The position numbers were made by a program, and so were the translations under genes. From Neptunicoccus cionae (GTDB lineage: Bacteria > Pseudomonadota > Alphaproteobacteria > Rhodobacterales > Rhodobacteraceae), in contig NZ_BMKA01000001.1 in the NCBI RefSeq assembly GCF_014643735.1, positions 806,001-870,000 on the forward strand: a stretch of 64,000 nucleotides of DNA, given 5' to 3'. Below the pieces are notes generated by a model, which was given only the letters and a program-made list of their open reading frames with translations, did not search any database and was not told the origin of the DNA. Position 1 is the stretch's first letter. Every line of letters begins with the position of its first letter. Positions 1 through 64,000 of the stretch are shown here, piece by piece.

Positions 1-909
1 CGACACGATGGAACCGGACAGCGGCGCGTAGGCAGAGGTCAGGCCTTTCGCGATGGTGATGATGTCCGCCTCAATCCCGTAATGGTCCGAACCGAACATG
101 CTGCCCAAACGGCCAAAGCCTGTAACCACTTCATCCGCGATCAGCAGGATGTCGTATTTCTTCAGAACCGCCTGAATCGCCTCCCAGTATCCTTCGGGCG
201 GAGGCACAATGCCACCGGTGCCAAGAACGGGTTCACCGATAAAGGCGGCAACCGTGTCCGGTCCTTCGGCGAGGATCAACTCTTCCAGTTTGGCCGCACA
301 ATCCGCCGCAAACTCAGCCGGGCTCATCGCAGTATCTTTGCGGCGCAGGTAATAGGGCGCTTCGGTGTGGATGACTTGGGACAGGGGCAGGTCGAACTTG
401 TTGTGGAACAGTTCCAGACCGGTCAGCGAACCTGTCATCAGGCCGGACCCGTGATAGCCGCGCCAGCGCGAGATGATCTTTTTCTTTTCAGTGCGGCCAA
501 GGATGTTGTTGTAATACCAAACCAGTTTGATGTTGGTTTCATTGGCGTCCGAACCGCTTTGCCCGAAATAGACTTTGGACATATTGTCCGGTGCGCGGTC
601 CAAAATCATCTTGGACAGGGTGATCGAGGCTTCGGTGCCATGGCCTACATAGGAATGGTAATAGGCCAGTTCGTGGGCCTGCTTTGAGATCGCCTCAGCG
701 ATTTCAGTGCGCCCGTAGCCTACGTTTACGCAATAAAGCCCCGCAAAAGCGTCCAGCATCCGGCGGCCGTCGCGATCCGTGATATGCACGCCGTCGCCGC
801 TGCTGATCACCCGTGTCGGGGTTTCGCCCCGTGCGTGTTGCGCAAGATGGGTGGAGGGATGGAAGAAATTCTCGCGGTCCCATTCGGCCAGTTGGTCATT
901 GTTCAGCAT
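1..909 (-). CDS. Class III (pyruvate-type) aminotransferase, partial
   Basis: PLP-dependent class III aminotransferase. Only the first 303 codons are inside the window; the C-terminus lies beyond base 1, and family members are usually about 450 residues. The ATG is the complement of 907-909. Visible marks are a GSDANE cofactor-phosphate loop near residue 120, the Asp of the ADEVVTGFGR segment, and the Schiff-base lysine (residue 288) in IAKGLTS. The sequence resembles the omega-aminotransferases that use putrescine, beta-alanine or similar amines with pyruvate; the exact substrate cannot be read. It is divergent from an Lrp-type regulator 103 bases away and lies 4 kb from a polyamine-type ABC operon with amine-oxidase-like genes, so a role in amine catabolism is a reasonable inference. 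Confidence 0.88.
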   Translation of the reverse strand, partial: MLNNDQLAEWDRENFFHPSTHLAQHARGETPTRVISSGDGVHITDRDGRRMLDAFAGLYCVNVGYGRTEIAEAISKQAHELAYYHSYVGHGTEASITLSKMILDRAPDNMSKVYFGQSGSDANETNIKLVWYYNNILGRTEKKKIISRWRGYHGSGLMTGSLTGLELFHNKFDLPLSQVIHTEAPYYLRRKDTAMSPAEFAADCAAKLEELILAEGPDTVAAFIGEPVLGTGGIVPPPEGYWEAIQAVLKKYDILLIADEVVTGFGRLGSMFGSDHYGIEADIITIAKGLTSAYAPLSGSIVS

Positions 910-1012
910 AGCTACGCCCTTTCTTTTGTGTTGCGCGCAGCATAGCAACGCTGCGTGACGAAACGATGCAAATCGGGTAGTATCGCGCCTAATTTATGCA
1001 AGGATTAACCAT

Positions 1013-1492
1013 ATGGCTGCCAAATCCCCCACATTGGACGATTTTGACCGCAAAATTCTGCATGAGGTTCAGCAGAACAATCAGTTGACCTCGACTCAAC
1101 TGGGGGAACGGATCGGCCTGTCGCCCACCTCTGCCCAGCGCAGGTTGAACCGGCTGCGCAAGGATAAGGTGATCAAGGGGGATATCTCGATCATCTCCGG
1201 TGCGGATGTGGGGCGCACGTTAACCATGATTGTGTCTGTTCAGCTTGAACGGGACCGCTCTGACATTATCGACCACTTCAAGAAAGACGTGCGCAACGAA
1301 CCCATCGTGATGAGCGCGTATTACGTCACGGGCGACAGTGACTTTGTGCTGATCATCAGCGCCCGTGATATTAAGGAATATGAAGGGTTTACCCGCAAAT
1401 TCCTCTATGACAATCCTGACATTAAAGGGTTCAAAACCACGGTGGTGATGGACCAGATCAAAACGTCCTTTTACGTCCCCCCATGGGAGTGA
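1013..1492 (+). CDS. Lrp/AsnC family transcriptional regulator
   Basis: Cytoplasmic DNA-binding regulator of 159 residues, the normal size for the family. Residues ~10-60 form the AsnC-type helix-turn-helix (LDDFDRKILHEVQ start, then LGERIGLSPTSAQRR as the recognition segment). Residues ~70-150 form the RAM ligand-binding domain. An AAGG ribosome site lies ten bases before the ATG. It is divergent from the aminotransferase gene, which is the usual arrangement for an Lrp protein controlling its neighbour and itself. ATGCAA occurs twice in the shared promoter region (966-971 and 996-1001). The effector is unknown. Confidence 0.9.
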   Translation: MAAKSPTLDDFDRKILHEVQQNNQLTSTQLGERIGLSPTSAQRRLNRLRKDKVIKGDISIISGADVGRTLTMIVSVQLERDRSDIIDHFKKDVRNEPIVMSAYYVTGDSDFVLIISARDIKEYEGFTRKFLYDNPDIKGFKTTVVMDQIKTSFYVPPWE

Positions 1493-1498
1493 TCGGCC

Positions 1499-2605
1499 CT
1501 AGGCGTCCAGTTCGGATTTGCGATAGTCGGCCTTGTCGAGCCATTCGGGATTAACCTCTATCCCCCAGCCCGGTGCATCCGTGACGGTGGCCTTGCCATC
1601 GCGGATTTCATAGGGGTCGTGGGTGAACAGAATCTCCTGCCACGGGTAGTAATCCAGCCCCTCAATGGAAAACTCCAGATATTTGCCCGCATTGGGAATG
1701 GCCCGCAGCAGGTGCATCGTAAATAGCGTAACCAGCGACAGGTTGGCCGCATGAGGTGTGACCGGAATCCCCGCATCCGCAGCCATTTTCGCAACCCGCA
1801 TGGTGCGGGACATGCCGCCAAGGTACAGCACGTCGGGTTGCACAATATCCACGATCCGCCCGTCAATCATTTGCTGCCAGTTGGCCATCATACAGTCCTG
1901 CTCGCCCCCGGTAATATCCAGATCGAGCGCATCTGTGACCTCTTTCGTCTGCGCGAATTCCCAATAGGGGCAGGGCTCCTCGTAATGGGAAATTCCGTTG
2001 TCGATCAGCATCTTGCCCACCTCAATTGCCCGTTTGGGCGAATAGCAGGAGTTGGCATCCACCAGCAGTGCCACATCACCGCCCATGGCGCGGCGCATGG
2101 TAGGGACGATTTCCTCGGTGCGGCCTTCCCATTCGTCGCGATCGCGGCCCACTTCGGCGCCGATGCGGAATTTAAAGGCGTCAAAACCCTTTTCATCCCG
2201 CAGTCTGACCAGACGGTCTGCTTCGTCTTTAGGCGTTATATCCCGCTTCATGGATGACCCGTAGGCGCGGATCGCGCCGGGGCTGCCGCCGAGCAGGGTG
2301 CAAACCGGTTTGCCTTCCACCTTGCCGCGCAAATCCCAAAGGGCTGTGTCCAGCCCGCCCATGGCGCGGCGCAGGTAAGATCCGGGGAATTTGTGCTCGC
2401 GGTCCCGCACGAAATCCAGAATGCCATCCACGTCATAGGCGTCCTTGCCCAGCGCATAGGGCGCCACCTGCCGGTGCAGCACTTGGGCTGTAATGTCCGC
2501 GTAATAAGGCGCGACCTGACCCCAGCCTTGCGCGCCTGTGTCCGTGGTCACGCGGGTAAAGCTGACAAATTCGGTGCTGAAGGTTTCGATGGACTGGATT
2601 TTCAT
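1499..2605 (-). CDS. Mandelate racemase/muconate lactonizing enzyme family protein
   Basis: Enolase-superfamily enzyme of 368 residues. The frame stays open far upstream, but homology starts at MKIQSIETF, so I place the ATG at the complement of 2603-2605. Key residues are visible: KFR at 145-147 at the end of strand two, metal ligands Asp183, Glu209 and Glu235, and a late Asp258 and His285 (PDVLYLGG and TPHAAN), which is the mandelate-racemase-subgroup layout. Such enzymes abstract a proton alpha to a carboxylate, as in acid-sugar dehydratases or racemases; the substrate cannot be assigned. It is divergent from a MocR regulator with an operator-like repeat between them, so that regulator probably controls it. 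Confidence 0.88.
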   Translation of the reverse strand: MKIQSIETFSTEFVSFTRVTTDTGAQGWGQVAPYYADITAQVLHRQVAPYALGKDAYDVDGILDFVRDREHKFPGSYLRRAMGGLDTALWDLRGKVEGKPVCTLLGGSPGAIRAYGSSMKRDITPKDEADRLVRLRDEKGFDAFKFRIGAEVGRDRDEWEGRTEEIVPTMRRAMGGDVALLVDANSCYSPKRAIEVGKMLIDNGISHYEEPCPYWEFAQTKEVTDALDLDITGGEQDCMMANWQQMIDGRIVDIVQPDVLYLGGMSRTMRVAKMAADAGIPVTPHAANLSLVTLFTMHLLRAIPNAGKYLEFSIEGLDYYPWQEILFTHDPYEIRDGKATVTDAPGWGIEVNPEWLDKADYRKSELDA

Positions 2606-2662
2606 TGGGGGACTCCGGTAGGTAGGTCGCTTGGGTAATCTGCGGCATTGACCATAGTTGAA

Positions 2663-2708
2663 ATTGGACCTTACAGTAGGTCCATTCCGATAATAGTAGC
2701 GGTCCAAT
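2663..2708. promoter_or_regulatory. Probable MocR operator between the divergent genes
   Basis: Three copies of one 8-base half-site lie in the 117-base divergent region: ATTGGACC at 2663-2670, GGTCCATT at 2679-2686 and GGTCCAAT at 2701-2708. The first and third are perfect reverse complements; the middle one differs at one base and forms a 22-base-spaced direct repeat with the third. MocR-type regulators bind repeated half-sites near their own promoter. A GATAAT (2689-2694) lies between the half-sites. Binding is inferred. Confidence 0.6.
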
Positions 2709-2722
2709 GGGGGAGATGTAAG

Positions 2723-4204
2723 GTGAAGCAACAGGCGGGTGCCTTGCTGTCCTCTATCCGTATCGAGCGGGGATCGGATCGTAAGATCAGTGTGCAGCTG
2801 TATATGGGCCTGCGTGAGATCATCCTGACCGGCGGTCTGGAAGCGGGGAAGCGATTGCCGGCCAGTCGGACGCTGGCCAAGGAGATCGGCGTGTCGCGTA
2901 CCACGGTGATTGATGCGATCGACCGGCTGGTGTCTGAAGGAATGCTGGTGTCCCGCGTGGGGGCGGGAACCTACGTCAGTGACGTGCTCGCCCCGCCACA
3001 AACCAATGCGCAACAGCGCGATGCACCAAAGGACGAGCAGGCAGAGCCGCAACTTTCCCATAGGTTCACCGTCGCGCTGGACAGTTTCGCACCGCGCCAA
3101 CGATTGCCCCATAAAAGTCAGGCGTTCATAACTGCACTCCCCGCGCTAGAGGCTTTCCCGATGACCCATTGGGCGCGGATCTCGGCGCGCCATCTGCGGG
3201 GCAATCGGGACGAGATGATGGGCTACGGTCCGCCGCAAGGGTTGGATCGGCTGCGGCGTTCCATTGCAAGCCACCTGAACGCGGCGCGGGGGATCAGGTG
3301 CAGACCGGAGCAGATTTTCATCACCAGCGGGGCGCAGCAGGCATTTTCGGTGATCGGGCGCGTTTTGCTGAACAACGGGGATAAGGTCTGGTACGAAAAC
3401 CCCGGCGCGATCGGCGCTGGCAATGCGCTGGTGGCGAATGGCGCAAGACTGGTGCCGGTGCCGGTGGACGGGGACGGGCTGGATGTGGAGCAGGGATTGC
3501 AGCTTGCGCCGGATTTCCGGTTGGCCTTCGTCACCCCGTCCCACCAGCAACCCCTTGGCCATGTTATGTCCCTGCCACGGCGTCTGGCGCTGTTGGAAGC
3601 GGCCAAAGCGGCCAATGCGATGATCGTCGAGGATGACTATGACGGAGAGTTCCATTTCTCGGATCGGGTGCAGCCTGCTTTGAAAAGCATAGATACGCAG
3701 GACCGTGTGATCTATGTGGGGACGTTTTCCAAAACTCTTTTCCCTTCGGTGCGGCTGGGGTTCATCCTATCGCCCGGCAGTCTGGTGCCGGTGTTTGATC
3801 AGGTGTTCACCAGCTGGATCAGCGGCCCGTCCACTGCAACGCAGGCGATTGTCTCGGATTTCATGGATGAGGGCCAGTTCGCCACCCATATCCGCATGAT
3901 GCGCAGGCTTTATAAGGCGCGTTATGATGTTCTGATAGAGGCCGCAAATTCGCTTCCGTCTTCGATACGGGTGCAGCAAACACGCAGCGGGTTTCATACC
4001 ACGGCCTATCTCGACCCTTGTGTGGACGCGGGTGCGTTGGTTGAGCAGGCCAAGGGACGTAACGTAATTACCGCCCCCTTGGCGCGGTACTGTCTAGCCC
4101 CTGTTGAGCAAAACGCACTTGTGCTGGGATTTGGCAGTGCGAAGCCGGATGGTATTCAGGCGGGGCTCAAAATTTTATCTGGATTGCCCGCTCTTGATAT
4201 ATAA
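2723..4204 (+). CDS. MocR/PdxR family regulator (GntR-HTH fused to aminotransferase fold)
   Basis: Transcription factor of about 493 residues: a GntR winged helix (residues ~20-90) joined by a linker to a class I aminotransferase-like domain that senses PLP or a PLP adduct. The cofactor lysine is in GTFSKTLFPSVRLGF, and VEDDYDGEF is the aspartate segment. The frame opens at 2648, but I prefer the GTG at 2723, because a GGGAG ribosome site precedes it and the earlier start would put the operator repeats inside the coding region. The divergent enolase-superfamily gene is the most likely target; the downstream amine transporter is another candidate. Confidence 0.88.
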   Translation: MKQQAGALLSSIRIERGSDRKISVQLYMGLREIILTGGLEAGKRLPASRTLAKEIGVSRTTVIDAIDRLVSEGMLVSRVGAGTYVSDVLAPPQTNAQQRDAPKDEQAEPQLSHRFTVALDSFAPRQRLPHKSQAFITALPALEAFPMTHWARISARHLRGNRDEMMGYGPPQGLDRLRRSIASHLNAARGIRCRPEQIFITSGAQQAFSVIGRVLLNNGDKVWYENPGAIGAGNALVANGARLVPVPVDGDGLDVEQGLQLAPDFRLAFVTPSHQQPLGHVMSLPRRLALLEAAKAANAMIVEDDYDGEFHFSDRVQPALKSIDTQDRVIYVGTFSKTLFPSVRLGFILSPGSLVPVFDQVFTSWISGPSTATQAIVSDFMDEGQFATHIRMMRRLYKARYDVLIEAANSLPSSIRVQQTRSGFHTTAYLDPCVDAGALVEQAKGRNVITAPLARYCLAPVEQNALVLGFGSAKPDGIQAGLKILSGLPALDI

Positions 4205-4331
4205 CTCTGTTACAAATTGGTCTGATAAGAATTCCGCAATGGATATGAGTCGCAGTCCAATGCCTTTCTAAGGTTCAAATGCGGCTGACTAGAACCCGGC
4301 GCTGCTGCGTCGATACTTCAGGGAGTAAAAA

Positions 4332-5408
4332 ATGAAACATAAAACAAAAATAACCGGTCTCATGGCGGCGATGCTGCTGACCACGGCCTCTTTCGCACAG
4401 GCTGAAACATTGCGCCTGCTGACTTGGGGGTCTTACGCACCCGAGGAGCTGGTTCAAAAGTTTGAAGAGCGCTATCCCGATATTGACGTGGAAGTGACTT
4501 TCTCGAACAACGAGGAAATGATCGCCAAACTGCGCGCAACTGGCGGGGCGGGCTTTGATCTTGCACAGCCAAGCCACGACCGCATCCACGCCGCGCAGAT
4601 GGAATATGACATCTACAAGCCGCTGGACCTGTCCAAGATTGACACATCCGTCATGGAAGCCTCCCATCTGGAGGGCGTGAAGGCCAACACCACGATTGAT
4701 GGCGAAGTTTATGCGGTTCCACACCAGTGGGGCACATCCGGTCTGATGGCCAACAAAGCTGTGGCACCTGACTTTAAGGGCTGGGGTGATCTGTGTGATC
4801 CGCAGTATCAGGGCAAAACATCCATGCGCCTGAAACGTACCATTCTGCTGGGCACTGCGTTTTCCATGGGGCATGATCCATTTGCGGCTTACTCCGACCT
4901 GGATAAATACCAGCAAATTCTAGACGAAGTGGCCGAGAAGCTGATCGAATGTAAAGCCAATATCAAAGCCTATTGGAAGGGCGGCGACGATCTGTCAGCC
5001 ATGATGCTTTCGGGTGAAATTGTAGCCTCCGAGACATGGGATTCCACTGCGTATAAACTTTACGGTCAAAACAAGGATATCGTGTTTGTGCCGCCGGCAA
5101 CCGGTGCGCTGGCTTGGATCGACACATTTGCACTGCCGCGCAAGGGCAAGGCTGATGACGCGGCCTACAAATGGATCAACTTCGTGCTGGAGCCTGAAAA
5201 CGTGACAATCATGTCCGGCAGCACCGGCGCGATTGCGGCTGTAAAGGGTGGGCTGGAACTGCTCCCCGAAGACAAGCGCAATGCTGTGACTGCGGCCTTT
5301 ACAGATGCCGACATCGCCAACCTGAAGTTCTTTGCCAACATCCCCGCAGGTGTCGAGGATATGGAAGGCAAAACGCTTGAGAAGATCAAAGCGGCCACTG
5401 GCGGCTAA
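4332..5408 (+). CDS. Polyamine-type ABC transporter substrate-binding protein
   Basis: Periplasmic binding protein of 358 residues, PotD/PotF-like (family 1 extracellular solute-binding fold). An N-terminal signal peptide of about 24 residues ends in FAQA. The mature protein opens with LRLLTWGSYAPEEL, the typical first strand of spermidine/putrescine binders. GGAG lies seven bases before the ATG. It is the first gene of a seven-kilobase operon with an ATPase, two permeases and two flavin oxidoreductases. Polyamine or another small amine is the expected ligand, but the binding residues were not checked against a structure. A hairpin follows the gene. Confidence 0.9.
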   Translation: MKHKTKITGLMAAMLLTTASFAQAETLRLLTWGSYAPEELVQKFEERYPDIDVEVTFSNNEEMIAKLRATGGAGFDLAQPSHDRIHAAQMEYDIYKPLDLSKIDTSVMEASHLEGVKANTTIDGEVYAVPHQWGTSGLMANKAVAPDFKGWGDLCDPQYQGKTSMRLKRTILLGTAFSMGHDPFAAYSDLDKYQQILDEVAEKLIECKANIKAYWKGGDDLSAMMLSGEIVASETWDSTAYKLYGQNKDIVFVPPATGALAWIDTFALPRKGKADDAAYKWINFVLEPENVTIMSGSTGAIAAVKGGLELLPEDKRNAVTAAFTDADIANLKFFANIPAGVEDMEGKTLEKIKAATGG

Positions 5409-5423
5409 ACTATCTGTTCATAG

Positions 5424-5449
5424 GGGCGGCGTTTCATATGACGCCGCCC
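5424..5449 (+). terminator. Stem-loop after the binding-protein gene (partial terminator)
   Basis: A perfect 9-base stem (GGGCGGCGT at 5424-5432, ACGCCGCCC at 5441-5449) with an 8-base loop, followed by TTTTTCT. It lies 15 bases past the binding-protein stop and before the ATPase gene. Such hairpins let most transcripts end after, or be protected at, the binding-protein message, giving more binding protein than membrane parts. Confidence 0.75.
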
Positions 5450-5492
5450 TTTTTCTATCTGCTTTGCCCCCCCCTGACCACTGGATTTTCGA

Positions 5493-6623
5493 ATGAACAC
5501 TGCCACACTGACCGATTCGGCCCTTGAAACTGCATATGATCTGGAATGCAGCAACATCCACAAATCCTTTGGATCAGTCCGCGCCGTGGACGATGTTTCA
5601 TTCACGATCCCAAAAGGGTCCTTCTTTTCCATCCTCGGGCCTTCTGGCTGTGGCAAGACAACCCTGATGCGAATGATTGCGGGGTTCGAAGATCCCACGT
5701 CAGGCGATATTCAGATTAAGGGCAAATCGGTTCTGAACACGCCGCCCAACAAGCGAAACGTGAAGATGGTGTTCCAGCATCTTGCGTTGTTCCCGATGAT
5801 GAATGTCTATGAAAATATCGCATACGGGCTGCGCTGTGTTGGGACGGACAAGGCTGAGATTGACCGTAAGGTTAAGGACGTTCTCGACCGGATTGCATTG
5901 CCGGATGTGGCAAACCGCGAAATTCACCAGCTTTCGGGCGGCCAGAAACAGCGGATCGCGATTGCGCGCTGTATGGTTATGGACCCTGATGTGCTGCTGC
6001 TGGATGAACCGCTCGGCGCGCTGGACCTAAAGCTGCGCGAGGCGATGAAGATTGAACTGAAGCTGCTACAACACCAGTTCAATACCACCTTTATCTATAT
6101 CACCCACGACCAGTCCGAAGCCTTGGTTATGTCTGATCACGTCGCCATTATGAACGAAGGCCGCTTTGAGCAGATCGGCCGTCCCGAGGATCTGTACCAC
6201 AATCCGCAAACGTCTTTCGTGGCGGGGTTTGTCGGGGATTCCAACCGCTGGGCGGGCCGCGTTGTGGCAGAGGACGCCAGCGGCTTTAGGTTGGAAACCG
6301 ACGCGGGGCTGGTGATGACCAGCGTTCGCGCTGTCGGGCAGCGCATCAGCGCTGGGCAGAATGTCTCTATCTTTGTGCGGCCCGAGTTTATCAAGGCCCG
6401 CAAAACTTCCACCCCGAGTGCTGACGGTGGCGAAAACAGCCTGCAAGGGCGCGTGGATTCCGTTCTGTTCAACGGTGCCAACAGCCGCGTTCTGGTGCGC
6501 GGTCCGGTGGGCGAATTGATCGAAGCGGATGTGGTTGTCACAGGGGGCGCGGACGATCTGCGGGCTGGTGATGATGTGACGCTCGAATGGTCTGCTGCGC
6601 AAACTATGTGTTTTGCGGCGTAA
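5493..6623 (+). CDS. Polyamine-type ABC transporter ATP-binding protein
   Basis: PotA-like ATPase of 376 residues that powers uptake of the ligand held by the upstream binding protein. It has Walker [10 protein letters not shown], a Q-loop in VFQHLALFP, the signature LSGGQKQR, Walker [13 protein letters not shown] and the switch histidine in [10 protein letters not shown]-terminal TOBE-type beta domain (residues ~285-375) is present, as in PotA and MalK. The family usually has VFQ-SYALFP; here HLALFP replaces it, a mild variation. It is followed after 9 bases by the first permease. Confidence 0.92.
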
Positions 6624-6632
6624 GGGAACGAT

Positions 6633-7499
6633 ATGCAATCTGACATCAAACGCCTTTCGCTGATCCTGCTTTTTGCGCCTTTTGCGCTGTGGATTGCCTT
6701 GCTGATTATCCTGCCTCATATGGGGATGGTTGTGCTGTCCCTGCGCGAAAAAGTAGCGCCACGGGTCTATGAATTCGGGTTCGGAAATTACATTGATTTC
6801 ATAAACGAGCCGATTTACTGGAACACACTGCTGCGCACGGGCTCCATGTCTATACTGGTGACATTTCTGGCGCTGTTGATCGGCTTTCCCATCGCTTATT
6901 ACATCGCCAAAATTGCCGGCAAACGGTCCCGCGGGGCCTTGTTCCTGCTGTGCCTGATCCCGCTGTGGGTCAGCGATCTGATCCGCGCTTTCGGCTGGAT
7001 CTTGCTGCTGCGCGAAACCGGCGTGATTTCCACATTCCTGATCCGCATCGGCCTGATCGACCAGCCGATCGAGTTTCTTTACAATGACATTACGGTCGTC
7101 ATCGGGCTGGTTTACACCGTGATCCTGTTCATGATTGTCCCGCTTGTTTCAACCCTTGACGGGATGGACAACGCTATGATCGAGGCGGGGTATAATCTGG
7201 GCGGCAACGGCTTCACCGTGCTGCGCCGGATCATCGTGCCTTACGCCATGCCCGGTATCGTGTCGGGGTGTATCGTGGTGTTTATGATGACCGCAGGCAG
7301 TTATCTGACGCCGATCTTGTTGGGTGGCAAGAATTCGAGCTGGTTCACTGAACAAATCTATGACCAGTTTATCACCCGCTTCAACTGGGAGAGCGGCGCT
7401 GCCTTTGGCTTTTTGCTGCTGGCCTTTACCTCTGTTGTTGTGTGGATCGGTTTGCGCCTGACAGGGCAAACGCTGGCCAACACTGTAGCGAAAAGCTGA
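6633..7499 (+). CDS. Polyamine-type ABC transporter permease 1 (PotB-like)
   Basis: Inner-membrane permease of 288 residues with about six transmembrane helices. The cytoplasmic EAA loop, which docks on the ATPase, reads EAGYNLGGNGFTVLRRIIVP. It forms the translocation pore with the next gene product. The gene starts 9 bases after the ATPase gene and ends 16 bases before the second permease, so co-transcription is clear. Confidence 0.9.
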   Translation: MQSDIKRLSLILLFAPFALWIALLIILPHMGMVVLSLREKVAPRVYEFGFGNYIDFINEPIYWNTLLRTGSMSILVTFLALLIGFPIAYYIAKIAGKRSRGALFLLCLIPLWVSDLIRAFGWILLLRETGVISTFLIRIGLIDQPIEFLYNDITVVIGLVYTVILFMIVPLVSTLDGMDNAMIEAGYNLGGNGFTVLRRIIVPYAMPGIVSGCIVVFMMTAGSYLTPILLGGKNSSWFTEQIYDQFITRFNWESGAAFGFLLLAFTSVVVWIGLRLTGQTLANTVAKS

Positions 7500-7515
7500 A
7501 GGGGAGGGATCAGAC

Positions 7516-8376
7516 ATGGCATCATCAACCAAAAATCAGGCCTTCCTGTTCGGCTACCGCGCTTATATGGCGGCGTTCTTTATCTTTCTGGCGGCTCCTC
7601 TGGTAGCGGCGGGCAGCTTTGCCTTTAACGATTCCCTGTTTCCGGCGCTGCCATGGCAGGGATTTACTCTGGACTGGTTCTTTAACGATAGCGAACCAAA
7701 ACTTGGCATGTTCCACGACCGCCGCCTGCTGCGGGGGCTGTATTATTCGGGCATCATCGGCGTCATGGTTTCGCTGCTGGCGGTTTTTGTCGGCACCACC
7801 AATGCGTTCCTGTTTGTGCGCGGCAACTTTCCGGCCAAGAACTTTTTCTACATCCTGATGATCCTGCCGCTGGTTATTCCGGGCGTGATCCTTGGTATTT
7901 CCATTCTGGTCATGGCCAGCAACATTGCCAACGGGGTGGAAGACAGGTTCAATCTGGAACTGGAGTTCCTGCGGCCCGGTATTCTGCTGGTGGTTTTCGG
8001 CCAGTTCAGTTTTGTGACCACGATCACTTCGCTGGTGATCACCGCACGGCTGAAAAAATTTGATACCTCACTGGAAGAGGCCGCCCTGAACCTCGGGGCG
8101 AGCCGCGCACAGGTCTTGCGGACTGTGACGCTGCCGTTCCTGCGTCCCGCGATGATCGCAGCGGGGATCGTGGCGTTTCTGGTGTCGTTTGAGAATTTCA
8201 ACACCACGCTGTTCCTTGTCGGGTCTGAATCGCCGCTAACCATCACGATGTATGACCGGATGGCCAAAGTCGGCTCTACCCCTGTGCTGAATGCTGTGTC
8301 ATTCTTCCTGATCGTTGGGTCCGGTTTGCTGGCGCTGATCAGTGTTGTGATCCAGCGAGACCCCAAGTCCGAATAA
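7516..8376 (+). CDS. Polyamine-type ABC transporter permease 2 (PotC-like)
   Basis: Second inner-membrane permease of 286 residues, with about six hydrophobic helices and the coupling loop EAALNLGASRAQVLRTVTLP. It has a larger periplasmic segment after the first helix than PotB-type subunits usually do. A GGGGAGGG ribosome site precedes the ATG. It is followed after 12 bases by a GMC oxidoreductase gene, which suggests that the transported compound is oxidised inside the cell. Confidence 0.9.
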   Translation: MASSTKNQAFLFGYRAYMAAFFIFLAAPLVAAGSFAFNDSLFPALPWQGFTLDWFFNDSEPKLGMFHDRRLLRGLYYSGIIGVMVSLLAVFVGTTNAFLFVRGNFPAKNFFYILMILPLVIPGVILGISILVMASNIANGVEDRFNLELEFLRPGILLVVFGQFSFVTTITSLVITARLKKFDTSLEEAALNLGASRAQVLRTVTLPFLRPAMIAAGIVAFLVSFENFNTTLFLVGSESPLTITMYDRMAKVGSTPVLNAVSFFLIVGSGLLALISVVIQRDPKSE

Positions 8377-8388
8377 GAGAGTACATCA

Positions 8389-10005
8389 ATGGATCAGGTG
8401 GATTTTATCGTCGTGGGCGCAGGCTCGGCGGGATGTGTGTTGGCCAACCGGCTGAGCGAGAACGGCAAGTATAAGGTACTACTGCTGGAGGCGGGCGGTA
8501 GTGATCTTAACTTCTGGATCTGGCTGCCCATTGGCTATGGCAAGACCTTCTATAAGCGCAGTGTCAACTGGATGTATGAAACAGAGCCGAATCCGGAGCT
8601 GAACAACCGCGTGTCTTATTGGCCGCGCGGCAAGGTTATGGGCGGCTCCAGTTCGATCAATGCGATGGTCTATATTCGCGGACAGGCGCAGGATTTCGAC
8701 GGCTGGAAGGATATGGGCAATCCGGGTTGGGGCTGGTCCGATGTGCTGCCCTATTTCAAAAAGGCAGAGACCAACGATCGTGGCGGCGATGACTTTCGCG
8801 GCGATTCCGGCCCGCTGCACGTGGGGACGATGGACCGTTTCCTCCATCCGATCTGTCAGAATTACATCACGGCAGGCGAACAGATCCAGATACCGCGCAA
8901 TGCCGATTTCAATGGCGCCAGTCAGGAAGGTCTTGGCACCTATCAGAACACAGCGCGTGGCGGGATGCGTATGTCCACGGCGCGTGCCTATATCCGTCCT
9001 GCCCGCAAACGGCGCAACTTGCGGGTGGAAAAACGCGCGCTGGCCCAGCGGGTGCTGTTTGAAGATGGCCGCGCTGTGGGTGTGGAATACAGCCAGAATG
9101 GCAAGGTAAAACAGGCCTTCGCAGGGCGAGAGGTGATCCTGTCTGCCGGTGCGATCAATTCGCCCCAACTGCTCCAACTTTCCGGTATCGGCCCGGCGGC
9201 GCTGCTGAAATCCAAGGGGATTGAGGTGGTAAAAGACGTGGCCGGAGTCGGCCAGAATCTGCAAGACCATCTGGGGATTGATTTCCTCTTCCGCTCTAAG
9301 GTGCCGACTCTGAACAATCAGCTTCATTCGTGGCACGGCAAGTTGCTGCAAGGGATGCGTTATGTGCTAACGCGCGGCGGGCCGCTGTCGCTCGGGGTTA
9401 ATCAGGGGGGCGGGTTTATCCGCTCCCGTCCGGGGCTGGACCGTCCCAACATGCAGGTGTTCTTCTCGCCGGTCAGCTACACGAAGGCGCCTCCGGGCAA
9501 GCGTCCTTTGATGAACCCCGATCCCTTCGCGGGGTTTCTGCTCGGCACCCAGCCTATGCACCCGACCAGTCGGGGCCATCTGGCAATCCGCTCCAGTGAT
9601 CCCGCTCAGGCTCCTGAAATTCATCCCAATTACCTGTCAACGGAACTCGACATGCAGGAAATGCTGGAAGGCATGTATTTTATGCGCAAGCTGGCTGCCG
9701 CGCCTGCTTTTCAGGAAATCATCGAATCCGAAATCGCGCCCGGTGCAGATGCGCAGGACGATGCCGCCTTTATCGAATACATCCGCGAAAAGGTCGGCAC
9801 AGTGTTCCACCCAGTCGGCACCTGCAAAATGGGGCCGGACACACAGACCGATGTGGTGGATGCGCGGCTGAAATTGCATGGTATCGAAGGGCTGCGGGTG
9901 GTGGATGCGTCGATCTTCCCCACGGTGACATCGGGCAACACCAATGCTCCTGCTATTATGGTGGGCGAAAAGGGTGCGGATCTGATTTTGCAGGACCATT
10001 TATAA
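8389..10005 (+). CDS. GMC family FAD oxidoreductase (choline dehydrogenase-like)
   Basis: Flavoprotein alcohol dehydrogenase of 538 residues. It shows the N-terminal FAD site VVGAGSAGCVLANRLSE, the GMC signature GKVMGGSSSINAM, the second signature AGAINSPQLLQLSGIG, and the C-terminal active site with His in FHPVGTCKMG and Asn in TSGNTNAP. The family oxidises primary or secondary alcohols, for example choline to betaine aldehyde. In this operon it likely acts on the imported compound or on a breakdown product; I would not call it BetA without a phylogeny. No signal peptide, so it is cytoplasmic or membrane-associated. Confidence 0.9.
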   Translation: MDQVDFIVVGAGSAGCVLANRLSENGKYKVLLLEAGGSDLNFWIWLPIGYGKTFYKRSVNWMYETEPNPELNNRVSYWPRGKVMGGSSSINAMVYIRGQAQDFDGWKDMGNPGWGWSDVLPYFKKAETNDRGGDDFRGDSGPLHVGTMDRFLHPICQNYITAGEQIQIPRNADFNGASQEGLGTYQNTARGGMRMSTARAYIRPARKRRNLRVEKRALAQRVLFEDGRAVGVEYSQNGKVKQAFAGREVILSAGAINSPQLLQLSGIGPAALLKSKGIEVVKDVAGVGQNLQDHLGIDFLFRSKVPTLNNQLHSWHGKLLQGMRYVLTRGGPLSLGVNQGGGFIRSRPGLDRPNMQVFFSPVSYTKAPPGKRPLMNPDPFAGFLLGTQPMHPTSRGHLAIRSSDPAQAPEIHPNYLSTELDMQEMLEGMYFMRKLAAAPAFQEIIESEIAPGADAQDDAAFIEYIREKVGTVFHPVGTCKMGPDTQTDVVDARLKLHGIEGLRVVDASIFPTVTSGNTNAPAIMVGEKGADLILQDHL

Positions 10006-10018
10006 AGACGGTGGCATC

Positions 10019-11305
10019 ATGTTTACAGATGATTTCAAACAAACCCCTTACTGGTGGGAAGCCGCCCCGATCGCGGAGCGCACGCCAGACGATTTACCCC
10101 AGAAGAAGGTCGATGTTGCGATCATCGGGTCTGGGTACACCGGTCTGCAAGCGGCTGTTCAATGCGCGCGGGCAGGGCGCTCTACTGTGGTGCTGGAGGC
10201 CGAAGCGCTCGGCCATGGGGCCAGCACCCGCAACGGAGGACAGATTTCTACCTCGGTGAAGTTCGGGCTGGAAAAGCTGACCAAGCGCTACGGGCGCGAA
10301 ATCGCTGAAGGTATCCTGCAAGAAGGTCAAGCCTCGCGCGATTATGTGGAACGGTTCATTCAGGACGAGGGCATCGCGTGTCACTTCAACGCGGCAGGCC
10401 GGTTTGACGGTGCCCACAGCCCGCGCCACTATGACAAGATGGCCAAGCAGGTGGCCGCGGGCAGCTATCTGAACACCGGCGCTTATATGGTGCCCAAAGC
10501 GGATATGCCGGCTGAACTGGGGACAGAGGCCTATCACGGAGGTATGGTTTACCCCCGCCACGCCAATCTTCATCCGGCACTCTATCACAAGGGATTGCTT
10601 CGCGTGGCACAGCAGGCCGGGGGGCAGGTCCATTCCCATTGCGCCGTAACAGGGCTAAAACGGCAGAACGGCGGCTTCTTGTTGAACACCGTAAAGGGGC
10701 CGGTAGAGGCCGCGCGGGTGATCCTTGCCACCAACGGATATACAGGGGGCATATCCCCGTGGCAGCAGCGCCGCCTGATCCCGATCGGGTCTTACATCAT
10801 CGCCACCGAAGAACTGCCCGAAGCCCTGATCGACCGTCTGATGCCCACGGATCGCAACATCTGTGACAGTCGCAAGCTGGTCTATTACTACCGCCGCTCC
10901 CCTGATCGCAAACGCATCCTGTTTGGCGGGCGGGTGTCCTTGCAAGAGGCCGACCCGAAAATCAGCGGACCCCGTTTGCACCGCGAAATGGTGCATCTGT
11001 TCCCCGAACTCGCCTCCACCAAAATCAGCCACAGTTGGACCGGCATGGTGGGCTACACCTTTGACACGCTGATGCATGCGGGGCAGGACGACGGGCTGTT
11101 TTATGCAATGGGGTACTGCGGGTCAGGCGTTGGCATGTCGAGCTATATGGGGATGCGCATCGGACAACAGGCGGTCGATGACCCGCGCGGCATGACCGCC
11201 TTTAACAAGATCCCCTTTCCGACACGCCCCTTTTATCAAGGCAACCCGTGGTTTCTGGCGCCGTCTGTCATGGCCTACCGTCTTTGGGACAAGACGGGGC
11301 TATAA
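10019..11305 (+). CDS. FAD-dependent oxidoreductase (gamma-glutamylputrescine oxidase-like)
   Basis: DAO-family flavoprotein of 428 residues. The family-typical N-terminal extension (FTDDFKQTPYWWEAAP) leads into the dinucleotide site VAIIGSGYTGLQAA. STRNGGQIS and a C-terminal AMGYCGSGVGMSSYMG are the patterns of PuuB/OrdL-type amine oxidases. PuuB oxidises gamma-glutamylputrescine to the aldehyde. Being last in an operon with a polyamine-type transporter fits oxidation of an imported amine, but no gamma-glutamylation gene is present here, so the substrate may differ. It starts 13 bases after the GMC gene. Confidence 0.88.
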   Translation: MFTDDFKQTPYWWEAAPIAERTPDDLPQKKVDVAIIGSGYTGLQAAVQCARAGRSTVVLEAEALGHGASTRNGGQISTSVKFGLEKLTKRYGREIAEGILQEGQASRDYVERFIQDEGIACHFNAAGRFDGAHSPRHYDKMAKQVAAGSYLNTGAYMVPKADMPAELGTEAYHGGMVYPRHANLHPALYHKGLLRVAQQAGGQVHSHCAVTGLKRQNGGFLLNTVKGPVEAARVILATNGYTGGISPWQQRRLIPIGSYIIATEELPEALIDRLMPTDRNICDSRKLVYYYRRSPDRKRILFGGRVSLQEADPKISGPRLHREMVHLFPELASTKISHSWTGMVGYTFDTLMHAGQDDGLFYAMGYCGSGVGMSSYMGMRIGQQAVDDPRGMTAFNKIPFPTRPFYQGNPWFLAPSVMAYRLWDKTGL

Positions 11306-11428
11306 AGCCGGTGGTGCTGTCGGTGTCAGCGCTTTACGTTGGGTAATCCGTGGTTGTGCCTGCGCACAGGGGCGATATACCTCGGGTCCGACGCCCAACG
11401 GGGCAATGGTTGAAAGGGCGGTTTCCCG

Positions 11429-12589
11429 ATGCAGATCAGACAGTATCTGGGCCATATGTGGCGCGGGCTTGGTCCTGCCAACAGCGGCGTGCCACCAGCC
11501 GAGATCGCCCGCGCCAGCTTTGGCGCAATGCTCGGGCTTGGGCTGGTGGGGGGGATGATCCCCTTTCTTGATCCGCGATTGGGACTGTTCATGATCGCCC
11601 CCTTCGGGGCCAGTGCGGTTTTGCTGTTTGGGGTGCCAAACGCGCCGCTGGCCCAGCCTTGGGCGGCGGTTGTGGGGAACACGGTCTCTGCCATCGTTGG
11701 CGTTGCTGTCTGCCTAAGCGTGGAAGACCCGACCTTGCGGGTGGGGCTGGCGGTTGCGCTGGCGCTGGTTGGGATGATGGTCACGCGGTCTGTGCATCCG
11801 CCGGGCGGGGCTGTGGCGATGACCGCAGCACTCAACCCTGAAGTGATCCTTGAAACCGGCTTTTTCTTTGCGCTATCCCCAGTGGCGTTGGGCACGGCTG
11901 TGCTGGTTTTAGGGGCGATGATCTATGCCCCTCTGACCAAACGCCACTATCCGTTCCGCCAGTTTGACGATTCCAATGAGCGCGGCACCCAAGACCCCCC
12001 CGCGGCTGAGCGTCTGGGACTGAGCGAAGACGACCTCACCGCGATCCTGCAACAATACCGTCAGTCCTTGAACCTTGGGGTGGAGGATCTTGCCCGCCTG
12101 ATCGGGGCCGCCGAGATGCAGGCCGCGGGGCAGCGCAGCGGACCGATGACGGCAGAGGACATCATGTCTCGGGATCTGGTCACGGTGGGACCCGAGATGC
12201 GTGTGGGCAAGGTTGCGGATCTGTTTCGCAAGCACGGGTTTACGACCCTTCCGGTGATCGACAAAAACGATAAGTACCTTGGCGTGATCTTCCAGATTCA
12301 CCTGATCCGCCGCGCCCGTGAGGATGCCTTGCGACTGAACCGCCGCTTCGGGGCCACCATGCAACGCCTGTTGACGCCGCGCCGCCCCGAGGCTGTCAGG
12401 GCAAGGCACATCATGGCCACAGGTTTACCGCTCGTATCGCCGGAAACCCGTCTCGGCACGTTATTGCCGATCCTAGGGGACGGAGGTCATGACGCGGTTC
12501 CGGTGGTTGCAGACGGCCGTTTGGTCGGTATCGTCGCGCGCAACGACCTGATTACAGCGCTGGCGCGGGAAAGTCTTCGAAAGAACTAA
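11429..12589 (+). CDS. HPP family membrane protein with two CBS domains
   Basis: Protein of 386 residues. The N-terminal ~170 residues hold about four to five transmembrane helices and the namesake motif in TRSVHPPGGAVAM. A linker then leads to paired CBS domains (residues ~235-385; VGPEMRVGKVADLFRKHG and LGTLLPILGDGGHDAVPV), which usually bind adenine nucleotides. HPP proteins have been linked to nitrite transport in plant chloroplasts; the bacterial function is not settled. It stands alone, with 123 bases before it and 183 after, in which I see no clear regulatory element. Confidence 0.88.
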   Translation: MQIRQYLGHMWRGLGPANSGVPPAEIARASFGAMLGLGLVGGMIPFLDPRLGLFMIAPFGASAVLLFGVPNAPLAQPWAAVVGNTVSAIVGVAVCLSVEDPTLRVGLAVALALVGMMVTRSVHPPGGAVAMTAALNPEVILETGFFFALSPVALGTAVLVLGAMIYAPLTKRHYPFRQFDDSNERGTQDPPAAERLGLSEDDLTAILQQYRQSLNLGVEDLARLIGAAEMQAAGQRSGPMTAEDIMSRDLVTVGPEMRVGKVADLFRKHGFTTLPVIDKNDKYLGVIFQIHLIRRAREDALRLNRRFGATMQRLLTPRRPEAVRARHIMATGLPLVSPETRLGTLLPILGDGGHDAVPVVADGRLVGIVARNDLITALARESLRKN

Positions 12590-12772
12590 ACGGGCGGAAC
12601 AGTAAACCCGCAGCAAGGGTTGATCACACCAGCGTGATGGATTGCATCTCAAACTGGTGGTGTAACATTCCAGACAGGTCCTGTAAGATTCGGACCAAAG
12701 TGCCTTGCGCACAGCGGAGCGCCGCTTGACGGATCGCCCGAGAGTAACAGATCAGATGGGGGCAGTACTGAA

Positions 12773-14599
12773 GTGACGGGGCATACCTTGGGTAAATTTG
12801 TAAAGACGACCACATGGGCGGGCGCTTTTGCGGCTGTCTTGGGCGCGGGATTGACTGCGTCGGCGGAAACCTTTGATCTGCGGATTGTTGTGGGGCAAGA
12901 GGATGATGACCTAGCCGAAACGCTGCAAAATGCGTCCCTCTTGGTGGAACTGCAATCCCGCGAAAACGTTGCAATTCAAGACATCATCGCCTCTGCCCGC
13001 GCTGATTATGAACGCATCGTTACGGCGCTATACGGTGAAGCCCGCTATGCGCCGGTGGTCGAGATTAAGATCGACGGTCGCGAAGCCAGCAGCCTTTCGC
13101 CGTTCTACTCTCCGAAATCGGTGCAGAATGTAGAAATCCGCGTTAAATACGGCCCTCTGTTCCGGTTTGGTCGCGCTGATGTTGCCCCTGTGGCCCCCGG
13201 AAGCGAACTGCCTGAAGAATTTGCCACCGGAGCACCGGCGCGGGTCGGGGTGTTGCAAGACACGGTCGATGCAGGGATCACCGGCTGGAGAGCGGTTGGT
13301 CACGCCAAAGCCGAACTGGGCGGCCAAAGCGTCACCGCGCGCCATGCGCAACAGCAGATAGACGCGGGTATCCGTCTTGCTCCCGGGCCGCAGTTGAAAT
13401 TCGGGCGCCTCTTGGTCAGCGGAAACGAGGCCGTGCGCACAGAACGCATCCACGACATTGCCGGTTTCCCGTCCGGCCACGTATTTTCGCCCGAAGAATT
13501 AAAGCGGGTTTCCACACGCCTGCGGCGCACAGGGGCTTTCCGCGTAGTGGCCCTGAACGAAGCCGAACGGATCGGACCTGACAACACCCTTGATGTGACC
13601 GCGCAACTGGTGGAATCCCCGCCGCGCCGGTTCGGGTTTGGCGCTGAAATCTCTTCGGAAGACGGGCTTGGTCTGTCAAGTTACTGGCTGCACCGCAACT
13701 TGTTTGGCGGGGCGGAAAGACTGCGTCTTGATGGTGAAATATCCGGTATTGGCGGCGAAACCGGCGGCACTGATTACACCGTTACCCTGCGATTTGATCG
13801 GCCCGCGACGTTTAACGAGGACACCGATTTTTACGTCGAAAGCGAAGCAGAGCGTCTGAACGAAGAAACCTACACCACTGAATCATTCGAGCTTGGCGCG
13901 GGGATCACGCGCTATGCCTCTGACAATCGGGAATACTCTTTCGGGTTGGGTTATCGGTTTGCAGATGTCGAGGATGCTTTTGGCCCCCGACGCTATTCCC
14001 TGCTGATGGCACCGGCCACGGCCACGTTTGATTATCGTGACAATCCGCTTGATGCCAAAGAGGGGTATTACGCCAAGGCAGAGTTCACACCGTTTTACGC
14101 GTTAAGCGGTACGGACAGCGGTGCGCTTGGCAGGCTCGATTTGCGGGCCTACAAAACCGTCGGCTCGGCTGAGCGGGTGACGTTTGCTCTGCGCGGGCAG
14201 CTTGGCACGCTGAGTGGACCGGAGTTGTCTACTGCACCAAGCGACTTCCTGTTCTATTCGGGCGGGGGCGGCACTGTGCGCGGGCAAGGTTATCAATCTC
14301 TGGGCGTCGATCTGGGCGGTGGCATCACCGTTGGGGGGCGTTCGTTTTTGGGGATTTCTGCGGAAACCCGCGTCAAGATCACCGACACAATCGCCGCGGT
14401 CGGGTTCTATGATGCAGGTTACATCGGACGGGAAAGTTTCCCAGACGGATCATCCGGCAACTGGCAATCAGGGGCGGGTCTTGGCTTGCGGTACAATACC
14501 GGATTTGGCCCGTTGCGTTTGGACGTGGCTGTGCCCGTCAGTGGACCGGGAGACAATAGCGGCGTTGAATTTTACATCGGAATAGGACAATCGTTTTGA
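12773..14599 (+). CDS. tamA: Autotransporter assembly complex protein TamA (Omp85 family)
   Basis: Outer-membrane beta-barrel assembly factor of 608 residues. The start is GTG, followed by a signal peptide ending ASA at about residue 33. Residues ~35-270 hold POTRA-like repeats, and the C-terminal ~320 residues form the bacterial surface antigen (D15) barrel, ending in the aromatic strand GVEFYIGIGQSF with its C-terminal Phe. TamA works with TamB to insert outer-membrane proteins and support envelope lipid transport. The stop codon overlaps the start of the next gene, so the two are translationally coupled. Confidence 0.92.
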   Translation: MTGHTLGKFVKTTTWAGAFAAVLGAGLTASAETFDLRIVVGQEDDDLAETLQNASLLVELQSRENVAIQDIIASARADYERIVTALYGEARYAPVVEIKIDGREASSLSPFYSPKSVQNVEIRVKYGPLFRFGRADVAPVAPGSELPEEFATGAPARVGVLQDTVDAGITGWRAVGHAKAELGGQSVTARHAQQQIDAGIRLAPGPQLKFGRLLVSGNEAVRTERIHDIAGFPSGHVFSPEELKRVSTRLRRTGAFRVVALNEAERIGPDNTLDVTAQLVESPPRRFGFGAEISSEDGLGLSSYWLHRNLFGGAERLRLDGEISGIGGETGGTDYTVTLRFDRPATFNEDTDFYVESEAERLNEETYTTESFELGAGITRYASDNREYSFGLGYRFADVEDAFGPRRYSLLMAPATATFDYRDNPLDAKEGYYAKAEFTPFYALSGTDSGALGRLDLRAYKTVGSAERVTFALRGQLGTLSGPELSTAPSDFLFYSGGGGTVRGQGYQSLGVDLGGGITVGGRSFLGISAETRVKITDTIAAVGFYDAGYIGRESFPDGSSGNWQSGAGLGLRYNTGFGPLRLDVAVPVSGPGDNSGVEFYIGIGQSF

Positions 14600-17500
14600 A
14601 TTTGCGCTCCATTCGCACCGCTTTAACCTGTCTGTTGATGCTCTTTGCCCTGCCGGTTTTGGCGCAGGATGACGCAACGCCTGCGGAGGAAACGGAGCAG
14701 GAGGAATCTGACAAAGGTTTCCTGACCGAACTGCTTCAGGATTCCCTCGGAGGAGAGGGGCGCGTGGTTTCGATCAACGGATTTAGCGGCGCGCTCAGCA
14801 GTACGGCGACTATGGACAGCATCACCATTGCGGATAACACCGGTGTGTGGCTGACGATGGAAGGGCTGACCATGCAGTGGAACCGCAGCGCCCTGTTGCG
14901 CGGTCGCGTAGACATTGAACTGCTGGCCGCCGATATGATCCGGCTGGACCGCCTGCCGGTCACACCTGACACTGGGCTGCCCGATGCCGAGGCGCAACCC
15001 TTTGCCTTGCCGGAACTGCCGGTTTCGGTAAGCGTTGGGGAATTGCGGGCGCAAGAGATTTTTCTGGGCAACAGTATTCTTGGCACAGAAATGGCCCTGA
15101 CGCTGGAGGCTTCGGCGCAGCTGGCGGATAATGTGGCCGATGTGAACCTGCGGGCGCAGCGGATTGACGGGCAGGAAGGCGCTTTCAGAGTTGTTGCCGG
15201 ATACTCCGGTGCCACGCAGGAACTGTCGCTCGATATTGCCCTTGAAGAAGGTGAGGGCGGGATTGCAGCGCGGCTGCTCGATCTGCCGGGGCTGCCCTCG
15301 GTAGAGCTGGCCGTGCAGGGCGCCGGAACGCTTGATGATCTGGAAACCGACGTGCGGATCGCAACCGACGGGGCGGAACGCCTGACCGGTGAAATCCGTC
15401 TTACCAGCGAACAGGCAACCCCGGTGGACGGTACCCAAGCAGATGCAGATGCGAGCGCCGAAGTCACCCGTGGTTTTGAGGCAGACATCAGCGGCGACAT
15501 CACCGCGCTGTTCGCCCCGCAGTATCACGACTTTTTCGGCGATTCTGTGCGGTTGCGGGCTACAGGGCAGAAGTTGCCCGATGGTACGCTGGAACTGGCA
15601 GAACTGGACCTTGAAACCAACGAACTGTCGTTGGAAGGCTCCACCACACTCAATCCGCAATACTGGCCGACCAAATTCGATCTGAACGCGGTTCTGGCAG
15701 GGGAAAAATCTGTTGTGCTGCCCATACCGGGGGTTGAAACCCGGGTGGATCGCGTGGCGCTCAACCTGACATACGACCGCGCAGCAGGCAGCAATTGGAG
15801 CGGTGATTTCAGCATCCAAGAACTGGTTCGTGACGGCATCCGCATCGGTACAGTTGATCTGGATGCTGCGGGGATTTTGCGTGATGACATTGGCACGGTA
15901 GGGCAGGTAACGGCTGATCTTAATCTGGATGCCGGTGATTTCGACTTTAACGATCCTGCACTGGCGCAGGCATTGGGGACTTTTGTTAAGGGCGGTCTCA
16001 GCCTGAATTACACTGAAGGCGAACCGCTGGAGCTGACACAGATGAACTTGCGCACCGGATCCGCCGTGCTGACAGGCGCGGCCACGGTGAACTCTCTGGA
16101 AGATGCCTTTGAAACCCTGCTGGATGCGCGGCTGGTGGCGGATGACCTGTCAAAGTTCTCTGGCCTTGCCGGTCAGGACATAAGCGGGGCAGCTGCGGTG
16201 AACCTGAAGGGTACGGTAGCGCTTGGCGGTTTCTTTGATCTTGACCTATCCGGGGAACTGGACAACCTCGCGATCAATCAGGCCGAGGCAGATAAACTGC
16301 TGCGTGGGAAATCCACCTTTGCGGTAGAGGCCAAACGGGATGAGACCGGAACGCAGTTGCGTCAGGCAAAGTTGGAAAATGATCAGATGACGCTGGCTGC
16401 CAACGGGCGTTTGGCGGCAGATGATGCAGAGTTTACTTATGCGTTGAGACTGGAGAATGCCGCGATGTTTGATCCGCGATTGCCGGGTCCAGCGACAGTG
16501 AACGGTACGGCTGTGCTTGATCAAACCGGCTGGAGTGTTGACCTGAAAGCTGCCGGTCCTATCGGCGCCGAAGCCGAGGTTTCAGGCCTTGTGACAGGCC
16601 CGCAAGCTGCGGTCGAGTTCCTTTTTAGCGTACCTAATATCAACCCGCTGGTGCCTGCCTACAGGGGACCGTTGCAGGTAGAAGGACGCGCGGCCCAATC
16701 CGATAAGGGCTGGCGCATCCAGACAGAGATCGACGGTCCTTACGGGCTGGATGCGACGCTTGCGGGGCTTGCGACCGGTGAAACACCGATGTTAACCTAC
16801 ACCGCAAGCCTGCCGGACATCAGCCCGATCGTGCCAAAGATCAGCGGGCCGGTCACGGCCAGCGGCACCGCAAAGCAGTTAGGCGAGATCTGGCAGGTAG
16901 ACACGGGTTTGACCGGACCGGGTGGTATGCGTGCGCGGGTCGCGGGCGATGTGGCAACGGATGGCACGCTCGACCTTGCAACGAGCGGCGTCGTGCCTCT
17001 TGCGATTGCGGACCCCTTCATTGCACCGCGCAGTCTGAACGGGCAGGCCAGCTTTGATCTGACAGTGCGTGGACCGGCGGATGTATCCTCGGTTTCGGGG
17101 CGGATAACAGCGCAAAACGTCCGGCTTGCAGCGCCTGCATTACAGCTTTCGCTGACGGGGATTGACGCAAATATTGGCCTGAGCGGTGGACGCGCGACCG
17201 TTTCGGTAACGGGCGGGATCTCATCGGGGGGGCAATTGTCGGTTAACGGGGGTGTGAATCTGACTGGTAACTTGCAAGCCGATCTGTCCATCGCGCTGCA
17301 ATCCATCGCTCTGGTCGACCCCGAGCTTTACAACACAACAGTGAACGGTGCCTTGACCGTCAGCGGCCCGCTTAGCGGTGGGGCGTTGATTTCAGGCGGA
17401 ATCGACTTGGGCGAAACCCAAATCAAGGTTCCAACAGCAGGGGCTGTCGGGTTTTCCATCATCCCCGATATTGTTCACGTCCGTGAAAGCGCTGCCGTGC

Positions 17501-18270
17501 GCAGAACCCGTGCCAAGGCTGGCCTGACGGGCAGCAGCGGTTCTGGCAGTGGCAATTCGGGGGGATCGTCCTCCGGAGCGTTTCGGCTGGATATACGGGT
17601 GCGCGCGCCTTCGCAGATATTTGTGCGGGGACGGGGGCTTGATGCCGAACTTGGCGGGCAGGTGCGCCTGACAGGGACCACAACCAATGTAATTTCGGCT
17701 GGGCGGTTTGAACTGATCCGCGGGCGGCTCGATCTGTTGACCCAACGCTTTGATCTCGACGAAGGCAGCGTTCAGATGCAAGGGGATCTTGACCCCTACA
17801 TCCGCTTCGTTGCCACCACCGAGACCAGCACAGGCACCGCATCAATTATTGTTCAAGGGCAGGCGTCTGATCCCGAAGTGACCTTTGAATCCGATCCGGA
17901 AGCGCCGGAAGACGAAGTTCTGGCGCAAATCATCTTCGGGCGAGATATTTCGCAGCTTTCGGCATTTCAGGCGTTGCAACTGGTTAACGCTGTTCGAACC
18001 CTTGCCGGAAAAGGCGGCGAAAGTGTCATATCCAAACTGCGCCGTGGTCTGGGTGTGGATGATTTGGACATTGTGACCGATGATGAAGGCAACACCAGTG
18101 GTCGGGTCGGTAAATACCTTTCGGACAATATCTACACCGATGTTACCGCTGGTCAGGCTGGCAGTTCGGTATCGCTGAACATCGACCTCACGCCCTCTGT
18201 CACGGCGCGGGGCAGTGTCGCCAGCGATGGCGAAAGCAAGCTCGGAATATTTTTCGAGCGGGATTACTGA
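14596..18270 (+). CDS. tamB: Translocation and assembly module protein TamB
   Basis: AsmA-like periplasm-spanning protein of 1224 residues. It starts at TTG, sharing a TTGA overlap with the tamA stop. An N-terminal hydrophobic segment (TALTCLLMLFALPVLAQ) anchors or exports it; the middle is long repetitive beta structure, as in the bridge-like lipid transfer family; and the C-terminal ~300 residues are the DUF490/TamB domain. A Gly/Ser-rich stretch (around 17530-17580) interrupts the repeats. It partners with TamA for outer-membrane protein insertion and anterograde phospholipid transport. A large minus-strand reading frame inside it is a shadow. Confidence 0.93.
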   Translation: MNLRSIRTALTCLLMLFALPVLAQDDATPAEETEQEESDKGFLTELLQDSLGGEGRVVSINGFSGALSSTATMDSITIADNTGVWLTMEGLTMQWNRSALLRGRVDIELLAADMIRLDRLPVTPDTGLPDAEAQPFALPELPVSVSVGELRAQEIFLGNSILGTEMALTLEASAQLADNVADVNLRAQRIDGQEGAFRVVAGYSGATQELSLDIALEEGEGGIAARLLDLPGLPSVELAVQGAGTLDDLETDVRIATDGAERLTGEIRLTSEQATPVDGTQADADASAEVTRGFEADISGDITALFAPQYHDFFGDSVRLRATGQKLPDGTLELAELDLETNELSLEGSTTLNPQYWPTKFDLNAVLAGEKSVVLPIPGVETRVDRVALNLTYDRAAGSNWSGDFSIQELVRDGIRIGTVDLDAAGILRDDIGTVGQVTADLNLDAGDFDFNDPALAQALGTFVKGGLSLNYTEGEPLELTQMNLRTGSAVLTGAATVNSLEDAFETLLDARLVADDLSKFSGLAGQDISGAAAVNLKGTVALGGFFDLDLSGELDNLAINQAEADKLLRGKSTFAVEAKRDETGTQLRQAKLENDQMTLAANGRLAADDAEFTYALRLENAAMFDPRLPGPATVNGTAVLDQTGWSVDLKAAGPIGAEAEVSGLVTGPQAAVEFLFSVPNINPLVPAYRGPLQVEGRAAQSDKGWRIQTEIDGPYGLDATLAGLATGETPMLTYTASLPDISPIVPKISGPVTASGTAKQLGEIWQVDTGLTGPGGMRARVAGDVATDGTLDLATSGVVPLAIADPFIAPRSLNGQASFDLTVRGPADVSSVSGRITAQNVRLAAPALQLSLTGIDANIGLSGGRATVSVTGGISSGGQLSVNGGVNLTGNLQADLSIALQSIALVDPELYNTTVNGALTVSGPLSGGALISGGIDLGETQIKVPTAGAVGFSIIPDIVHVRESAAVRRTRAKAGLTGSSGSGSGNSGGSSSGAFRLDIRVRAPSQIFVRGRGLDAELGGQVRLTGTTTNVISAGRFELIRGRLDLLTQRFDLDEGSVQMQGDLDPYIRFVATTETSTGTASIIVQGQASDPEVTFESDPEAPEDEVLAQIIFGRDISQLSAFQALQLVNAVRTLAGKGGESVISKLRRGLGVDDLDIVTDDEGNTSGRVGKYLSDNIYTDVTAGQAGSSVSLNIDLTPSVTARGSVASDGESKLGIFFERDY

Positions 18271-18288
18271 ACATAGTCACAAACTAGA

Positions 18289-18320
18289 GGTTTAGGCAGG
18301 CCGCTCGGTCCGCCTAAGCC
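18289..18320 (+). terminator. Stem-loop downstream of tamB
   Basis: GGTTTAGGC (18289-18297) can pair with GCCTAAGCC (18312-18320) with one G-U pair, and TCACAA (18277-18282) with TTGTGA (18322-18327) extends the symmetry outward. There is no tight U-run after it, so it is a weak terminator candidate, or a regulatory hairpin just upstream of the next promoter. Confidence 0.4.
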
Positions 18321-18329
18321 GTTGTGAAG

Positions 18330-18361
18330 TATAATTATTTTCTGACAATAATTTTTATTGT
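18330..18361 (+). promoter_or_regulatory. Promoter -10 and palindromic operator for the XRE-cupin regulator
   Basis: A consensus TATAAT lies at 18330-18335. Ten bases further on, a perfect 17-base palindrome, ACAATAA-TTT-TTATTGT, spans 18345-18361, where the transcription start would fall. That placement suits autorepression by the XRE-type protein encoded 70 bases downstream. No good -35 is visible. Binding is inferred. Confidence 0.55.
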
Positions 18362-18432
18362 TGACGCAAAATTTATTTCTGCGCACCCTACGCGCCAACA
18401 TCAGCGCAGACTGGTGCCAATGGGAGGATTCT

Positions 18433-19068
18433 GTGTCAGCAGCACACAAGAAAGATGTGAATGGTCTCGGGGCCAGAATGCGCCGTCAGAGACAACGACG
18501 CTCTATGACGTTGCAGCAGCTCGGTGCGGCCAGCGGCGTGTCTGTTGGCTATCTCAGTCAGGTGGAACGGGACCGCGCCACGCCGACACTTGGGACCCTG
18601 TCGCAGATCGCGCAGGCATTGGGGCAGTCGGTCGATTATTTCATTCGCACGCCCGAAGTCGCCGAGAGTTTTACCCGTGACGGTACGCGCCCGCGTTTTT
18701 CGGTTGCTGGATCGTCGGTTGAATACGAACAGATCGGGGTGAACCTGCCCGGTCACGAAATGACGTCTTTTGTGCTGAACGTGCCGCCCGGTTACGAATC
18801 CGAACTGATCCAGCATGTGGGTGAGGAGATCATTTACATTCTGGATGGTGAAATCGTGCAGCGGGTTGGCGGACGGGAATACACCATGACCCGAGGCGAC
18901 AGCTTGCATTATCTTGGTGAAAAGCCCCATGGTTGGGCCAATACCTCAGAACATCCCGCGCGGATCCTATGGGTCGGGCGGATGCAGTATCAAAAATCCG
19001 GAGAGCTATCTCAGGGTGATACGGAACACGGTGCACAAGTTGCAGAACTTGTCCCGATGCGCCCCTAG
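18433..19068 (+). CDS. XRE family regulator with C-terminal cupin domain
   Basis: Transcription factor of 211 residues: a lambda-repressor-like helix-turn-helix (MRRQRQRRSMTLQQL, then SGVSVGYLSQVERDRATP) followed by a small-molecule-sensing cupin barrel (residues ~110-195; EEIIYILDGE and DSLHYLGEKPHGW). I choose the GTG at 18433, because GGGAGG lies five bases upstream; the frame is open from a TTG at 18358, but that would cover the palindromic operator. Relatives control amine, amino-acid or peptide uptake genes next to them. The Dpp-type operon starts 73 bases downstream and is the likely target. Confidence 0.88.
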   Translation: MSAAHKKDVNGLGARMRRQRQRRSMTLQQLGAASGVSVGYLSQVERDRATPTLGTLSQIAQALGQSVDYFIRTPEVAESFTRDGTRPRFSVAGSSVEYEQIGVNLPGHEMTSFVLNVPPGYESELIQHVGEEIIYILDGEIVQRVGGREYTMTRGDSLHYLGEKPHGWANTSEHPARILWVGRMQYQKSGELSQGDTEHGAQVAELVPMRP

Positions 19069-19141
19069 CAGGGCGAAACCCGCAGACAGAAACATCTGCT
19101 GCCAATACATCAAAACCAAACCAACGGAGAATAACGAAACA

Positions 19142-20731
19142 ATGACACTTAAAACCACACTGGCTTCGAGCCTCTTGCTTGCCTCGCTGGGAAGCGGCGC
19201 ATTTGCACAATCACTGGTCTACTGTTCGGAAGGTTCCCCAGAAGGCTTTGACCCAGCACTTTACACAGCGGGCACCACATTCGATGCGTCGAGCCAACCG
19301 CTTTACAACCGTCTGGCGGAATTCAAAACCGGCACCACGGAAACCGTACCGGGCCTTGCTGAAAGCTGGGAAGTTTCCGAGGACGGCAAGACCGTTACCT
19401 TCAAGCTGCGCAAAGGTGTGAAGTTTCACTCCAACGACCAGTTCACCCCGACACGGGATTTCAACGCAGATGATGTGATCTTCACATTTGATCGTCAGGG
19501 CAACGAAGAGAACGCCTATAACAAAGTGTCCGGCGGCACTTGGGAATACTATGGCGGCATGTCCATGCCGGACCTGATCGAGAGCATCGAAAAGGTTGAC
19601 GATCACACGGTTGTATTCAACCTGACCCGTCCTGAAGCACCGTTTGTTGCCAACATGGCGATGGACTTTGCATCTATCGTGTCCAAGGAATACGCTGATG
19701 CGATGATGGAAGCGGGCACACCGGAAATGCTGAACCAAGCGCCAATCGGCACGGGTCCTTTCTCTTTCCAAGCCTACCAGAAAGACGCGGTCATCCGCTA
19801 TCTGCGCAACGACGATTACTGGGGCAACAAAGCCAAGGTTGATTCCCTGATCTTCGCAATCACTCCGGATGCTTCTGTTCGTTTCCAGAAGGTTCAGGCT
19901 GGCGAATGTCACGTCATGGCCTATCCAAACCCTGCGGATGTGGAGTCGATGAAAAGCGACGAAAACATCGTTGTGATGGAGCAGGAAGGCCTGAACGTTG
20001 GCTACCTTGCTTACAACACGCAAGTGGCCCCATACGACAACCCCAAGGTGCGTAAAGCCCTGAACATGGCGATCGACAAACAATCCATCATCGACGTTGT
20101 GTTCCAAGGTTCCGGCCAGATCGCCAAGAACCCGATCCCGCCAACCATGTGGTCCTACAACAACGATATTCAGGACGATTCCCACGATCCAGAAGCAGCC
20201 AAAGCGATGCTGGAAGCTGAAGGCGTGACCGATCTGTCCATGAAAATCTGGGCGATGCCGGTTCAGCGTCCCTACAACCCGAACGCGCGGCGCATGGCCG
20301 AGCTGATGCAGGAAGATTTCTCTAAAGTCGGCGTAGACGTGGAAATCGTGTCCTATGAATGGGGTGAATATCTGTCCCGTTCCAAAGAGCTAGACCGCGA
20401 CGGCGCGATTCTGCTGGGTTGGACAGGTGACAATGGTGATCCGGACAACTTCCTCGCAGTTCTGCTGGGTTGTGACGGCGTTGGCAAATCCAACCGCGCA
20501 CAATGGTGTAACGAAGAGTTCGACGCTCTGATCCAGAAAGCCAAGAGCGAGTCTTCCCAAGAAGAGCGCGCCAAGCTGTACGAACAAGCGCAGGAAGTCT
20601 TCAAGGACCAAGCTCCTTGGGCAACCATTGCGCACTCTGTTGTGTACATGCCAATGCGCCCAGAAGTGGAAGGCTACGTGGTTCACCCGCTAGGCAGCCA
20701 CATCTTCAACGAAGTCGGATTGTCCAAGTAA
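19142..20731 (+). CDS. Peptide/nickel-type ABC transporter substrate-binding protein
   Basis: Periplasmic binding protein of 529 residues, DppA/family 5. The ATG at 19142 gives a signal peptide of ~22 residues ending GAFAQ, with GGAG at 19126-19129. Family marks are LVYCSEGSPEGFDPAL at the mature N-terminus and RPEAPFVANMAM in the middle. It would deliver di- or oligopeptides to the permeases encoded downstream. The frame is open upstream into the regulator gene, but that part has no homology. A strong hairpin separates it from the next gene. Confidence 0.9.
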   Translation: MTLKTTLASSLLLASLGSGAFAQSLVYCSEGSPEGFDPALYTAGTTFDASSQPLYNRLAEFKTGTTETVPGLAESWEVSEDGKTVTFKLRKGVKFHSNDQFTPTRDFNADDVIFTFDRQGNEENAYNKVSGGTWEYYGGMSMPDLIESIEKVDDHTVVFNLTRPEAPFVANMAMDFASIVSKEYADAMMEAGTPEMLNQAPIGTGPFSFQAYQKDAVIRYLRNDDYWGNKAKVDSLIFAITPDASVRFQKVQAGECHVMAYPNPADVESMKSDENIVVMEQEGLNVGYLAYNTQVAPYDNPKVRKALNMAIDKQSIIDVVFQGSGQIAKNPIPPTMWSYNNDIQDDSHDPEAAKAMLEAEGVTDLSMKIWAMPVQRPYNPNARRMAELMQEDFSKVGVDVEIVSYEWGEYLSRSKELDRDGAILLGWTGDNGDPDNFLAVLLGCDGVGKSNRAQWCNEEFDALIQKAKSESSQEERAKLYEQAQEVFKDQAPWATIAHSVVYMPMRPEVEGYVVHPLGSHIFNEVGLSK

Positions 20732-20745
20732 TAATCCACGACACA

Positions 20746-20771
20746 GGGGGCGGCATCAAGATGCCGCCCCC
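20746..20771 (+). terminator. Stem-loop after the peptide-binding-protein gene
   Basis: A perfect 11-base stem (GGGGGCGGCAT at 20746-20756, ATGCCGCCCCC at 20761-20771) with a 4-base CAAG loop, 14 bases after the stop codon. Only a weak T-rich tail (ACTCCTTTC) follows, so it probably stabilises or partly terminates the binding-protein message rather than ending the operon. Confidence 0.75.
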
Positions 20772-20806
20772 ACTCCTTTCACCTCCAGTCGACGAGTGAC
20801 CGACAC

Positions 20807-21916
20807 GTGACACATACCCTGACAGACCGCCTTGCCCCTTATGCCGCCGTTGCGGCCGACCTTGGCGTTGACGCCGTGGCCCTTGTGCCCGGACCAAATT
20901 TTACCCGCGCGGTAGAGCACAGTTTCATGAGCCACGAGAGGCCGTTTGTACTGGTGATCCCTGCGAAAGGCGCCCCTGCGGCGCTGGTGCCCAATCTTGA
21001 GCTTGGCAGCTGGACGATGGTCGGCTTTGAAGGCGCTGTGTTCGACTGGCGTGACCAGACAGGATATGCAGACGCATTTGCAGCGTTGATGGCGCATCTG
21101 AAGATTTCCTCTATCGGTGTGGAAGGACAAGTCATGCGCGTCTTTGTCCACCACGCGCTGAAGCAGGCACAGTCTGACCTGCAAATCGTAGATGCAGAGC
21201 GCGAAATTTCGGCGCTGCGCATGGTCAAAACCGAAAAAGACGTCGCCGCCCTGCAACTGGCGATCCGGATTTCCGAACGCGCACTGCACCGTACGCTCGA
21301 CACCGTGAAACTGGGTCAGAGCGAAAAAGAGATCGAGCAGATGCTGATCCAGATGCTGTTTGCCGAAGGGGCGGACGATCTGTCGTTTACCCCTATCGTG
21401 GCAGCAGGTGACAACTCTGCTCGGCCCCACGCTCACGCCCGCGCTGATTATGCGGTGAAGGCAGGGGATGCGCTGCTGATCGACTTTGGCGCTTACAAGG
21501 ACGGCTTTGCGGCCGACATCACCCGCACGGTTTTCCTTGATCACGTCACGGACGAGGGCAGGGAGGTTTATGATACCGTTCTAAAAGCCAACCTCGCCGG
21601 TCTGGACGTCACACGCGCTGGCGTCACAGCCCATGAAATCGACGATGCAGTGATCGGTGTGCTGGAAGCGTCCCCCTATGCAGACCGCATCCGCACCAAA
21701 ACCGGACACGGGCTGGGGCGCAGCGTGCATGAAGCGCCTTATATCGTGCGGGGCAACCATATGAGTTTACCTGCGGGAACCGTTTACACCAATGAACCGG
21801 GGCTTTACCAGCTCGGCAACTTTGGTGTGCGTATCGAAGATGACGTTCTGATTACGCAGGACGGTTACAAATTGCTGACCCATTTCCCTAAAGAACTGAT
21901 GGTGCTTCCGTGCTAA
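20807..21916 (+). CDS. M24 family metallopeptidase (Xaa-Pro dipeptidase-like)
   Basis: Pita-bread metallopeptidase of 369 residues, start GTG. The N-terminal creatinase/prolidase domain covers residues ~1-140 and the catalytic domain the rest. All five metal ligands appear: the two Asp in LLIDFGAYKDGFAADITRT, His in GHGLGRSVHE, Glu in TNEPGLY and Glu in RIEDDVL. It has no signal peptide and sits between the binding protein and permeases of a peptide ABC operon, overlapping the permease gene by 7 bases. It probably cleaves imported proline-containing peptides in the cytoplasm. Confidence 0.9.
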   Translation: MTHTLTDRLAPYAAVAADLGVDAVALVPGPNFTRAVEHSFMSHERPFVLVIPAKGAPAALVPNLELGSWTMVGFEGAVFDWRDQTGYADAFAALMAHLKISSIGVEGQVMRVFVHHALKQAQSDLQIVDAEREISALRMVKTEKDVAALQLAIRISERALHRTLDTVKLGQSEKEIEQMLIQMLFAEGADDLSFTPIVAAGDNSARPHAHARADYAVKAGDALLIDFGAYKDGFAADITRTVFLDHVTDEGREVYDTVLKANLAGLDVTRAGVTAHEIDDAVIGVLEASPYADRIRTKTGHGLGRSVHEAPYIVRGNHMSLPAGTVYTNEPGLYQLGNFGVRIEDDVLITQDGYKLLTHFPKELMVLPC

Positions 21917-22917
21917 ACTATGTCCTCAGCCGACTACTAACATTTGTGCCGACGTTTCTCGGCGTGACCCTCATTTCCTTTGCGTTCATCCGCGTTCTGC
22001 CCGGCGATCCGATCATCGTGATGGCCGGAGAGCGGGGCGTCAGTCAGGAAAGATATGACCAGCTTGCCGCGCAATTCGGTTTTGACAGACCAATGTATGT
22101 GCAGTTCTGGGACTATTTTACCGGCGTGTTGCAAGGGGATCTTGGCAACAGTTTCGTGACCAAGAAGCCCGTCTGGGATGAGTTTTTTACCCTGTTTCCG
22201 GCCACGCTGGAACTGTCGCTCTGTGCGATGATACTGGCGATTATACTAGGACTTCCGGCGGGTGTGATTGCGGCGGTGAACCGTGGCAAATTCTTTGACC
22301 GCGCGCTGATGTCCACGGCACTGGTTGGCTACTCCATGCCGATCTTCTGGTGGGCCTTGCTGCTGATCATCGTATTTTCCGGCAACCTTGGCTGGACGCC
22401 TGTGTCTGGGCGGATTGATCTGTTGTACTACTTCCCCGATCCCACAGGTTTCATGCTGATCGACAGTCTGGCATCCGGTCAGAAGGGGGCCTTCTGGTCT
22501 GCGATCCGCCACCTGATCCTGCCAACCATCGTGCTTGGCACCATTCCGCTGGCGGTGATTGCACGGCAAACCCGTTCCGCCATGCTGGAGGTTCTGGGCG
22601 AGGATTATGTCCGCACCGCACGGGCCAAAGGCATGTCGCCGGGGCGGATCAATTCGATCCACGCCCTGCGCAATGCGCTTATTCCGGTGATCACCGTGAT
22701 CGGCCTGTCGGTTGGCACTTTGCTGGCAGGCGCGATCCTGACCGAGACCATCTTTAGTTGGCCGGGTATCGGCAAGTGGATGGTGGATAGCATCTTCCGC
22801 CGCGACTATCCGGTGGTGCAGGGCGGCCTGCTTTTGATCGCTGTGATGGTGATGATCGTAAACCTGACGGTAGATATGCTCTACGGTCTGATTAACCCGA
22901 AAATCAGGAAACGGTAA
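21910..22917 (+). CDS. Peptide-type ABC transporter permease (DppB-like)
   Basis: Inner-membrane permease of 335 residues, start GTG inside the end of the peptidase gene. It has about six helices, the DppB opening LSRLLTFVPTFLGVTLISF, and a coupling loop around DYVRTARAKGMSPGRI. With the next gene it forms the channel for the peptide bound by the upstream periplasmic protein. Its TAA shares one base with the next ATG. Confidence 0.92.
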   Translation: MLNYVLSRLLTFVPTFLGVTLISFAFIRVLPGDPIIVMAGERGVSQERYDQLAAQFGFDRPMYVQFWDYFTGVLQGDLGNSFVTKKPVWDEFFTLFPATLELSLCAMILAIILGLPAGVIAAVNRGKFFDRALMSTALVGYSMPIFWWALLLIIVFSGNLGWTPVSGRIDLLYYFPDPTGFMLIDSLASGQKGAFWSAIRHLILPTIVLGTIPLAVIARQTRSAMLEVLGEDYVRTARAKGMSPGRINSIHALRNALIPVITVIGLSVGTLLAGAILTETIFSWPGIGKWMVDSIFRRDYPVVQGGLLLIAVMVMIVNLTVDMLYGLINPKIRKR

Positions 22918-23828
22918 TGACTGACGCTTCTTCAACACAGACAGCCAGCGCCATCGGTGAGGAACGTCCTTCCCGCTTGAAAGAATTCTGGTTCTACTTC
23001 CGCGAAAACCGTGGTGCCGTCATCGGCCTGTGGATTTTCGCGATCTTTGCCTTCCTCGCCCTGTTCGGGCCGTGGATTGCCCCCCATGACGCAACCGAGC
23101 AGTTCCGCACCAACGCGCTGCAACCGCCGTTCTGGCAAGAGGGCGGCAGCACCGAGTTCCTGCTTGGCACTGATCCGCTGGGGCGCGATATGCTGTCCCG
23201 CCTGATCGTTGGGGCGCGGTTCTCTTTCTTTGTGGGGATTGTTGTGGTCAGCGTTGCCGCCTCGGGCGGTATCCTGATCGGCCTGCTGGCGGGTTTCGCG
23301 CCCAAATGGGTCGACACGATCATCATGCGGATCATGGATATTATTCTGGCCTTCCCATCGCTGCTGCTGGCCCTTGTGCTGGTAGCGATCCTTGGTCCGT
23401 CCCTGATCAATGCGATGATTGCCATCGCGATTGTGCTGCAACCCCACTACGTGCGCCTGACCCGTGCTAGCGTGATGTCCGAGCGGCAGAAAGATTATGT
23501 CACATCGGCCCGTGTGGTCGGGGCAGGGACGCTGCGCCTGATGTTCGTCACCGTACTGCCGAACTGTCTGTCACCGATCATCGTGCAAGCGGCGCTGTCG
23601 TTTTCCACGGCGATCCTTGATGCCGCTGCCCTTGGCTTTCTGGGGATGGGGGCACAGCCGCCTACGCCGGAATGGGGCACCATGCTGGCCGAAGCGCGCG
23701 AGTTTATCCTGCGCGCATGGTGGGTTGTCACCTTCCCCGGCCTTGCCATCCTTGTCACCGTTCTGGCGATCAACCTGCTGGGCGACGGGCTGCGCGATGC
23801 ACTTGATCCCAAACTGAAACGGAGCTGA
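22917..23828 (+). CDS. Peptide-type ABC transporter permease (DppC-like)
   Basis: Second permease, 303 residues, with the OppC-type N-terminal helix, then LLGTDPLGRDMLSRLIVGAR and the coupling loop KDYVTSARVVGAGTLRL. About six hydrophobic helices. The one-base overlap with the previous gene and three-base gap to the next show a single operon. Confidence 0.92.
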   Translation: MTDASSTQTASAIGEERPSRLKEFWFYFRENRGAVIGLWIFAIFAFLALFGPWIAPHDATEQFRTNALQPPFWQEGGSTEFLLGTDPLGRDMLSRLIVGARFSFFVGIVVVSVAASGGILIGLLAGFAPKWVDTIIMRIMDIILAFPSLLLALVLVAILGPSLINAMIAIAIVLQPHYVRLTRASVMSERQKDYVTSARVVGAGTLRLMFVTVLPNCLSPIIVQAALSFSTAILDAAALGFLGMGAQPPTPEWGTMLAEAREFILRAWWVVTFPGLAILVTVLAINLLGDGLRDALDPKLKRS

Positions 23829-23831
23829 GCC

Positions 23832-24809
23832 ATGTCACTGTTACGCATTCGAAACCTCAGCGTCGATTTTGCAACCGCATCGGGCAAGTTCCGCGCGGTG
23901 GACGGGGTCGATCAGGACGTTAATACCGGAGAGATCCTTGCGATTGTGGGGGAAAGTGGCTCGGGTAAATCCGTGTCCATGCTGGCGATGATGGGGCTGC
24001 TGCCCTGGACCGCCACTGTGACAGCGGATGAAATGACCTTTGACGGCCACGACCTTCTGACCATCAGCAAGCGGGAACGCCGCCGTGTGGTGGGCAAGGA
24101 TTTGGCGATGATCTTTCAAGAGCCGATGTCTTCGCTGAACCCGTGCTTCACTGTGGGCTGGCAGATCAAGGAAACCCTGCGCGTGCATCTGGGGCTAAGC
24201 CGAAAGGCCTGCCACGCCCGCGCGGTGGAGCTGTTCGAACAGGTCGGCATCCCCGATCCCGAACGCCGCCTGTCGGCCTTTCCTCATCAGATGTCTGGCG
24301 GGATGAACCAGCGGGTGATGATCGCGATGGCGATTGCCTGTAAACCCAAACTGCTGATTGCGGATGAACCGACGACCGCGCTGGATGTAACCATTCAGGC
24401 GCAGATTCTGGATTTGTTGACCAGTCTGCGGGACGACAATGGTATGGGGTTGGTGCTGATCACCCACGATATGGGCGTTGTGGCGGAAACCGCCGAGCGT
24501 GTCAGCGTGCAATATGCAGGCCAAAAGATCGAAGAGCAGCCGGTGCTGCCCCTGTTCCAAAGCCCGCATCATCCCTATACGGCGGCCCTGCTAGACGCGC
24601 TGCCCGAACGCGCAACGGAAAAGCACCTGCCCACCATTCCGGGCATGGTGCCGGGCCAGTTCGACCGCCCCGCCGGTTGCCTGTTTTCCCCGCGCTGCAA
24701 ATTCGCCAACTCCAAATGCAAAGCCGAGCAACCCGCCCCCCAAGGGCCGGACCTTGGTCACGCGCGGTGTTTCTACCCGCTTAACACGGACGAAAGGATC
24801 GCATCATGA
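23832..24809 (+). CDS. Peptide-type ABC transporter ATP-binding protein (DppD-like)
   Basis: ATPase of 325 residues. Walker A is GESGSGKSV, the signature MSGGMNQR, Walker [13 protein letters not shown] and the switch segment ITHDMGVV. The C-terminal oligopeptide-transporter domain has the cysteine cluster ([15 protein letters not shown]) that binds an iron-sulfur cluster in some DppD/OppD proteins. It pairs with the following ATPase, whose ATG overlaps its stop. Confidence 0.92.
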
Positions 24810-25774
24810 GCACTGCACCTGTGATGAAGGCCGAGGCGCTTCAGCGTCACTATGAAGTCAGCGGCGGACTGCTGCGAAAGCCCAACATCCTCAAAGCGGT
24901 GGGCGGCGTGGATTTCGCGCTTTACCCCGGCAAAACTCTCGCCGTTGTGGGGGAAAGCGGCTGTGGCAAGTCAACGCTTGCCCGTCTTGTCACCATGATC
25001 GAGGAACCGACTTCGGGCAGCCTGACGCTAGACGGGAAACCTGTGGTGTCATCCGATTGGGCCAGCCTGCGCAAATCTGTGCAGATTGTGTTTCAAGACC
25101 CTTATGGATCGCTCAACCCGCGCCAGCGGATCGGGCAGATTTTGCAGGAACCCCTGATCATCAATCGCCCCGATATTTCCAAAGCGGAACGGGAAGCCAA
25201 AGCGCGGGAAATCCTGTCGCTGGTGGGGCTTCGCCCTGAACATTATGACCGCTACCCCCATATGTTTTCCGGCGGGCAACGCCAGCGTGTGGCGATTGCA
25301 CGGGCGTTGATGCTGGACCCGAAGGTTCTGGTGCTGGACGAACCTGTTTCCGCGCTTGACCTGTCAATCCAGTCCTCGGTTCTGAACCTGCTGGTGGATT
25401 TGCAGGAAAAGATGCAACTGGCCTATCTGTTCATCAGCCACGACCTGAGCGTCGTGCGCCACGTGGCGGATGAGGTAATCGTGATGTATCTGGGCCGCGC
25501 GGTTGAGCGGGGCAGCAAGGACGACCTGTTCGAGGCGCCAAAGCACCCCTACACAAACGCGCTGCTGTCTGCGACGCCGCAGGCGGATCCGGCAAATAAG
25601 AAGCGCCAGATCAAGCTGAAAGGGGAGCTGCCGTCACCGCTCGCCGTGCCGGAGGGCTGTCCCTTTGCGCCGCGCTGCTGGAAGACGCAGGACCGCTGCC
25701 GCGCAGAACGGCCGGAGCTGGGCGTTACCTCCCACACAGCGGCGTGCTTCTTTCCTGAAAACGCAGACGCGTAA
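24806..25774 (+). CDS. Peptide-type ABC transporter ATP-binding protein (DppF-like)
   Basis: Second ATPase of the pair, 322 residues. Walker [10 protein letters not shown], signature FSGGQRQR, Walker [13 protein letters not shown], switch ISHDLSVV, and the C-terminal Cys segment [14 protein letters not shown]. It starts in an ATGA overlap with the previous gene and is the last gene of the operon. The next feature, 25 bases on, is a truncated gene on the other strand. Confidence 0.92.
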
Positions 25775-25798
25775 CCGCTGCCCCAAAAAGGTGCGGGA

Positions 25799-26058
25799 TC
25801 AGGGGGCTTCCTGATCCTGCCCGTTGCCTTTGAAATAGGCCTTCGCCGCCTGACGCAAGTTCGGGTCAAACAGGTAAAGGGCTGCAGCATAAATGACGAT
25901 CGTTGGCAGCGATGCGGCCAGCACGCGCAGCAGATCGGGCAGCCCGTCAAACCACGCAAGGTCGCGTAGGACCACCAGAACTACAGTTGCGAGCACCAGT
26001 GGCGCAATAATAAAACGGCTGTGACGGGCAAACCCCTGCCACGCCACCGCGCCGTATT
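25799..26058 (-). pseudogene. C-terminal remnant of an oligosaccharide flippase-like membrane protein
   Basis: About 85 codons read leftward from about 26058 to the TGA at 25799. They encode two hydrophobic helices (FIIAPLVLATVVLVVL and LAASLPTIVIYAAALYL) and a charged cytoplasmic tail. This resembles the last helices of Wzx-type polysaccharide flippases, which normally have 400-500 residues. The rest is missing: the frame continues only antisense to the polyketide synthase. A short inverted repeat (GGATCAGG at 25796-25803, CCTGATCC at 25810-25817) with T-run on the minus strand may be the old terminator. Family assignment from such a short piece is tentative; the truncation itself is clear. 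Confidence 0.55.
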
Positions 26059-26061
26059 TCT

Positions 26062-28629
26062 GTGTCAGAGCTGTTTGAAACACCGCAACTGGGCGCATTG
26101 GCCCGCAAGCTGGCCGAACAGGGCGCGACTTACGGGCGGGCGGTAGATTCCAAGCCGTCAGAAACAGAACGTGAGGTATCGGACCAAGACATCGCAATTG
26201 TCGGCCTGTCCGGTCGGTTTCCACAGTCAGATTCTGTAGACGGGTTTTGGGACAGCCTGTGTCAGGGGCGCGATCTGATCTCGCGGTTCGATCGGTCTGA
26301 AATGGAGGACGCCGTATCGCCAGCGGACCGCGCCAAGGCGAATTATCGCACGGCCCGTCCGGTTTTAAACGATGTGGATATGTTCGACGCCAAGTACTTT
26401 GGCATTCTGCCCAAAGAGGCCGCTCTGATGGACCCGCAAGCTCGGGTGTTCCTTGAAATTTGCGTTCATGCACTGGAAGATGCAGGCCTTGATCCGCAGC
26501 GCACGGAAGCGGCAATCGGTGTCTTTGCAGGGGCCAGTTACAGCACTTATATGCTGGCCAATATCCTGACCGACAGCGCGGCGCTGACGGATTTCACCTC
26601 GCAGTTCCAGCTTGGCAATTATGCGGCGTTCACCGGCAATATCGGCGACAGTCTGGCGACACGGGTGGCGTATAAGTTGGATCTGAAAGGTCCGGCAATT
26701 TCGATGGGAACGGCGTGTTCAACCTCGCTGACCGCGATTTCGCAGGCCTGTGTGTCTTTGCGCGCGGGGCAATCGGATGTGGCCTTGGCGGGGGGCGTCT
26801 CGATCACCTTCCCCCAGAAAAGGGGCTATTTCAGTCAGGACGGCGGCATGGCGTCGGAGGATGGCACCTGCCGCCCGTTCGATGCGGCTGCCAATGGCAC
26901 GGTGTTTGGTCACGGGGCTGGTGTTGTGGTGCTGAAACGCCTGTCGGACGCGCTGGTAGCAGGGGACCGGATTTACGCAACCATTCGCGGTGTCGGGATC
27001 AACAACGACGGGGCAGACAAGCTCGCCTATACCGCGCCATCTGTGAACGGTCAGGCCGAGGCGATCCGGCGCGCCCACCGCGATGCAGGTATTGATGCGG
27101 CCACTATTTCCTATGTGGAGTGTCATGGCACCGCGACGCCGCTTGGTGATCCCATTGAAATTCGCGGTCTCAGCACGGCGTTCGGTCCCCAAACGGCCAA
27201 CCGTTGTGCGCTTGGTTCGGTCAAAGGGAATATCGGGCATCTCGGCGCGGCGGCGGGTGTGGTCGGGGTGATCAAGACGGCCCTGATGCTGCACCACAAA
27301 AAGATCCTGCCGGTGGCAAATTTCACCAGCACCAATCCCGATATTGATTTTGAAGGCGGACCTTTCTTTGTGCCCGCAGGCTTGCAGGACTGGAGATGTG
27401 ACGGGCCACGGCGCGCGGGGATCAGTTCTTTCGGGATCGGCGGAACCAACGCCCATCTGGTTCTGGAAGAGGCACCGACGACAGGGCAACAGCCTGATGT
27501 CACTGCCCCGCAAATCCTGCCTCTGTCTGCCAAATCGCCCGAGGCTTTGGCTGAAATGGCTGCAGGGCTGGCGCAGGCCTTGGAAGCTGATGCACCGCCA
27601 CAACTATCTGATGCGGCCTTTACCTTGCAAGAAGGACGCAGCCGCTTTGACTATCGCGCTGCCGTGGTTGCCCGTACCACTGAGGAGGCCGCGGCTGCGC
27701 TGCGCAAATTGCCCGCTGTGAAAACCCGCACGCCTTTGGATGCGCCGGGGGTTTTGTTCATGTTCGCAGGGCAGGGATCGCAGTATCCCGGTATGGGGCG
27801 CGGGCTTTATGAAACCGCGCCAGAGTTCACCCGTTGCATTGATCAGGGCGCAGAGATTTTGCAGCCGTTGATCGGGCGCGACATTACCGAAATTCTCTGC
27901 CTCGCGGACGTGTCGGATGAAACCGCCGCGCAGGCCTTGCGCGATACCCGTCTGACGCAGCCTGCGTTGTTCCTGATCCAATACGCCAATGCACGCCTGT
28001 GGCAATCACGCGGCGTGCATCCGGCTGCGATGATCGGCCATTCTGTGGGTGAATCTGCCGCTGCCGCGATTGCCGGCGTGTTTGATTTTGAAACCGGCCT
28101 GAAGATGATCGCGAAACGGGGCCAGTTGATGCAGGATCAGCCTGCGGGCGGGATGTTGTCTGTGCGTGCGACGCGCGACGATCTGGAACCGTTCCTAACC
28201 GATGGTCTGGACCTCGCTGCGCAGAACGCGCCGACGCTGCAGGTTGTTGCAGGGCCGGACAGCGCCCTTGATACGTTGAAGGACAGGCTCGATGCGGCGG
28301 GGCTGGCGTCAAGCCGGTTGCACACATCCCATGCCTTCCATTCGGCAATGATGGATCCGGTCGCAGAGGCTCTGGCCTCTGAATTCGCCGCTTTCCAGTT
28401 TAACGCACCCCGAATCCCTTACGTGTCCTGCGTCACAGGGGACTGGATCACCCCCGCTCAGGCGGTTGATCCGGCTTATTGGGCGGCGCAGGCACGAGCT
28501 TGCGTGAATTTTAAGGCGGGCATCCGCACCGCCACACAGGATAAGTCTGCCGTATTGCTGGAGGTGGGCGCAGGGCGCACGCTTTCCGCCTTTGCCGCGC
28601 AGACTTTGGAGCGCTGGCGTGCCGCTTGA
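26062..28629 (+). CDS. Type I polyketide synthase, KS-AT part (truncated at both ends)
   Basis: Open frame of 855 codons. It begins inside the last helix of an acyl-carrier domain (LFETPQLGALARKLAEQ), so the natural N-terminus is missing; the GTG at 26062 is only the first usable start. A complete ketosynthase follows (residues ~43-470; Cys219, His355, His393), then a complete acyltransferase (~560-845; Ser661 in GHSVGES, and HAFH at 757-760, the malonyl-CoA pattern). The frame then stops early: the sequence shifts to another frame at about 28600, with a short stretch of linker missing. The KS and AT could still fold, but the multidomain enzyme is broken. Confidence 0.85.
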   Translation: MSELFETPQLGALARKLAEQGATYGRAVDSKPSETEREVSDQDIAIVGLSGRFPQSDSVDGFWDSLCQGRDLISRFDRSEMEDAVSPADRAKANYRTARPVLNDVDMFDAKYFGILPKEAALMDPQARVFLEICVHALEDAGLDPQRTEAAIGVFAGASYSTYMLANILTDSAALTDFTSQFQLGNYAAFTGNIGDSLATRVAYKLDLKGPAISMGTACSTSLTAISQACVSLRAGQSDVALAGGVSITFPQKRGYFSQDGGMASEDGTCRPFDAAANGTVFGHGAGVVVLKRLSDALVAGDRIYATIRGVGINNDGADKLAYTAPSVNGQAEAIRRAHRDAGIDAATISYVECHGTATPLGDPIEIRGLSTAFGPQTANRCALGSVKGNIGHLGAAAGVVGVIKTALMLHHKKILPVANFTSTNPDIDFEGGPFFVPAGLQDWRCDGPRRAGISSFGIGGTNAHLVLEEAPTTGQQPDVTAPQILPLSAKSPEALAEMAAGLAQALEADAPPQLSDAAFTLQEGRSRFDYRAAVVARTTEEAAAALRKLPAVKTRTPLDAPGVLFMFAGQGSQYPGMGRGLYETAPEFTRCIDQGAEILQPLIGRDITEILCLADVSDETAAQALRDTRLTQPALFLIQYANARLWQSRGVHPAAMIGHSVGESAAAAIAGVFDFETGLKMIAKRGQLMQDQPAGGMLSVRATRDDLEPFLTDGLDLAAQNAPTLQVVAGPDSALDTLKDRLDAAGLASSRLHTSHAFHSAMMDPVAEALASEFAAFQFNAPRIPYVSCVTGDWITPAQAVDPAYWAAQARACVNFKAGIRTATQDKSAVLLEVGAGRTLSAFAAQTLERWRAA

Positions 28630-29051
28630 TTTTGCGGATGCCGGACCACGGGGCGTGCGCCGTGTCTCGCTGCCGGGCTATGCGTTCCAGCGCAAACGGC
28701 ACTGGGTGACACCTGAACCGGTGCAAACCCTTGCCGCCCCACAATCCACAGCAGCCCAACCGACTGCCCCCCTGAGTGAAACAGTAAAGAGTGATCCGGT
28801 CATGACCATGAATGCAAACGTTTCCCCTGTTCCGCGCACCGAGCGTTTGCGTGGCGAGCTTATGGCCCTGTTGTCGGACCTTTCGGGGGAGGATCTTGGC
28901 CTTGATGAAGTGGATGTGACCTATCTGGAACTGGGTTTTGATTCACTTTTTCTGGGGCAGGTGTCACAGGCGTTATTGCAAAAATATGATGTAACCCTGA
29001 CCTTCCGCAGCTTACTGACGGAATTCCGGCAATCGCCGATCTGGCGGGCAA
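28592..29051 (+). pseudogene. Polyketide synthase fragment: AT tail and acyl-carrier domain
   Basis: This is the continuation of the KS-AT gene in a different frame. It opens with the post-AT linker (RRLWSAGVPLDFADAG, then VSLPGYAFQRKRHWV) and carries one acyl-carrier domain with the phosphopantetheine serine in LGFDSL (codon at 28943-28945). After LLTEFRQSP the homology ends abruptly near 29042, and the aminotransferase homology starts near 29050 in a third frame. The missing part is the end of the carrier domain, the linker and the first portion of the aminotransferase. Confidence 0.75.
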
Positions 29052-29078
29052 ACCGCCTTCGGCCACTCGCCCGAATTT

Positions 29079-32000
29079 GTGAGCCGTGCGGTAAAGGCGC
29101 AAATGGAGCGGGGCTATCCCATCGGCCCGCAATCCGAGATCGCAGGGGCCGTGGCGGAACGGTTCGCTCGTATGGTGGAGCACGAGCGTGTTACATTCTG
29201 CAACTCCGGTTCTGACGCGGTGATGGCCGCCATGCGATTGGCGCGATCCGTGACGGGGCGCGATAAGGTTGTGATCTTTGAAAATGATTACCACGGCCAG
29301 TTTGACGAGGTGCTGATCAAGGGCAACGCCCGTGGCAGTGCGCCTACGGCTTTGCCACTGGCGTCTGGTATTCCGCGCAGTAGCCTGTCCAATATGGTGG
29401 TGCTGCCGTATGGGGCCGAAACATCGCTCGACTGGATCAAAGAGAACGCCAAAGACATCGCGGCGGTCATTGTTGAACCGATCCAAAGCCGTCACCCCGA
29501 GATGCAACCCATTGAATTTGTGCGAGCTTTGCGTGAATTGACCAAGAACTCCGGTACAGCGCTGGTGTTTGACGAAGTGGTCACAGGGTTCCGCACACAT
29601 GCCAAAGGTGTGCAGGGTGAATGGGGTATTCAGGGTGATATGGCCACCTATGGCAAGGTTGTCGGTGGCGGTATGCCCGTTGGCGTGCTTGCAGGGGACG
29701 CGCGCTTTCTTGATGCGCTTGATGGCGGGTACTGGAGCTATGGCGATGACAGCAAACCGGAAGTCGCGCCGACCTATGTGGCAGGGACTTTCGTGCGTCA
29801 TCCACTGGTACTGGCGGCGGTTGATGCCACGCTGGAGCATATGGAGAACCACGGCGAGCGTTTGTGGAAAGACACTGCCGCGCGGGCGATCGGTTTGCGC
29901 AAACGGATGAACGCATTTCTGGTCAGTCGCGGTCTGCCAGAGCTGGTTACGGGCCATTCCAGCTGGATCGTCCTTAATGTCACCGGCTTTGATCCCCGCG
30001 CGACGCTGCTTTATCCGCTGATGCGCTTTGACGGGGTCCATCTGATGGACGGGTTCTGCGGCTTCCTGACAACCGAACACAGCGACGCCGAAGTCAACGC
30101 CGTGGCGGAAAGCTTTGAGCGTGCGGTGCGGACCTTGCAAGAGCAGGACATCCTGATCGGCGAGGGGAGGGTCACCGAGGTTCCCTTGGCTGTGCCTGCT
30201 AGACTCGCTGGGGACGAGACCTTCCCCCTGACCGAAAGCCAGCGCGAAATCTGGATGACTAACCAGCTCGGGGATAGTGCTTCGTTGTGTTTCAACGAAG
30301 GGGCTGTGCTGGATCTGGAGGGGCCGCTGGATGATGCGGCGCTAAGCTTTGCGCTTGACCAGATTATTGCGCGTCATGATGCTTTGCGTGCGGTGTTTGA
30401 TGCGTCAGGCAACCATTTCACGGTGCAGGCGCCATTCCATTTGCAGATAGAGGTCACAACTGCACCGAAAGGGGCATTTAATGAAACCCTTGCGCGGGTT
30501 GCCGATGAAGAGGCCCGTTATCCCTTTGATCTGACGGCACAGCCTGCTTTCCGCGCGCGGTTAGTTCAGGACGGGCAAGATAAGCACGGGCTGGTGCTGA
30601 CCGCCCATCACATCATCTGTGACGGCTGGTCCCATAACATCCTGTTTGAGGAACTCGCCGCCCTTTACCGCGCGCAAACCGGTGGAGCGGCCGCAGATTT
30701 GCCAGAGCCTGCGTCTTTCGCAGCCCACGCCCGCCGCGTGCAGAATATGGCGCCACGGTCCGAAACCCGCGCTTTCTGGGCGTCGCAATATCAGGATATT
30801 CCGTTCCTGCCTGAATTGCCTTGTGACCGACCACGCCCCCAACGGCGCAGCTTTGCCGGTGCAACGCTGACACGGTTCATATCCTCTGATCTGATGATTG
30901 CGGCGCGTAAGGCCGGGGCAAAACAGCGATGTACCTTGTTTGGCACCCTGTTCGGCGCGTTGCAAATCACGCTTGGGCGGCTGTCTGGCAGTAATGATGT
31001 GGTGATTGGTGTTCCCACCGGCGGCCAGGCCCAGCTTGAGAACCCGACCATGATCGGCCATGCGGTGAACCTGCTTCCGATCCGTGCCACAATCGATCCC
31101 GCGGCTACTGTTGCTGATCATCTCAAACGGGTGAGCGGAGCAGTCATGGATGCGTTTGATCATCAGGATTACACCTTTGGGACGCTGGTGCAGGACCTTA
31201 ACGTGCCACGCGCGTTGAACCGTTTGCCGCTCACGGAAATCCAGTTCAATCTTGAGAGCCTGCCGGAGGATCTGGATATGGGTGCTGTGCAGGTGAAGCT
31301 GGCCCCGAACAAGAAGGCCGGATCGAATTTTGATATGTTCTTTAACGTGGTGGAATCCAAGGACGGGCTGCGGCTCGACGTGGATTACAACTGCGATGTC
31401 TTTGAAGCGGGCACGATAGAACGCTGGATCGGCCATTTCGAGCACGTGCTTTGCAGCATTGCGACAGATACCGCGCTAGCGGTGCGGGATCTGGACCTGA
31501 GCACACCAATTGCGGGCGGTGCAGTAGATCAAAGCTACGCGGATTACGACCGCAGCGCCATGATCCAGACGTTGGTGGATCGTACTGCGGCGGTATCTCC
31601 CGATGCGATTGCGCTGGAGGACGGCACACGTCAGCTTAGCTACCGCGCATTGCAACAGAACAGCGATGCGCTGGCGGCCCATATTCAGACGCAGGTCGCC
31701 GGAACGGGTCAGCGGATCGGTCTGGTGATGGGGCGTTCTGTCGATATGGTTGTCGGGTTGCTCGCGATACTGAAGGCGGGGCATACCTATCTGCCGCTTG
31801 ACCCGACCCAACCCGAAGCGCGACTGAAGCTGATCCTTGAAACCGCCAAAGCGGCCGCTGTTTTGACCGATACGCCCGCGCAACTGGGTTACGCATCAGC
31901 GGCTGGTGCGGTTTTGATTGATGCGGCGTCTGCTACGGCGGGGGCTGTGCCTGCACAGGTGTCCCATGATCCCGAAGCCAGCGCCTATATTATCTTTACG

Positions 32001-33377
32001 TCAGGGACGACTGGCACGCCGAAAGGGGTGGAAATTCCGCACCGTGCTGTCGTGAATTTCCTGAACTCTATGGCGCAAAAGCCTGGTTTGGTGGCAGAGG
32101 ATACACTGCTGTCCGTGACAACGGTGATGTTTGATATTGCGGTGCTGGAATTGTTCCTGCCGCTCAGCGTGGGCGCAAAATGCGTCATTGCCAGCAAGGA
32201 ACAGGTTCTGGACGGTTTCGCGTTGGTGGATCGTTTGCAGCAGGGCGATATTACAGTCATGCAAGCAACGCCGACGCTGTGGGATATGGTGCTGGATGCG
32301 GGATTCGCGCCCCAAGCGGGCATGAAGGTGTTGGCAGGTGGGGAGCCTTTGCCAAAAGATTTGGCCGCGCGTTTGATGGCGCAAGGGGCAGAGCTGTGGA
32401 ACATGTATGGCCCAACCGAAACCACCATCTGGTCTGCGGTTGAAAAGGTAGCCGCAGACGAACCGATCACTATCGGCCACGCTATTGCCAACACCAGCCT
32501 TGTGATCCTTGATGCAAACGATAAACAAGTGCCGGTTGGCGTCACCGGGGAGTTGAATATCGGGGGGGACGGGTTGGCCAAAGGCTATCTCGATCGCGCT
32601 GACCTGACTGGGAAGGCATTTCGGAATGTGACCGTGAAGGGCACGTCAGAGCGGCTCTACCGGACAGGGGATCTTGCGCGCCAGACTGCTGCTGGCACGA
32701 TTGAGGTGCTCGGGCGGATTGATACACAGGTGAAGCTGCGCGGCTTCCGCATCGAACTGGGCGAGATCGAAAGCCGCCTTCGCGGTCTGGACGGTATCCA
32801 CAAAGCGGCCGTGGACGTGAAGACCCGCGCCAGCGGGGACCGACAGCTTGTCGCCTACATCGTCGCGGACGGTGGTGCGACGCCGGATGTCGGTGAAATG
32901 CGCCAAGGCCTCGCTGCGGTGTTGCCAAACTATATGGTGCCGCAGGCCTATGTGTCGCTGGACGCCTTGCCCCAGACCGCCAACGGCAAACTGGACCGCA
33001 AGTCGCTGCCGGACCCTGATACCGCGCCAGAGATCACGTCTGAACCAGTGGCGCGTGCTGTAACGGAGGCCAAAACCCCGACTGAAGAACAGATCCGCAA
33101 TATCTGGGAGAACGTGCTGGGGCGTGGGAATATCTCGACCACGGACACGCTTTTTGACCTTGGCGTTGATTCCCTCATGGTGTTCCGCATCGCGGCCCGT
33201 CTAGCCGAGGCGGGGTTGAACCTGCAAGCCAAACACTTGCTTGATCACCCAACCATCGCAGCGCTTGCCGCTTTTGCCGACAGCGCGAGTAAGGCGGATG
33301 CGCCCAAGGTTCCTGCCGCGCTATCTTTAAAAGACTGCCGCTATGGCGCACGTCGAACCGTGGGGATCGTACAATGA
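29079..33377 (+). CDS. Aminotransferase-condensation-adenylation-PCP nonribosomal peptide synthetase (N-terminus lost)
   Basis: Frame of 1432 codons; GTG 29079 is not a natural start, because aminotransferase homology runs a few codons further back to about 29050. Domains: glutamate-semialdehyde-aminotransferase-like AMT (residues ~1-370, PLP Lys193 in YGKVVGGGMP); condensation (~380-810, intact HHIICDG at 510-516); adenylation (~825-1315; FTSGTTGTPKG, NMYGPTETT, Lys in NGKLDRKSL); and a carrier domain with Ser1365 in GVDSL. AMT domains after a ketosynthase-ACP make beta-amino acyl chains, as in iturin-type synthetases. The A-domain pocket reads D-I-L-Q-L-G-M-I-W-K, one change from the published glycine code. 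It overlaps the next gene by ATGA. Confidence 0.88.
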   Translation: MSRAVKAQMERGYPIGPQSEIAGAVAERFARMVEHERVTFCNSGSDAVMAAMRLARSVTGRDKVVIFENDYHGQFDEVLIKGNARGSAPTALPLASGIPRSSLSNMVVLPYGAETSLDWIKENAKDIAAVIVEPIQSRHPEMQPIEFVRALRELTKNSGTALVFDEVVTGFRTHAKGVQGEWGIQGDMATYGKVVGGGMPVGVLAGDARFLDALDGGYWSYGDDSKPEVAPTYVAGTFVRHPLVLAAVDATLEHMENHGERLWKDTAARAIGLRKRMNAFLVSRGLPELVTGHSSWIVLNVTGFDPRATLLYPLMRFDGVHLMDGFCGFLTTEHSDAEVNAVAESFERAVRTLQEQDILIGEGRVTEVPLAVPARLAGDETFPLTESQREIWMTNQLGDSASLCFNEGAVLDLEGPLDDAALSFALDQIIARHDALRAVFDASGNHFTVQAPFHLQIEVTTAPKGAFNETLARVADEEARYPFDLTAQPAFRARLVQDGQDKHGLVLTAHHIICDGWSHNILFEELAALYRAQTGGAAADLPEPASFAAHARRVQNMAPRSETRAFWASQYQDIPFLPELPCDRPRPQRRSFAGATLTRFISSDLMIAARKAGAKQRCTLFGTLFGALQITLGRLSGSNDVVIGVPTGGQAQLENPTMIGHAVNLLPIRATIDPAATVADHLKRVSGAVMDAFDHQDYTFGTLVQDLNVPRALNRLPLTEIQFNLESLPEDLDMGAVQVKLAPNKKAGSNFDMFFNVVESKDGLRLDVDYNCDVFEAGTIERWIGHFEHVLCSIATDTALAVRDLDLSTPIAGGAVDQSYADYDRSAMIQTLVDRTAAVSPDAIALEDGTRQLSYRALQQNSDALAAHIQTQVAGTGQRIGLVMGRSVDMVVGLLAILKAGHTYLPLDPTQPEARLKLILETAKAAAVLTDTPAQLGYASAAGAVLIDAASATAGAVPAQVSHDPEASAYIIFTSGTTGTPKGVEIPHRAVVNFLNSMAQKPGLVAEDTLLSVTTVMFDIAVLELFLPLSVGAKCVIASKEQVLDGFALVDRLQQGDITVMQATPTLWDMVLDAGFAPQAGMKVLAGGEPLPKDLAARLMAQGAELWNMYGPTETTIWSAVEKVAADEPITIGHAIANTSLVILDANDKQVPVGVTGELNIGGDGLAKGYLDRADLTGKAFRNVTVKGTSERLYRTGDLARQTAAGTIEVLGRIDTQVKLRGFRIELGEIESRLRGLDGIHKAAVDVKTRASGDRQLVAYIVADGGATPDVGEMRQGLAAVLPNYMVPQAYVSLDALPQTANGKLDRKSLPDPDTAPEITSEPVARAVTEAKTPTEEQIRNIWENVLGRGNISTTDTLFDLGVDSLMVFRIAARLAEAGLNLQAKHLLDHPTIAALAAFADSASKADAPKVPAALSLKDCRYGARRTVGIVQ

Positions 33378-36106
33378 ATGTAATCAACTCGCAGTTTGAT
33401 CCGGAACAGGTGGTGGCGGAATTTCCACTGTCTACGACACAGCAGCAGTTCTGGTTTCTCGACCAGATTCATCCGGGCAATCTAGCTCTGAATGTTGCGG
33501 TCAATTGGGAAGTGCAGGGCGTTGTTTGTGCAACCTCGCTAGAGCGCGCCTACCGTTTGGTCATCGCGCGGCACGAAGTTTTGCGCACGCGGTTTGTAGA
33601 AAAGGACGGTGCCCCTGTGCAGCAGGTGCTTGACCATGCCGATTTCGATCTAGAGGTGCGGGACATCACCGATTTGCGCGGATCAGCGCAAGAAGCGCGG
33701 CTGGCAGAGATCGCCGCAGAGGTATCCCGTTACCCGTTTGATCTGTCCAACACCGGACTGATCCGTGCGACACTTGTGATGACGGGGCCAGATCGGGCCC
33801 GTCTGATGACGGTTGTGCATCACAGCATTTATGATGGGTATTCCATCGGTGTTATGGGACGTGAAATTGGCACCAGCGCCGCTGCTTTTGCCGCCGGCAA
33901 AACGCCGGACCTGCCGGACCTGCCGCTGCAATATGGCGATTTCAGCTTGTGGCAGCGGCAGTACCTTGCTTCTGGTGTCTTGGACGAGGACACGGCTTAC
34001 TGGCGTGAGCAGATGAAGGACGCGCTCTATTTTGAAGTGCCCACCGATTTTCCCCGCCCCAAGGCCCGCAACACCGAGATTTCCTATCTTAATGTCGCCT
34101 TGCAGGATGATTTTGCCGAAGCGATAGACCGAGTGGCCAAAGCCAACAAGACTTCCCCGTTTGTTGTGGGGGCTGCTGTCACCTCGGCGGCGTTGCACCG
34201 TGTAACAGGGGCCGAAGAGGTTCTGTTTGGCACACCCATTGCAGGCCGTCAGGATGTGGAACTGGAACCGCTGATCGGTCCGTTCATTAACCATCAGGTG
34301 TTACGTCTGCCGACCCGTGCGTCCGATAGTCTGAAAACCCATATCGCTCAGACCAAAACCGTTGTGGAAGGGGCGCTGGTCCATCAGAACCTGCCATTTT
34401 CGAAGCTGGTAGAGGTGGTGAACCCTGTGCGGGATGCCTCTCGTGCGCCGCTTATTTCTATGAACTTCAAACTGCAGCATGTGTTTATGGAGGATGAGAC
34501 CTACGGCGCTTTCGCTATGGTTTCCAAGCCGACTTTCACGCCAGGCGCTGCGCGTGATCTGGATATTGTGATTATGGGGCGGCCCTCTGGCTGGCGGTTG
34601 AATATCGAATACGCACCGAACCTTTATAAACCTGAAACGATTAAAGCACTGCTGGAGATGATCAAGCAAAGCTTTGCCCATGTGTTTGAAACCGGAAACC
34701 TGACCCTTGGGAGCCTGCCGCTGGTGCAGGCCAAAGCACCCGCCAAGAAATCGGCGCAAGCGTCAGACGATCCGATTGCGCTGGCTCTGCAATCCCATCC
34801 CTTTGTTGCAAATGCAGTGACCGTCCAGCAAACCCGAGGCCACTGGGGGTATGTGACGGCCAATCCGTCCCCGTTGATGGCGTTGGAAACCCTGCCGCAA
34901 ATATTGATGCAGCATCTGTGCGACCAAGGCGTGGGCACACCGCTGGCAGGTATCAGCGTGCTGACCGCGCTGCCAGATGATCCCGCCACGCTGCCCGCAA
35001 CGGGGCAAGTGGTTGCATTGCCTGCCAAACCGGCCAAGCCAGCCAACCCGCAGGGTGATCTGGAACAGGGTATCATGTCCATCTGGCAGGAGCTGCTGGA
35101 ACACCGGACCATTCCCACGGACCGCAGCTTCTTTGAACTGGGGGGGCATTCCCTTCTGGCTGTGCGCATGGTGGCGCGCATTCGCAAGGAATGGAATGTC
35201 AGTCTCGGGGTGGCGGCGATCTATGAAACGCCGACGATTAAAGAACTGGTGGCCCATCTCGCCCCGCAAATCGCTCCGAGCGCTGAAGCTGTTGAAACCG
35301 ATTGGCGGGTAGAACCGATCCGCACCGACGGGGAGGGGCAGCAGATTATTGCGATCAACGACATCAGCCTGATCCTGAACGCCTCGGAGCATTTCAGCGA
35401 AAGCCGCCCCTCGGTGTGCGTGCGCTTGTTTGACGGCCAGCGTGGCATCGACCAATCAGAACGCAGCTTTCTGGAGATCGCCGCGGAATACGCCAAAGTG
35501 ATAGAAGCGCATCAGCCCCAAGGTCCGTATCTGCTGTTCGGGGCCTGCGTCCACGGCAATATTGCACTGGAGGCAGCACGTCATTTGCAGGCCAAAGGGC
35601 ATGAAATCGCGGGGGTGGTGATCAAGGACTGCTGGGAGCCGGGCTATGCCGCTGGTATCCACGCAGATAAAACCCAGCGTCGGCGCGAAAAGCTGTATGC
35701 GCTGGGCAACCGGATGCGGCAGGTGCGTAAGAAACGGATGTCTCTGGCAGCAATGCTTGGCAGTTACCGGATTGTGCGCAAATCCGGTGTGCTGACGCTC
35801 GCCACACGGCTTGGCCTGATGGATCGTGTGCGGGCGACGGATATGACAGCAGAACAGGAAGGCTTTGTGGAATACATCTCGCAAGCGCGGAACGTGTACC
35901 GACCCGAACCGCTCGGCTTTCCGATCTTGCATGTGGTGACGCGGATCACGCCGACCAGTAAGGGATTTCTGCCCTCTATCGGTTGGGAAAAGATCGCGGG
36001 GGCCAATCTGCGGACTGTTTCGATTGATGATGTTTCGGTTGTGAAGGGCCAGATCAGCGGCACGGACGAACTGGCGCAACAGATCGAGGGCTTCCTTGCC
36101 CGTTAG
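33374..36106 (+). CDS. Nonribosomal peptide synthetase, C-(A remnant)-PCP-TE
   Basis: Intact frame of 910 residues. The condensation domain (~15-445) has HHSIYDG at 149-155. Residues ~465-550 look like only the small C-terminal subdomain of an adenylation domain (ALQSHPFVANAV, ISVLTALP, TGQVVALP); the large catalytic subdomain is absent. A carrier domain follows (Ser593 in LGGHSLL), then a thioesterase (~640-910). The thioesterase nucleophile is Cys725 in FGACVHGN instead of Ser, and the place of the usual late histidine reads SIDDVSVV without His. The module would therefore need loading in trans, or act only as a condensation-release unit. Confidence 0.88.
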   Translation: MNVINSQFDPEQVVAEFPLSTTQQQFWFLDQIHPGNLALNVAVNWEVQGVVCATSLERAYRLVIARHEVLRTRFVEKDGAPVQQVLDHADFDLEVRDITDLRGSAQEARLAEIAAEVSRYPFDLSNTGLIRATLVMTGPDRARLMTVVHHSIYDGYSIGVMGREIGTSAAAFAAGKTPDLPDLPLQYGDFSLWQRQYLASGVLDEDTAYWREQMKDALYFEVPTDFPRPKARNTEISYLNVALQDDFAEAIDRVAKANKTSPFVVGAAVTSAALHRVTGAEEVLFGTPIAGRQDVELEPLIGPFINHQVLRLPTRASDSLKTHIAQTKTVVEGALVHQNLPFSKLVEVVNPVRDASRAPLISMNFKLQHVFMEDETYGAFAMVSKPTFTPGAARDLDIVIMGRPSGWRLNIEYAPNLYKPETIKALLEMIKQSFAHVFETGNLTLGSLPLVQAKAPAKKSAQASDDPIALALQSHPFVANAVTVQQTRGHWGYVTANPSPLMALETLPQILMQHLCDQGVGTPLAGISVLTALPDDPATLPATGQVVALPAKPAKPANPQGDLEQGIMSIWQELLEHRTIPTDRSFFELGGHSLLAVRMVARIRKEWNVSLGVAAIYETPTIKELVAHLAPQIAPSAEAVETDWRVEPIRTDGEGQQIIAINDISLILNASEHFSESRPSVCVRLFDGQRGIDQSERSFLEIAAEYAKVIEAHQPQGPYLLFGACVHGNIALEAARHLQAKGHEIAGVVIKDCWEPGYAAGIHADKTQRRREKLYALGNRMRQVRKKRMSLAAMLGSYRIVRKSGVLTLATRLGLMDRVRATDMTAEQEGFVEYISQARNVYRPEPLGFPILHVVTRITPTSKGFLPSIGWEKIAGANLRTVSIDDVSVVKGQISGTDELAQQIEGFLAR

Positions 36107-36135
36107 GTAGATCGCGCAAGGTGTAGGGGCCGTGT

Positions 36136-36798
36136 TCAGCGGCGGGTAACTGTAACAGGGCGTGCGTGGCTGAACACCGCAATTGCGCCCACCAAATCCG
36201 GTGCGAAATCGAGATGATGCAGGCTCAGACTGTCCACACAAGCCGGATCGGGCGTATAGCGAAGCAGTTGGGGCGGCGTGTCCGGTGTCAGGGTGACATC
36301 AAAACTGTCCAGCTCTACCGAAAGACCCTCTCCACGGGCTTTCAGGACGGCCTCTTTGCGGGTCCAGCAGCGGAAAAAACCGTCCGCAAACCGCGTTGGG
36401 CCCAAGGCTTCAAGTTCCTCTCGCTCTCGCAGGGAAAAGAACCGCTCCGCAAGGTCGGTCTCTACGGGACGGTAGTGCTGGATGTCGAGCCCGAGATCGC
36501 AGCCCCGTGTAACCGCAAGCGCGGCTTGGTTTTCCGAATGACTGAGGTTGAAAAACACATCCCCCGCCAGTGCCGGTTTGCCGTTGGGGCCATAGTCAAA
36601 CGCCAACCCGCTGGCCGGTTTGCCAGTGTATTGGGACAGAATGTGCCGCAGAGTCGCGCGACCCACGGCATAGCGGTTCTGATGCAAAGGCTGCACAAAC
36701 CTGCGCGCACGCTGTTGTTCGCCGCTGCTCAGAACCGACAGGTCGACATCCTGCCGTGCATCCAGATCCCAGACCCAAAGATCGATATTCACTTCCAA
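36136..36798 (-). CDS. Sfp-type 4'-phosphopantetheinyl transferase
   Basis: Enzyme of 220 residues that moves phosphopantetheine from coenzyme A to the conserved serine of carrier domains. It has the magnesium-binding GLDIQHY and the WTRKEAVLKARG motif, with the substrate loop NGKPAL and FFNLSHSE in between. Its length matches the Sfp group. It converges on the synthetase gene with 29 bases between stops, so it very likely activates the PCP and ACP domains of this cluster. The gene is intact although much of its assembly line is broken. Confidence 0.92.
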   Translation of the reverse strand: MEVNIDLWVWDLDARQDVDLSVLSSGEQQRARRFVQPLHQNRYAVGRATLRHILSQYTGKPASGLAFDYGPNGKPALAGDVFFNLSHSENQAALAVTRGCDLGLDIQHYRPVETDLAERFFSLREREELEALGPTRFADGFFRCWTRKEAVLKARGEGLSVELDSFDVTLTPDTPPQLLRYTPDPACVDSLSLHHLDFAPDLVGAIAVFSHARPVTVTRR

Positions 36799-36875
36799 AC
36801 CGGTATTGCCCTGCCGTTTCTGTCACTCGGGCGACACTGGCACAACTGCCCCCACAGGTCGAGAGGTGTAACCCC

Positions 36876-38678
36876 ATGTTGAAATCCCTCCTGATCCGGC
36901 TGGCAGCTCTTTTATGTGTTATCGGCGCTGCGCTGGTCTTTACAGAACAGGGACGCGCAGTTTTGCGGCCTGTGAAGCAGATGCTGGACTTCCGCGCCTT
37001 TGCGGCCGAACTGCCGGTCGCGACCAAGGTGAAGGAGCATCAGGTGGCAATGCCCGATGGGGTGACGCTGGCCACGGATGTCTACCTGCCTGAAGGTGGT
37101 GCTGCGCAAAAGCCGGTGGTGCTGGTGCGGCTGCCCTATGGCAAGCGGGTCTACGGCGAGGCGTTGCATTGGGTGCGCCTGTTCAGCGCCAATGACTACG
37201 CTGTTGTGGTGCAGGACATGCGCGGGCGGTATGGATCGGGCGGAGTGTTTGCGCCCTATCCGAACGAACGGGGCGACGGGGTGGCCACGCTCGACTGGAT
37301 TTTGGCGCAGGAATGGGCGCAGCCTGTTGTGGGCACGATCGGGTGCTCTGCGCTGGGCGAAACGCAGGTCTTGCTGGCCGCAGAACGCCATCCCGCCCAC
37401 CGCGCCATGATCCCGATGGGGGCGGGCGGTGCAATCGGAACCGCGCAGGGCGCCTACGGGTTTTACGGCTTCTTTGAGGGGGGTATCCTGAACCTTGCCT
37501 CCGGTTTTGGCTGGTTTCAGGGGCAGGGCGGTAAGACAGGCGATCTGATGCAGGCCCCGCCTTTGGACTACACAGAAGCGCTGAAAACCCTGCCGGTGAT
37601 CGGGGCCGTCGCCCGTTACCGCGCGGATGCCACCGATTTCGAAGAGCTTTTGCGCGGCGTTGATGATCCCGAGATTCATAACACTTGGGGGTATATCTCG
37701 GATCGGGACCGGTTCGATGTGCCAACCCTGATGGTGGACACGTGGTATGACTATGGCATCGGGTTCAGCTTTCAACTGTTGGACATGATCCGCAAGGGTA
37801 ACCCCGAAAGCCGCTTCCTGATTGCTCCGGCGACCCATTGCGACATGGCTGGACCCCTTTCCAGCGGGGCGGTCGGCGATGTGCCTGTAAACCCGCAACA
37901 GAAGGTCGATCTGGACGGGATTTATCTGTCGTTTATGAACGCGCATCTGAAGGGGCAGGCGGAAGCGCCCCAGCCGACTTTTCAGTCCTATGTGTTGAAC
38001 CGCGATGACTGGCTTGGGTCGTCAATCTGGCCGCCGCGTGCTGCCGAGCGGAAGCGGTTTTACCTGCGGGGTAAAGCATTGTCCGAAATGCCTTCTTCAG
38101 CGACAGATACCCGAATATTTCATTCCGATCCTTCTAATCCGGTGCCAACCATTGGCGGGGCGATTTGCTGCACCGGCGATCCGGAATCCCGCGCCGGTCC
38201 GCTGGATCAATCCCCGCTGGAATCGCGGGACGATCTGCTGATTTACACCGGTGAATCCCTCACCCAACCGCTTGATATTGCAGGGCCGTTAAGGGCTGTG
38301 TTGCATGTATCCACGGATGTGCGGGACACCGATCTGGTGGTGCGGTTGACGGATGTGAGTCCGGATGGAAAATCGGTTTTGATACAAGAGGGCGCCTTGC
38401 GCCTGCGGTATCGCAACGGTTTTGATACGCCTGAACTGATGCAAACGGATCAGATTTACCGCGCCGAGGTTTCCCTGCGCCACATCGCCTATCGCCTTAA
38501 ATCCGGTCATCAATTGCGCTTGCACGTGGCGGGCAGCAGCTTTCCGCGCCTTGCCAGACACATGAACACCGGCGGTGATCCCTACCGCGAAAGCGATCCG
38601 CAAATCGCGCGGATCACCCTGCACAGTGGCGCGGGGGGCGAAAGTTTCGTGGACCTGTTTACCCTGCCAGCGCCCTAG
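36876..38678 (+). CDS. Membrane-anchored CocE/NonD family hydrolase
   Basis: Serine hydrolase of 600 residues; the ATG at 36876 follows GAGAGGTG. An N-terminal hydrophobic helix (LLIRLAALLCVIGAALVF) should export or anchor it, so the catalytic part is periplasmic. The X-Pro dipeptidyl-peptidase (S15)/CocE fold has nucleophile Ser158 in IGCSALGE and a late histidine in APATHCDMAGP. The C-terminal jelly-roll (residues ~390-600; DLVVRLTDVSPDG, HQLRLHVAGSSFPR) is typical. The family cleaves amides and esters such as cocaine and acylated beta-lactams. Next to a peptide synthetase it may trim or destroy the product during export; that is inference. Confidence 0.85.
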   Translation: MLKSLLIRLAALLCVIGAALVFTEQGRAVLRPVKQMLDFRAFAAELPVATKVKEHQVAMPDGVTLATDVYLPEGGAAQKPVVLVRLPYGKRVYGEALHWVRLFSANDYAVVVQDMRGRYGSGGVFAPYPNERGDGVATLDWILAQEWAQPVVGTIGCSALGETQVLLAAERHPAHRAMIPMGAGGAIGTAQGAYGFYGFFEGGILNLASGFGWFQGQGGKTGDLMQAPPLDYTEALKTLPVIGAVARYRADATDFEELLRGVDDPEIHNTWGYISDRDRFDVPTLMVDTWYDYGIGFSFQLLDMIRKGNPESRFLIAPATHCDMAGPLSSGAVGDVPVNPQQKVDLDGIYLSFMNAHLKGQAEAPQPTFQSYVLNRDDWLGSSIWPPRAAERKRFYLRGKALSEMPSSATDTRIFHSDPSNPVPTIGGAICCTGDPESRAGPLDQSPLESRDDLLIYTGESLTQPLDIAGPLRAVLHVSTDVRDTDLVVRLTDVSPDGKSVLIQEGALRLRYRNGFDTPELMQTDQIYRAEVSLRHIAYRLKSGHQLRLHVAGSSFPRLARHMNTGGDPYRESDPQIARITLHSGAGGESFVDLFTLPAP

Positions 38679-38684
38679 GTGACC

Positions 38685-39896
38685 CTAACGCGGGGCAAAG
38701 CCAAGGTCGGAAAGGTTCCGCGCGATACCCGCCTGAAATGCAGCCTCATCGAACTTTGCGGCGTGACGGGTCAGGGCCTGCGGGTCCAGATCGTCCAGTT
38801 TCTCGGCCTCAAAGGTTTTCACAGCCTCCACCAACCCGTCCACCGAACAGTCCTGAAACAGCAGGCCGGTTTGGCGATCCACCACAGTATCGAGCGCCCC
38901 ACCGCGGCCATAGGCGATCACAGGACGGCCCGAGGCCATGGCCTCTACCGGAATAATCCCGAAATCCTCTTCTCCTGGAAAAATCAAAGCCTTACAGCGG
39001 GCCATATGGTCCTTCAGTACTGGAAACGGCACTTTGCCCAGGAATGTCACATTGTCCGGCGCGCTGCGGGCGAGTTTCTTCCACGTCTTATCCGGCCCAC
39101 CGATCACAACCAGCGGTTTGTTAAGACGGCGGAACGCTTCTATTGCGATGTCAGGGCGCTTGTAGGCCGCCAGCTCTCCGGCCCAGAGATAGATGTCACC
39201 GCGATCGCTGGCAGGAACCGGTGCGAAATCCTCTACGGCGACGGGGGGATGCACCACAGATGCATCGCGGCGCCAGTATTTGCGGATACGGGCGGCGACG
39301 TGGTTTGAATTGGCCACAAATCCGTCCACCCGCGCCGCACTGGTTACATCCCAAGACCGTAGCCCATGGGCCAGATGGGGCATCAACGTACGAGTAATCA
39401 GCCCCGCGCCATTGCGGTAGGTGTGGTACTGATCCCAAAGATACCGCATCGGCGAATGGCAGTAGCACAGGTGCGGCGCTTCGGGCGGCGCGATGACGCC
39501 TTTGGCAGGGCCAGCCTCGCTTGAGATCACCAGATCATATCCGGTCAGGTCTATCTCTTCCAATGCGCGGGGCATAAAGGGCAGGTACTTCTGATACATC
39601 TTTGCCGCCATTGGCAGACGCGACACAGAAGTGGTTTTGACGCTATGCCCGTTGATCAGATCGCTGATGGTTTCGGGCGTGTAGACATGGGTGAAAATAT
39701 CCGCCTGCGGGTACATCCGGCATAGGGATTCCAGAACCTTTTCGCCACCCCGCATCCCCACCAGCCAGTAGTGGATGATCGCCACGCGCGGCTGCGACCC
39801 CGTACTGTGCAATCGGGCAGGGGCAGACAACGCTGCTGCCGTGCCACGGGACAGGTCCGCCTGTTCGCGAAGTGGTGTGAAACGGTTATTCTTCAT
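38685..39896 (-). CDS. Family 4 glycosyltransferase (exopolysaccharide cluster)
   Basis: Cytoplasmic GT-B glycosyltransferase of 403 residues; the start is the ATG complementary to 39894-39896, overlapping the kinase gene's stop by 11 bases. The N-terminal domain has HYWLVGMRGGEKVLE, and the C-terminal domain has the donor-binding GEEDFGIIPVEAMASGRPVIA with the EX7E pattern. It probably adds one sugar to a lipid-linked repeat unit. Of the exopolysaccharide genes on this strand it is the only one I find uninterrupted. It converges with the hydrolase gene, with 6 bases between stops. Confidence 0.88.
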   Translation of the reverse strand: MKNNRFTPLREQADLSRGTAAALSAPARLHSTGSQPRVAIIHYWLVGMRGGEKVLESLCRMYPQADIFTHVYTPETISDLINGHSVKTTSVSRLPMAAKMYQKYLPFMPRALEEIDLTGYDLVISSEAGPAKGVIAPPEAPHLCYCHSPMRYLWDQYHTYRNGAGLITRTLMPHLAHGLRSWDVTSAARVDGFVANSNHVAARIRKYWRRDASVVHPPVAVEDFAPVPASDRGDIYLWAGELAAYKRPDIAIEAFRRLNKPLVVIGGPDKTWKKLARSAPDNVTFLGKVPFPVLKDHMARCKALIFPGEEDFGIIPVEAMASGRPVIAYGRGGALDTVVDRQTGLLFQDCSVDGLVEAVKTFEAEKLDDLDPQALTRHAAKFDEAAFQAGIARNLSDLGFAPR

Positions 39897-41836
39897 AGGC
39901 GTAGCCCCCGACAAATTCTCTGAAATATTCTTTCGGGTCCACCATGTTGAACACCAGACCGCTTGGCCGCGCGCGGGCATCCCCAAGCATCCCGAGCGCC
40001 TTTTTAACCGCCTGTTTCGGCGTTTCATTCCAGCGCACGACAAACACCAGACTGTCCACAGCACGCGCCAGCATCAGCCCGTCCGCAACAGCCAGAACCG
40101 GTGGAGAGTCGATGATAATCACATCATAACTCTGCTCTAGCAAGGACATGATTTCCGCCAGCTTGTCTTGCCCCAACGCATCTACAGTCTGGGCATGGGC
40201 CCCGTTGGACGTGAGGATATCAAACGGCATATGGGTGTCCGAATAAATCGCCTGATCCAGATCGCACGCCTGTTCAAGATAATCCGACAGACCGTAATCC
40301 ATATCCCAACCAAATTGCTGCGCCAGACCGGAACGGCGCAGGTCACAATCTACAAGGATCACCGATTTTCCGGTCTTCGCAATCATGGCCGCAAGGTTCA
40401 GCGTGGTGGTGGTTTTGCCTTCATCCGGTGTCGAAGATGTCACCAGAATTTTCTGCGTCTTTCCCGCAGGCAGTTGAAGCAGAACCGAAGTTCGCAACTG
40501 GCGGATGCGTTCCGCGTATTCACTGTTTGGCGCGTACATCACGTCTAGATAGCTGTCGACCGGATTATCCCAGTCGCCCGCTTGCAAGGATGCCAGCACC
40601 GGCAGGCCGGTGTCCGCTTCGATATCATCCTCGCTGCGGTAACTTTTGGATACAAACCCCAGATAAAACGTCACGCCAAAGCCGACCGCCATGCCCAACA
40701 TGGCCCCAGAACCGCGATCAGTTTGGGTTTCGGTGCGGACGGAGTCCCCGGTACAGTGGCCTGTTCAATGATCCGCGCATCCGCCTTTTGCAACTGTTCC
40801 TGACTGCGGGTTTCTGTCAGCCGGTTCAGCAGCTGTTCATAGGCCAGCCGCGCAGAGTTCACCTTGCGTTGAAGTTCCTCCTGATCCAGTTCGTTGGTGG
40901 AAATGGCAATCATCCGTTGCTGCATTTGTTCCATGTTGGACTGGATCGATCGTTCGCGGGCCTGTGCCAGTTGCACCTCGCCTCGGCCATGGTGCGATCT
41001 GTCTGCGCTTCGGACAGTTTCGTGGTCAATTCGAATATTTGTTGCGAGATCGCTTGTAAGCTGGTGCCATCCGCCTGCAAATTGGCCATCCGCCTGCGCA
41101 CACCTGCGGCCTGTGCCTCTTCCAGTTCGGCGCGCAGGATTTTCAGACGTTCCTCAATCCATGCCGTGGCCTGTTTGGCGACATTCTGGCGGTTTTCCAG
41201 TTGTTGTTCGATGTATTTTTCCGCAATCGTCTGCGCCAGCAGTGCCGAGAGCTGCGGGCTTTCGGTTTTGGCGGTGATGCTAATCACAAAAGACTTGCCT
41301 TCGCGCCGCACCGACAGGTTTTTGCGGATGACGTAGACCAGATATTCGATCTTGCTGCGCAGTGCCTGTTCCAATGTTGGAGGTTCGGGCGTCTTCATCA
41401 AACCGAAATCCCGCGCCACGGATTTTACACGGTCCTTCAGCCCCGGTGGCTGGTTCGCAGGATCAAGGATCGCGAGGCGTTCAAAGCCGATCTCGGCAAT
41501 CACCTTTTCAATCAGCAGGTTCGACTGGATCACCGCCGCTTCGGACAGGACAAGCTGGTCATTGATGTCGAGGTCGGAAACAACGTCCTCGCCGATTGTC
41601 ACCTGACTTTCGCGCGGGTCGAGCATGACCTTGGATTGCGCGCTGTAGGTCGGGGTAATCTGGGAGACCAGAACAAAGGCCAGAATGCCAAAGAACAGAG
41701 TGCAAAGAATGATCAGAATGCGCCGCCGCCAGATCATCCGCGCAAGATGTTTCAGGTCGACCATATCCCGATCATCTGCCCCAATCCGCTTCATCGGGAA
41801 GAAACCGTCCTCAAATGGGGGCTTGCGATTGTACAT
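39886..41836 (-). pseudogene. Wzc/ExoP-like polysaccharide chain-length determinant and BY-kinase, frameshifted twice
   Basis: One gene in three frames. The part from 41836 to ~40982 encodes the Wzz domain: a first membrane helix (ILIILCTLFFGILAFVLV), a periplasmic segment and coiled coil. From ~40980 to ~40700 the coiled coil continues in a second frame (EVQLAQARERSIQSN). From ~40701 to 39886 a third frame gives the second helix (MLGMAVGFGVTFYLG) and the tyrosine kinase with STPDEGKTTT, VILVDCDLRR and a tail of tyrosines (EYFREFVGGYAYEE). Each shift is fixed by adding one G in a G-rich run (near 40984 and 40703). Intact, it would control polymer length and export. Confidence 0.85.
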
Positions 41837-41958
41837 GACAATCTCGTACTCGTTAATCAAAACAACTTACGCGGAAACACCACCTATGATGTGCCTTCGG
41901 AAAAGGTTTGTGTCAAACTTTCCCATATTTTTAAGGGCTATTGTTGCGCCGTGACCGT

Positions 41959-42992
41959 CTAAGGGATGACCCGTTGCGCGATTGCCCCGTTTCGCTCAAC
42001 AATGGGGGAGGCCGCCCGTTTTTGTTTAATACGTGACTCTAAAGCCGCACCGCGGGCGAGTCCTGATGTCTAGCCCGCGAGGACAAAGAAGAAAATCTCC
42101 AGATCCGGTGTCGGCGTTGTTTATAGGGCCGAAATTACCAGTGCAAGGCAAGCGGTTTTCAGGCTGTGCAACACGGCGGTGTTCTGGACTGAACCGTCCT
42201 TGATCCGCGCACGTGACAGCGCACCCAGAAACAGCAGGTAAAGCGCGGTGCCGACCAGCCCGATGCTGCCCAGACAGGCCAAAAACCGAACAGACCATGC
42301 GTATAGAACCCGAGAGACGAGGCTTCGGGAAAACCGCCGATAATCCGCTTGAGCCCGGCCATTTTATGATCCACCAGCATGGAATAATTGGCTGTGCGGA
42401 TCGGCTCCAGCAATTCAGGCGCGCCAATCGCGAAGGTCAGAACATCAACCTAGCCGAGCATGAAATTCACCACCGTCGCGGCGATCATCGCATTGAGAAC
42501 TTTGTCAAAATCCGGTTTCGTCCGAAACAGTGTTGCCACTGCAAAGAAGGCCAGAACGTCCAGCATCAACCGAAACAACTGGGTGATATTTCCAGTGGTC
42601 GGGCGCAGGAAAACGGAGATAATCTCGGTCTTGTTGTCCGCACGGGAAATACCGAAAACCTCTGTCTGATAGGCAAAGAGACGCGGGAAAATTAGGGTGG
42701 TGACAATGCAGTAAATTGTCAGCAGCAACAGATAAAAACCGGGCTGTCCGGGCCGCATTGTACCTACAGTCCGCGCCGGACCGTTTGAACCAGAGAACAC
42801 CAGCGCGAACAGCACCAACCCACCCAGATCAATGATCCCGATAGAGGCACCGCCCACCGCAGGCATATTGAACGCCGCCGCCGCGCCAAAGGGGGACATG
42901 ATGAAAAACCAGTGCAGGCCCTGTTGCGGCCCTTGTTTCATCAGCATCACCACCAGAAGCAGGGCGAGAAGGGTGCTCGGGACGAGCTGCAT
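41959..42992 (-). pseudogene. O-antigen ligase/exopolysaccharide polymerase-like gene with several stops and a deletion
   Basis: Multi-helix membrane protein of the Wzy/WaaL type, read leftward from the ATG at 42992. After 180 codons an in-frame TAG occurs (42450-42452), yet the same frame goes on with good coding sequence (VDVLTFAIGAPELLEP, then GGFPEASSLGFYTHGLFGFW). Near 42285 the frame jumps and roughly a hundred expected residues are missing. The new frame (LACLGSIGLVGTALYLLFL) meets TAA at 42121-42123 and TAG at 42070-42072, with coding-like PDLEIFFFVLAG between and an open tail to the TAG at 41959. The intact protein would polymerise repeat units. Confidence 0.75.
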
Positions 42993-42997
42993 TGCAG

Positions 42998-44228
42998 TCA
43001 GGCGGCCCTATTAACCAACGTGTTATACATGGACAGCAGGCTATCGCCCCAACCCTGCGGTGTCATCGCAAAGGGGTTTTCATTGGCAAAGGCCGTTTCA
43101 CTGATCCTGCGCACATCTTGCGCCGGCATCTCTTTCATTTCGGTTAACGTGCGTGCAAAATCGGTCGGGTCAAGCACATTACAAGCCAAGCCTAGACCAC
43201 GGTTTGTGATTTCCTCCGCCAAAAAGGCCGTGTGGGGCAGGATCACTGGAAGACCGCTTTGCTGTGCTTCAATGGCGACCATTCCAAAGGGTTCGGCATA
43301 AAGACTGGGCATCACAACGGCGCGGGCTTCCTGCAACAAAACCGCAAGCCGAGGGGCATCGCACCAACTTTCCTGCCGCACCTCTGGAAACTCGGCTCGG
43401 AACATCTGCGACAGCGGTCCTTCCCCCACGGTCACTAGCGGCACATCTGCCGCACGCGCGGCGCGAGCCAGTTCGATAATGCCCTTATCCGGTTCCATCC
43501 GGCTCACGAAATAAAAGGCGCTGTTCTCCTCGGCTTTTACGCGCGATGCCGTGAAGGGGTGGCGGATTGCGCAGTGTTTTCAGAGTCATAGCGCCGCATC
43601 CGAAAGTCGACAGACGGTGCTGCATCTTGGGGTGGATCGCCACCACCGCACCCCATTTGTGCTTGTCTGTCAGAACGTGGCGAAGACCGGTTTGCCGCAA
43701 CACGCGCCAGCCCTTTTGGACATAAGATCGTTTGTCGCATTGGGTCGCAAGACAGGCCGGACCCAGTGGCGTGCGATCACAGGATATGCGCTTTTGAAAG
43801 TCATAAAACACCCCGTTTGGACAGGCAAGAAACTGGTCGTGGGAATGGATCACCACACGGGGCGCCACAGATTTCAATGCGCTAAAAATACTCGGCGACA
43901 GGATCAGGGACCAGGCGTGAACGTGATAAATTGTGTCGTCTGTATCGCGTTCGCGGATCAATCGTTCCAGCGCGGATTTGGCCCTGATGTTGTAAAGCCC
44001 GCTCGCCATCGCGTGTAGCTTTCCCTGTTCCAACAATGGTTTACCGCCCACCGAAACAATATCCACGCCGAGATCGGAAATCGCCGTGTGGCGCGCATCA
44101 TCGCCACAAAACAGGGTGACAGGGACGTCCCGCGCGCGAAACAGTTTGGCAGAAAGCAATGCCAGTGCCGTGGCCCCACCTCGTGCAAGACTAAAGTCGT
44201 TAATAATGACCCCCCGCGCGCAATTCAT
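42998..44228 (-). pseudogene. Family 4 glycosyltransferase, one frameshift
   Basis: Second GT-B glycosyltransferase of the cluster, about 410 codons. The N-terminal half (44228 to ~43575; NDFSLARGGATALAL, then HVHAWSLILSP) is joined out of frame to the C-terminal half, which reads PFTASRVKAEENSAFYFVSRMEPDKG in parts and carries the donor site SLYAEPFGMVAIEAQQSGLPVI. The shift is in the sequence CCGCCACCCC near 43555-43570. Restoring it gives a normal full-length enzyme. The ATG of the polymerase gene lies 5 bases past its stop, so they were one operon. Confidence 0.82.
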
Positions 44229-44341
44229 GAACTGTTTACCTTTGGTGCTTAGAAATGATTTACCCCAGATTAGGCAACAAGAGAGGCGGAATTATGAGGG
44301 TATTTTGACATTAACGATTAGGGTGCCAGACTGTGGTAATT

Positions 44342-46041
44342 CTATTTGGTGCGTAACAATTCCGACGTAGGGAAAATATCTGCCGAAAGGCGGATGCGGT
44401 GTTCGGTGTAGTCGACCCAAGGAGTGTCGTTGGGACTGATACTGAAACGCAGTCTGTCACCCCGTTTAAAAAAAATGTGGCGATCCTTGATATGCAGCTC
44501 GGTCTTGACCTGCTGCTCCATGATCGGGGTGTCGTTGACAAGGATGACAAGGCCTATCCCGTCTTCGCTTTTGCTGCTGACCTTCCAGCGGGCATCTATT
44601 GAAACGGCTACGTCGTATGGCGCTGTGTAGCTTTGCACGACGCTTACATCGCTGCCGTCCTTTTGGGTCGGCACAAGGAACTCTGCTGCCAGCCGCAGAT
44701 CAGGGAAATCCGCGTGGCCGAGGTAGGGCACCCAAGGCACGCCCTGACGCTCTTGTCCGGGCATGGTTTGAAAGGTCTGTTCGGTTCCATTGTGGAGGAT
44801 GCTGTTCTGCCAGACCGATTTGGCCGGCAAAGCCCCCAGTTTTGGATAATCCAACTGGTGAAAGCTATCAGCGAGAAGGCGCTGCGGTGTGAGCGTTATA
44901 TCTCGTGCCATCTGCAAAGGTTCACTGGATATAATAACTAGCGGGGCAATGGGGGAGAGGGACAGGTTCCCCTGATCGAGGAGCAGTCCGGTTGCCGTAA
45001 ACGCCGTAAGGGCGGGCGGGATGCCAATCTCGCGGGGCTCTCCCCAGATCACCAGTTTACGCTGATCAAACAGGCAGCCGTAGGTAAAAGGATCCGGCTG
45101 GATCGGCTCTACCGGAAGACCGGAAAATTCCGTCTGTGCAAACCCGAAGGCACGTCCGGTCGGAGTGGGCCTGCCAGCATCGTCGACAACCGGCACCAAC
45201 CCGTCGCCCCGTGGGTGCATCGGATACCAGACCGCGCGATCCACGCCGGACAGAGCCATCTGACAATAGTTGCGCAGCAGGAAACCGGGGGCGTTTTCTG
45301 CGTCTAATGTGCCAAATTCGGTGATCTCGATCGGGATGGTCTTTGCTTCGGGAAGGCGGCGCAGCACATTGATTTGACGCTGCAAATGTTCTGCGGGTGT
45401 GTCATATGTGTGCAGCGCCAGCGCATCGGTGTACGCCGCAGCGCCCTTGGCGTAGGTCTATCGCAAGATAGCCGACTGGGATGGAATGAACCTCGCCGCC
45501 GACAATGCGGATGTCGGGGTTTTGCGCTTTGACATTTTCATACACAGATTTCAGCAACGCCAAATAGTAACCCGCCCGCGCACCAAGATGGGGTGTGCGC
45601 ACGGGGCCGCTGACAAAATCATTTCCGTTAAACTCATTCCCGACTTCAACAGAACGGATGTTGGGATATTGCGCAACGGTGCGGGCTGCGTAACGCCCGA
45701 AGGCGGCTACCGCTGCGTCCGTATGTGCGGTTTCTCCACCGTCATAGGCCGGGTGGTAGGCGTTAATAAAAAGGCTCATATCCAGTGCGCGCGCGCAAAA
45801 TCCCGGGATAGGCACCGCGCCACCCGCGATAATCAAACCGTCCATCGTCTTTTTCAACCACGGACCAGTGCACGGTGTCGCGAAAGTCACGTACGGGGAT
45901 TTCGGCAGTCCCGTCCAGAATATCCGGCCGCCAACCCTGACTGAAATTTGCAGCATCACCAAGATCAGGGCCAACCTTAGGCTGCGCGATGCATTGATTG
46001 CCAAATGCCCCAAGGAGCAGTGCAGCAGCCTATCGTTTCAT
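44342..46041 (-). pseudogene. Clan-A glycosidase-like secreted protein, nonsense codon plus frameshifts
   Basis: The ATG (complement of 46039-46041) is followed by AAA, CGA and then TAG at 46030-46032, inside what reads as a signal peptide (AAALLLGAFGNQCIA). Good coding continues (SQGWRPDILDGTAEIP, DTVHWSVVEKDDGRFDY), shifts frame at a run of GC dinucleotides (45787-45796), continues with SVEVGNEFNGN (acid/base Glu), and shifts again near 45455 into the ITEFG frame (nucleophile Glu). A beta-rich C-terminal domain ends at 44342. The layout resembles GH39-like glycosidases of exopolysaccharide clusters. Confidence 0.78.
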
Positions 46042-46334
46042 CTGATACATTAAAGTGTTCCCAAGATGCCCAGTGCCCTGAAAGTGCGCCGCACACGATA
46101 CCGGCAATTTTAAATTTGCGCGAAATTGTGCTATTTCCAACCGTTTACCCCGAAAAAATGCGTAAAATTGGGCTGTTTTCAATTTTTAACGACTTTGTTT
46201 GGCCGCAATTCTGCCCAGTTTGTCCTGCATTTCGGGCGGATGGGACAGGCGCGGAATAGTGCTGTGTCCGGATGCCAGAGTAACCGTCGAACCGGACGTT
46301 CGGCGTGTCAGTAATGTAAAAGGATTTGTGTGCG
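46042..46334. other. Divergent intergenic region before the RTX glycosidase
   Basis: 293 bases without a gene, AT-rich in the centre (46110-46200). It should hold the old promoter of the leftward exopolysaccharide genes and that of the rightward RTX gene. An inverted repeat, CGAAC-CGGAC-GTTCG, lies at 46288-46302, 47 bases before the RTX start, and could be an operator. I see no convincing -35/-10 pair. Confidence 0.4.
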
Positions 46335-48689
46335 ATGACTTCCGAAGTGAACATGATCAACTTGCAGGTGATAGCAGCGGATCAAATCGCGATAGATCGG
46401 GCGACGATTGATAAAGACACCGGAAAATCCGTTTATGAACTGAATGTTGCGGAAAATTCTAAACATTACACGTGGCAAAGTGAATACCAGACAATCCCGA
46501 TGGGTATGGACGGTGAACCGCGCCAGTTTGCGCAAAAGCTGCGGGAATCCCTGCCGGAAGTGAACAACCTGCGGATGCTGTTTAACGAGTTCTCTTTTGA
46601 CGAAAACGGTAATCTTCATCCCGAATATCAGGCATTTCTGGAAGAATCAGTGGCGCAAGGGTTTGAGATTACTTTTGTGTTAGGAAGCGGCGATGCGCAA
46701 AATATCGGCAACGGTGGCTCGCCTTGGGGGCATGAAAGCCTGACCAACACACAAGCCTACGCGGCGTTGGAAGAAAACTTCAAAGATCTGAAATCCGGCT
46801 GGTCATCGCTATTGGACTGGCTGGACAAACAGCCCGAGATTGCGGATGCGGTCTATGGGTTGGAACTGGCCAACGAACCGGCTGGCTATCGCCGCAGCAT
46901 CAAGGAAAACGGTGATGGGGAAGGGTATGTCTACGCCGATTTTGTAAAGCTATACGCGGATCACATGATCGAATTGTCCGACTTGATCCAAGACCAATCA
47001 GACGCGCGGGTGTTGGTCGGGGGCTGGGGCTACTCTGGCGATTTCTCCACGCTGGCAAACACCGAAGTGAACGCTAAAACCGAACTATCAGCGTTGGATT
47101 ACATCTCTCAGTCGGTAGGGGATGCGTTGATCTGGTCGGCCCATTTGTACCCCGGTTGGGTCGGCACCAACGCCGCCACGTCCACAGAAGAACTGACCGA
47201 AATGTTGGAAACCCATTTCGCGCTGCTTGAAGGCGATGATGTTCTGATCACCGAAACGAATGCGACCGGTCTGGTCGACGACTACAGCGGCGGTAATAAT
47301 GTGGTCGATCTGTTTGTGACAATGTATGAATGGTTCGCAAACAATGACATCGGCATCGGCTGGTTCCCCGGAGCCGAGGCAGGTGGTTCCAATTTCGTGG
47401 TGATCGATCAGGACGGCTCGCTGCGGTTTTTGCACCAACACTCTTACGCGCACGGGATGAATGCCTTTTCCCAAGGGGAGACAAATGCGGCTCTGGCTGG
47501 GGATGACCGGATCAATGTGACGCTGATCGAAGGACGCCTGCGCAACGAAACCTACGAAAGCGACTACGAAGAGGCTGCGTTTGACACGGAGGAACTGCTC
47601 GGCTCTGCTTTCGGCTACGAAGGGGATGACAAGCTGATCGGTACGAAGTTGTCGAACGATTTTCTTTATGGGGGATTTGGAAATGACACGCTGATCGGTA
47701 AGGCCGGGGACGATTTTCTGTTCGGACAGCAAGGGAACGATGTTCTAAAGGCGTCTAACGGTGTGGATCACATGTTTGGTGGATCCGGCAATGACCGCTT
47801 GTATGGTGCTCGTGGCTATGACCAGTTTCATGGTGGCAGCGGCAACGACGTTTTTGTCAGCAACGGCAAGGGGCAGGACCTTATCAGCGATTTTGATACG
47901 TCCGAAGACCGGATTGATCTGGCCGGCCGACTGTCAGGCTGGGCAGAAATTTCGGCCAACATAACCAAGGTCGATGCGGACGGCGACGGGGCGTGGGACG
48001 ATTTGCAAATCTCCCTTGGTGGAAGCAAATCGCTGACTTTGTTGGACGTGTCCCAAGCGGAACTCTCAGCCGAGCATTTTATCGGGGCAAAACCGGCTGA
48101 CGGGGTCATTTCCGGTACAATCAGTCACGATCTGATCGGCAGCGGCGGTTACGAAGACTCCCAAGGGGAAGCGGTCTCGGGCGGGGATGACATTGTTTTC
48201 GGGCTGAGCGGTGACGACACGATCTACGGCTATAAGGGCGGCGATGAAATCTACGGCGGCAAAGGGGCGGACATCATCTCGGCGGGCTCTGGCAGTGACT
48301 TCGTTGAAGGCGCCAAAGGTGCGGACAGTGTTAACGGCGGCAATGGCGGAGATATGTTGTTTGGCGGCGACGGGCGTGATCGACTGATCGGGGGCAAAGG
48401 CAGTGACACCCTAGAGGGCGGTACGGGTAATGATGTTCTAAAAGGTGGCGGCGGGGCGGACAGTTTTGTTTTTTCCAATGGTGATGGACAAGATACCGTG
48501 AAAGATTTCAACGTCGTAAAGGATGGTATTCACCTTGCAGACGTCGCGTCCTATACTATCCTTGAAACCTCCGCTGGTGTTGAAATCCATTATAACGACA
48601 CGGACACGGTTCTTTTGAAGGGCGTCTTCGCAAACACAGATGCGGATTTGCAAACACTAGAAGAAGCGATTTACCTCGACCTTGCTTAG
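46335..48689 (+). CDS. Secreted glycoside hydrolase with C-terminal RTX calcium-binding repeats
   Basis: Protein of 784 residues. The ATG at 46335 lies about ten bases past AAAAGGA; an in-frame TTG at 46326 is too close to that site. Residues ~60-400 form a clan-A TIM-barrel glycosidase, with probable acid/base Glu181 in LANEPA and nucleophile Glu307 in ITETNAT. From ~435 on come two blocks of nonapeptide repeats of the GGxGxDxLxG type, separated by a beta-rich segment. There is no signal peptide, so type I secretion is expected. It probably trims the exopolysaccharide made by the neighbouring cluster. It is intact, unlike that cluster. Confidence 0.88.
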   Translation: MTSEVNMINLQVIAADQIAIDRATIDKDTGKSVYELNVAENSKHYTWQSEYQTIPMGMDGEPRQFAQKLRESLPEVNNLRMLFNEFSFDENGNLHPEYQAFLEESVAQGFEITFVLGSGDAQNIGNGGSPWGHESLTNTQAYAALEENFKDLKSGWSSLLDWLDKQPEIADAVYGLELANEPAGYRRSIKENGDGEGYVYADFVKLYADHMIELSDLIQDQSDARVLVGGWGYSGDFSTLANTEVNAKTELSALDYISQSVGDALIWSAHLYPGWVGTNAATSTEELTEMLETHFALLEGDDVLITETNATGLVDDYSGGNNVVDLFVTMYEWFANNDIGIGWFPGAEAGGSNFVVIDQDGSLRFLHQHSYAHGMNAFSQGETNAALAGDDRINVTLIEGRLRNETYESDYEEAAFDTEELLGSAFGYEGDDKLIGTKLSNDFLYGGFGNDTLIGKAGDDFLFGQQGNDVLKASNGVDHMFGGSGNDRLYGARGYDQFHGGSGNDVFVSNGKGQDLISDFDTSEDRIDLAGRLSGWAEISANITKVDADGDGAWDDLQISLGGSKSLTLLDVSQAELSAEHFIGAKPADGVISGTISHDLIGSGGYEDSQGEAVSGGDDIVFGLSGDDTIYGYKGGDEIYGGKGADIISAGSGSDFVEGAKGADSVNGGNGGDMLFGGDGRDRLIGGKGSDTLEGGTGNDVLKGGGGADSFVFSNGDGQDTVKDFNVVKDGIHLADVASYTILETSAGVEIHYNDTDTVLLKGVFANTDADLQTLEEAIYLDLA

Positions 48690-48786
48690 GGGCGGGTTGT
48701 CGATCGGGGCGCCACCCGTCACGAAAAACTTGCCCGTTTTCCTGCAAGGACTATTATGGAGACATAGACCGAAAGGAAATGTTTTC

Positions 48787-49605
48787 ATGAATTTACGCGC
48801 TTTTACCAACACGTCCCTGCGTTGCGCAGTTTTTGGATTGGCCCTAGGAGCCGCAGCACCTGCATTGGCCGCTTCATGTGGCAACACCAGTGCGGGATTT
48901 AATGCGTGGAAGGCGGAATTTGCCCGTGAAGCACAGAAAGCAGGCGTAAAACAACGCGGTTTGCAGGCTTTAGCAGCAGCGCGTTATGCCAGTTCAACCA
49001 TAGCGGCGGATCGCAACCAAAAGTCATTCCGCTATTCGCTCGACAAATTTATGAAAATTCGCGGTGCCAACACGATCGTCAGTCAGGGTCGGCGGCGCAA
49101 GGCTGCAAACCCGCAGGTGTTCTCTGCGCTGGAGCGGATTTACGGGGTGCCTGCGGGGGTGATCATCGCCATTCACGGCATGGAAACGGGGTTTGGTGGC
49201 TTCATGGGGAAATCCAATGTCGTCTCGGCAATCACAACACTGACGTATGATTGTCGTCGGTCAGAGTTTTTCAAACCCCATGCCATCGGTGCGCTGAAAC
49301 TGGTAGATCGCGGTGCAATCACTGCTAATACCAAAGGGGCGAAACACGGGGAGCTGGGGCACACGCAATTCCTGCCTGGCAATGCCCTGACCTACGGGGT
49401 TGACGGAAATGGCGACGGGCGGGTTGATTTTTACAACCAGACCGACGCGCTGGCTTCTACCGCGAATTTCCTGCGTCAAAAGGGGTGGCGTCCGGGGCAG
49501 GGGTATCAGCCCGGCCAGCCGAATTTTGCGGTGATCAAGCAATGGAACGCGGCGACCGTCTATCAAAAGGCCATTGCGATAATGGCCTCGCGGATCGATC
49601 AATAG
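48787..49605 (+). CDS. Lytic murein transglycosylase (MltB/SLT family 3-like)
   Basis: Exported peptidoglycan-cleaving enzyme of 272 residues. I use the ATG at 48787 (AAAGGAA just before it); the signal peptide ends in ALAAS. The catalytic Glu133 is in IHGMETGFGGF, and GHTQFLPGNALTYGVDGNGDGRVDFYN is the family's substrate-groove region in two parts. MltB-like enzymes cut the glycan strand with formation of 1,6-anhydromuramic acid. It is shorter than full MltB (about 360) and lacks a lipobox, so it is likely a soluble periplasmic form. It stands alone between the RTX gene and ilvA. Confidence 0.88.
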   Translation: MNLRAFTNTSLRCAVFGLALGAAAPALAASCGNTSAGFNAWKAEFAREAQKAGVKQRGLQALAAARYASSTIAADRNQKSFRYSLDKFMKIRGANTIVSQGRRRKAANPQVFSALERIYGVPAGVIIAIHGMETGFGGFMGKSNVVSAITTLTYDCRRSEFFKPHAIGALKLVDRGAITANTKGAKHGELGHTQFLPGNALTYGVDGNGDGRVDFYNQTDALASTANFLRQKGWRPGQGYQPGQPNFAVIKQWNAATVYQKAIAIMASRIDQ

Positions 49606-49691
49606 GCGCATCAGGCTCAACAAAGGGTGAACTGCTCTGGTCCTGTACGGCCTGTTACGCTAGGAAGCGGACAGGATAAAGGACAGCTATC

Positions 49692-50939
49692 ATGAGCGAT
49701 TTTCGGGACGCGGCACAGCAGGCCTGCGCACAGATGCGCAGCCTGTTTGCACAAACACCCTTGCAACATAATGCGCATCTGTCAGCGAAATACGGGGCGG
49801 ATATTTACCTAAAGCGGGAAGATCTTTCGCCGGTGCGTTCCTACAAAATTCGCGGCGCGTTTAACGCCTTGCGCAAAGCACTTGCCGTGAAGCCCGAACA
49901 AAAGACATTTGTCTGTGCAAGCGCTGGAAATCACGCTCAGGGCATGGCTTTCGTATGTCGCCACTTCGACGTGCAGGGTGTAATCTTTATGCCAGTGACC
50001 ACGCCTGCCCAAAAGGTTGAAAAGACACGAATTTTTGGCGGTGATAACGTCGAGATCATCCTAAGTGGTGACTATTTTGACGACACGCTGGCGCAGGCCC
50101 AAGCCTATTGCGCCGAAAAAGCCGCCCATTTCCTATCCCCGTTTGACGATGAGGATGTCATCGAAGGGCAGGCCTCTGTTGCGGTAGAGATCGCGCAAGA
50201 AATGCCGATGCGTCCCGATCTTGTGGTCTTGCCGGTGGGTGGAGGTGGTCTGTCTGCGGGGATCACGCGCTATTACAGTGGTATGCCGGATGCGCCTGAA
50301 TTGCTGTTCACCGAACCTGCTGGCGGGGCGAGCCTGAAGGCCGCCTTACAGGAGGGGGCGCAAGTGACCCTGCCAAAGGTGAACAATTTTGTGGATGGTG
50401 CAGCGGTTGCGCGGATCGGGGACCGGAACTTTGCTCTACTGAAACATTGTTCGCCGGATCAGGTCTTTCCCGTTTCAGAAGACCGGCTTTGCACCACGAT
50501 GATAGAGATGTTGAATATCGAAGGGATTGTGCTGGAACCGGCAGGCGCTTTGTCTATCGACGTTCTGGCGGATATTGCGGATCAAATCAAAGGCAAGACG
50601 GTTGTTTGCGTCAGCTCCGGTGGCAATTTTGACTTTGAGCGGTTGCCAGAAGTGAAAGAACGGGCGCAAAAATTCCTAGGCTTAAAGAAGTATTTTATCC
50701 TGCGGTTGCCACAAAGACCCGGTGCGTTGAAGGATTTCCTCGGTCTGCTTGGCCCAAAAGACGACATCGCACGGTTTGAGTATCTGAAGAAATCGGCACG
50801 CAATTTCGGGACTGTGTTGATCGGGATTGAAACCGATGCCCCCGAAAATTTCATCGAACTGGATCGCCGCATCAGCAGCGAAGGGTTTGATTTGCGGGAC
50901 ATTACCAACGATGCCGCGATTGCGGAATTCCTGATTTAA
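49692..50939 (+). CDS. ilvA: Threonine ammonia-lyase (threonine dehydratase)
   Basis: PLP enzyme of 415 residues that deaminates threonine to 2-oxobutanoate, the first step of isoleucine synthesis. It has the cofactor lysine in RSYKIRGAFNA, SAGNHAQGMA for phosphate and ring binding, and the glycine loop LPVGGGGLSAG. Residues ~325-415 form one ACT-like regulatory domain (FILRLPQRPGALKDFL), so feedback control by isoleucine is expected. This is the shorter single-ACT form. GGACAGCT precedes the ATG. Single gene. Confidence 0.92.
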   Translation: MSDFRDAAQQACAQMRSLFAQTPLQHNAHLSAKYGADIYLKREDLSPVRSYKIRGAFNALRKALAVKPEQKTFVCASAGNHAQGMAFVCRHFDVQGVIFMPVTTPAQKVEKTRIFGGDNVEIILSGDYFDDTLAQAQAYCAEKAAHFLSPFDDEDVIEGQASVAVEIAQEMPMRPDLVVLPVGGGGLSAGITRYYSGMPDAPELLFTEPAGGASLKAALQEGAQVTLPKVNNFVDGAAVARIGDRNFALLKHCSPDQVFPVSEDRLCTTMIEMLNIEGIVLEPAGALSIDVLADIADQIKGKTVVCVSSGGNFDFERLPEVKERAQKFLGLKKYFILRLPQRPGALKDFLGLLGPKDDIARFEYLKKSARNFGTVLIGIETDAPENFIELDRRISSEGFDLRDITNDAAIAEFLI

Positions 50940-50986
50940 CGCACGCACCTGAACGATTTACACGCCAGCTTTGACGCCGCCGAACA

Positions 50987-51001
50987 CCCCGCAGGGCGGG
51001 G
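50987..51001 (+). terminator. Possible terminator stem downstream of ilvA
   Basis: A 6-base GC stem (CCCCGC at 50987-50992, GCGGGG at 50996-51001) with a 3-base loop, 48 bases past the ilvA stop. It is followed by CACAAGATTT and not a real U-run, so this is a weak call. The rest of the 50940-51156 gap shows nothing further. Confidence 0.3.
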
Positions 51002-51156
51002 CACAAGATTTGTGTCGCTACGCAAAGCTGGTAATCTGCATCGCTCTTCCCTAAAGGTGTTAATACATATGGCAAGTTTGAACCATTATCCTACATGATC
51101 TAGCACCCTGCGTACCGGCGCTGCCCCAGCCTTAATCTCTGCCAAGGAACAAGCCG

Positions 51157-52248
51157 ATTATACCCCCTAAGTATTCCAAAGAAGAAAAACGTCTTGAAAC
51201 GCTTCGTGGCTACGAAGTGCTCGACACTGAGGCCGAGGTCGATTTCAACGATATTGCAGAGCTGGCCTCAAACATCTGTGATGTGCCGGTTTCTCTGATC
51301 AGTCTCGTCGATGGTGACCGTCAATGGTTTAAAGCGCGCGTGGGGTTTGCGCCTGAAGAAACGCCTTTGGACCAGTCGGTGTGCGCCCATGCGATCCTTG
51401 AAGAAGGGTTTCTGGAGGTCGAGGATATGTCAGCCGATCCACGCACGCTCGACAATCCGCTACATACAGGCGATCCGCGGGTGAATTTCTATGCGGGGGC
51501 CAATCTGGTGGCACCGAACGGGATGCCGATCGGGACGCTTTGTGTCTTGGATACAAAGCCACGCAAATTAACCGAATTTCAGCGCCAAGCTCTTCGAACC
51601 CTGTCAAAACAGGTCGTGACCCAGCTTGAATTGCGCAAGAAACTGCGCACCGAGGCGGCTTTGCGCAGTGAAATGGATCACCGCGTCAAAAATTCGCTCC
51701 AGACGATTGCTTCCATCACCCGCGTCGCCTCACGTAAGATTACAGACCCCCAGTCCCTTGAGGTGCTCCGCCTGATCGAGCGTCGGATCGGTTCTGTCGC
51801 GTCGCTCCATAGCGAACTCATGGGGCGGGGGGGCAGCAATCACGTAGAGGCGCGGTGCTATCTTGAAAGGGTCGCTACTCTGTTAAAGGATGTAGCGCCG
51901 GACCATGTTACAGTGAAAGTAGAAAGCGTTGAATCGCCCCTTGATGCGCAAAAAGCATCGGCCATTGGTATGATCGCGAGCGAGTTTCTCGCCAATTCCA
52001 TTAAACACGCCTTTCCCGGAAATCGCTCCGGTCAGGTTGATATTATCCTCGAACGGATCGACGAAATACATCTGAAACTGACCTGTCGCGATGACGGGAT
52101 CGGGCGCGGTAATGCGGCATCTGCGGAAACACGCGATACAGGTCTGGGAGAGATGTTGATGTCAGCGGCCGCGGCCCAACTTGGCAGCCGGTTGTCGGAA
52201 ACTTCGAATGATGGGGGCACGATACAGAGTGTCGAGTTCGTGGGCTAA
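51157..52248 (+). CDS. GAF domain sensor histidine kinase (HisKA_2 type), probable ATT start
   Basis: Soluble kinase of about 363 residues: a GAF sensor (residues ~15-165; SLISLVDGDRQWFKARVG, NFYAGANLVAPNG), a HisKA_2 dimerisation box with the phospho-acceptor in EMDHRVKNSLQTI, and an ATPase domain (EFLANSIKHAFP, CRDDGIG, DTGLGEMLM). Homology begins about 20 codons before the first GTG (51217). In that stretch, PPKYSKEEKRLETLRGYEVLD, there is no ATG, GTG or TTG. ATT at 51157 follows AAGGA with 8 bases between, so I use it; CTG at 51139 is the other option. No response regulator lies nearby. Confidence 0.8.
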   Translation: MIPPKYSKEEKRLETLRGYEVLDTEAEVDFNDIAELASNICDVPVSLISLVDGDRQWFKARVGFAPEETPLDQSVCAHAILEEGFLEVEDMSADPRTLDNPLHTGDPRVNFYAGANLVAPNGMPIGTLCVLDTKPRKLTEFQRQALRTLSKQVVTQLELRKKLRTEAALRSEMDHRVKNSLQTIASITRVASRKITDPQSLEVLRLIERRIGSVASLHSELMGRGGSNHVEARCYLERVATLLKDVAPDHVTVKVESVESPLDAQKASAIGMIASEFLANSIKHAFPGNRSGQVDIILERIDEIHLKLTCRDDGIGRGNAASAETRDTGLGEMLMSAAAAQLGSRLSETSNDGGTIQSVEFVG

Positions 52249-52283
52249 ACGGTAACTGTTCGCCAAAAACTGAACACATCAAA

Positions 52284-52314
52284 AAACGCCCGCAAGTCAG
52301 ACTTGCGGGCGTTT
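52284..52314 (-). terminator. Rho-independent terminator of the cold-shock gene
   Basis: A perfect 14-base stem (52284-52297 with 52301-52314) and a 3-base loop. On the minus strand a run of six T (complement of 52281-52286) closes it, 35 bases past the cold-shock stop. On the plus strand only GTTT follows, so it may also help stop the kinase transcript. Confidence 0.88.
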
Positions 52315-52349
52315 GAAATCAGTAGGACGGTCGATGCCGCCCAAGCGAT

Positions 52350-52559
52350 TTAGTTTTGCATCGCCAGTTGGCCAGCGGAGGATTTACCGTCGCGGCCTTG
52401 TTCGATTTCGTATGTTACTTTGTCGTTGTCGTTCAGGCCGGACAGACCTGCGCGCTCAACTGCGGAAATGTGTACAAACACATCTGCGCCACCGGCTTCA
52501 GGCTCGATAAAGCCAAAACCTTTAGTTGCGTTAAACCATTTTACGGTGCCATTAGCCAT
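52350..52559 (-). CDS. Cold-shock protein (CSD family)
   Basis: Small single-stranded nucleic acid binding protein of 69 residues, the standard CspA size. It carries both RNA-binding motifs (KGFGFIEP and DVFVHI) in the five-strand OB fold. AGGAG lies nine bases before the ATG. It is monocistronic, with a strong terminator and a long upstream region. Such proteins act as RNA chaperones in cold or in stationary phase. Confidence 0.95.
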   Translation of the reverse strand: MANGTVKWFNATKGFGFIEPEAGGADVFVHISAVERAGLSGLNDNDKVTYEIEQGRDGKSSAGQLAMQN

Positions 52560-52857
52560 CGTAATTCTCCTAATTGTATACCACCCACGGAATGTGGTGG
52601 CTTGGTGCAGTCGGGTCTCTAGTCGGTACCGGCGTCTGCAACAAAGAAGAAGAACGGAACGTGTGAAAGACGGCTCACAACGCCTTTATGTCACAGAGTC
52701 TCTTGCAAGGAAAGCATTTAAAAATCGAGCCTCCCCATCGGAGGATTTCCGCTGGTCGCTGTTGGCACGGATTTCTTTCTGAGAAAGTCTGGAACCTTTC
52801 AGCATGGCGCACGTTACCTCGCTGTAGCAGATAACTTGCAACAAAAAAGGAAATAAA
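52560..52857. other. Divergent intergenic region, cold-shock 5' leader and DUF992 promoter
   Basis: 298 bases without a gene. The left half should contain the promoter and untranslated leader of the cold-shock gene (minus strand), often long and temperature-responsive in this family. The right half should hold the promoter of the DUF992 gene, which has AAAAGGA before its ATG. I find no strong repeat or hairpin. Confidence 0.4.
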
Positions 52858-53394
52858 ATGACACGCACATTCGCTAAAACAGCCACCGCAACCCTGATCG
52901 CCGCAGCCATGCCGCTCGTTGCCGTTGCCGACGGCGGGACCGCAGAAGAGTCGACCAAAACCGAACTGCAGGCCCCGATGAACTGGGATAACAAGGTTCA
53001 AGTGGGTGAGCTGATTTGTGAACAGGAAGACCGCGAAAACCTGATCGTGTTCTCCAAAGCCAAGTTCGATTGTTCCTATACTTCCGCTGAAACAGGCAAT
53101 GTGGAACATTACGTAGGCACAGCGACCAAAGTTGGCGTCGATCTGACAGCCCAGAAGGTCGAGACAATGGTATGGTACGTATTTGCACCGACCTCGGGTC
53201 TGGAAGCTGGCGGTCTGGAAGGTAACTTCATCGGCGCGACAGCAGATGCCTCTATTGGCGCTGGCGGCGGTGGCCATGTGCTGGTCGGTGGTCTTGACCG
53301 CTCCTTCGCTCTGCAACCGGCTGCATTTTCCGGTACAACAGGTATCGGCGCCTCCATCGGTGTAGAGAAATTCAACCTTGATTACGCTGGATAA
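52858..53394 (+). CDS. DUF992 domain-containing exported protein
   Basis: Protein of 178 residues with a signal peptide of about 25 residues (TLIAAAMPLVAVADG) and one DUF992 domain (~48-175; VGELICEQEDRE, FDCSYTS, VGVDLTAQK, GLEGNFIGATADASIGAGGG). The pair of cysteines in the mature part could form a disulfide. The family is common in alphaproteobacteria, and its function is unknown. Monocistronic, with its own terminator. Confidence 0.88.
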   Translation: MTRTFAKTATATLIAAAMPLVAVADGGTAEESTKTELQAPMNWDNKVQVGELICEQEDRENLIVFSKAKFDCSYTSAETGNVEHYVGTATKVGVDLTAQKVETMVWYVFAPTSGLEAGGLEGNFIGATADASIGAGGGGHVLVGGLDRSFALQPAAFSGTTGIGASIGVEKFNLDYAG

Positions 53395-53424
53395 CCTCCC
53401 ATCCGGGTAATCGAACCCTCCCCA

Positions 53425-53451
53425 AAGCCCGCAGCTCCGTGCTGCGGGCTT
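53425..53451 (+). terminator. Rho-independent terminator of the DUF992 gene
   Basis: An 11-base perfect stem (AAGCCCGCAGC at 53425-53435, GCTGCGGGCTT at 53441-53451) with a 5-base loop, running into TTCTT, 30 bases past the stop codon. Confidence 0.88.
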
Positions 53452-53583
53452 TTCTTATGGCGCAGCGTCATTCGCGGCAGGGTAGTGCCGTTTGGCGCAA
53501 ATATGTAGCCAGTTGCCAGCCAGCGGTGCTACACACGCTATGCTGCGAGAGACTGCGGCGAACCCTGATCAACCGAGGACCCT

Positions 53584-54744
53584 ATGGCGCTAGACACTGA
53601 AACTTTCGACCTTTTGAAATCCACGTTGCAGCGGTTCGTGCGCGAACGGCTGGTGCCCCGCGAGGACGAGGTCGCCGAGACCAACACCATTCCCGAAGAC
53701 ATACGCGCCGAGATGCGCGAACTGGGCTTGTTCGGCCTGTCTATCCCCGAAGAATTCGGCGGGTTGGGGCTCGACATGGAAGAAGAGGTCAATCTGGCGT
53801 TTGAGCTGGGCCGGACCTCTCCGGCGTTTCGCTCATTGCTCGGGACAAACAACGGGATCGGCTCACAGGGGCTGATCATGGACGGGACCGAGGCGCAAAA
53901 GCAGCATTATCTGCCAAAGCTTGCCAGTGGCGAGATGATCGCCTCTTTCGCCCTGACCGAGGCCGAAGCCGGTTCGGACGCCCGTTCCTTGCGGACGTCG
54001 GCAAAGCGGGACGGGGATGGTTTTATTCTGAACGGGACCAAGCGTTACATCACAAACGCGCCCCACGCCGGATTGTTCACCGTATTTGCCCGCACAGAGG
54101 ATCCGGACAATCCCGAGGGCAGCATCACCGCCTTTCTGGTTGAAGCAGGCACGCCGGGACTAAGCATCGGGTCCGTGGATAAAAAAATGGGGCAGCAGGG
54201 ATCGCTGACCAGCGATGTGGTGTTTGAGGACTGCCGCGTTCCCGCATCCGCCGTTCTTGGTGAAAAGACGGGGCAGGGGTTCCGCACGGCCATGAAGGTC
54301 CTAGATCGCGGCCGGCTGCATATATCGGCAGTTTGTGTCGGCGCCGCAGAGCGGTTGATCGCGGACAGTCTGGATTACGCGATGGAGCGCAAGCAGTTCG
54401 GCCAGCCGATTGCCGAGTTCCAACTGGTGCAGGCCATGCTGGCGGACAGCCGCGCCGAGGCTTTTGCCGCCCGTTGTATGGTGCTCGAAACAGCCCGCGC
54501 CAAGGACCGCGCCGAGGTGGTTACCACGGATGCGGCCTGTTGCAAGATGTACGCCAGCGAAATGGTCGGTCGGGTTGCGGACCGCGCAGTGCAAATCCAC
54601 GGCGGTGCGGGCTATATGTCCGAATACGCAATCGAACGCTTCTACCGCGATGTGCGGCTGTTCCGGATTTACGAGGGCACGACCCAAATCCAGCAGCTTG
54701 TGATTGCGCGCAATATGATCAAGCAGCGCAAATCAGAGTTGTGA
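53584..54744 (+). CDS. Acyl-CoA dehydrogenase
   Basis: FAD flavoprotein of 386 residues, the standard length. It has the N-terminal helical domain, the flavin and substrate segment FALTEAEAGSDARSLRT, and the C-terminal bundle with the catalytic base Glu in RIYEGTTQIQ. It introduces the alpha-beta double bond into an acyl-CoA and passes electrons to ETF; chain length or branching cannot be read. GAGGA precedes the ATG. No other fatty-acid or amino-acid breakdown gene is adjacent, so its pathway is open. Confidence 0.92.
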   Translation: MALDTETFDLLKSTLQRFVRERLVPREDEVAETNTIPEDIRAEMRELGLFGLSIPEEFGGLGLDMEEEVNLAFELGRTSPAFRSLLGTNNGIGSQGLIMDGTEAQKQHYLPKLASGEMIASFALTEAEAGSDARSLRTSAKRDGDGFILNGTKRYITNAPHAGLFTVFARTEDPDNPEGSITAFLVEAGTPGLSIGSVDKKMGQQGSLTSDVVFEDCRVPASAVLGEKTGQGFRTAMKVLDRGRLHISAVCVGAAERLIADSLDYAMERKQFGQPIAEFQLVQAMLADSRAEAFAARCMVLETARAKDRAEVVTTDAACCKMYASEMVGRVADRAVQIHGGAGYMSEYAIERFYRDVRLFRIYEGTTQIQQLVIARNMIKQRKSEL

Positions 54745-54752
54745 TCCTTAAA

Positions 54753-54802
54753 GCGGGGGCATTCTGCCCCCGCGCCCCCTGAGGATATTTGACCCAAAAA
54801 GA
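54753..54802. repeat. Hairpin plus AT-rich tail, a Rhodobacterales-type intergenic element
   Basis: A perfect 9-base stem, GCGGGGGCA (54753-54761) with TGCCCCCGC (54765-54773), followed by CGCCCCCT and then GAGGATATTT GACCCAAAAA. I recall similar GC hairpin plus CCGAGGATATTT-type tails after many genes in Rhodobacterales genomes. It lies between two convergent genes and probably works as a bidirectional terminator. Only one copy is in this window. Confidence 0.6.
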
Positions 54803-54813
54803 GCATGCGACTG

Positions 54814-55980
54814 TCAGCTGTTCCCGATGGTCCAGCCACGGCCTTCGGTGCCAAATAGTTCATAGCCTTCGTCTTTTACGCAGAGCGTGTCTTCAAGTTT
54901 GATAAAGCCGCGCGTGGGGTGGAGCATTGTGGTTTCCACCGACAGGATCATGTTTGTGCGCAATGGCTTATCCGCATCGCGGTTTTCGTAGGCGACGGGG
55001 TGGTTTGTCATCAGGAACGGGGCTTCGTGGCTGATCAGCCCCATCCCGTGAGCAAAGAAATCGGTGCAAGAAGCGTTAGGTTGGGTTTTGCGGCAGGATT
55101 CGCCGGCGACGATCACTTCGGCCCCTGTTGCGCCAGCGCGGATTTTGGCGAAAGCGGCTTGCTGGGTGGCTTCGACTTCGGCCAGCAGATCCTGCAATTC
55201 GCTGTCGGGTTCACCCAGCACCCCCATCCGGCAAATATCACCGATGTAACCGTCAAGATTGCCACCGGAATCAATCGAAAGCACCTCGCCCTCTGCCCAG
55301 GTCTGGCTTGATGCTGCGCGGTTGTGGCTGTTGCCAAGGGTCAGCAGGCAGTATTCAAACATCAGCCCGCGTTTGGTTTCTTCCTGACGCAGACGCTCGA
55401 TAATCTCGAACTTGCTGTCGCCGTGTTTCGCGCCCTGAATGGTGGCTTGCATGGATGCGGTTATGGTTTCTGATGCTTGACGCAGAAGTTTCAGTTCCCG
55501 CTCTGTTTTCACCGCGCGGAGTTCTTCCAGCACGGTCGTGGCGTCAAACAGTGTCGCTTGGGGCATCTGTGCGGCAATTTCAGCGGCGGCGTTCATCGGC
55601 AGGAAAGAGGGTTCCACCCCGATCCGCCCCGCGCTGATGCCCATCCGGTCCAGATGTTCCAGTGCCTGTTGCGTGGAATCAAGGCTGGTCCAGGACATGG
55701 TATAGATGTGCTGTGGCCAGAAGGGGTGGTTCTCATGCTCGCCGCCTTCCATCTTATTGCCCACATAGGCGGTCTTTTCGACAGCACCTTTGATGTAGAC
55801 GAAGACCGGCAGATAGCGGCTGTGGCCAATGGCATCCATCGCAGAGAAGAAGATGAACTGATAGCCCCCCAGCAGGTAGCGCACGTTATGCTTTGACGTC
55901 ACCAGAAGCGCGTCGAGCCCTGCCTGCTCCATCAACGCATCCAGATGGGAGAAACTGTAGTCGAGATCGGGTTGTGTCAT
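54814..55980 (-). CDS. M24 family metallopeptidase (aminopeptidase P/creatinase-like)
   Basis: Cytoplasmic enzyme of 388 residues; the start is the ATG complementary to 55978-55980, two bases before the cupin gene's stop, although the frame is open further up. The N-terminal creatinase domain spans ~1-160. Metal ligands: Asp in LSIDSGGNLDGYIGD (two), His in FFAHGMGLISHE, Glu in LSVETT and Glu in IKLEDTL. It may hydrolyse a peptide or, like creatinase, a C-N bond in a small compound. It is the last gene of a four-gene operon with a cupin and the Tm-1-type pair. Confidence 0.88.
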   Translation of the reverse strand: MTQPDLDYSFSHLDALMEQAGLDALLVTSKHNVRYLLGGYQFIFFSAMDAIGHSRYLPVFVYIKGAVEKTAYVGNKMEGGEHENHPFWPQHIYTMSWTSLDSTQQALEHLDRMGISAGRIGVEPSFLPMNAAAEIAAQMPQATLFDATTVLEELRAVKTERELKLLRQASETITASMQATIQGAKHGDSKFEIIERLRQEETKRGLMFEYCLLTLGNSHNRAASSQTWAEGEVLSIDSGGNLDGYIGDICRMGVLGEPDSELQDLLAEVEATQQAAFAKIRAGATGAEVIVAGESCRKTQPNASCTDFFAHGMGLISHEAPFLMTNHPVAYENRDADKPLRTNMILSVETTMLHPTRGFIKLEDTLCVKDEGYELFGTEGRGWTIGNS

Positions 55981-55981
55981 A

Positions 55982-56410
55982 TCAGCTAGCCTTAAGGTCT
56001 TCTTTCGGGATGATGCGGAAATCCGGTGCCTCGCGCAGCATTTTTTCGGGGCCGGTGGGAGAATACACCACAAACAGTTGCATCGGCGTGTCGCCGGTGT
56101 TGAGCGTGGAGTGAAAGCGACTGTCGGGCACGAATATGGTGCAACCGGCGCTGACGGCGCGGGTGTCCGGCGTTCCGTTTTCGTCCTCCACCATTTGTTC
56201 ACCGGTGCCGCTGATCACGAATATGATCTCTTCGGCGTCCGGATGGTTATGGCGGGAATGGCCCTGTCCGGGCGGTACAAACACAACGCCTGCGGAAAAC
56301 TTTGTGGCGCCATTAACTTCTGGCGCGGTGGTAAGAGCCAAGCGCCCCCAGTCGAACCCGAAGTTGTCTACGTCATTGGGGTAGATGAAATATTTGTCGG
56401 TCGCGCGCAT
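55982..56410 (-). CDS. Cupin domain protein
   Basis: Single-domain cupin of 142 residues. The metal-binding motif reads GQGHSRHNHPDAEEIIFVISG (in order: His, His, His, Glu), and the second motif GCTIFVPDSRFHSTLN supplies a further His. This is the pattern of metal-dependent small-molecule enzymes such as isomerases or epimerases, and also of sensors. It sits between the TIM-barrel and M24 genes, with two and five bases of spacing, so it takes part in the same pathway. The reaction is unknown. Confidence 0.85.
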   Translation of the reverse strand: MRATDKYFIYPNDVDNFGFDWGRLALTTAPEVNGATKFSAGVVFVPPGQGHSRHNHPDAEEIIFVISGTGEQMVEDENGTPDTRAVSAGCTIFVPDSRFHSTLNTGDTPMQLFVVYSPTGPEKMLREAPDFRIIPKEDLKAS

Positions 56411-56415
56411 TTGAA

Positions 56416-57258
56416 TTATCCTTTTGGTGTAATTTCGATGGCTTTGAACTCTTTGATCTGGTCGCGGATGGCGGTTTCGGCTGGCAAGCGTTCAGCACTG
56501 CTTGCGCCGTAAAATCCGTGGCAGCGGTCGGCGTGGCGCAGCACGTATTTGGCGTCTTCTGGCATGCTGATCGGGCCGCCGTGACACAGCACGATCACGT
56601 CTTCGCGCACGGAACGCGCTGCTGTTGCGATGGCGTCGATCTCTGTGACGCAATCGTCCAGTGACTTGGCCGAGGTCGCCCCAATGGCCCCGCCGGTTGT
56701 CACCCCCATATGAGCCACGATGATATCCGCACCGGCCTTTGTCATCGCGATCGCTTCGTCGGGGTTGAACACATAAGGGGTGGTCAGCAGGTCGATGTCG
56801 TGGGCTTGTCGTATCATATCCACCTCCAGCCCGTAGCCCATGCCAGTTTCTTCAAAGCTCTGGCGCATCATGCCGTCAAACAGGCCAATGGTGGGGAAGT
56901 TCTGTACACCTGAAAACCCCATCGTCTTCAGTTCTGCCAGAAACTGGGGCATCAGGATGAAGGGATCGGTGCCATTTACGCCTGCAAGAACCGGCGTGTG
57001 TTTGACTACAGGCAAGACTTCGACGGCCATTTCCCTGACAATTTCATTGGCATTGCCATAGGCGAGCAATCCGGCCGCCGAACCACGGCCCGCCATGCGA
57101 TAACGGCCTGAATTGTAAATAATGATAAGATCAATGTCGCCGGCTTCCTCGGATTTTGCGGACAGTCCTGAACCAGCGCCACCCCCGATTATGGGCCGGT
57201 TTTCGGCAATCATAGTGTTGAAATTGTTCAGAATACTGGCGCGGTCGAAATAGGGCAT
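56416..57258 (-). CDS. Phosphoenolpyruvate hydrolase family TIM-barrel protein
   Basis: Protein of 280 residues in the TIM-barrel family annotated as phosphoenolpyruvate hydrolase or TIM-barrel signal transduction protein. Recognisable parts are [24 protein letters not shown] near the start (in segments), [14 protein letters not shown], and VLCHGGPI near the end. It corresponds to the C-terminal half of the tomato resistance protein Tm-1; the N-terminal half is the next gene upstream in the operon, three bases away. The biochemical activity of bacterial members is not established. Confidence 0.85.
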
Positions 57259-57261
57259 AAG

Positions 57262-58467
57262 CTATTGGTCCTGTTGCAGGGATTGAAAGGCATCCACGGC
57301 GGCGGCCGAAAATGCTGGATCGTTTATGTGGTGGGGCAGGCGGATCAATCTGCGCTGCGCGGTCTGTTTGAACTTGGCTGCGAGCGTTTCAAACAGCGCG
57401 GCGCTGGCTTTGGGGTCGTGGAACGGCCCGTCTGTTATATCGAGCGCCGAAACCCCGCCTTCGGGCAGTAGCAAGGTAACAGGTCCACGACATTTGTTCA
57501 GTTTCGCCGCAATCCACGTCCCGATGTGTACGTTTTCATCAGGCGTTGTGCGCATCAGCGTCACATTGGCGTTGTGGTTGTAAAACAGACGGTCCGCAAA
57601 AGCCTTTGGCACGGTATCGGGTGCCCAGAAGTTCACCATATCCACAGCACCCGGAGCCCCGACCCAAGGTTTGCGCGCGCGCGCCACCGCATCCAGCCGC
57701 TCTGGGCCTGACGGCAATACGCCGCCCACCAACTCATCCCCGATTTCTGTCAGGGTCATATCCATCACCCCGCTTAGATAGCCACTGTCAAGCAGGCTCT
57801 CCAATGTGCGCCCGCCCGTGCCGGTGGCATGAAAAACAACGCAATCGTAATGATGTTTCATCTGCGCGGTGATTTGGGTCACGCAGGGCGTGGTCACGCC
57901 AAACATGGACAGGCCAAGCGACTCTTTCTCTACAATCGGGCGCAGATAGGGGCTGGATGTCATCCCCAGCAAGGCCTGTGCGGCGTTGTGCAGAATATTC
58001 CGGCTAAGCCGGTTTAGGCCTGCAAGATCAGTGACAGACGGAACGACAATCGTGTCCGTACTGCCAATGTAGGGCGCCATATCACCGGAAGCGAGCGTGC
58101 TGACCAGCAGTTTGGGCAGGCCATAGGGCAGTGCGCGTAGCCCCTCGCAGATCATCGCGCTGCCACCGCCGCCGCCAATCCCGATAATCGCGCTGATGTC
58201 TTTCTGGCGCGTGCTGCAAAACCGCGCAAACGCCTCTCCCATCGCCTGAACCGCATGTCCCCGATCACTACCGCCCAAAACATAGTCCGCACCTTTCGGG
58301 TGATGCGCGGCAACGTCGCGAGCTGAAAAATCTGCAGCATCCGCGCTGGTTTGGGTCGAGAGATCGACCGTCACAAGGGGCAACACGCCACGCCGCAGCA
58401 GGGTCGCGAGATGCTCGAGTTCTTCGGATTTCGTGTCGAATGTTCCGACAAGATACAGTTTTGACAA
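57262..58467 (-). CDS. Tm-1-like ATP-binding domain protein (UPF0261)
   Basis: Protein of 401 residues equal to the N-terminal part of plant Tm-1. Marks: LYLVGTFDTKSEELEHL, the glycine-rich GIGGGGGSAM nucleotide loop, and HATGTGGRTLESL. I choose the TTG complementary to 58465-58467: GGGAGGG lies six bases before it and homology begins right there (SKLYLVGTFDT). The frame stays open only eight more codons to a GTG or ATG-like start that lacks a site. First gene of the leftward operon, divergent from a sugar ABC transporter. Confidence 0.87.
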   Translation of the reverse strand: MSKLYLVGTFDTKSEELEHLATLLRRGVLPLVTVDLSTQTSADAADFSARDVAAHHPKGADYVLGGSDRGHAVQAMGEAFARFCSTRQKDISAIIGIGGGGGSAMICEGLRALPYGLPKLLVSTLASGDMAPYIGSTDTIVVPSVTDLAGLNRLSRNILHNAAQALLGMTSSPYLRPIVEKESLGLSMFGVTTPCVTQITAQMKHHYDCVVFHATGTGGRTLESLLDSGYLSGVMDMTLTEIGDELVGGVLPSGPERLDAVARARKPWVGAPGAVDMVNFWAPDTVPKAFADRLFYNHNANVTLMRTTPDENVHIGTWIAAKLNKCRGPVTLLLPEGGVSALDITDGPFHDPKASAALFETLAAKFKQTAQRRLIRLPHHINDPAFSAAAVDAFQSLQQDQ

Positions 58468-58871
58468 TTGAAACCCTCCCGCTTCAACCAAAAGTAGTTC
58501 TAAAAAGACCCGCGCCCGTTCCGCGTGTTTTCTTTCCTGTGGATTGCATCTGGTCCGGCCAGAATGGGCGAAATCGGGGCGAGTCGTAAAGCCCTGTTTT
58601 TAGAAAATCTCCGCAGCTCCGCCGGCAGGAATGAGTGAATTCCAAATAAAATATAAGGAAAATAACGTATTTCTCTGCGAAATTGGAGAGGGTGAAGGTC
58701 GAAAACAATTTCTTGACTCGATCCCTTAACTGGTATTACCAAAAGTAACGTGGGAGACAAATACCCTTTAATTCCGCAGCAGACCGGAAGACCGTGGAAC
58801 AGGGCGAATTGAGAATTAAAACCGGTGGAAAAACCGCCAGTAGATCACTGCACATTTGGGAGGAAAAACTT
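58468..58871. other. Divergent control region between the Tm-1 operon and the ABC operon
   Basis: 404 bases without a gene. It holds the GntR-like palindrome described separately, an AT-rich stretch around 58630-58680, and a TTGACT at 58713-58718 that could be a -35 for the rightward operon with TATTAC at 58734-58739 (15-base spacer, short). The frame of the binding protein is open back to 58794 but has no homology there. Confidence 0.5.
58731..58741. promoter_or_regulatory. GntR/FadR-like operator palindrome
   Basis: TGGTATTACCA is a perfect palindrome around one central base. The TGGT-N-ACCA form is typical of operators for the FadR branch of GntR regulators, such as those of sugar-acid and lactate genes. 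It overlaps the candidate -10 of the rightward ABC operon, a repressor-like position. No GntR gene lies in the window. Confidence 0.55.
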
Positions 58872-60182
58872 ATGAAACGTAAAATGACTGGCATGCTTGC
58901 CGGGGCCGCGATCTCGGCTCTGATGGCGACGTCCGCCGCTGCCGAAGATCTGGTGATCTTCTGGGCGGAGTGGGATCCTGCCAACTTTCTGCAAGAACTT
59001 GTGAATGAATACGAAGAGGAAACCGGCATTTCGGTGACGGTGGAAACCACCCCTTGGGCGGATTTTCAGACCAAGGCATTCACGGAATTTAACGCCCGCG
59101 GCAGTGCCTATGACATGATCGTCGGCGACAGTCAGTGGCTCGGTGCCGCGTCCGAGGGCGGGCATTATGTGGATCTCACGGATTTCTTTAAAGAGAACAA
59201 TCTGGGTGAGGTGATGGCACCGGCGACGGTGAAATATTACGCCGAATATCCCGGCAACTCTGGCAAATACTGGGCTATTCCTGCGGAAGGGGATGCTGTT
59301 GGTTGGTCCTATCGCAAGGACTGGTTCGAAGATCCGGCTGAAATGGAAGCATTCAAAGCGAAATACGGCTATGATCTGGCGCCACCGAAAACATGGGCCG
59401 AACTGACCGACATCGCCGAGTTCTTTCACCGCCCCGACGAAGACCGCTACGGCATCGCGATTTATACCGACAACAGCTATGACGCGATGGTCATGGGGGT
59501 TGAGAACGCGATCTTCTCTTACGGGGCGGATCTGGGCAATTTCGAAACTTACGAAGTTGACGGCTATGTAAACAGCGATCAGGCGGTTGCCGCGCTAGAG
59601 AACTATAAGAAGCTCTACAGCTACACACCTCCGGGTTGGGCCAAGACCTTCTTTGTGGAAAACAATCAGGCGATCACCGAAGGCCTTGTGGCTATGTCGA
59701 TGAATTATTTCGCCTTTTTCCCTGCGTTGCTGAACGAGGCATCCAACCCCCATGCGGCCAACACCGGCTTTTTTGCCAATCCGGCCGGACCTGATGGCGA
59801 CCAGTTTGCAGCCCTTGGTGGGCAGGGGATTTCGGTTGTAAAATACTCTGAAAATCAAGACATGGCGATGGATTTTCTTGAGTGGTTTATCAAGGATGAA
59901 ACGCAGAAACGCTGGGCTGAACTCGGTGGGTATACCGCCAGCGCTGCGGTGCTGGAATCTGACGAGTTCCGTCAGGCGACCCCGTATAACGAGGCGTTTT
60001 ACCAGACCATGTTTAAGGTCAAGGATTTCTGGGCTGTTCCTGAATTTGCCGAGTTGCTGACCTCTGCCAACCAGCGTCTGTATCCATTCATCGTTGGCGA
60101 TGAAGGCACAGCGAAAGAGACGCTGGATGCGCTGGCCTCTGATTGGGAAAACACATTCAAAAAATACGGTCGCGGGCAATAA
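58872..60182 (+). CDS. Carbohydrate-type ABC transporter substrate-binding protein
   Basis: Periplasmic binding protein of 436 residues (family 1, sugar type). The ATG at 58872 has GGGAGGAAA just upstream; the signal peptide ends SAAAED. The mature start, LVIFWAEWDPANFLQELV, and the later SYGADLGNF and AMSMNYFAFFPALL segments fit sugar or polyol binders. It is rich in acidic and aromatic residues, as expected for sugar stacking. First gene of an operon with two permeases and two ATPases; the ligand is unknown. Confidence 0.9.
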   Translation: MKRKMTGMLAGAAISALMATSAAAEDLVIFWAEWDPANFLQELVNEYEEETGISVTVETTPWADFQTKAFTEFNARGSAYDMIVGDSQWLGAASEGGHYVDLTDFFKENNLGEVMAPATVKYYAEYPGNSGKYWAIPAEGDAVGWSYRKDWFEDPAEMEAFKAKYGYDLAPPKTWAELTDIAEFFHRPDEDRYGIAIYTDNSYDAMVMGVENAIFSYGADLGNFETYEVDGYVNSDQAVAALENYKKLYSYTPPGWAKTFFVENNQAITEGLVAMSMNYFAFFPALLNEASNPHAANTGFFANPAGPDGDQFAALGGQGISVVKYSENQDMAMDFLEWFIKDETQKRWAELGGYTASAAVLESDEFRQATPYNEAFYQTMFKVKDFWAVPEFAELLTSANQRLYPFIVGDEGTAKETLDALASDWENTFKKYGRGQ

Positions 60183-60210
60183 ACCATTCTGCCTTTGACA
60201 CGAAAATCGG

Positions 60211-60228
60211 GGGCGCTGCGGCGCCCCT
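60211..60228 (+). terminator. Stem-loop after the sugar-binding-protein gene
   Basis: GGGGCGC (60211-60217) pairs with GCGCCCC (60222-60228) around a 4-base loop, followed by TAGTTTCC. It lies 28 bases past the binding-protein stop and before the first permease, and likely makes the binding-protein message more abundant than the rest. Confidence 0.65.
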
Positions 60229-60280
60229 AGTTTCCAGACCCAACGCCATTTGATCAGAACGAGCGAAGAAGGAACGCCCC

Positions 60281-61186
60281 GTGCCGACGAATAACATGAC
60301 CCGGCTAGACCCGAACTCGCAGGCGGCCTCAAAGGGGCTTAGCGACCTGTCGATCCGCAATCTCTTTATAATCCCGACCATCGCATTTCTGATTATTTTC
60401 AACATCTTCCCGCTGCTGTATTCGCTGGGATACTCGTTCACGGATTTCCGCGCTTCGACCAATGCACCTGCCAAGTTCATCGGGCTGCAAAACTACCGTG
60501 AACTGCTGAACGATCCGTTTATTTGGAAAAACTTCTCGATCACCGCGAAATATGTGCTGATTTCCGTTACAGGGCAGGTCGTTGTGGGCTTTGGCCTTGC
60601 GATGCTGCTGAACCGTGCGATCCCTGCGAAAGGGTTAATCACGACGCTTTTGTTGCTGCCAATGATGCTGTCGATGGCGGTTGTAGGCCTGTTCTGGAAG
60701 CTGCTTTATGATCCGAACTTCGGGATCATTAACTACTTCCTCGGGCTTGGAAAATTCGAATGGCTTGCCGATCCTGATGTCGCGCTTTGGGCGATTGCCA
60801 TTGTGGATATCTGGATGTGGTCGCCTTTTGTGATGCTGCTGTCGCTCGCTGGCTTGTCCGCCGTGCCAAAACATCTGTACGAAGCCGCCGAGATTGACCG
60901 CGCAGGCAATATCTACACGTTCTTCCGCATTACCCTGCCACTCGTGGCGCCGATCCTGATGATTGCGATCATCTTCCGCACGATGGAGGCGTTCAAAACA
61001 TTCGATTTGGCCTATGTGCTGTCCTCCCAGCCCACAACCGAGCTGATTGCCATTCGCCTTTACAAGATGGCGTTTCAGGAATGGCAGACAGGTATGTCAT
61101 CTGCATTTGCCTATATCGTGCTGATCATGGTGGTGGCGATTACCAATATCTATGTGAAATACCTTAACAAAGTGAAGGCGCGTTAA
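60281..61186 (+). CDS. Sugar-type ABC transporter permease (UgpA/MalF-like)
   Basis: Inner-membrane permease of 301 residues, start GTG with GAAGGAA before it. About six helices, an opening NLFIIPTIAFLIIFNIFPLL helix in part, and the coupling loop YEAAEIDRAGNIYTFFRITLP. It forms the pore with the next gene product, which starts one base after its stop. Confidence 0.92.
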   Translation: MPTNNMTRLDPNSQAASKGLSDLSIRNLFIIPTIAFLIIFNIFPLLYSLGYSFTDFRASTNAPAKFIGLQNYRELLNDPFIWKNFSITAKYVLISVTGQVVVGFGLAMLLNRAIPAKGLITTLLLLPMMLSMAVVGLFWKLLYDPNFGIINYFLGLGKFEWLADPDVALWAIAIVDIWMWSPFVMLLSLAGLSAVPKHLYEAAEIDRAGNIYTFFRITLPLVAPILMIAIIFRTMEAFKTFDLAYVLSSQPTTELIAIRLYKMAFQEWQTGMSSAFAYIVLIMVVAITNIYVKYLNKVKAR

Positions 61187-61187
61187 T

Positions 61188-62150
61188 ATGGCCGGCGTTC
61201 AGACATCCGCAGAAAAATGGACCAACCGCACCGCGATTGCCGCCGTGTTTGTTGCCCTGATCATCATGTTGACCCCGATTTACTGGATTGCGGCCACAGC
61301 ATTCAAACCCCGAAATCTGGCAACAACCATACCACCGACTGTTGTCTATGAACCCACCGTTGCGCCCTTTGTGAAGCTGTTCACCAAACGCAGCCAATTG
61401 CGCGAACAGCCAACGCAAGAGGAATACGACAACGCCCCTTGGTGGGAGCAGATGGTGTTTGACGGCGGTGAAAAAGTTGTGCGGAACCGCAAAAGCGGTG
61501 AGGTTCGTTCCTCGGGTTATGGCGACAGGTTCAAAAACTCGCTGATCGTCTCGGTGATCTCAACGATCCTTGCGGTGGGGATGGGCACGCTGACAGCCTA
61601 CGGGTTCAGCCGCTTCAAAGTCGCCGGAGAGGACGACTGGCTGTTCTTCATCCTTTCAACACGGATGCTGCCGCCCGTTGTGGTCGCGATCCCGATGTTC
61701 CTGATGTACCGCGTGGTTGGCTTGAACGACACGCATATGGGGCTGATCATCCTTTATACCGCGTTCAACCTGTCCTTTGCGGTCTGGATTATGAAGGGGT
61801 TCATTGATGAAATCCCCCGCGAATATGAAGAAGCCGCATTGGTGGACGGTTACACCCGTATACAGGCGTTCTTTAAGGTGGTGCTGCCCGAAGCGCTGAC
61901 AGGTATGGCGGCAACAGCCGTGTTCTGTTTCATCACCGCGTGGAACGAATACGCCTTCGCGCTGATCATGACCAACCGCAACGCGCAAACAGCACCACCC
62001 TATATCCCGTCACAGGTCGGTTCCGGCCTGCCGGACTGGACCGTGATTGCAGCGGGGACGTTCCTGTTCCTGATCCCCGTGGCGATTTTCACCTTCCTTC
62101 TGCGCAATCACTTGCTGCGTGGCATGTCCTTTGGAGCAATCCGCAAATGA
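61188..62150 (+). CDS. Sugar-type ABC transporter permease (UgpE/MalG-like)
   Basis: Second permease, 320 residues. After the first helix comes an unusually long periplasmic insertion (about residues 45-105, rich in charged residues), then the family helices and the coupling loop YEEAALVDGYTRIQAFFKVVLP. The stop overlaps the start of a small membrane-protein gene (ATGA). Confidence 0.92.
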   Translation: MAGVQTSAEKWTNRTAIAAVFVALIIMLTPIYWIAATAFKPRNLATTIPPTVVYEPTVAPFVKLFTKRSQLREQPTQEEYDNAPWWEQMVFDGGEKVVRNRKSGEVRSSGYGDRFKNSLIVSVISTILAVGMGTLTAYGFSRFKVAGEDDWLFFILSTRMLPPVVVAIPMFLMYRVVGLNDTHMGLIILYTAFNLSFAVWIMKGFIDEIPREYEEAALVDGYTRIQAFFKVVLPEALTGMAATAVFCFITAWNEYAFALIMTNRNAQTAPPYIPSQVGSGLPDWTVIAAGTFLFLIPVAIFTFLLRNHLLRGMSFGAIRK

Positions 62151-62434
62151 GTTTTCGAGAATTAAACTACCGCTTTCTGGCACCGGGCGCACAGACGCTG
62201 ATGATCCTCGGGATTATCGCGCTCTGCCAACCCTGGAGCGAGTTTTTCCACCGCTACGGGCTGACCATGACGCTGTTCGGGCTGATCGCCTTTCTGGTGA
62301 CATCGAAAATCAGCCCCGATGCGCCGGTTCAGGACGATTTCGTTGACGAGAGCGCCGATGTGCTGGAACTACACGGGGAACAGCCGGACGACGTTCGCGA
62401 AAAGGGCAGCTACAAAGACGGGGGGATCGTCTGA
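62147..62434 (+). CDS. Small membrane protein of the ABC operon
   Basis: A 95-residue protein with two hydrophobic helices (TLMILGIIALCQPW and LTMTLFGLIAFLVTS) and an acidic cytoplasmic tail. It overlaps the permease stop by 4 bases and the next ATPase start by 1, so it is certainly part of the operon. I do not recognise a named family. Small membrane genes next to twin ATPases also occur in glycerol-type ABC loci, so an accessory role in the transporter is likely. Confidence 0.75.
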   Translation: MSFRELNYRFLAPGAQTLMILGIIALCQPWSEFFHRYGLTMTLFGLIAFLVTSKISPDAPVQDDFVDESADVLELHGEQPDDVREKGSYKDGGIV

Positions 62435-63534
62435 TGGCACAGATTGACATGCGCAACGTGCAGAAATTTTTCGGCGCCAATCAGGTGCTTAAGGATCTGG
62501 ACCTGACGATTGAAGACGGAGAGTTCGTGGTGATGCTGGGGCAATCCGGCGGTGGCAAGACGACCGCTTTGCGGGCGATTGCAGGGCTGGAAACCGTGAC
62601 ATCGGGGCAAATCCTGATTGATGGAGCGGAGATGCAGCACAAAAAGGCTGCTGATCGCGATATCGCCTTTGTGTTCCAGTCGTTCTCTCTCTACCCGCAC
62701 ATGACCGTGCGCGAAAATATCTCCTTCCCACTGCGCGCTGTGCGGTTGGGCGCGGCTGACCGCGAAAAAGCGGTGAATGAAGTCGCCGAAGTCCTGCAAA
62801 TCACCGAGCATCTGGATAACAAGCCTTCCGCGCTGTCCGGCGGTGATATGCAGCGGGTGGCAATCGGGCGTGCGCTGGTGCGCCGTCCCAAGGCGCTGTT
62901 GATGGACGAGCCGCTTGGCGTGCTGGACGCCAAACTGCGCGAACAGATGCGTGCGGAAATCAAACGGCTGCACATCGCGCGGGGGTCCACTTCGGTTTAT
63001 GTGACCCACGATCAGGTCGAAGCCATGTCGCTGGCGGATCGCATCGTGATCCTGCATGACGGCGTGCTGCAACAGGTCGGCGCACCGGAGGAAGTTTACC
63101 TTCATCCAACTAATGCTTTCGTGGCGAAATTTGTTGGCAGTCCGGTGATGAACATCCAAGACGCAGCCTTCAGCGGCCTGAACGGCAGTTCCGCGGTGCA
63201 TATTGGCGGTGCGCAAAGCGGCTTTCACTTCCCCGAACAACTGGTCAACCATGTGCGCAATACAGGTCAGCCGATATCCCTTGGCGTGCGTCCCGAAGCT
63301 GTGTTGCTCTCGCATGAGGCGCAGGACGGGTATCTTGCAGCGCAGACCAGCAATATTGAGCCGCTCGGTAGCCATGACATTGTGGATGTGCTTGTGGGGG
63401 AAACCGTGCTGCGGGCCCGCACTGAAAGCGGTTTTGTCGCGCGCGAAGGCCAGCAGGTGTTTGTGAATATTGATCCGGCGCAGGCCCATTTCTTTGACGG
63501 GGCGTCGGGCTTGAATTTGAGAGAGGCGAACTGA
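62434..63534 (+). CDS. Sugar-type ABC transporter ATP-binding protein 1 (UgpC/MalK-like)
   Basis: ATPase of 366 residues. Walker A is GQSGGGKTT, the signature LSGGDMQR, Walker B LLMDEPLGVLD and the switch VTHDQVEAM. The C-terminal ~110 residues are a TOBE-type regulatory domain (SLGVRPEAVLL). LSGGDMQR differs from the usual LSGGQRQR. The two-ATPase design suggests a heterodimer with the next gene product. Confidence 0.92.
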   Translation: MAQIDMRNVQKFFGANQVLKDLDLTIEDGEFVVMLGQSGGGKTTALRAIAGLETVTSGQILIDGAEMQHKKAADRDIAFVFQSFSLYPHMTVRENISFPLRAVRLGAADREKAVNEVAEVLQITEHLDNKPSALSGGDMQRVAIGRALVRRPKALLMDEPLGVLDAKLREQMRAEIKRLHIARGSTSVYVTHDQVEAMSLADRIVILHDGVLQQVGAPEEVYLHPTNAFVAKFVGSPVMNIQDAAFSGLNGSSAVHIGGAQSGFHFPEQLVNHVRNTGQPISLGVRPEAVLLSHEAQDGYLAAQTSNIEPLGSHDIVDVLVGETVLRARTESGFVAREGQQVFVNIDPAQAHFFDGASGLNLREAN

Positions 63535-64000
63535 TGGCTGACATTACGCTACAGGGGATCAACAAAAGCTTTGGTCAAAACCGCGCCCTGCGCAATCTCG
63601 ATCTTGAGATCAAGGATGGTGAGTTCTTTGTCCTTTTGGGGCAGACCGGCGCTGGCAAAACCACAACCCTTCGGGTGATTGCAGGGCTGGAAGAGCCTGA
63701 CAATGGCAAGGTGCTGATCGATGGGATGGACGCCACCAACTGGAACGCTGCGCAGCGGGATGTGGCTTTGGTGTTGCAGCAATATTCGCTCTATCCGCGC
63801 CTGACGGTGCGGGGCAATCTGGAATTTCCGCTAAAATCGCGGACCCAGAATTTTACGCCGGAGCAGATCAAGGAAAGGGTCGATAAAGCAGCGGAGACAC
63901 TACAAATCACCCGCCTGCTGGATCGCAAGGTGGAACGCCTGTCCGGCGGAGAGATGCAGCGTGTGTCGATCGGACGGGCCATCGTGCGCGAACCTCGTGT
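63534..64000 (+). CDS. Sugar-type ABC transporter ATP-binding protein 2, partial
   Basis: First 155 codons of a second ATPase; the rest is outside the window. ATG overlaps the previous stop by one base. Walker A is GQTGAGKTT, the Q-loop lies in VLQQYSLYPRLTV, and the signature is LSGGEMQR. It is clearly homologous to the previous gene but diverged, so it arose by an old duplication. Walker B is not reached. Confidence 0.9.
   Translation, partial: MADITLQGINKSFGQNRALRNLDLEIKDGEFFVLLGQTGAGKTTTLRVIAGLEEPDNGKVLIDGMDATNWNAAQRDVALVLQQYSLYPRLTVRGNLEFPLKSRTQNFTPEQIKERVDKAAETLQITRLLDRKVERLSGGEMQRVSIGRAIVREPR

Follow-up and report, generated by a model that had tools for sequence, protein, structure and literature searches.

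A probable Wzx/Wzy/Wzc-type exopolysaccharide locus in decay, carrying a hybrid NRPS-PKS cassette, in Neptunicoccus cionae

RESULTS

Gene content and lesions of the island

The window analyzed here is a stretch of 64,000 nucleotides from N. cionae (contig NZ_BMKA01000001.1, positions 806,001 to 870,000). A sequence-only reading had described a decaying island of approximately 20 kb in it, set between intact flanks, and comparison with intact relatives bears this out. Breaks were judged against the intact proteins of four plasmid loci, the open reading frames (ORFs) of 24 loci (among the matches listed), and the reference locus L009. The full set of relatives comprises 84 loci, namely, the four plasmid loci together with the 80 best genome-contig loci from at least 524 confirmed relatives. 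When the broken genes are aligned to their intact homologues, as that reading had suggested, the relatives' proteins map onto the window in pieces, and the lesions recur against many relatives (tblastn with the plasmid proteins, the ORFs of the 24 loci, and L009). The proteins of the window are at most 77% identical to their nearest homologues (GTx, described below) and mostly 45 to 60%, and the right flank matches none of 394 family genomes at better than 75% DNA identity.

The forward strand carries an NRPS-PKS gene spread over three frames. KS and AT domains lie in frame 1 (26050..28614; Pfam, tblastn), a linker and a truncated ACP in frame 2 (28604..29026; weak PP-binding match in Pfam, tblastn), and an N-terminally truncated aminotransferase followed by C-A-PCP in frame 3 (29046..33377; Pfam, tblastn), a long open frame that matches relatives at 49 to 57% in tblastn. 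The three breaks claimed for this gene are all present, each with residues missing (tblastn): the A-PCP upstream of KS-AT is absent (reference residues 1 to 599), a frame change near 28.61 kb comes with the loss of approximately 30 residues, and near 29.03 kb approximately 190 to 240 residues, covering the end of the ACP and the N-terminal part of the aminotransferase, are gone with another frame change. Relatives (L101) have the whole assembly line, from the loading module through the carriers to the release domain; the window does not. The remaining pieces retain the KS Cys/His motifs, the AT GHSxG, the aminotransferase Lys, the HHxxxDG of C, and the PCP Ser. The loading A domain differs among relatives; the second A domain reads D-I-L-Q-L-G-M-I-W in the window, a putative glycine-type code, with the pocket residues taken from motif positions.

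The genes that follow are open, as had been stated for four of them; the partial aminotransferase-C-A-PCP frame can be added to that count. A free-standing C-PCP-TE protein (33374..36106, forward strand; Pfam, alignment A1) has the invariant Cys of the TE motif in alignment A1. An Sfp/HetI-type phosphopantetheinyl transferase (PPTase; 36136..36798, reverse strand) is recognized by tblastn, with an NCBIfam match below the cut-off. In this PPTase, Gln replaces the near-invariant Glu of the GxDxE motif, presumably a metal ligand given what is known of Sfp, and the substitution is a possible silent lesion in an otherwise open gene. A CocE/NonD family serine hydrolase (36909..38678, forward strand; NCBIfam TIGR00976 over the cut-off, Pfam) is followed by GTx, the GT4-type glycosyltransferase of the locus (38685..39794, reverse strand; Pfam, tblastn, tree), which has Arg at a near-invariant Gly.

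The remaining polysaccharide genes lie on the reverse strand and are broken. At the left edge, a C-terminal stump of approximately 68 residues is left of a Wzx-type oligosaccharide flippase (25802..26005; translation, matches to relatives); the 5' part is lost, and the stump abuts the truncated NRPS-PKS gene head-on. In 8 of the 12 upstream stretches examined in relatives, it has a weak match to the C-terminal portion of a flippase ORF (E values between 9e-10 and 0.06, the database being small). The flippase is intact in relatives (Polysacc_synt or Polysacc_synt_3, Pfam). Its truncation had been recognized from the sequence, within a 238-residue ORF whose remainder, beyond the approximately 68-residue stump, turns out not to be flippase.

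At the other end, a Wzc-type co-polymerase/tyrosine autokinase is split over three frames (39889..41839; Wzz and AAA_31 in separate ORFs in Pfam, tblastn), whereas the intact Wzc of a relative shows Wzz, GNVR, and AAA_31 (Pfam). The two frameshifts reported earlier are confirmed, and approximately 75 to 80 residues that the earlier reading did not mention are missing near 40.98 kb; a frame change lies near 40.705 kb (matches listed, L009). The adjacent polymerase-like gene (42016..42992; alignment to relatives, tblastn) has no Pfam or NCBIfam match. Its damage runs from one in-frame stop, through a loss of approximately 130 to 140 residues with a frame change near 42.28 kb, to two further stops, in line with the three stops and the deletion seen before. 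The predicted structure of its intact homologue (mean pLDDT 75) has a sole PDB match under E 0.001, the O-antigen ligase WaaL (7tpg; Foldseek E 2.3e-5), and by this predicted fold the gene is a putative Wzy-type polymerase.

A broken GT4-type glycosyltransferase (43013..44216; Pfam, tblastn) has the single frame change previously noted, near 43.51 to 43.56 kb. The last gene, a PslG-like (GH39-type) glycosidase in three pieces (44387..45987; tblastn), changes frame near 45.79 kb and near 45.46 kb; these two frameshifts had been predicted, together with a nonsense codon that falls away, as the three aligned pieces contain no stop. The gene has no Pfam or NCBIfam match. The predicted fold of an intact homologue (pLDDT 86) matches GH30 and GH39 enzymes, with the modular Xyn30D first (E 1.9e-18) and PslG (5bx9) at rank 5 (E 4.2e-17), and the single hit of a profile search of PDB sequences was a GH39 entry (E 0.0008). 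The window gives no tblastn match with the Wza of L002 or L004; Wza occurs in 4 of the 84 loci of relatives (the four plasmid loci and the best 80 of at least 524), including L002. Two other genes of relatives, the sugar transferase and the TIGR04325 methyltransferase, were likewise not seen there.

Linkage to the NRPS-PKS cassette in relatives

The gene order in relatives starts with sugar transferase and flippase, often followed by a TIGR04325 methyltransferase, continues with NRPS-PKS, C-PCP-TE, PPTase, and often a CocE hydrolase, and ends with GTx, Wzc, Wzy, glycosidase, pyruvyl transferase, and GT4. Intact copies in the same order are found on plasmids of Jannaschia, Rhodobacter, and Loktanella, and the order recurs upstream and downstream in other genomes; a Rhizobium plasmid copy has a different arrangement. 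The flippase of relatives runs with the NRPS-PKS gene, whereas the stump in the window runs against it, and therefore a rearrangement must be added to the best explanation.

Among the 84 loci (the four plasmid loci and the best 80 of at least 524), the set of KS-AT, aminotransferase, C-A, and C-PCP-TE is present in 77, the PPTase is present in 70, and two or more polysaccharide markers lie within the fetched flank in 60; the fetched flank of 22, mostly rhizobial or on short contigs, holds no such marker. In the Rhodobacterales loci of this sample that have both genes, GTx lies 0.7 to 3.0 kb from C-PCP-TE in 21 of 25. The distance from Wzz/Wzc to C-PCP-TE was followed in 19 genomes from the best 80 of at least 524, the first 13 chosen partly for GTx and then 6 others. 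With 37 Wzz genes in total, these genomes have the two within 7 kb in 15 cases and within 23 kb in 18; in the remaining one (G012), Wzz is on a contig other than that of C-PCP-TE. Because of these linkage counts, a reading of the exopolysaccharide and the peptide as separate pathways was dropped. The earlier proposal that selection was lost for both an exopolysaccharide and a hybrid peptide-polyketide thus keeps its local decay and loses its two-pathway framing, relatives having one conserved locus.

A protein with a GINT1_N-like domain (L004:22507-24168), beside C-PCP-TE in rhizobial loci, is a candidate recurring partner. It has matches in 50 of the 84 loci (best 80 of at least 524, and four plasmid loci) and, near GTx, in 5 of 14 loci with no NRPS-PKS nearby.

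Presence and absence of the cassette were compared in 394 genomes from one family, with thresholds of E 1e-90 for C-PCP-TE and E 1e-80 for GTx. C-PCP-TE was found in 13 genomes, several of these matches spanning the C domain only, and GTx in 36. All 13 genomes with C-PCP-TE also hold GTx (hypergeometric 3e-15, with no correction for kinship), which leaves 23 with GTx and no C-PCP-TE. In 11 of the 13 the two genes share a contig and lie no more than 25 kb apart; in G360 and G269 they are on different contigs. Inspection of 14 GTx loci without a nearby C-PCP-TE (12 of the 23 GTx-only genomes, plus G360 and G269) gave no match to NRPS, PKS, PPTase, or CocE at E 0.01 in any of them, and the Wzy-Wzc-GTx run is kept in six (L121, L122, L123, L126, L127, and L128). 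The NRPS-PKS cassette is a removable accessory, which related exopolysaccharide loci carry or lack.

The GTx tree has 40 rows; L004 and L130, long or unsure, were dropped, and rows from the C-PCP-TE search were all labelled cassette bearing. The cassette label requires six changes on this tree, with at least four of them forced by well supported branches. A single origin for the rows without the cassette is rejected (p-AU 0.002), the group having been named before the 40-row tree and after a quick 42-row tree that required seven changes. The GTx of the window groups with three cassette-less rows (support 97/87).

These changes of state, about six on the tree, and the several copies on plasmids could also indicate a horizontally moving hotspot in which NRPS-PKS and polysaccharide genes are merely neighbors and the peptide is an independent metabolite. 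Such an account is possible, if doubtful, since it sits poorly with a linkage that recurs in 18 of 19 genomes and with the short GTx to C-PCP-TE distance in most Rhodobacterales loci that have both.

Uneven decay between intact flanks

The lesions are unevenly spread. No lesion falls in the interior from approximately 29.04 to approximately 40.70 kb (11.7 kb; P = 0.0008 with 11 lesions and 0.006 with 8, under a uniform model applied post hoc to approximate lesion positions), and therefore loss of selection may be incomplete there. Deviations at near-invariant positions number 24/704 in the open block, 7/224 in the broken PKS pieces, and 19/251 in the broken polysaccharide pieces. The last deviate more than the open block (Fisher p 0.012) and rank high against leave-one-out relatives (combined p 0.007, compared to 0.065 for the open block), although these comparisons are rough because genes differ in tolerance and the rows are related. 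The fragments keep most near-invariant residues, which indicates that the decay is recent.

The gap between lesions, the fewer deviations than in the polysaccharide pieces, and the retained condensation, aminotransferase, and carrier motifs would all suit a middle block (aminotransferase-C-A-PCP, C-PCP-TE, PPTase, CocE, and GTx) that is still in use, in an island remodelled rather than simply lost. We consider this improbable. The lesion test is post hoc with approximate positions, the broken PKS pieces are equally low in deviations, and the PPTase and GTx carry the Gln for Glu and Arg for Gly replacements at near-invariant positions; moreover, the aminotransferase is truncated, and the block sits behind a broken KS-AT-ACP.

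The flanks had been described as unbroken, and the genes compared agree: transporters at 18.4 to 25.8 kb and a transglycosylase and a threonine dehydratase at 48.7 to 50.9 kb match relatives in one frame each, and the other flank genes were scanned with Pfam. Genome-wide decay is not supported by these compared genes, which cover part of each flank. The island shows the features of a recent pseudogene cluster, with disruptions not found in homologues, compared flank genes intact, and pieces still recognizable. Programmed frameshifting was dropped as an explanation because the frame changes accompany lost residues and the intact genes of relatives keep to a single frame. A mobile-element cause was likewise set aside: the Pfam hits include no transposase, no tRNA was found, and 25701-26060 and 45951-46340 share no exact repeat of 10 bases or longer. 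That some or all of the breaks are sequencing or assembly artefacts, as the single frame changes at several events and a run of five A near the break at 2 of 9 sites might suggest, is very unlikely given the intact tested flanks, the three in-frame stops of the Wzy gene, the absence, at the other 7 of 9 sites, of any homopolymer of at least 5 in the examined stretch, and at least five stretches of approximately 30 to 600 residues missing relative to relatives, which are too large for base-calling errors. The view that damage of mixed kinds argues against one simple artefact therefore holds.

Three further features of the flanks were recorded. Immediately to the right of the island is an open gene (46326-48689) with five stretches of RTX calcium-binding repeats. 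Omp85/TamA-like and TamB-like genes sit side by side (12773-18270) to the left of the peptide transporter operon. Of two M24 creatinase/prolidase-type peptidase genes (20807-21916 and 54814-56202), one is within the oligopeptide transporter operon.

DISCUSSION

The island at 25.8 to 46.0 kb is probably one exopolysaccharide locus of the Wzx/Wzy/Wzc type that carries a hybrid NRPS-PKS cassette and has decayed recently and unevenly. An intact cassette would consist of A-PCP-KS-AT-ACP-aminotransferase-C-A-PCP, C-PCP-TE, PPTase, and CocE hydrolase. The PPTase would arm the carriers, the first A domain would load an amino acid, KS-AT would add one malonyl-type unit, and the aminotransferase would convert the keto group to an amine. 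The second module would then add an amino acid, putatively glycine from its A-domain code, and C-PCP-TE would end the chain. A single KS-AT together with an aminotransferase should give a short chain bearing an added amine. Glycosyltransferases would build the polysaccharide, Wzx would flip it, Wzy and Wzc would polymerize it, and the PslG-like glycosidase would trim it. The short amino-acyl product might be delivered to the polysaccharide, as the linkage by itself suggests, or be made for use with it. The gene identities, the lesions, the conserved linkage, and the existence of cassette-less loci are observed, whereas the product, its attachment to the polymer, and the order of the lesions are inferred. 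It is possible, although less likely than not, that the cassette makes a short beta-amino-acyl peptide on the Wzy-dependent repeat unit, giving a peptide-decorated polymer, and that it is repeatedly gained and lost in Rhodobacterales, the window being a loss in progress. In the window, neither the line nor the polymer route can run, because the loading module, part of the ACP and aminotransferase, the flippase, the co-polymerase, and the polymerase are broken.

With Wzx/Wzy-dependent exopolysaccharide loci (Psl/PslG-like), the locus shares the flippase, polymerase, Wzc-type co-polymerase, GT4 glycosyltransferases, and PslG-like hydrolase. It differs from them in that relatives have a full NRPS-PKS set and a dedicated PPTase and that, in the window, most polysaccharide genes are broken and Wza was not seen. 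A second likeness is to hybrid type I PKS-NRPS clusters of the mycosubtilin/iturin and microcystin types, in which a class III aminotransferase is embedded. The KS-AT-ACP-aminotransferase-C-A-PCP order is common to these, unlike the A-PCP loading module in first place, the free-standing C-PCP-TE in last place, and the setting inside a polysaccharide locus. A multidomain acyl synthase is also tied to a surface polysaccharide in the rkp-1 capsule region of Sinorhizobium, where RkpA is fatty-acid/polyketide-synthase-like and is not known to have NRPS modules.

The accessible portions of the open-licence literature yielded no description of an NRPS-PKS set within an alphaproteobacterial exopolysaccharide locus; in the accessible part of PMC6256449, NRPS-PKS and exopolysaccharide-locus features are named separately. 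Within those portions, this silence is a weak sign of novelty. In our view the window contains a damaged example of an exopolysaccharide-locus variant that has been little described, a copy caught breaking down that reveals which parts broke. Should the linkage prove functional, many marine and soil alphaproteobacteria would use an assembly-line peptide synthase in making exopolysaccharide, and loci with and without the cassette would form ready-made pairs for testing what it contributes to the polymer.
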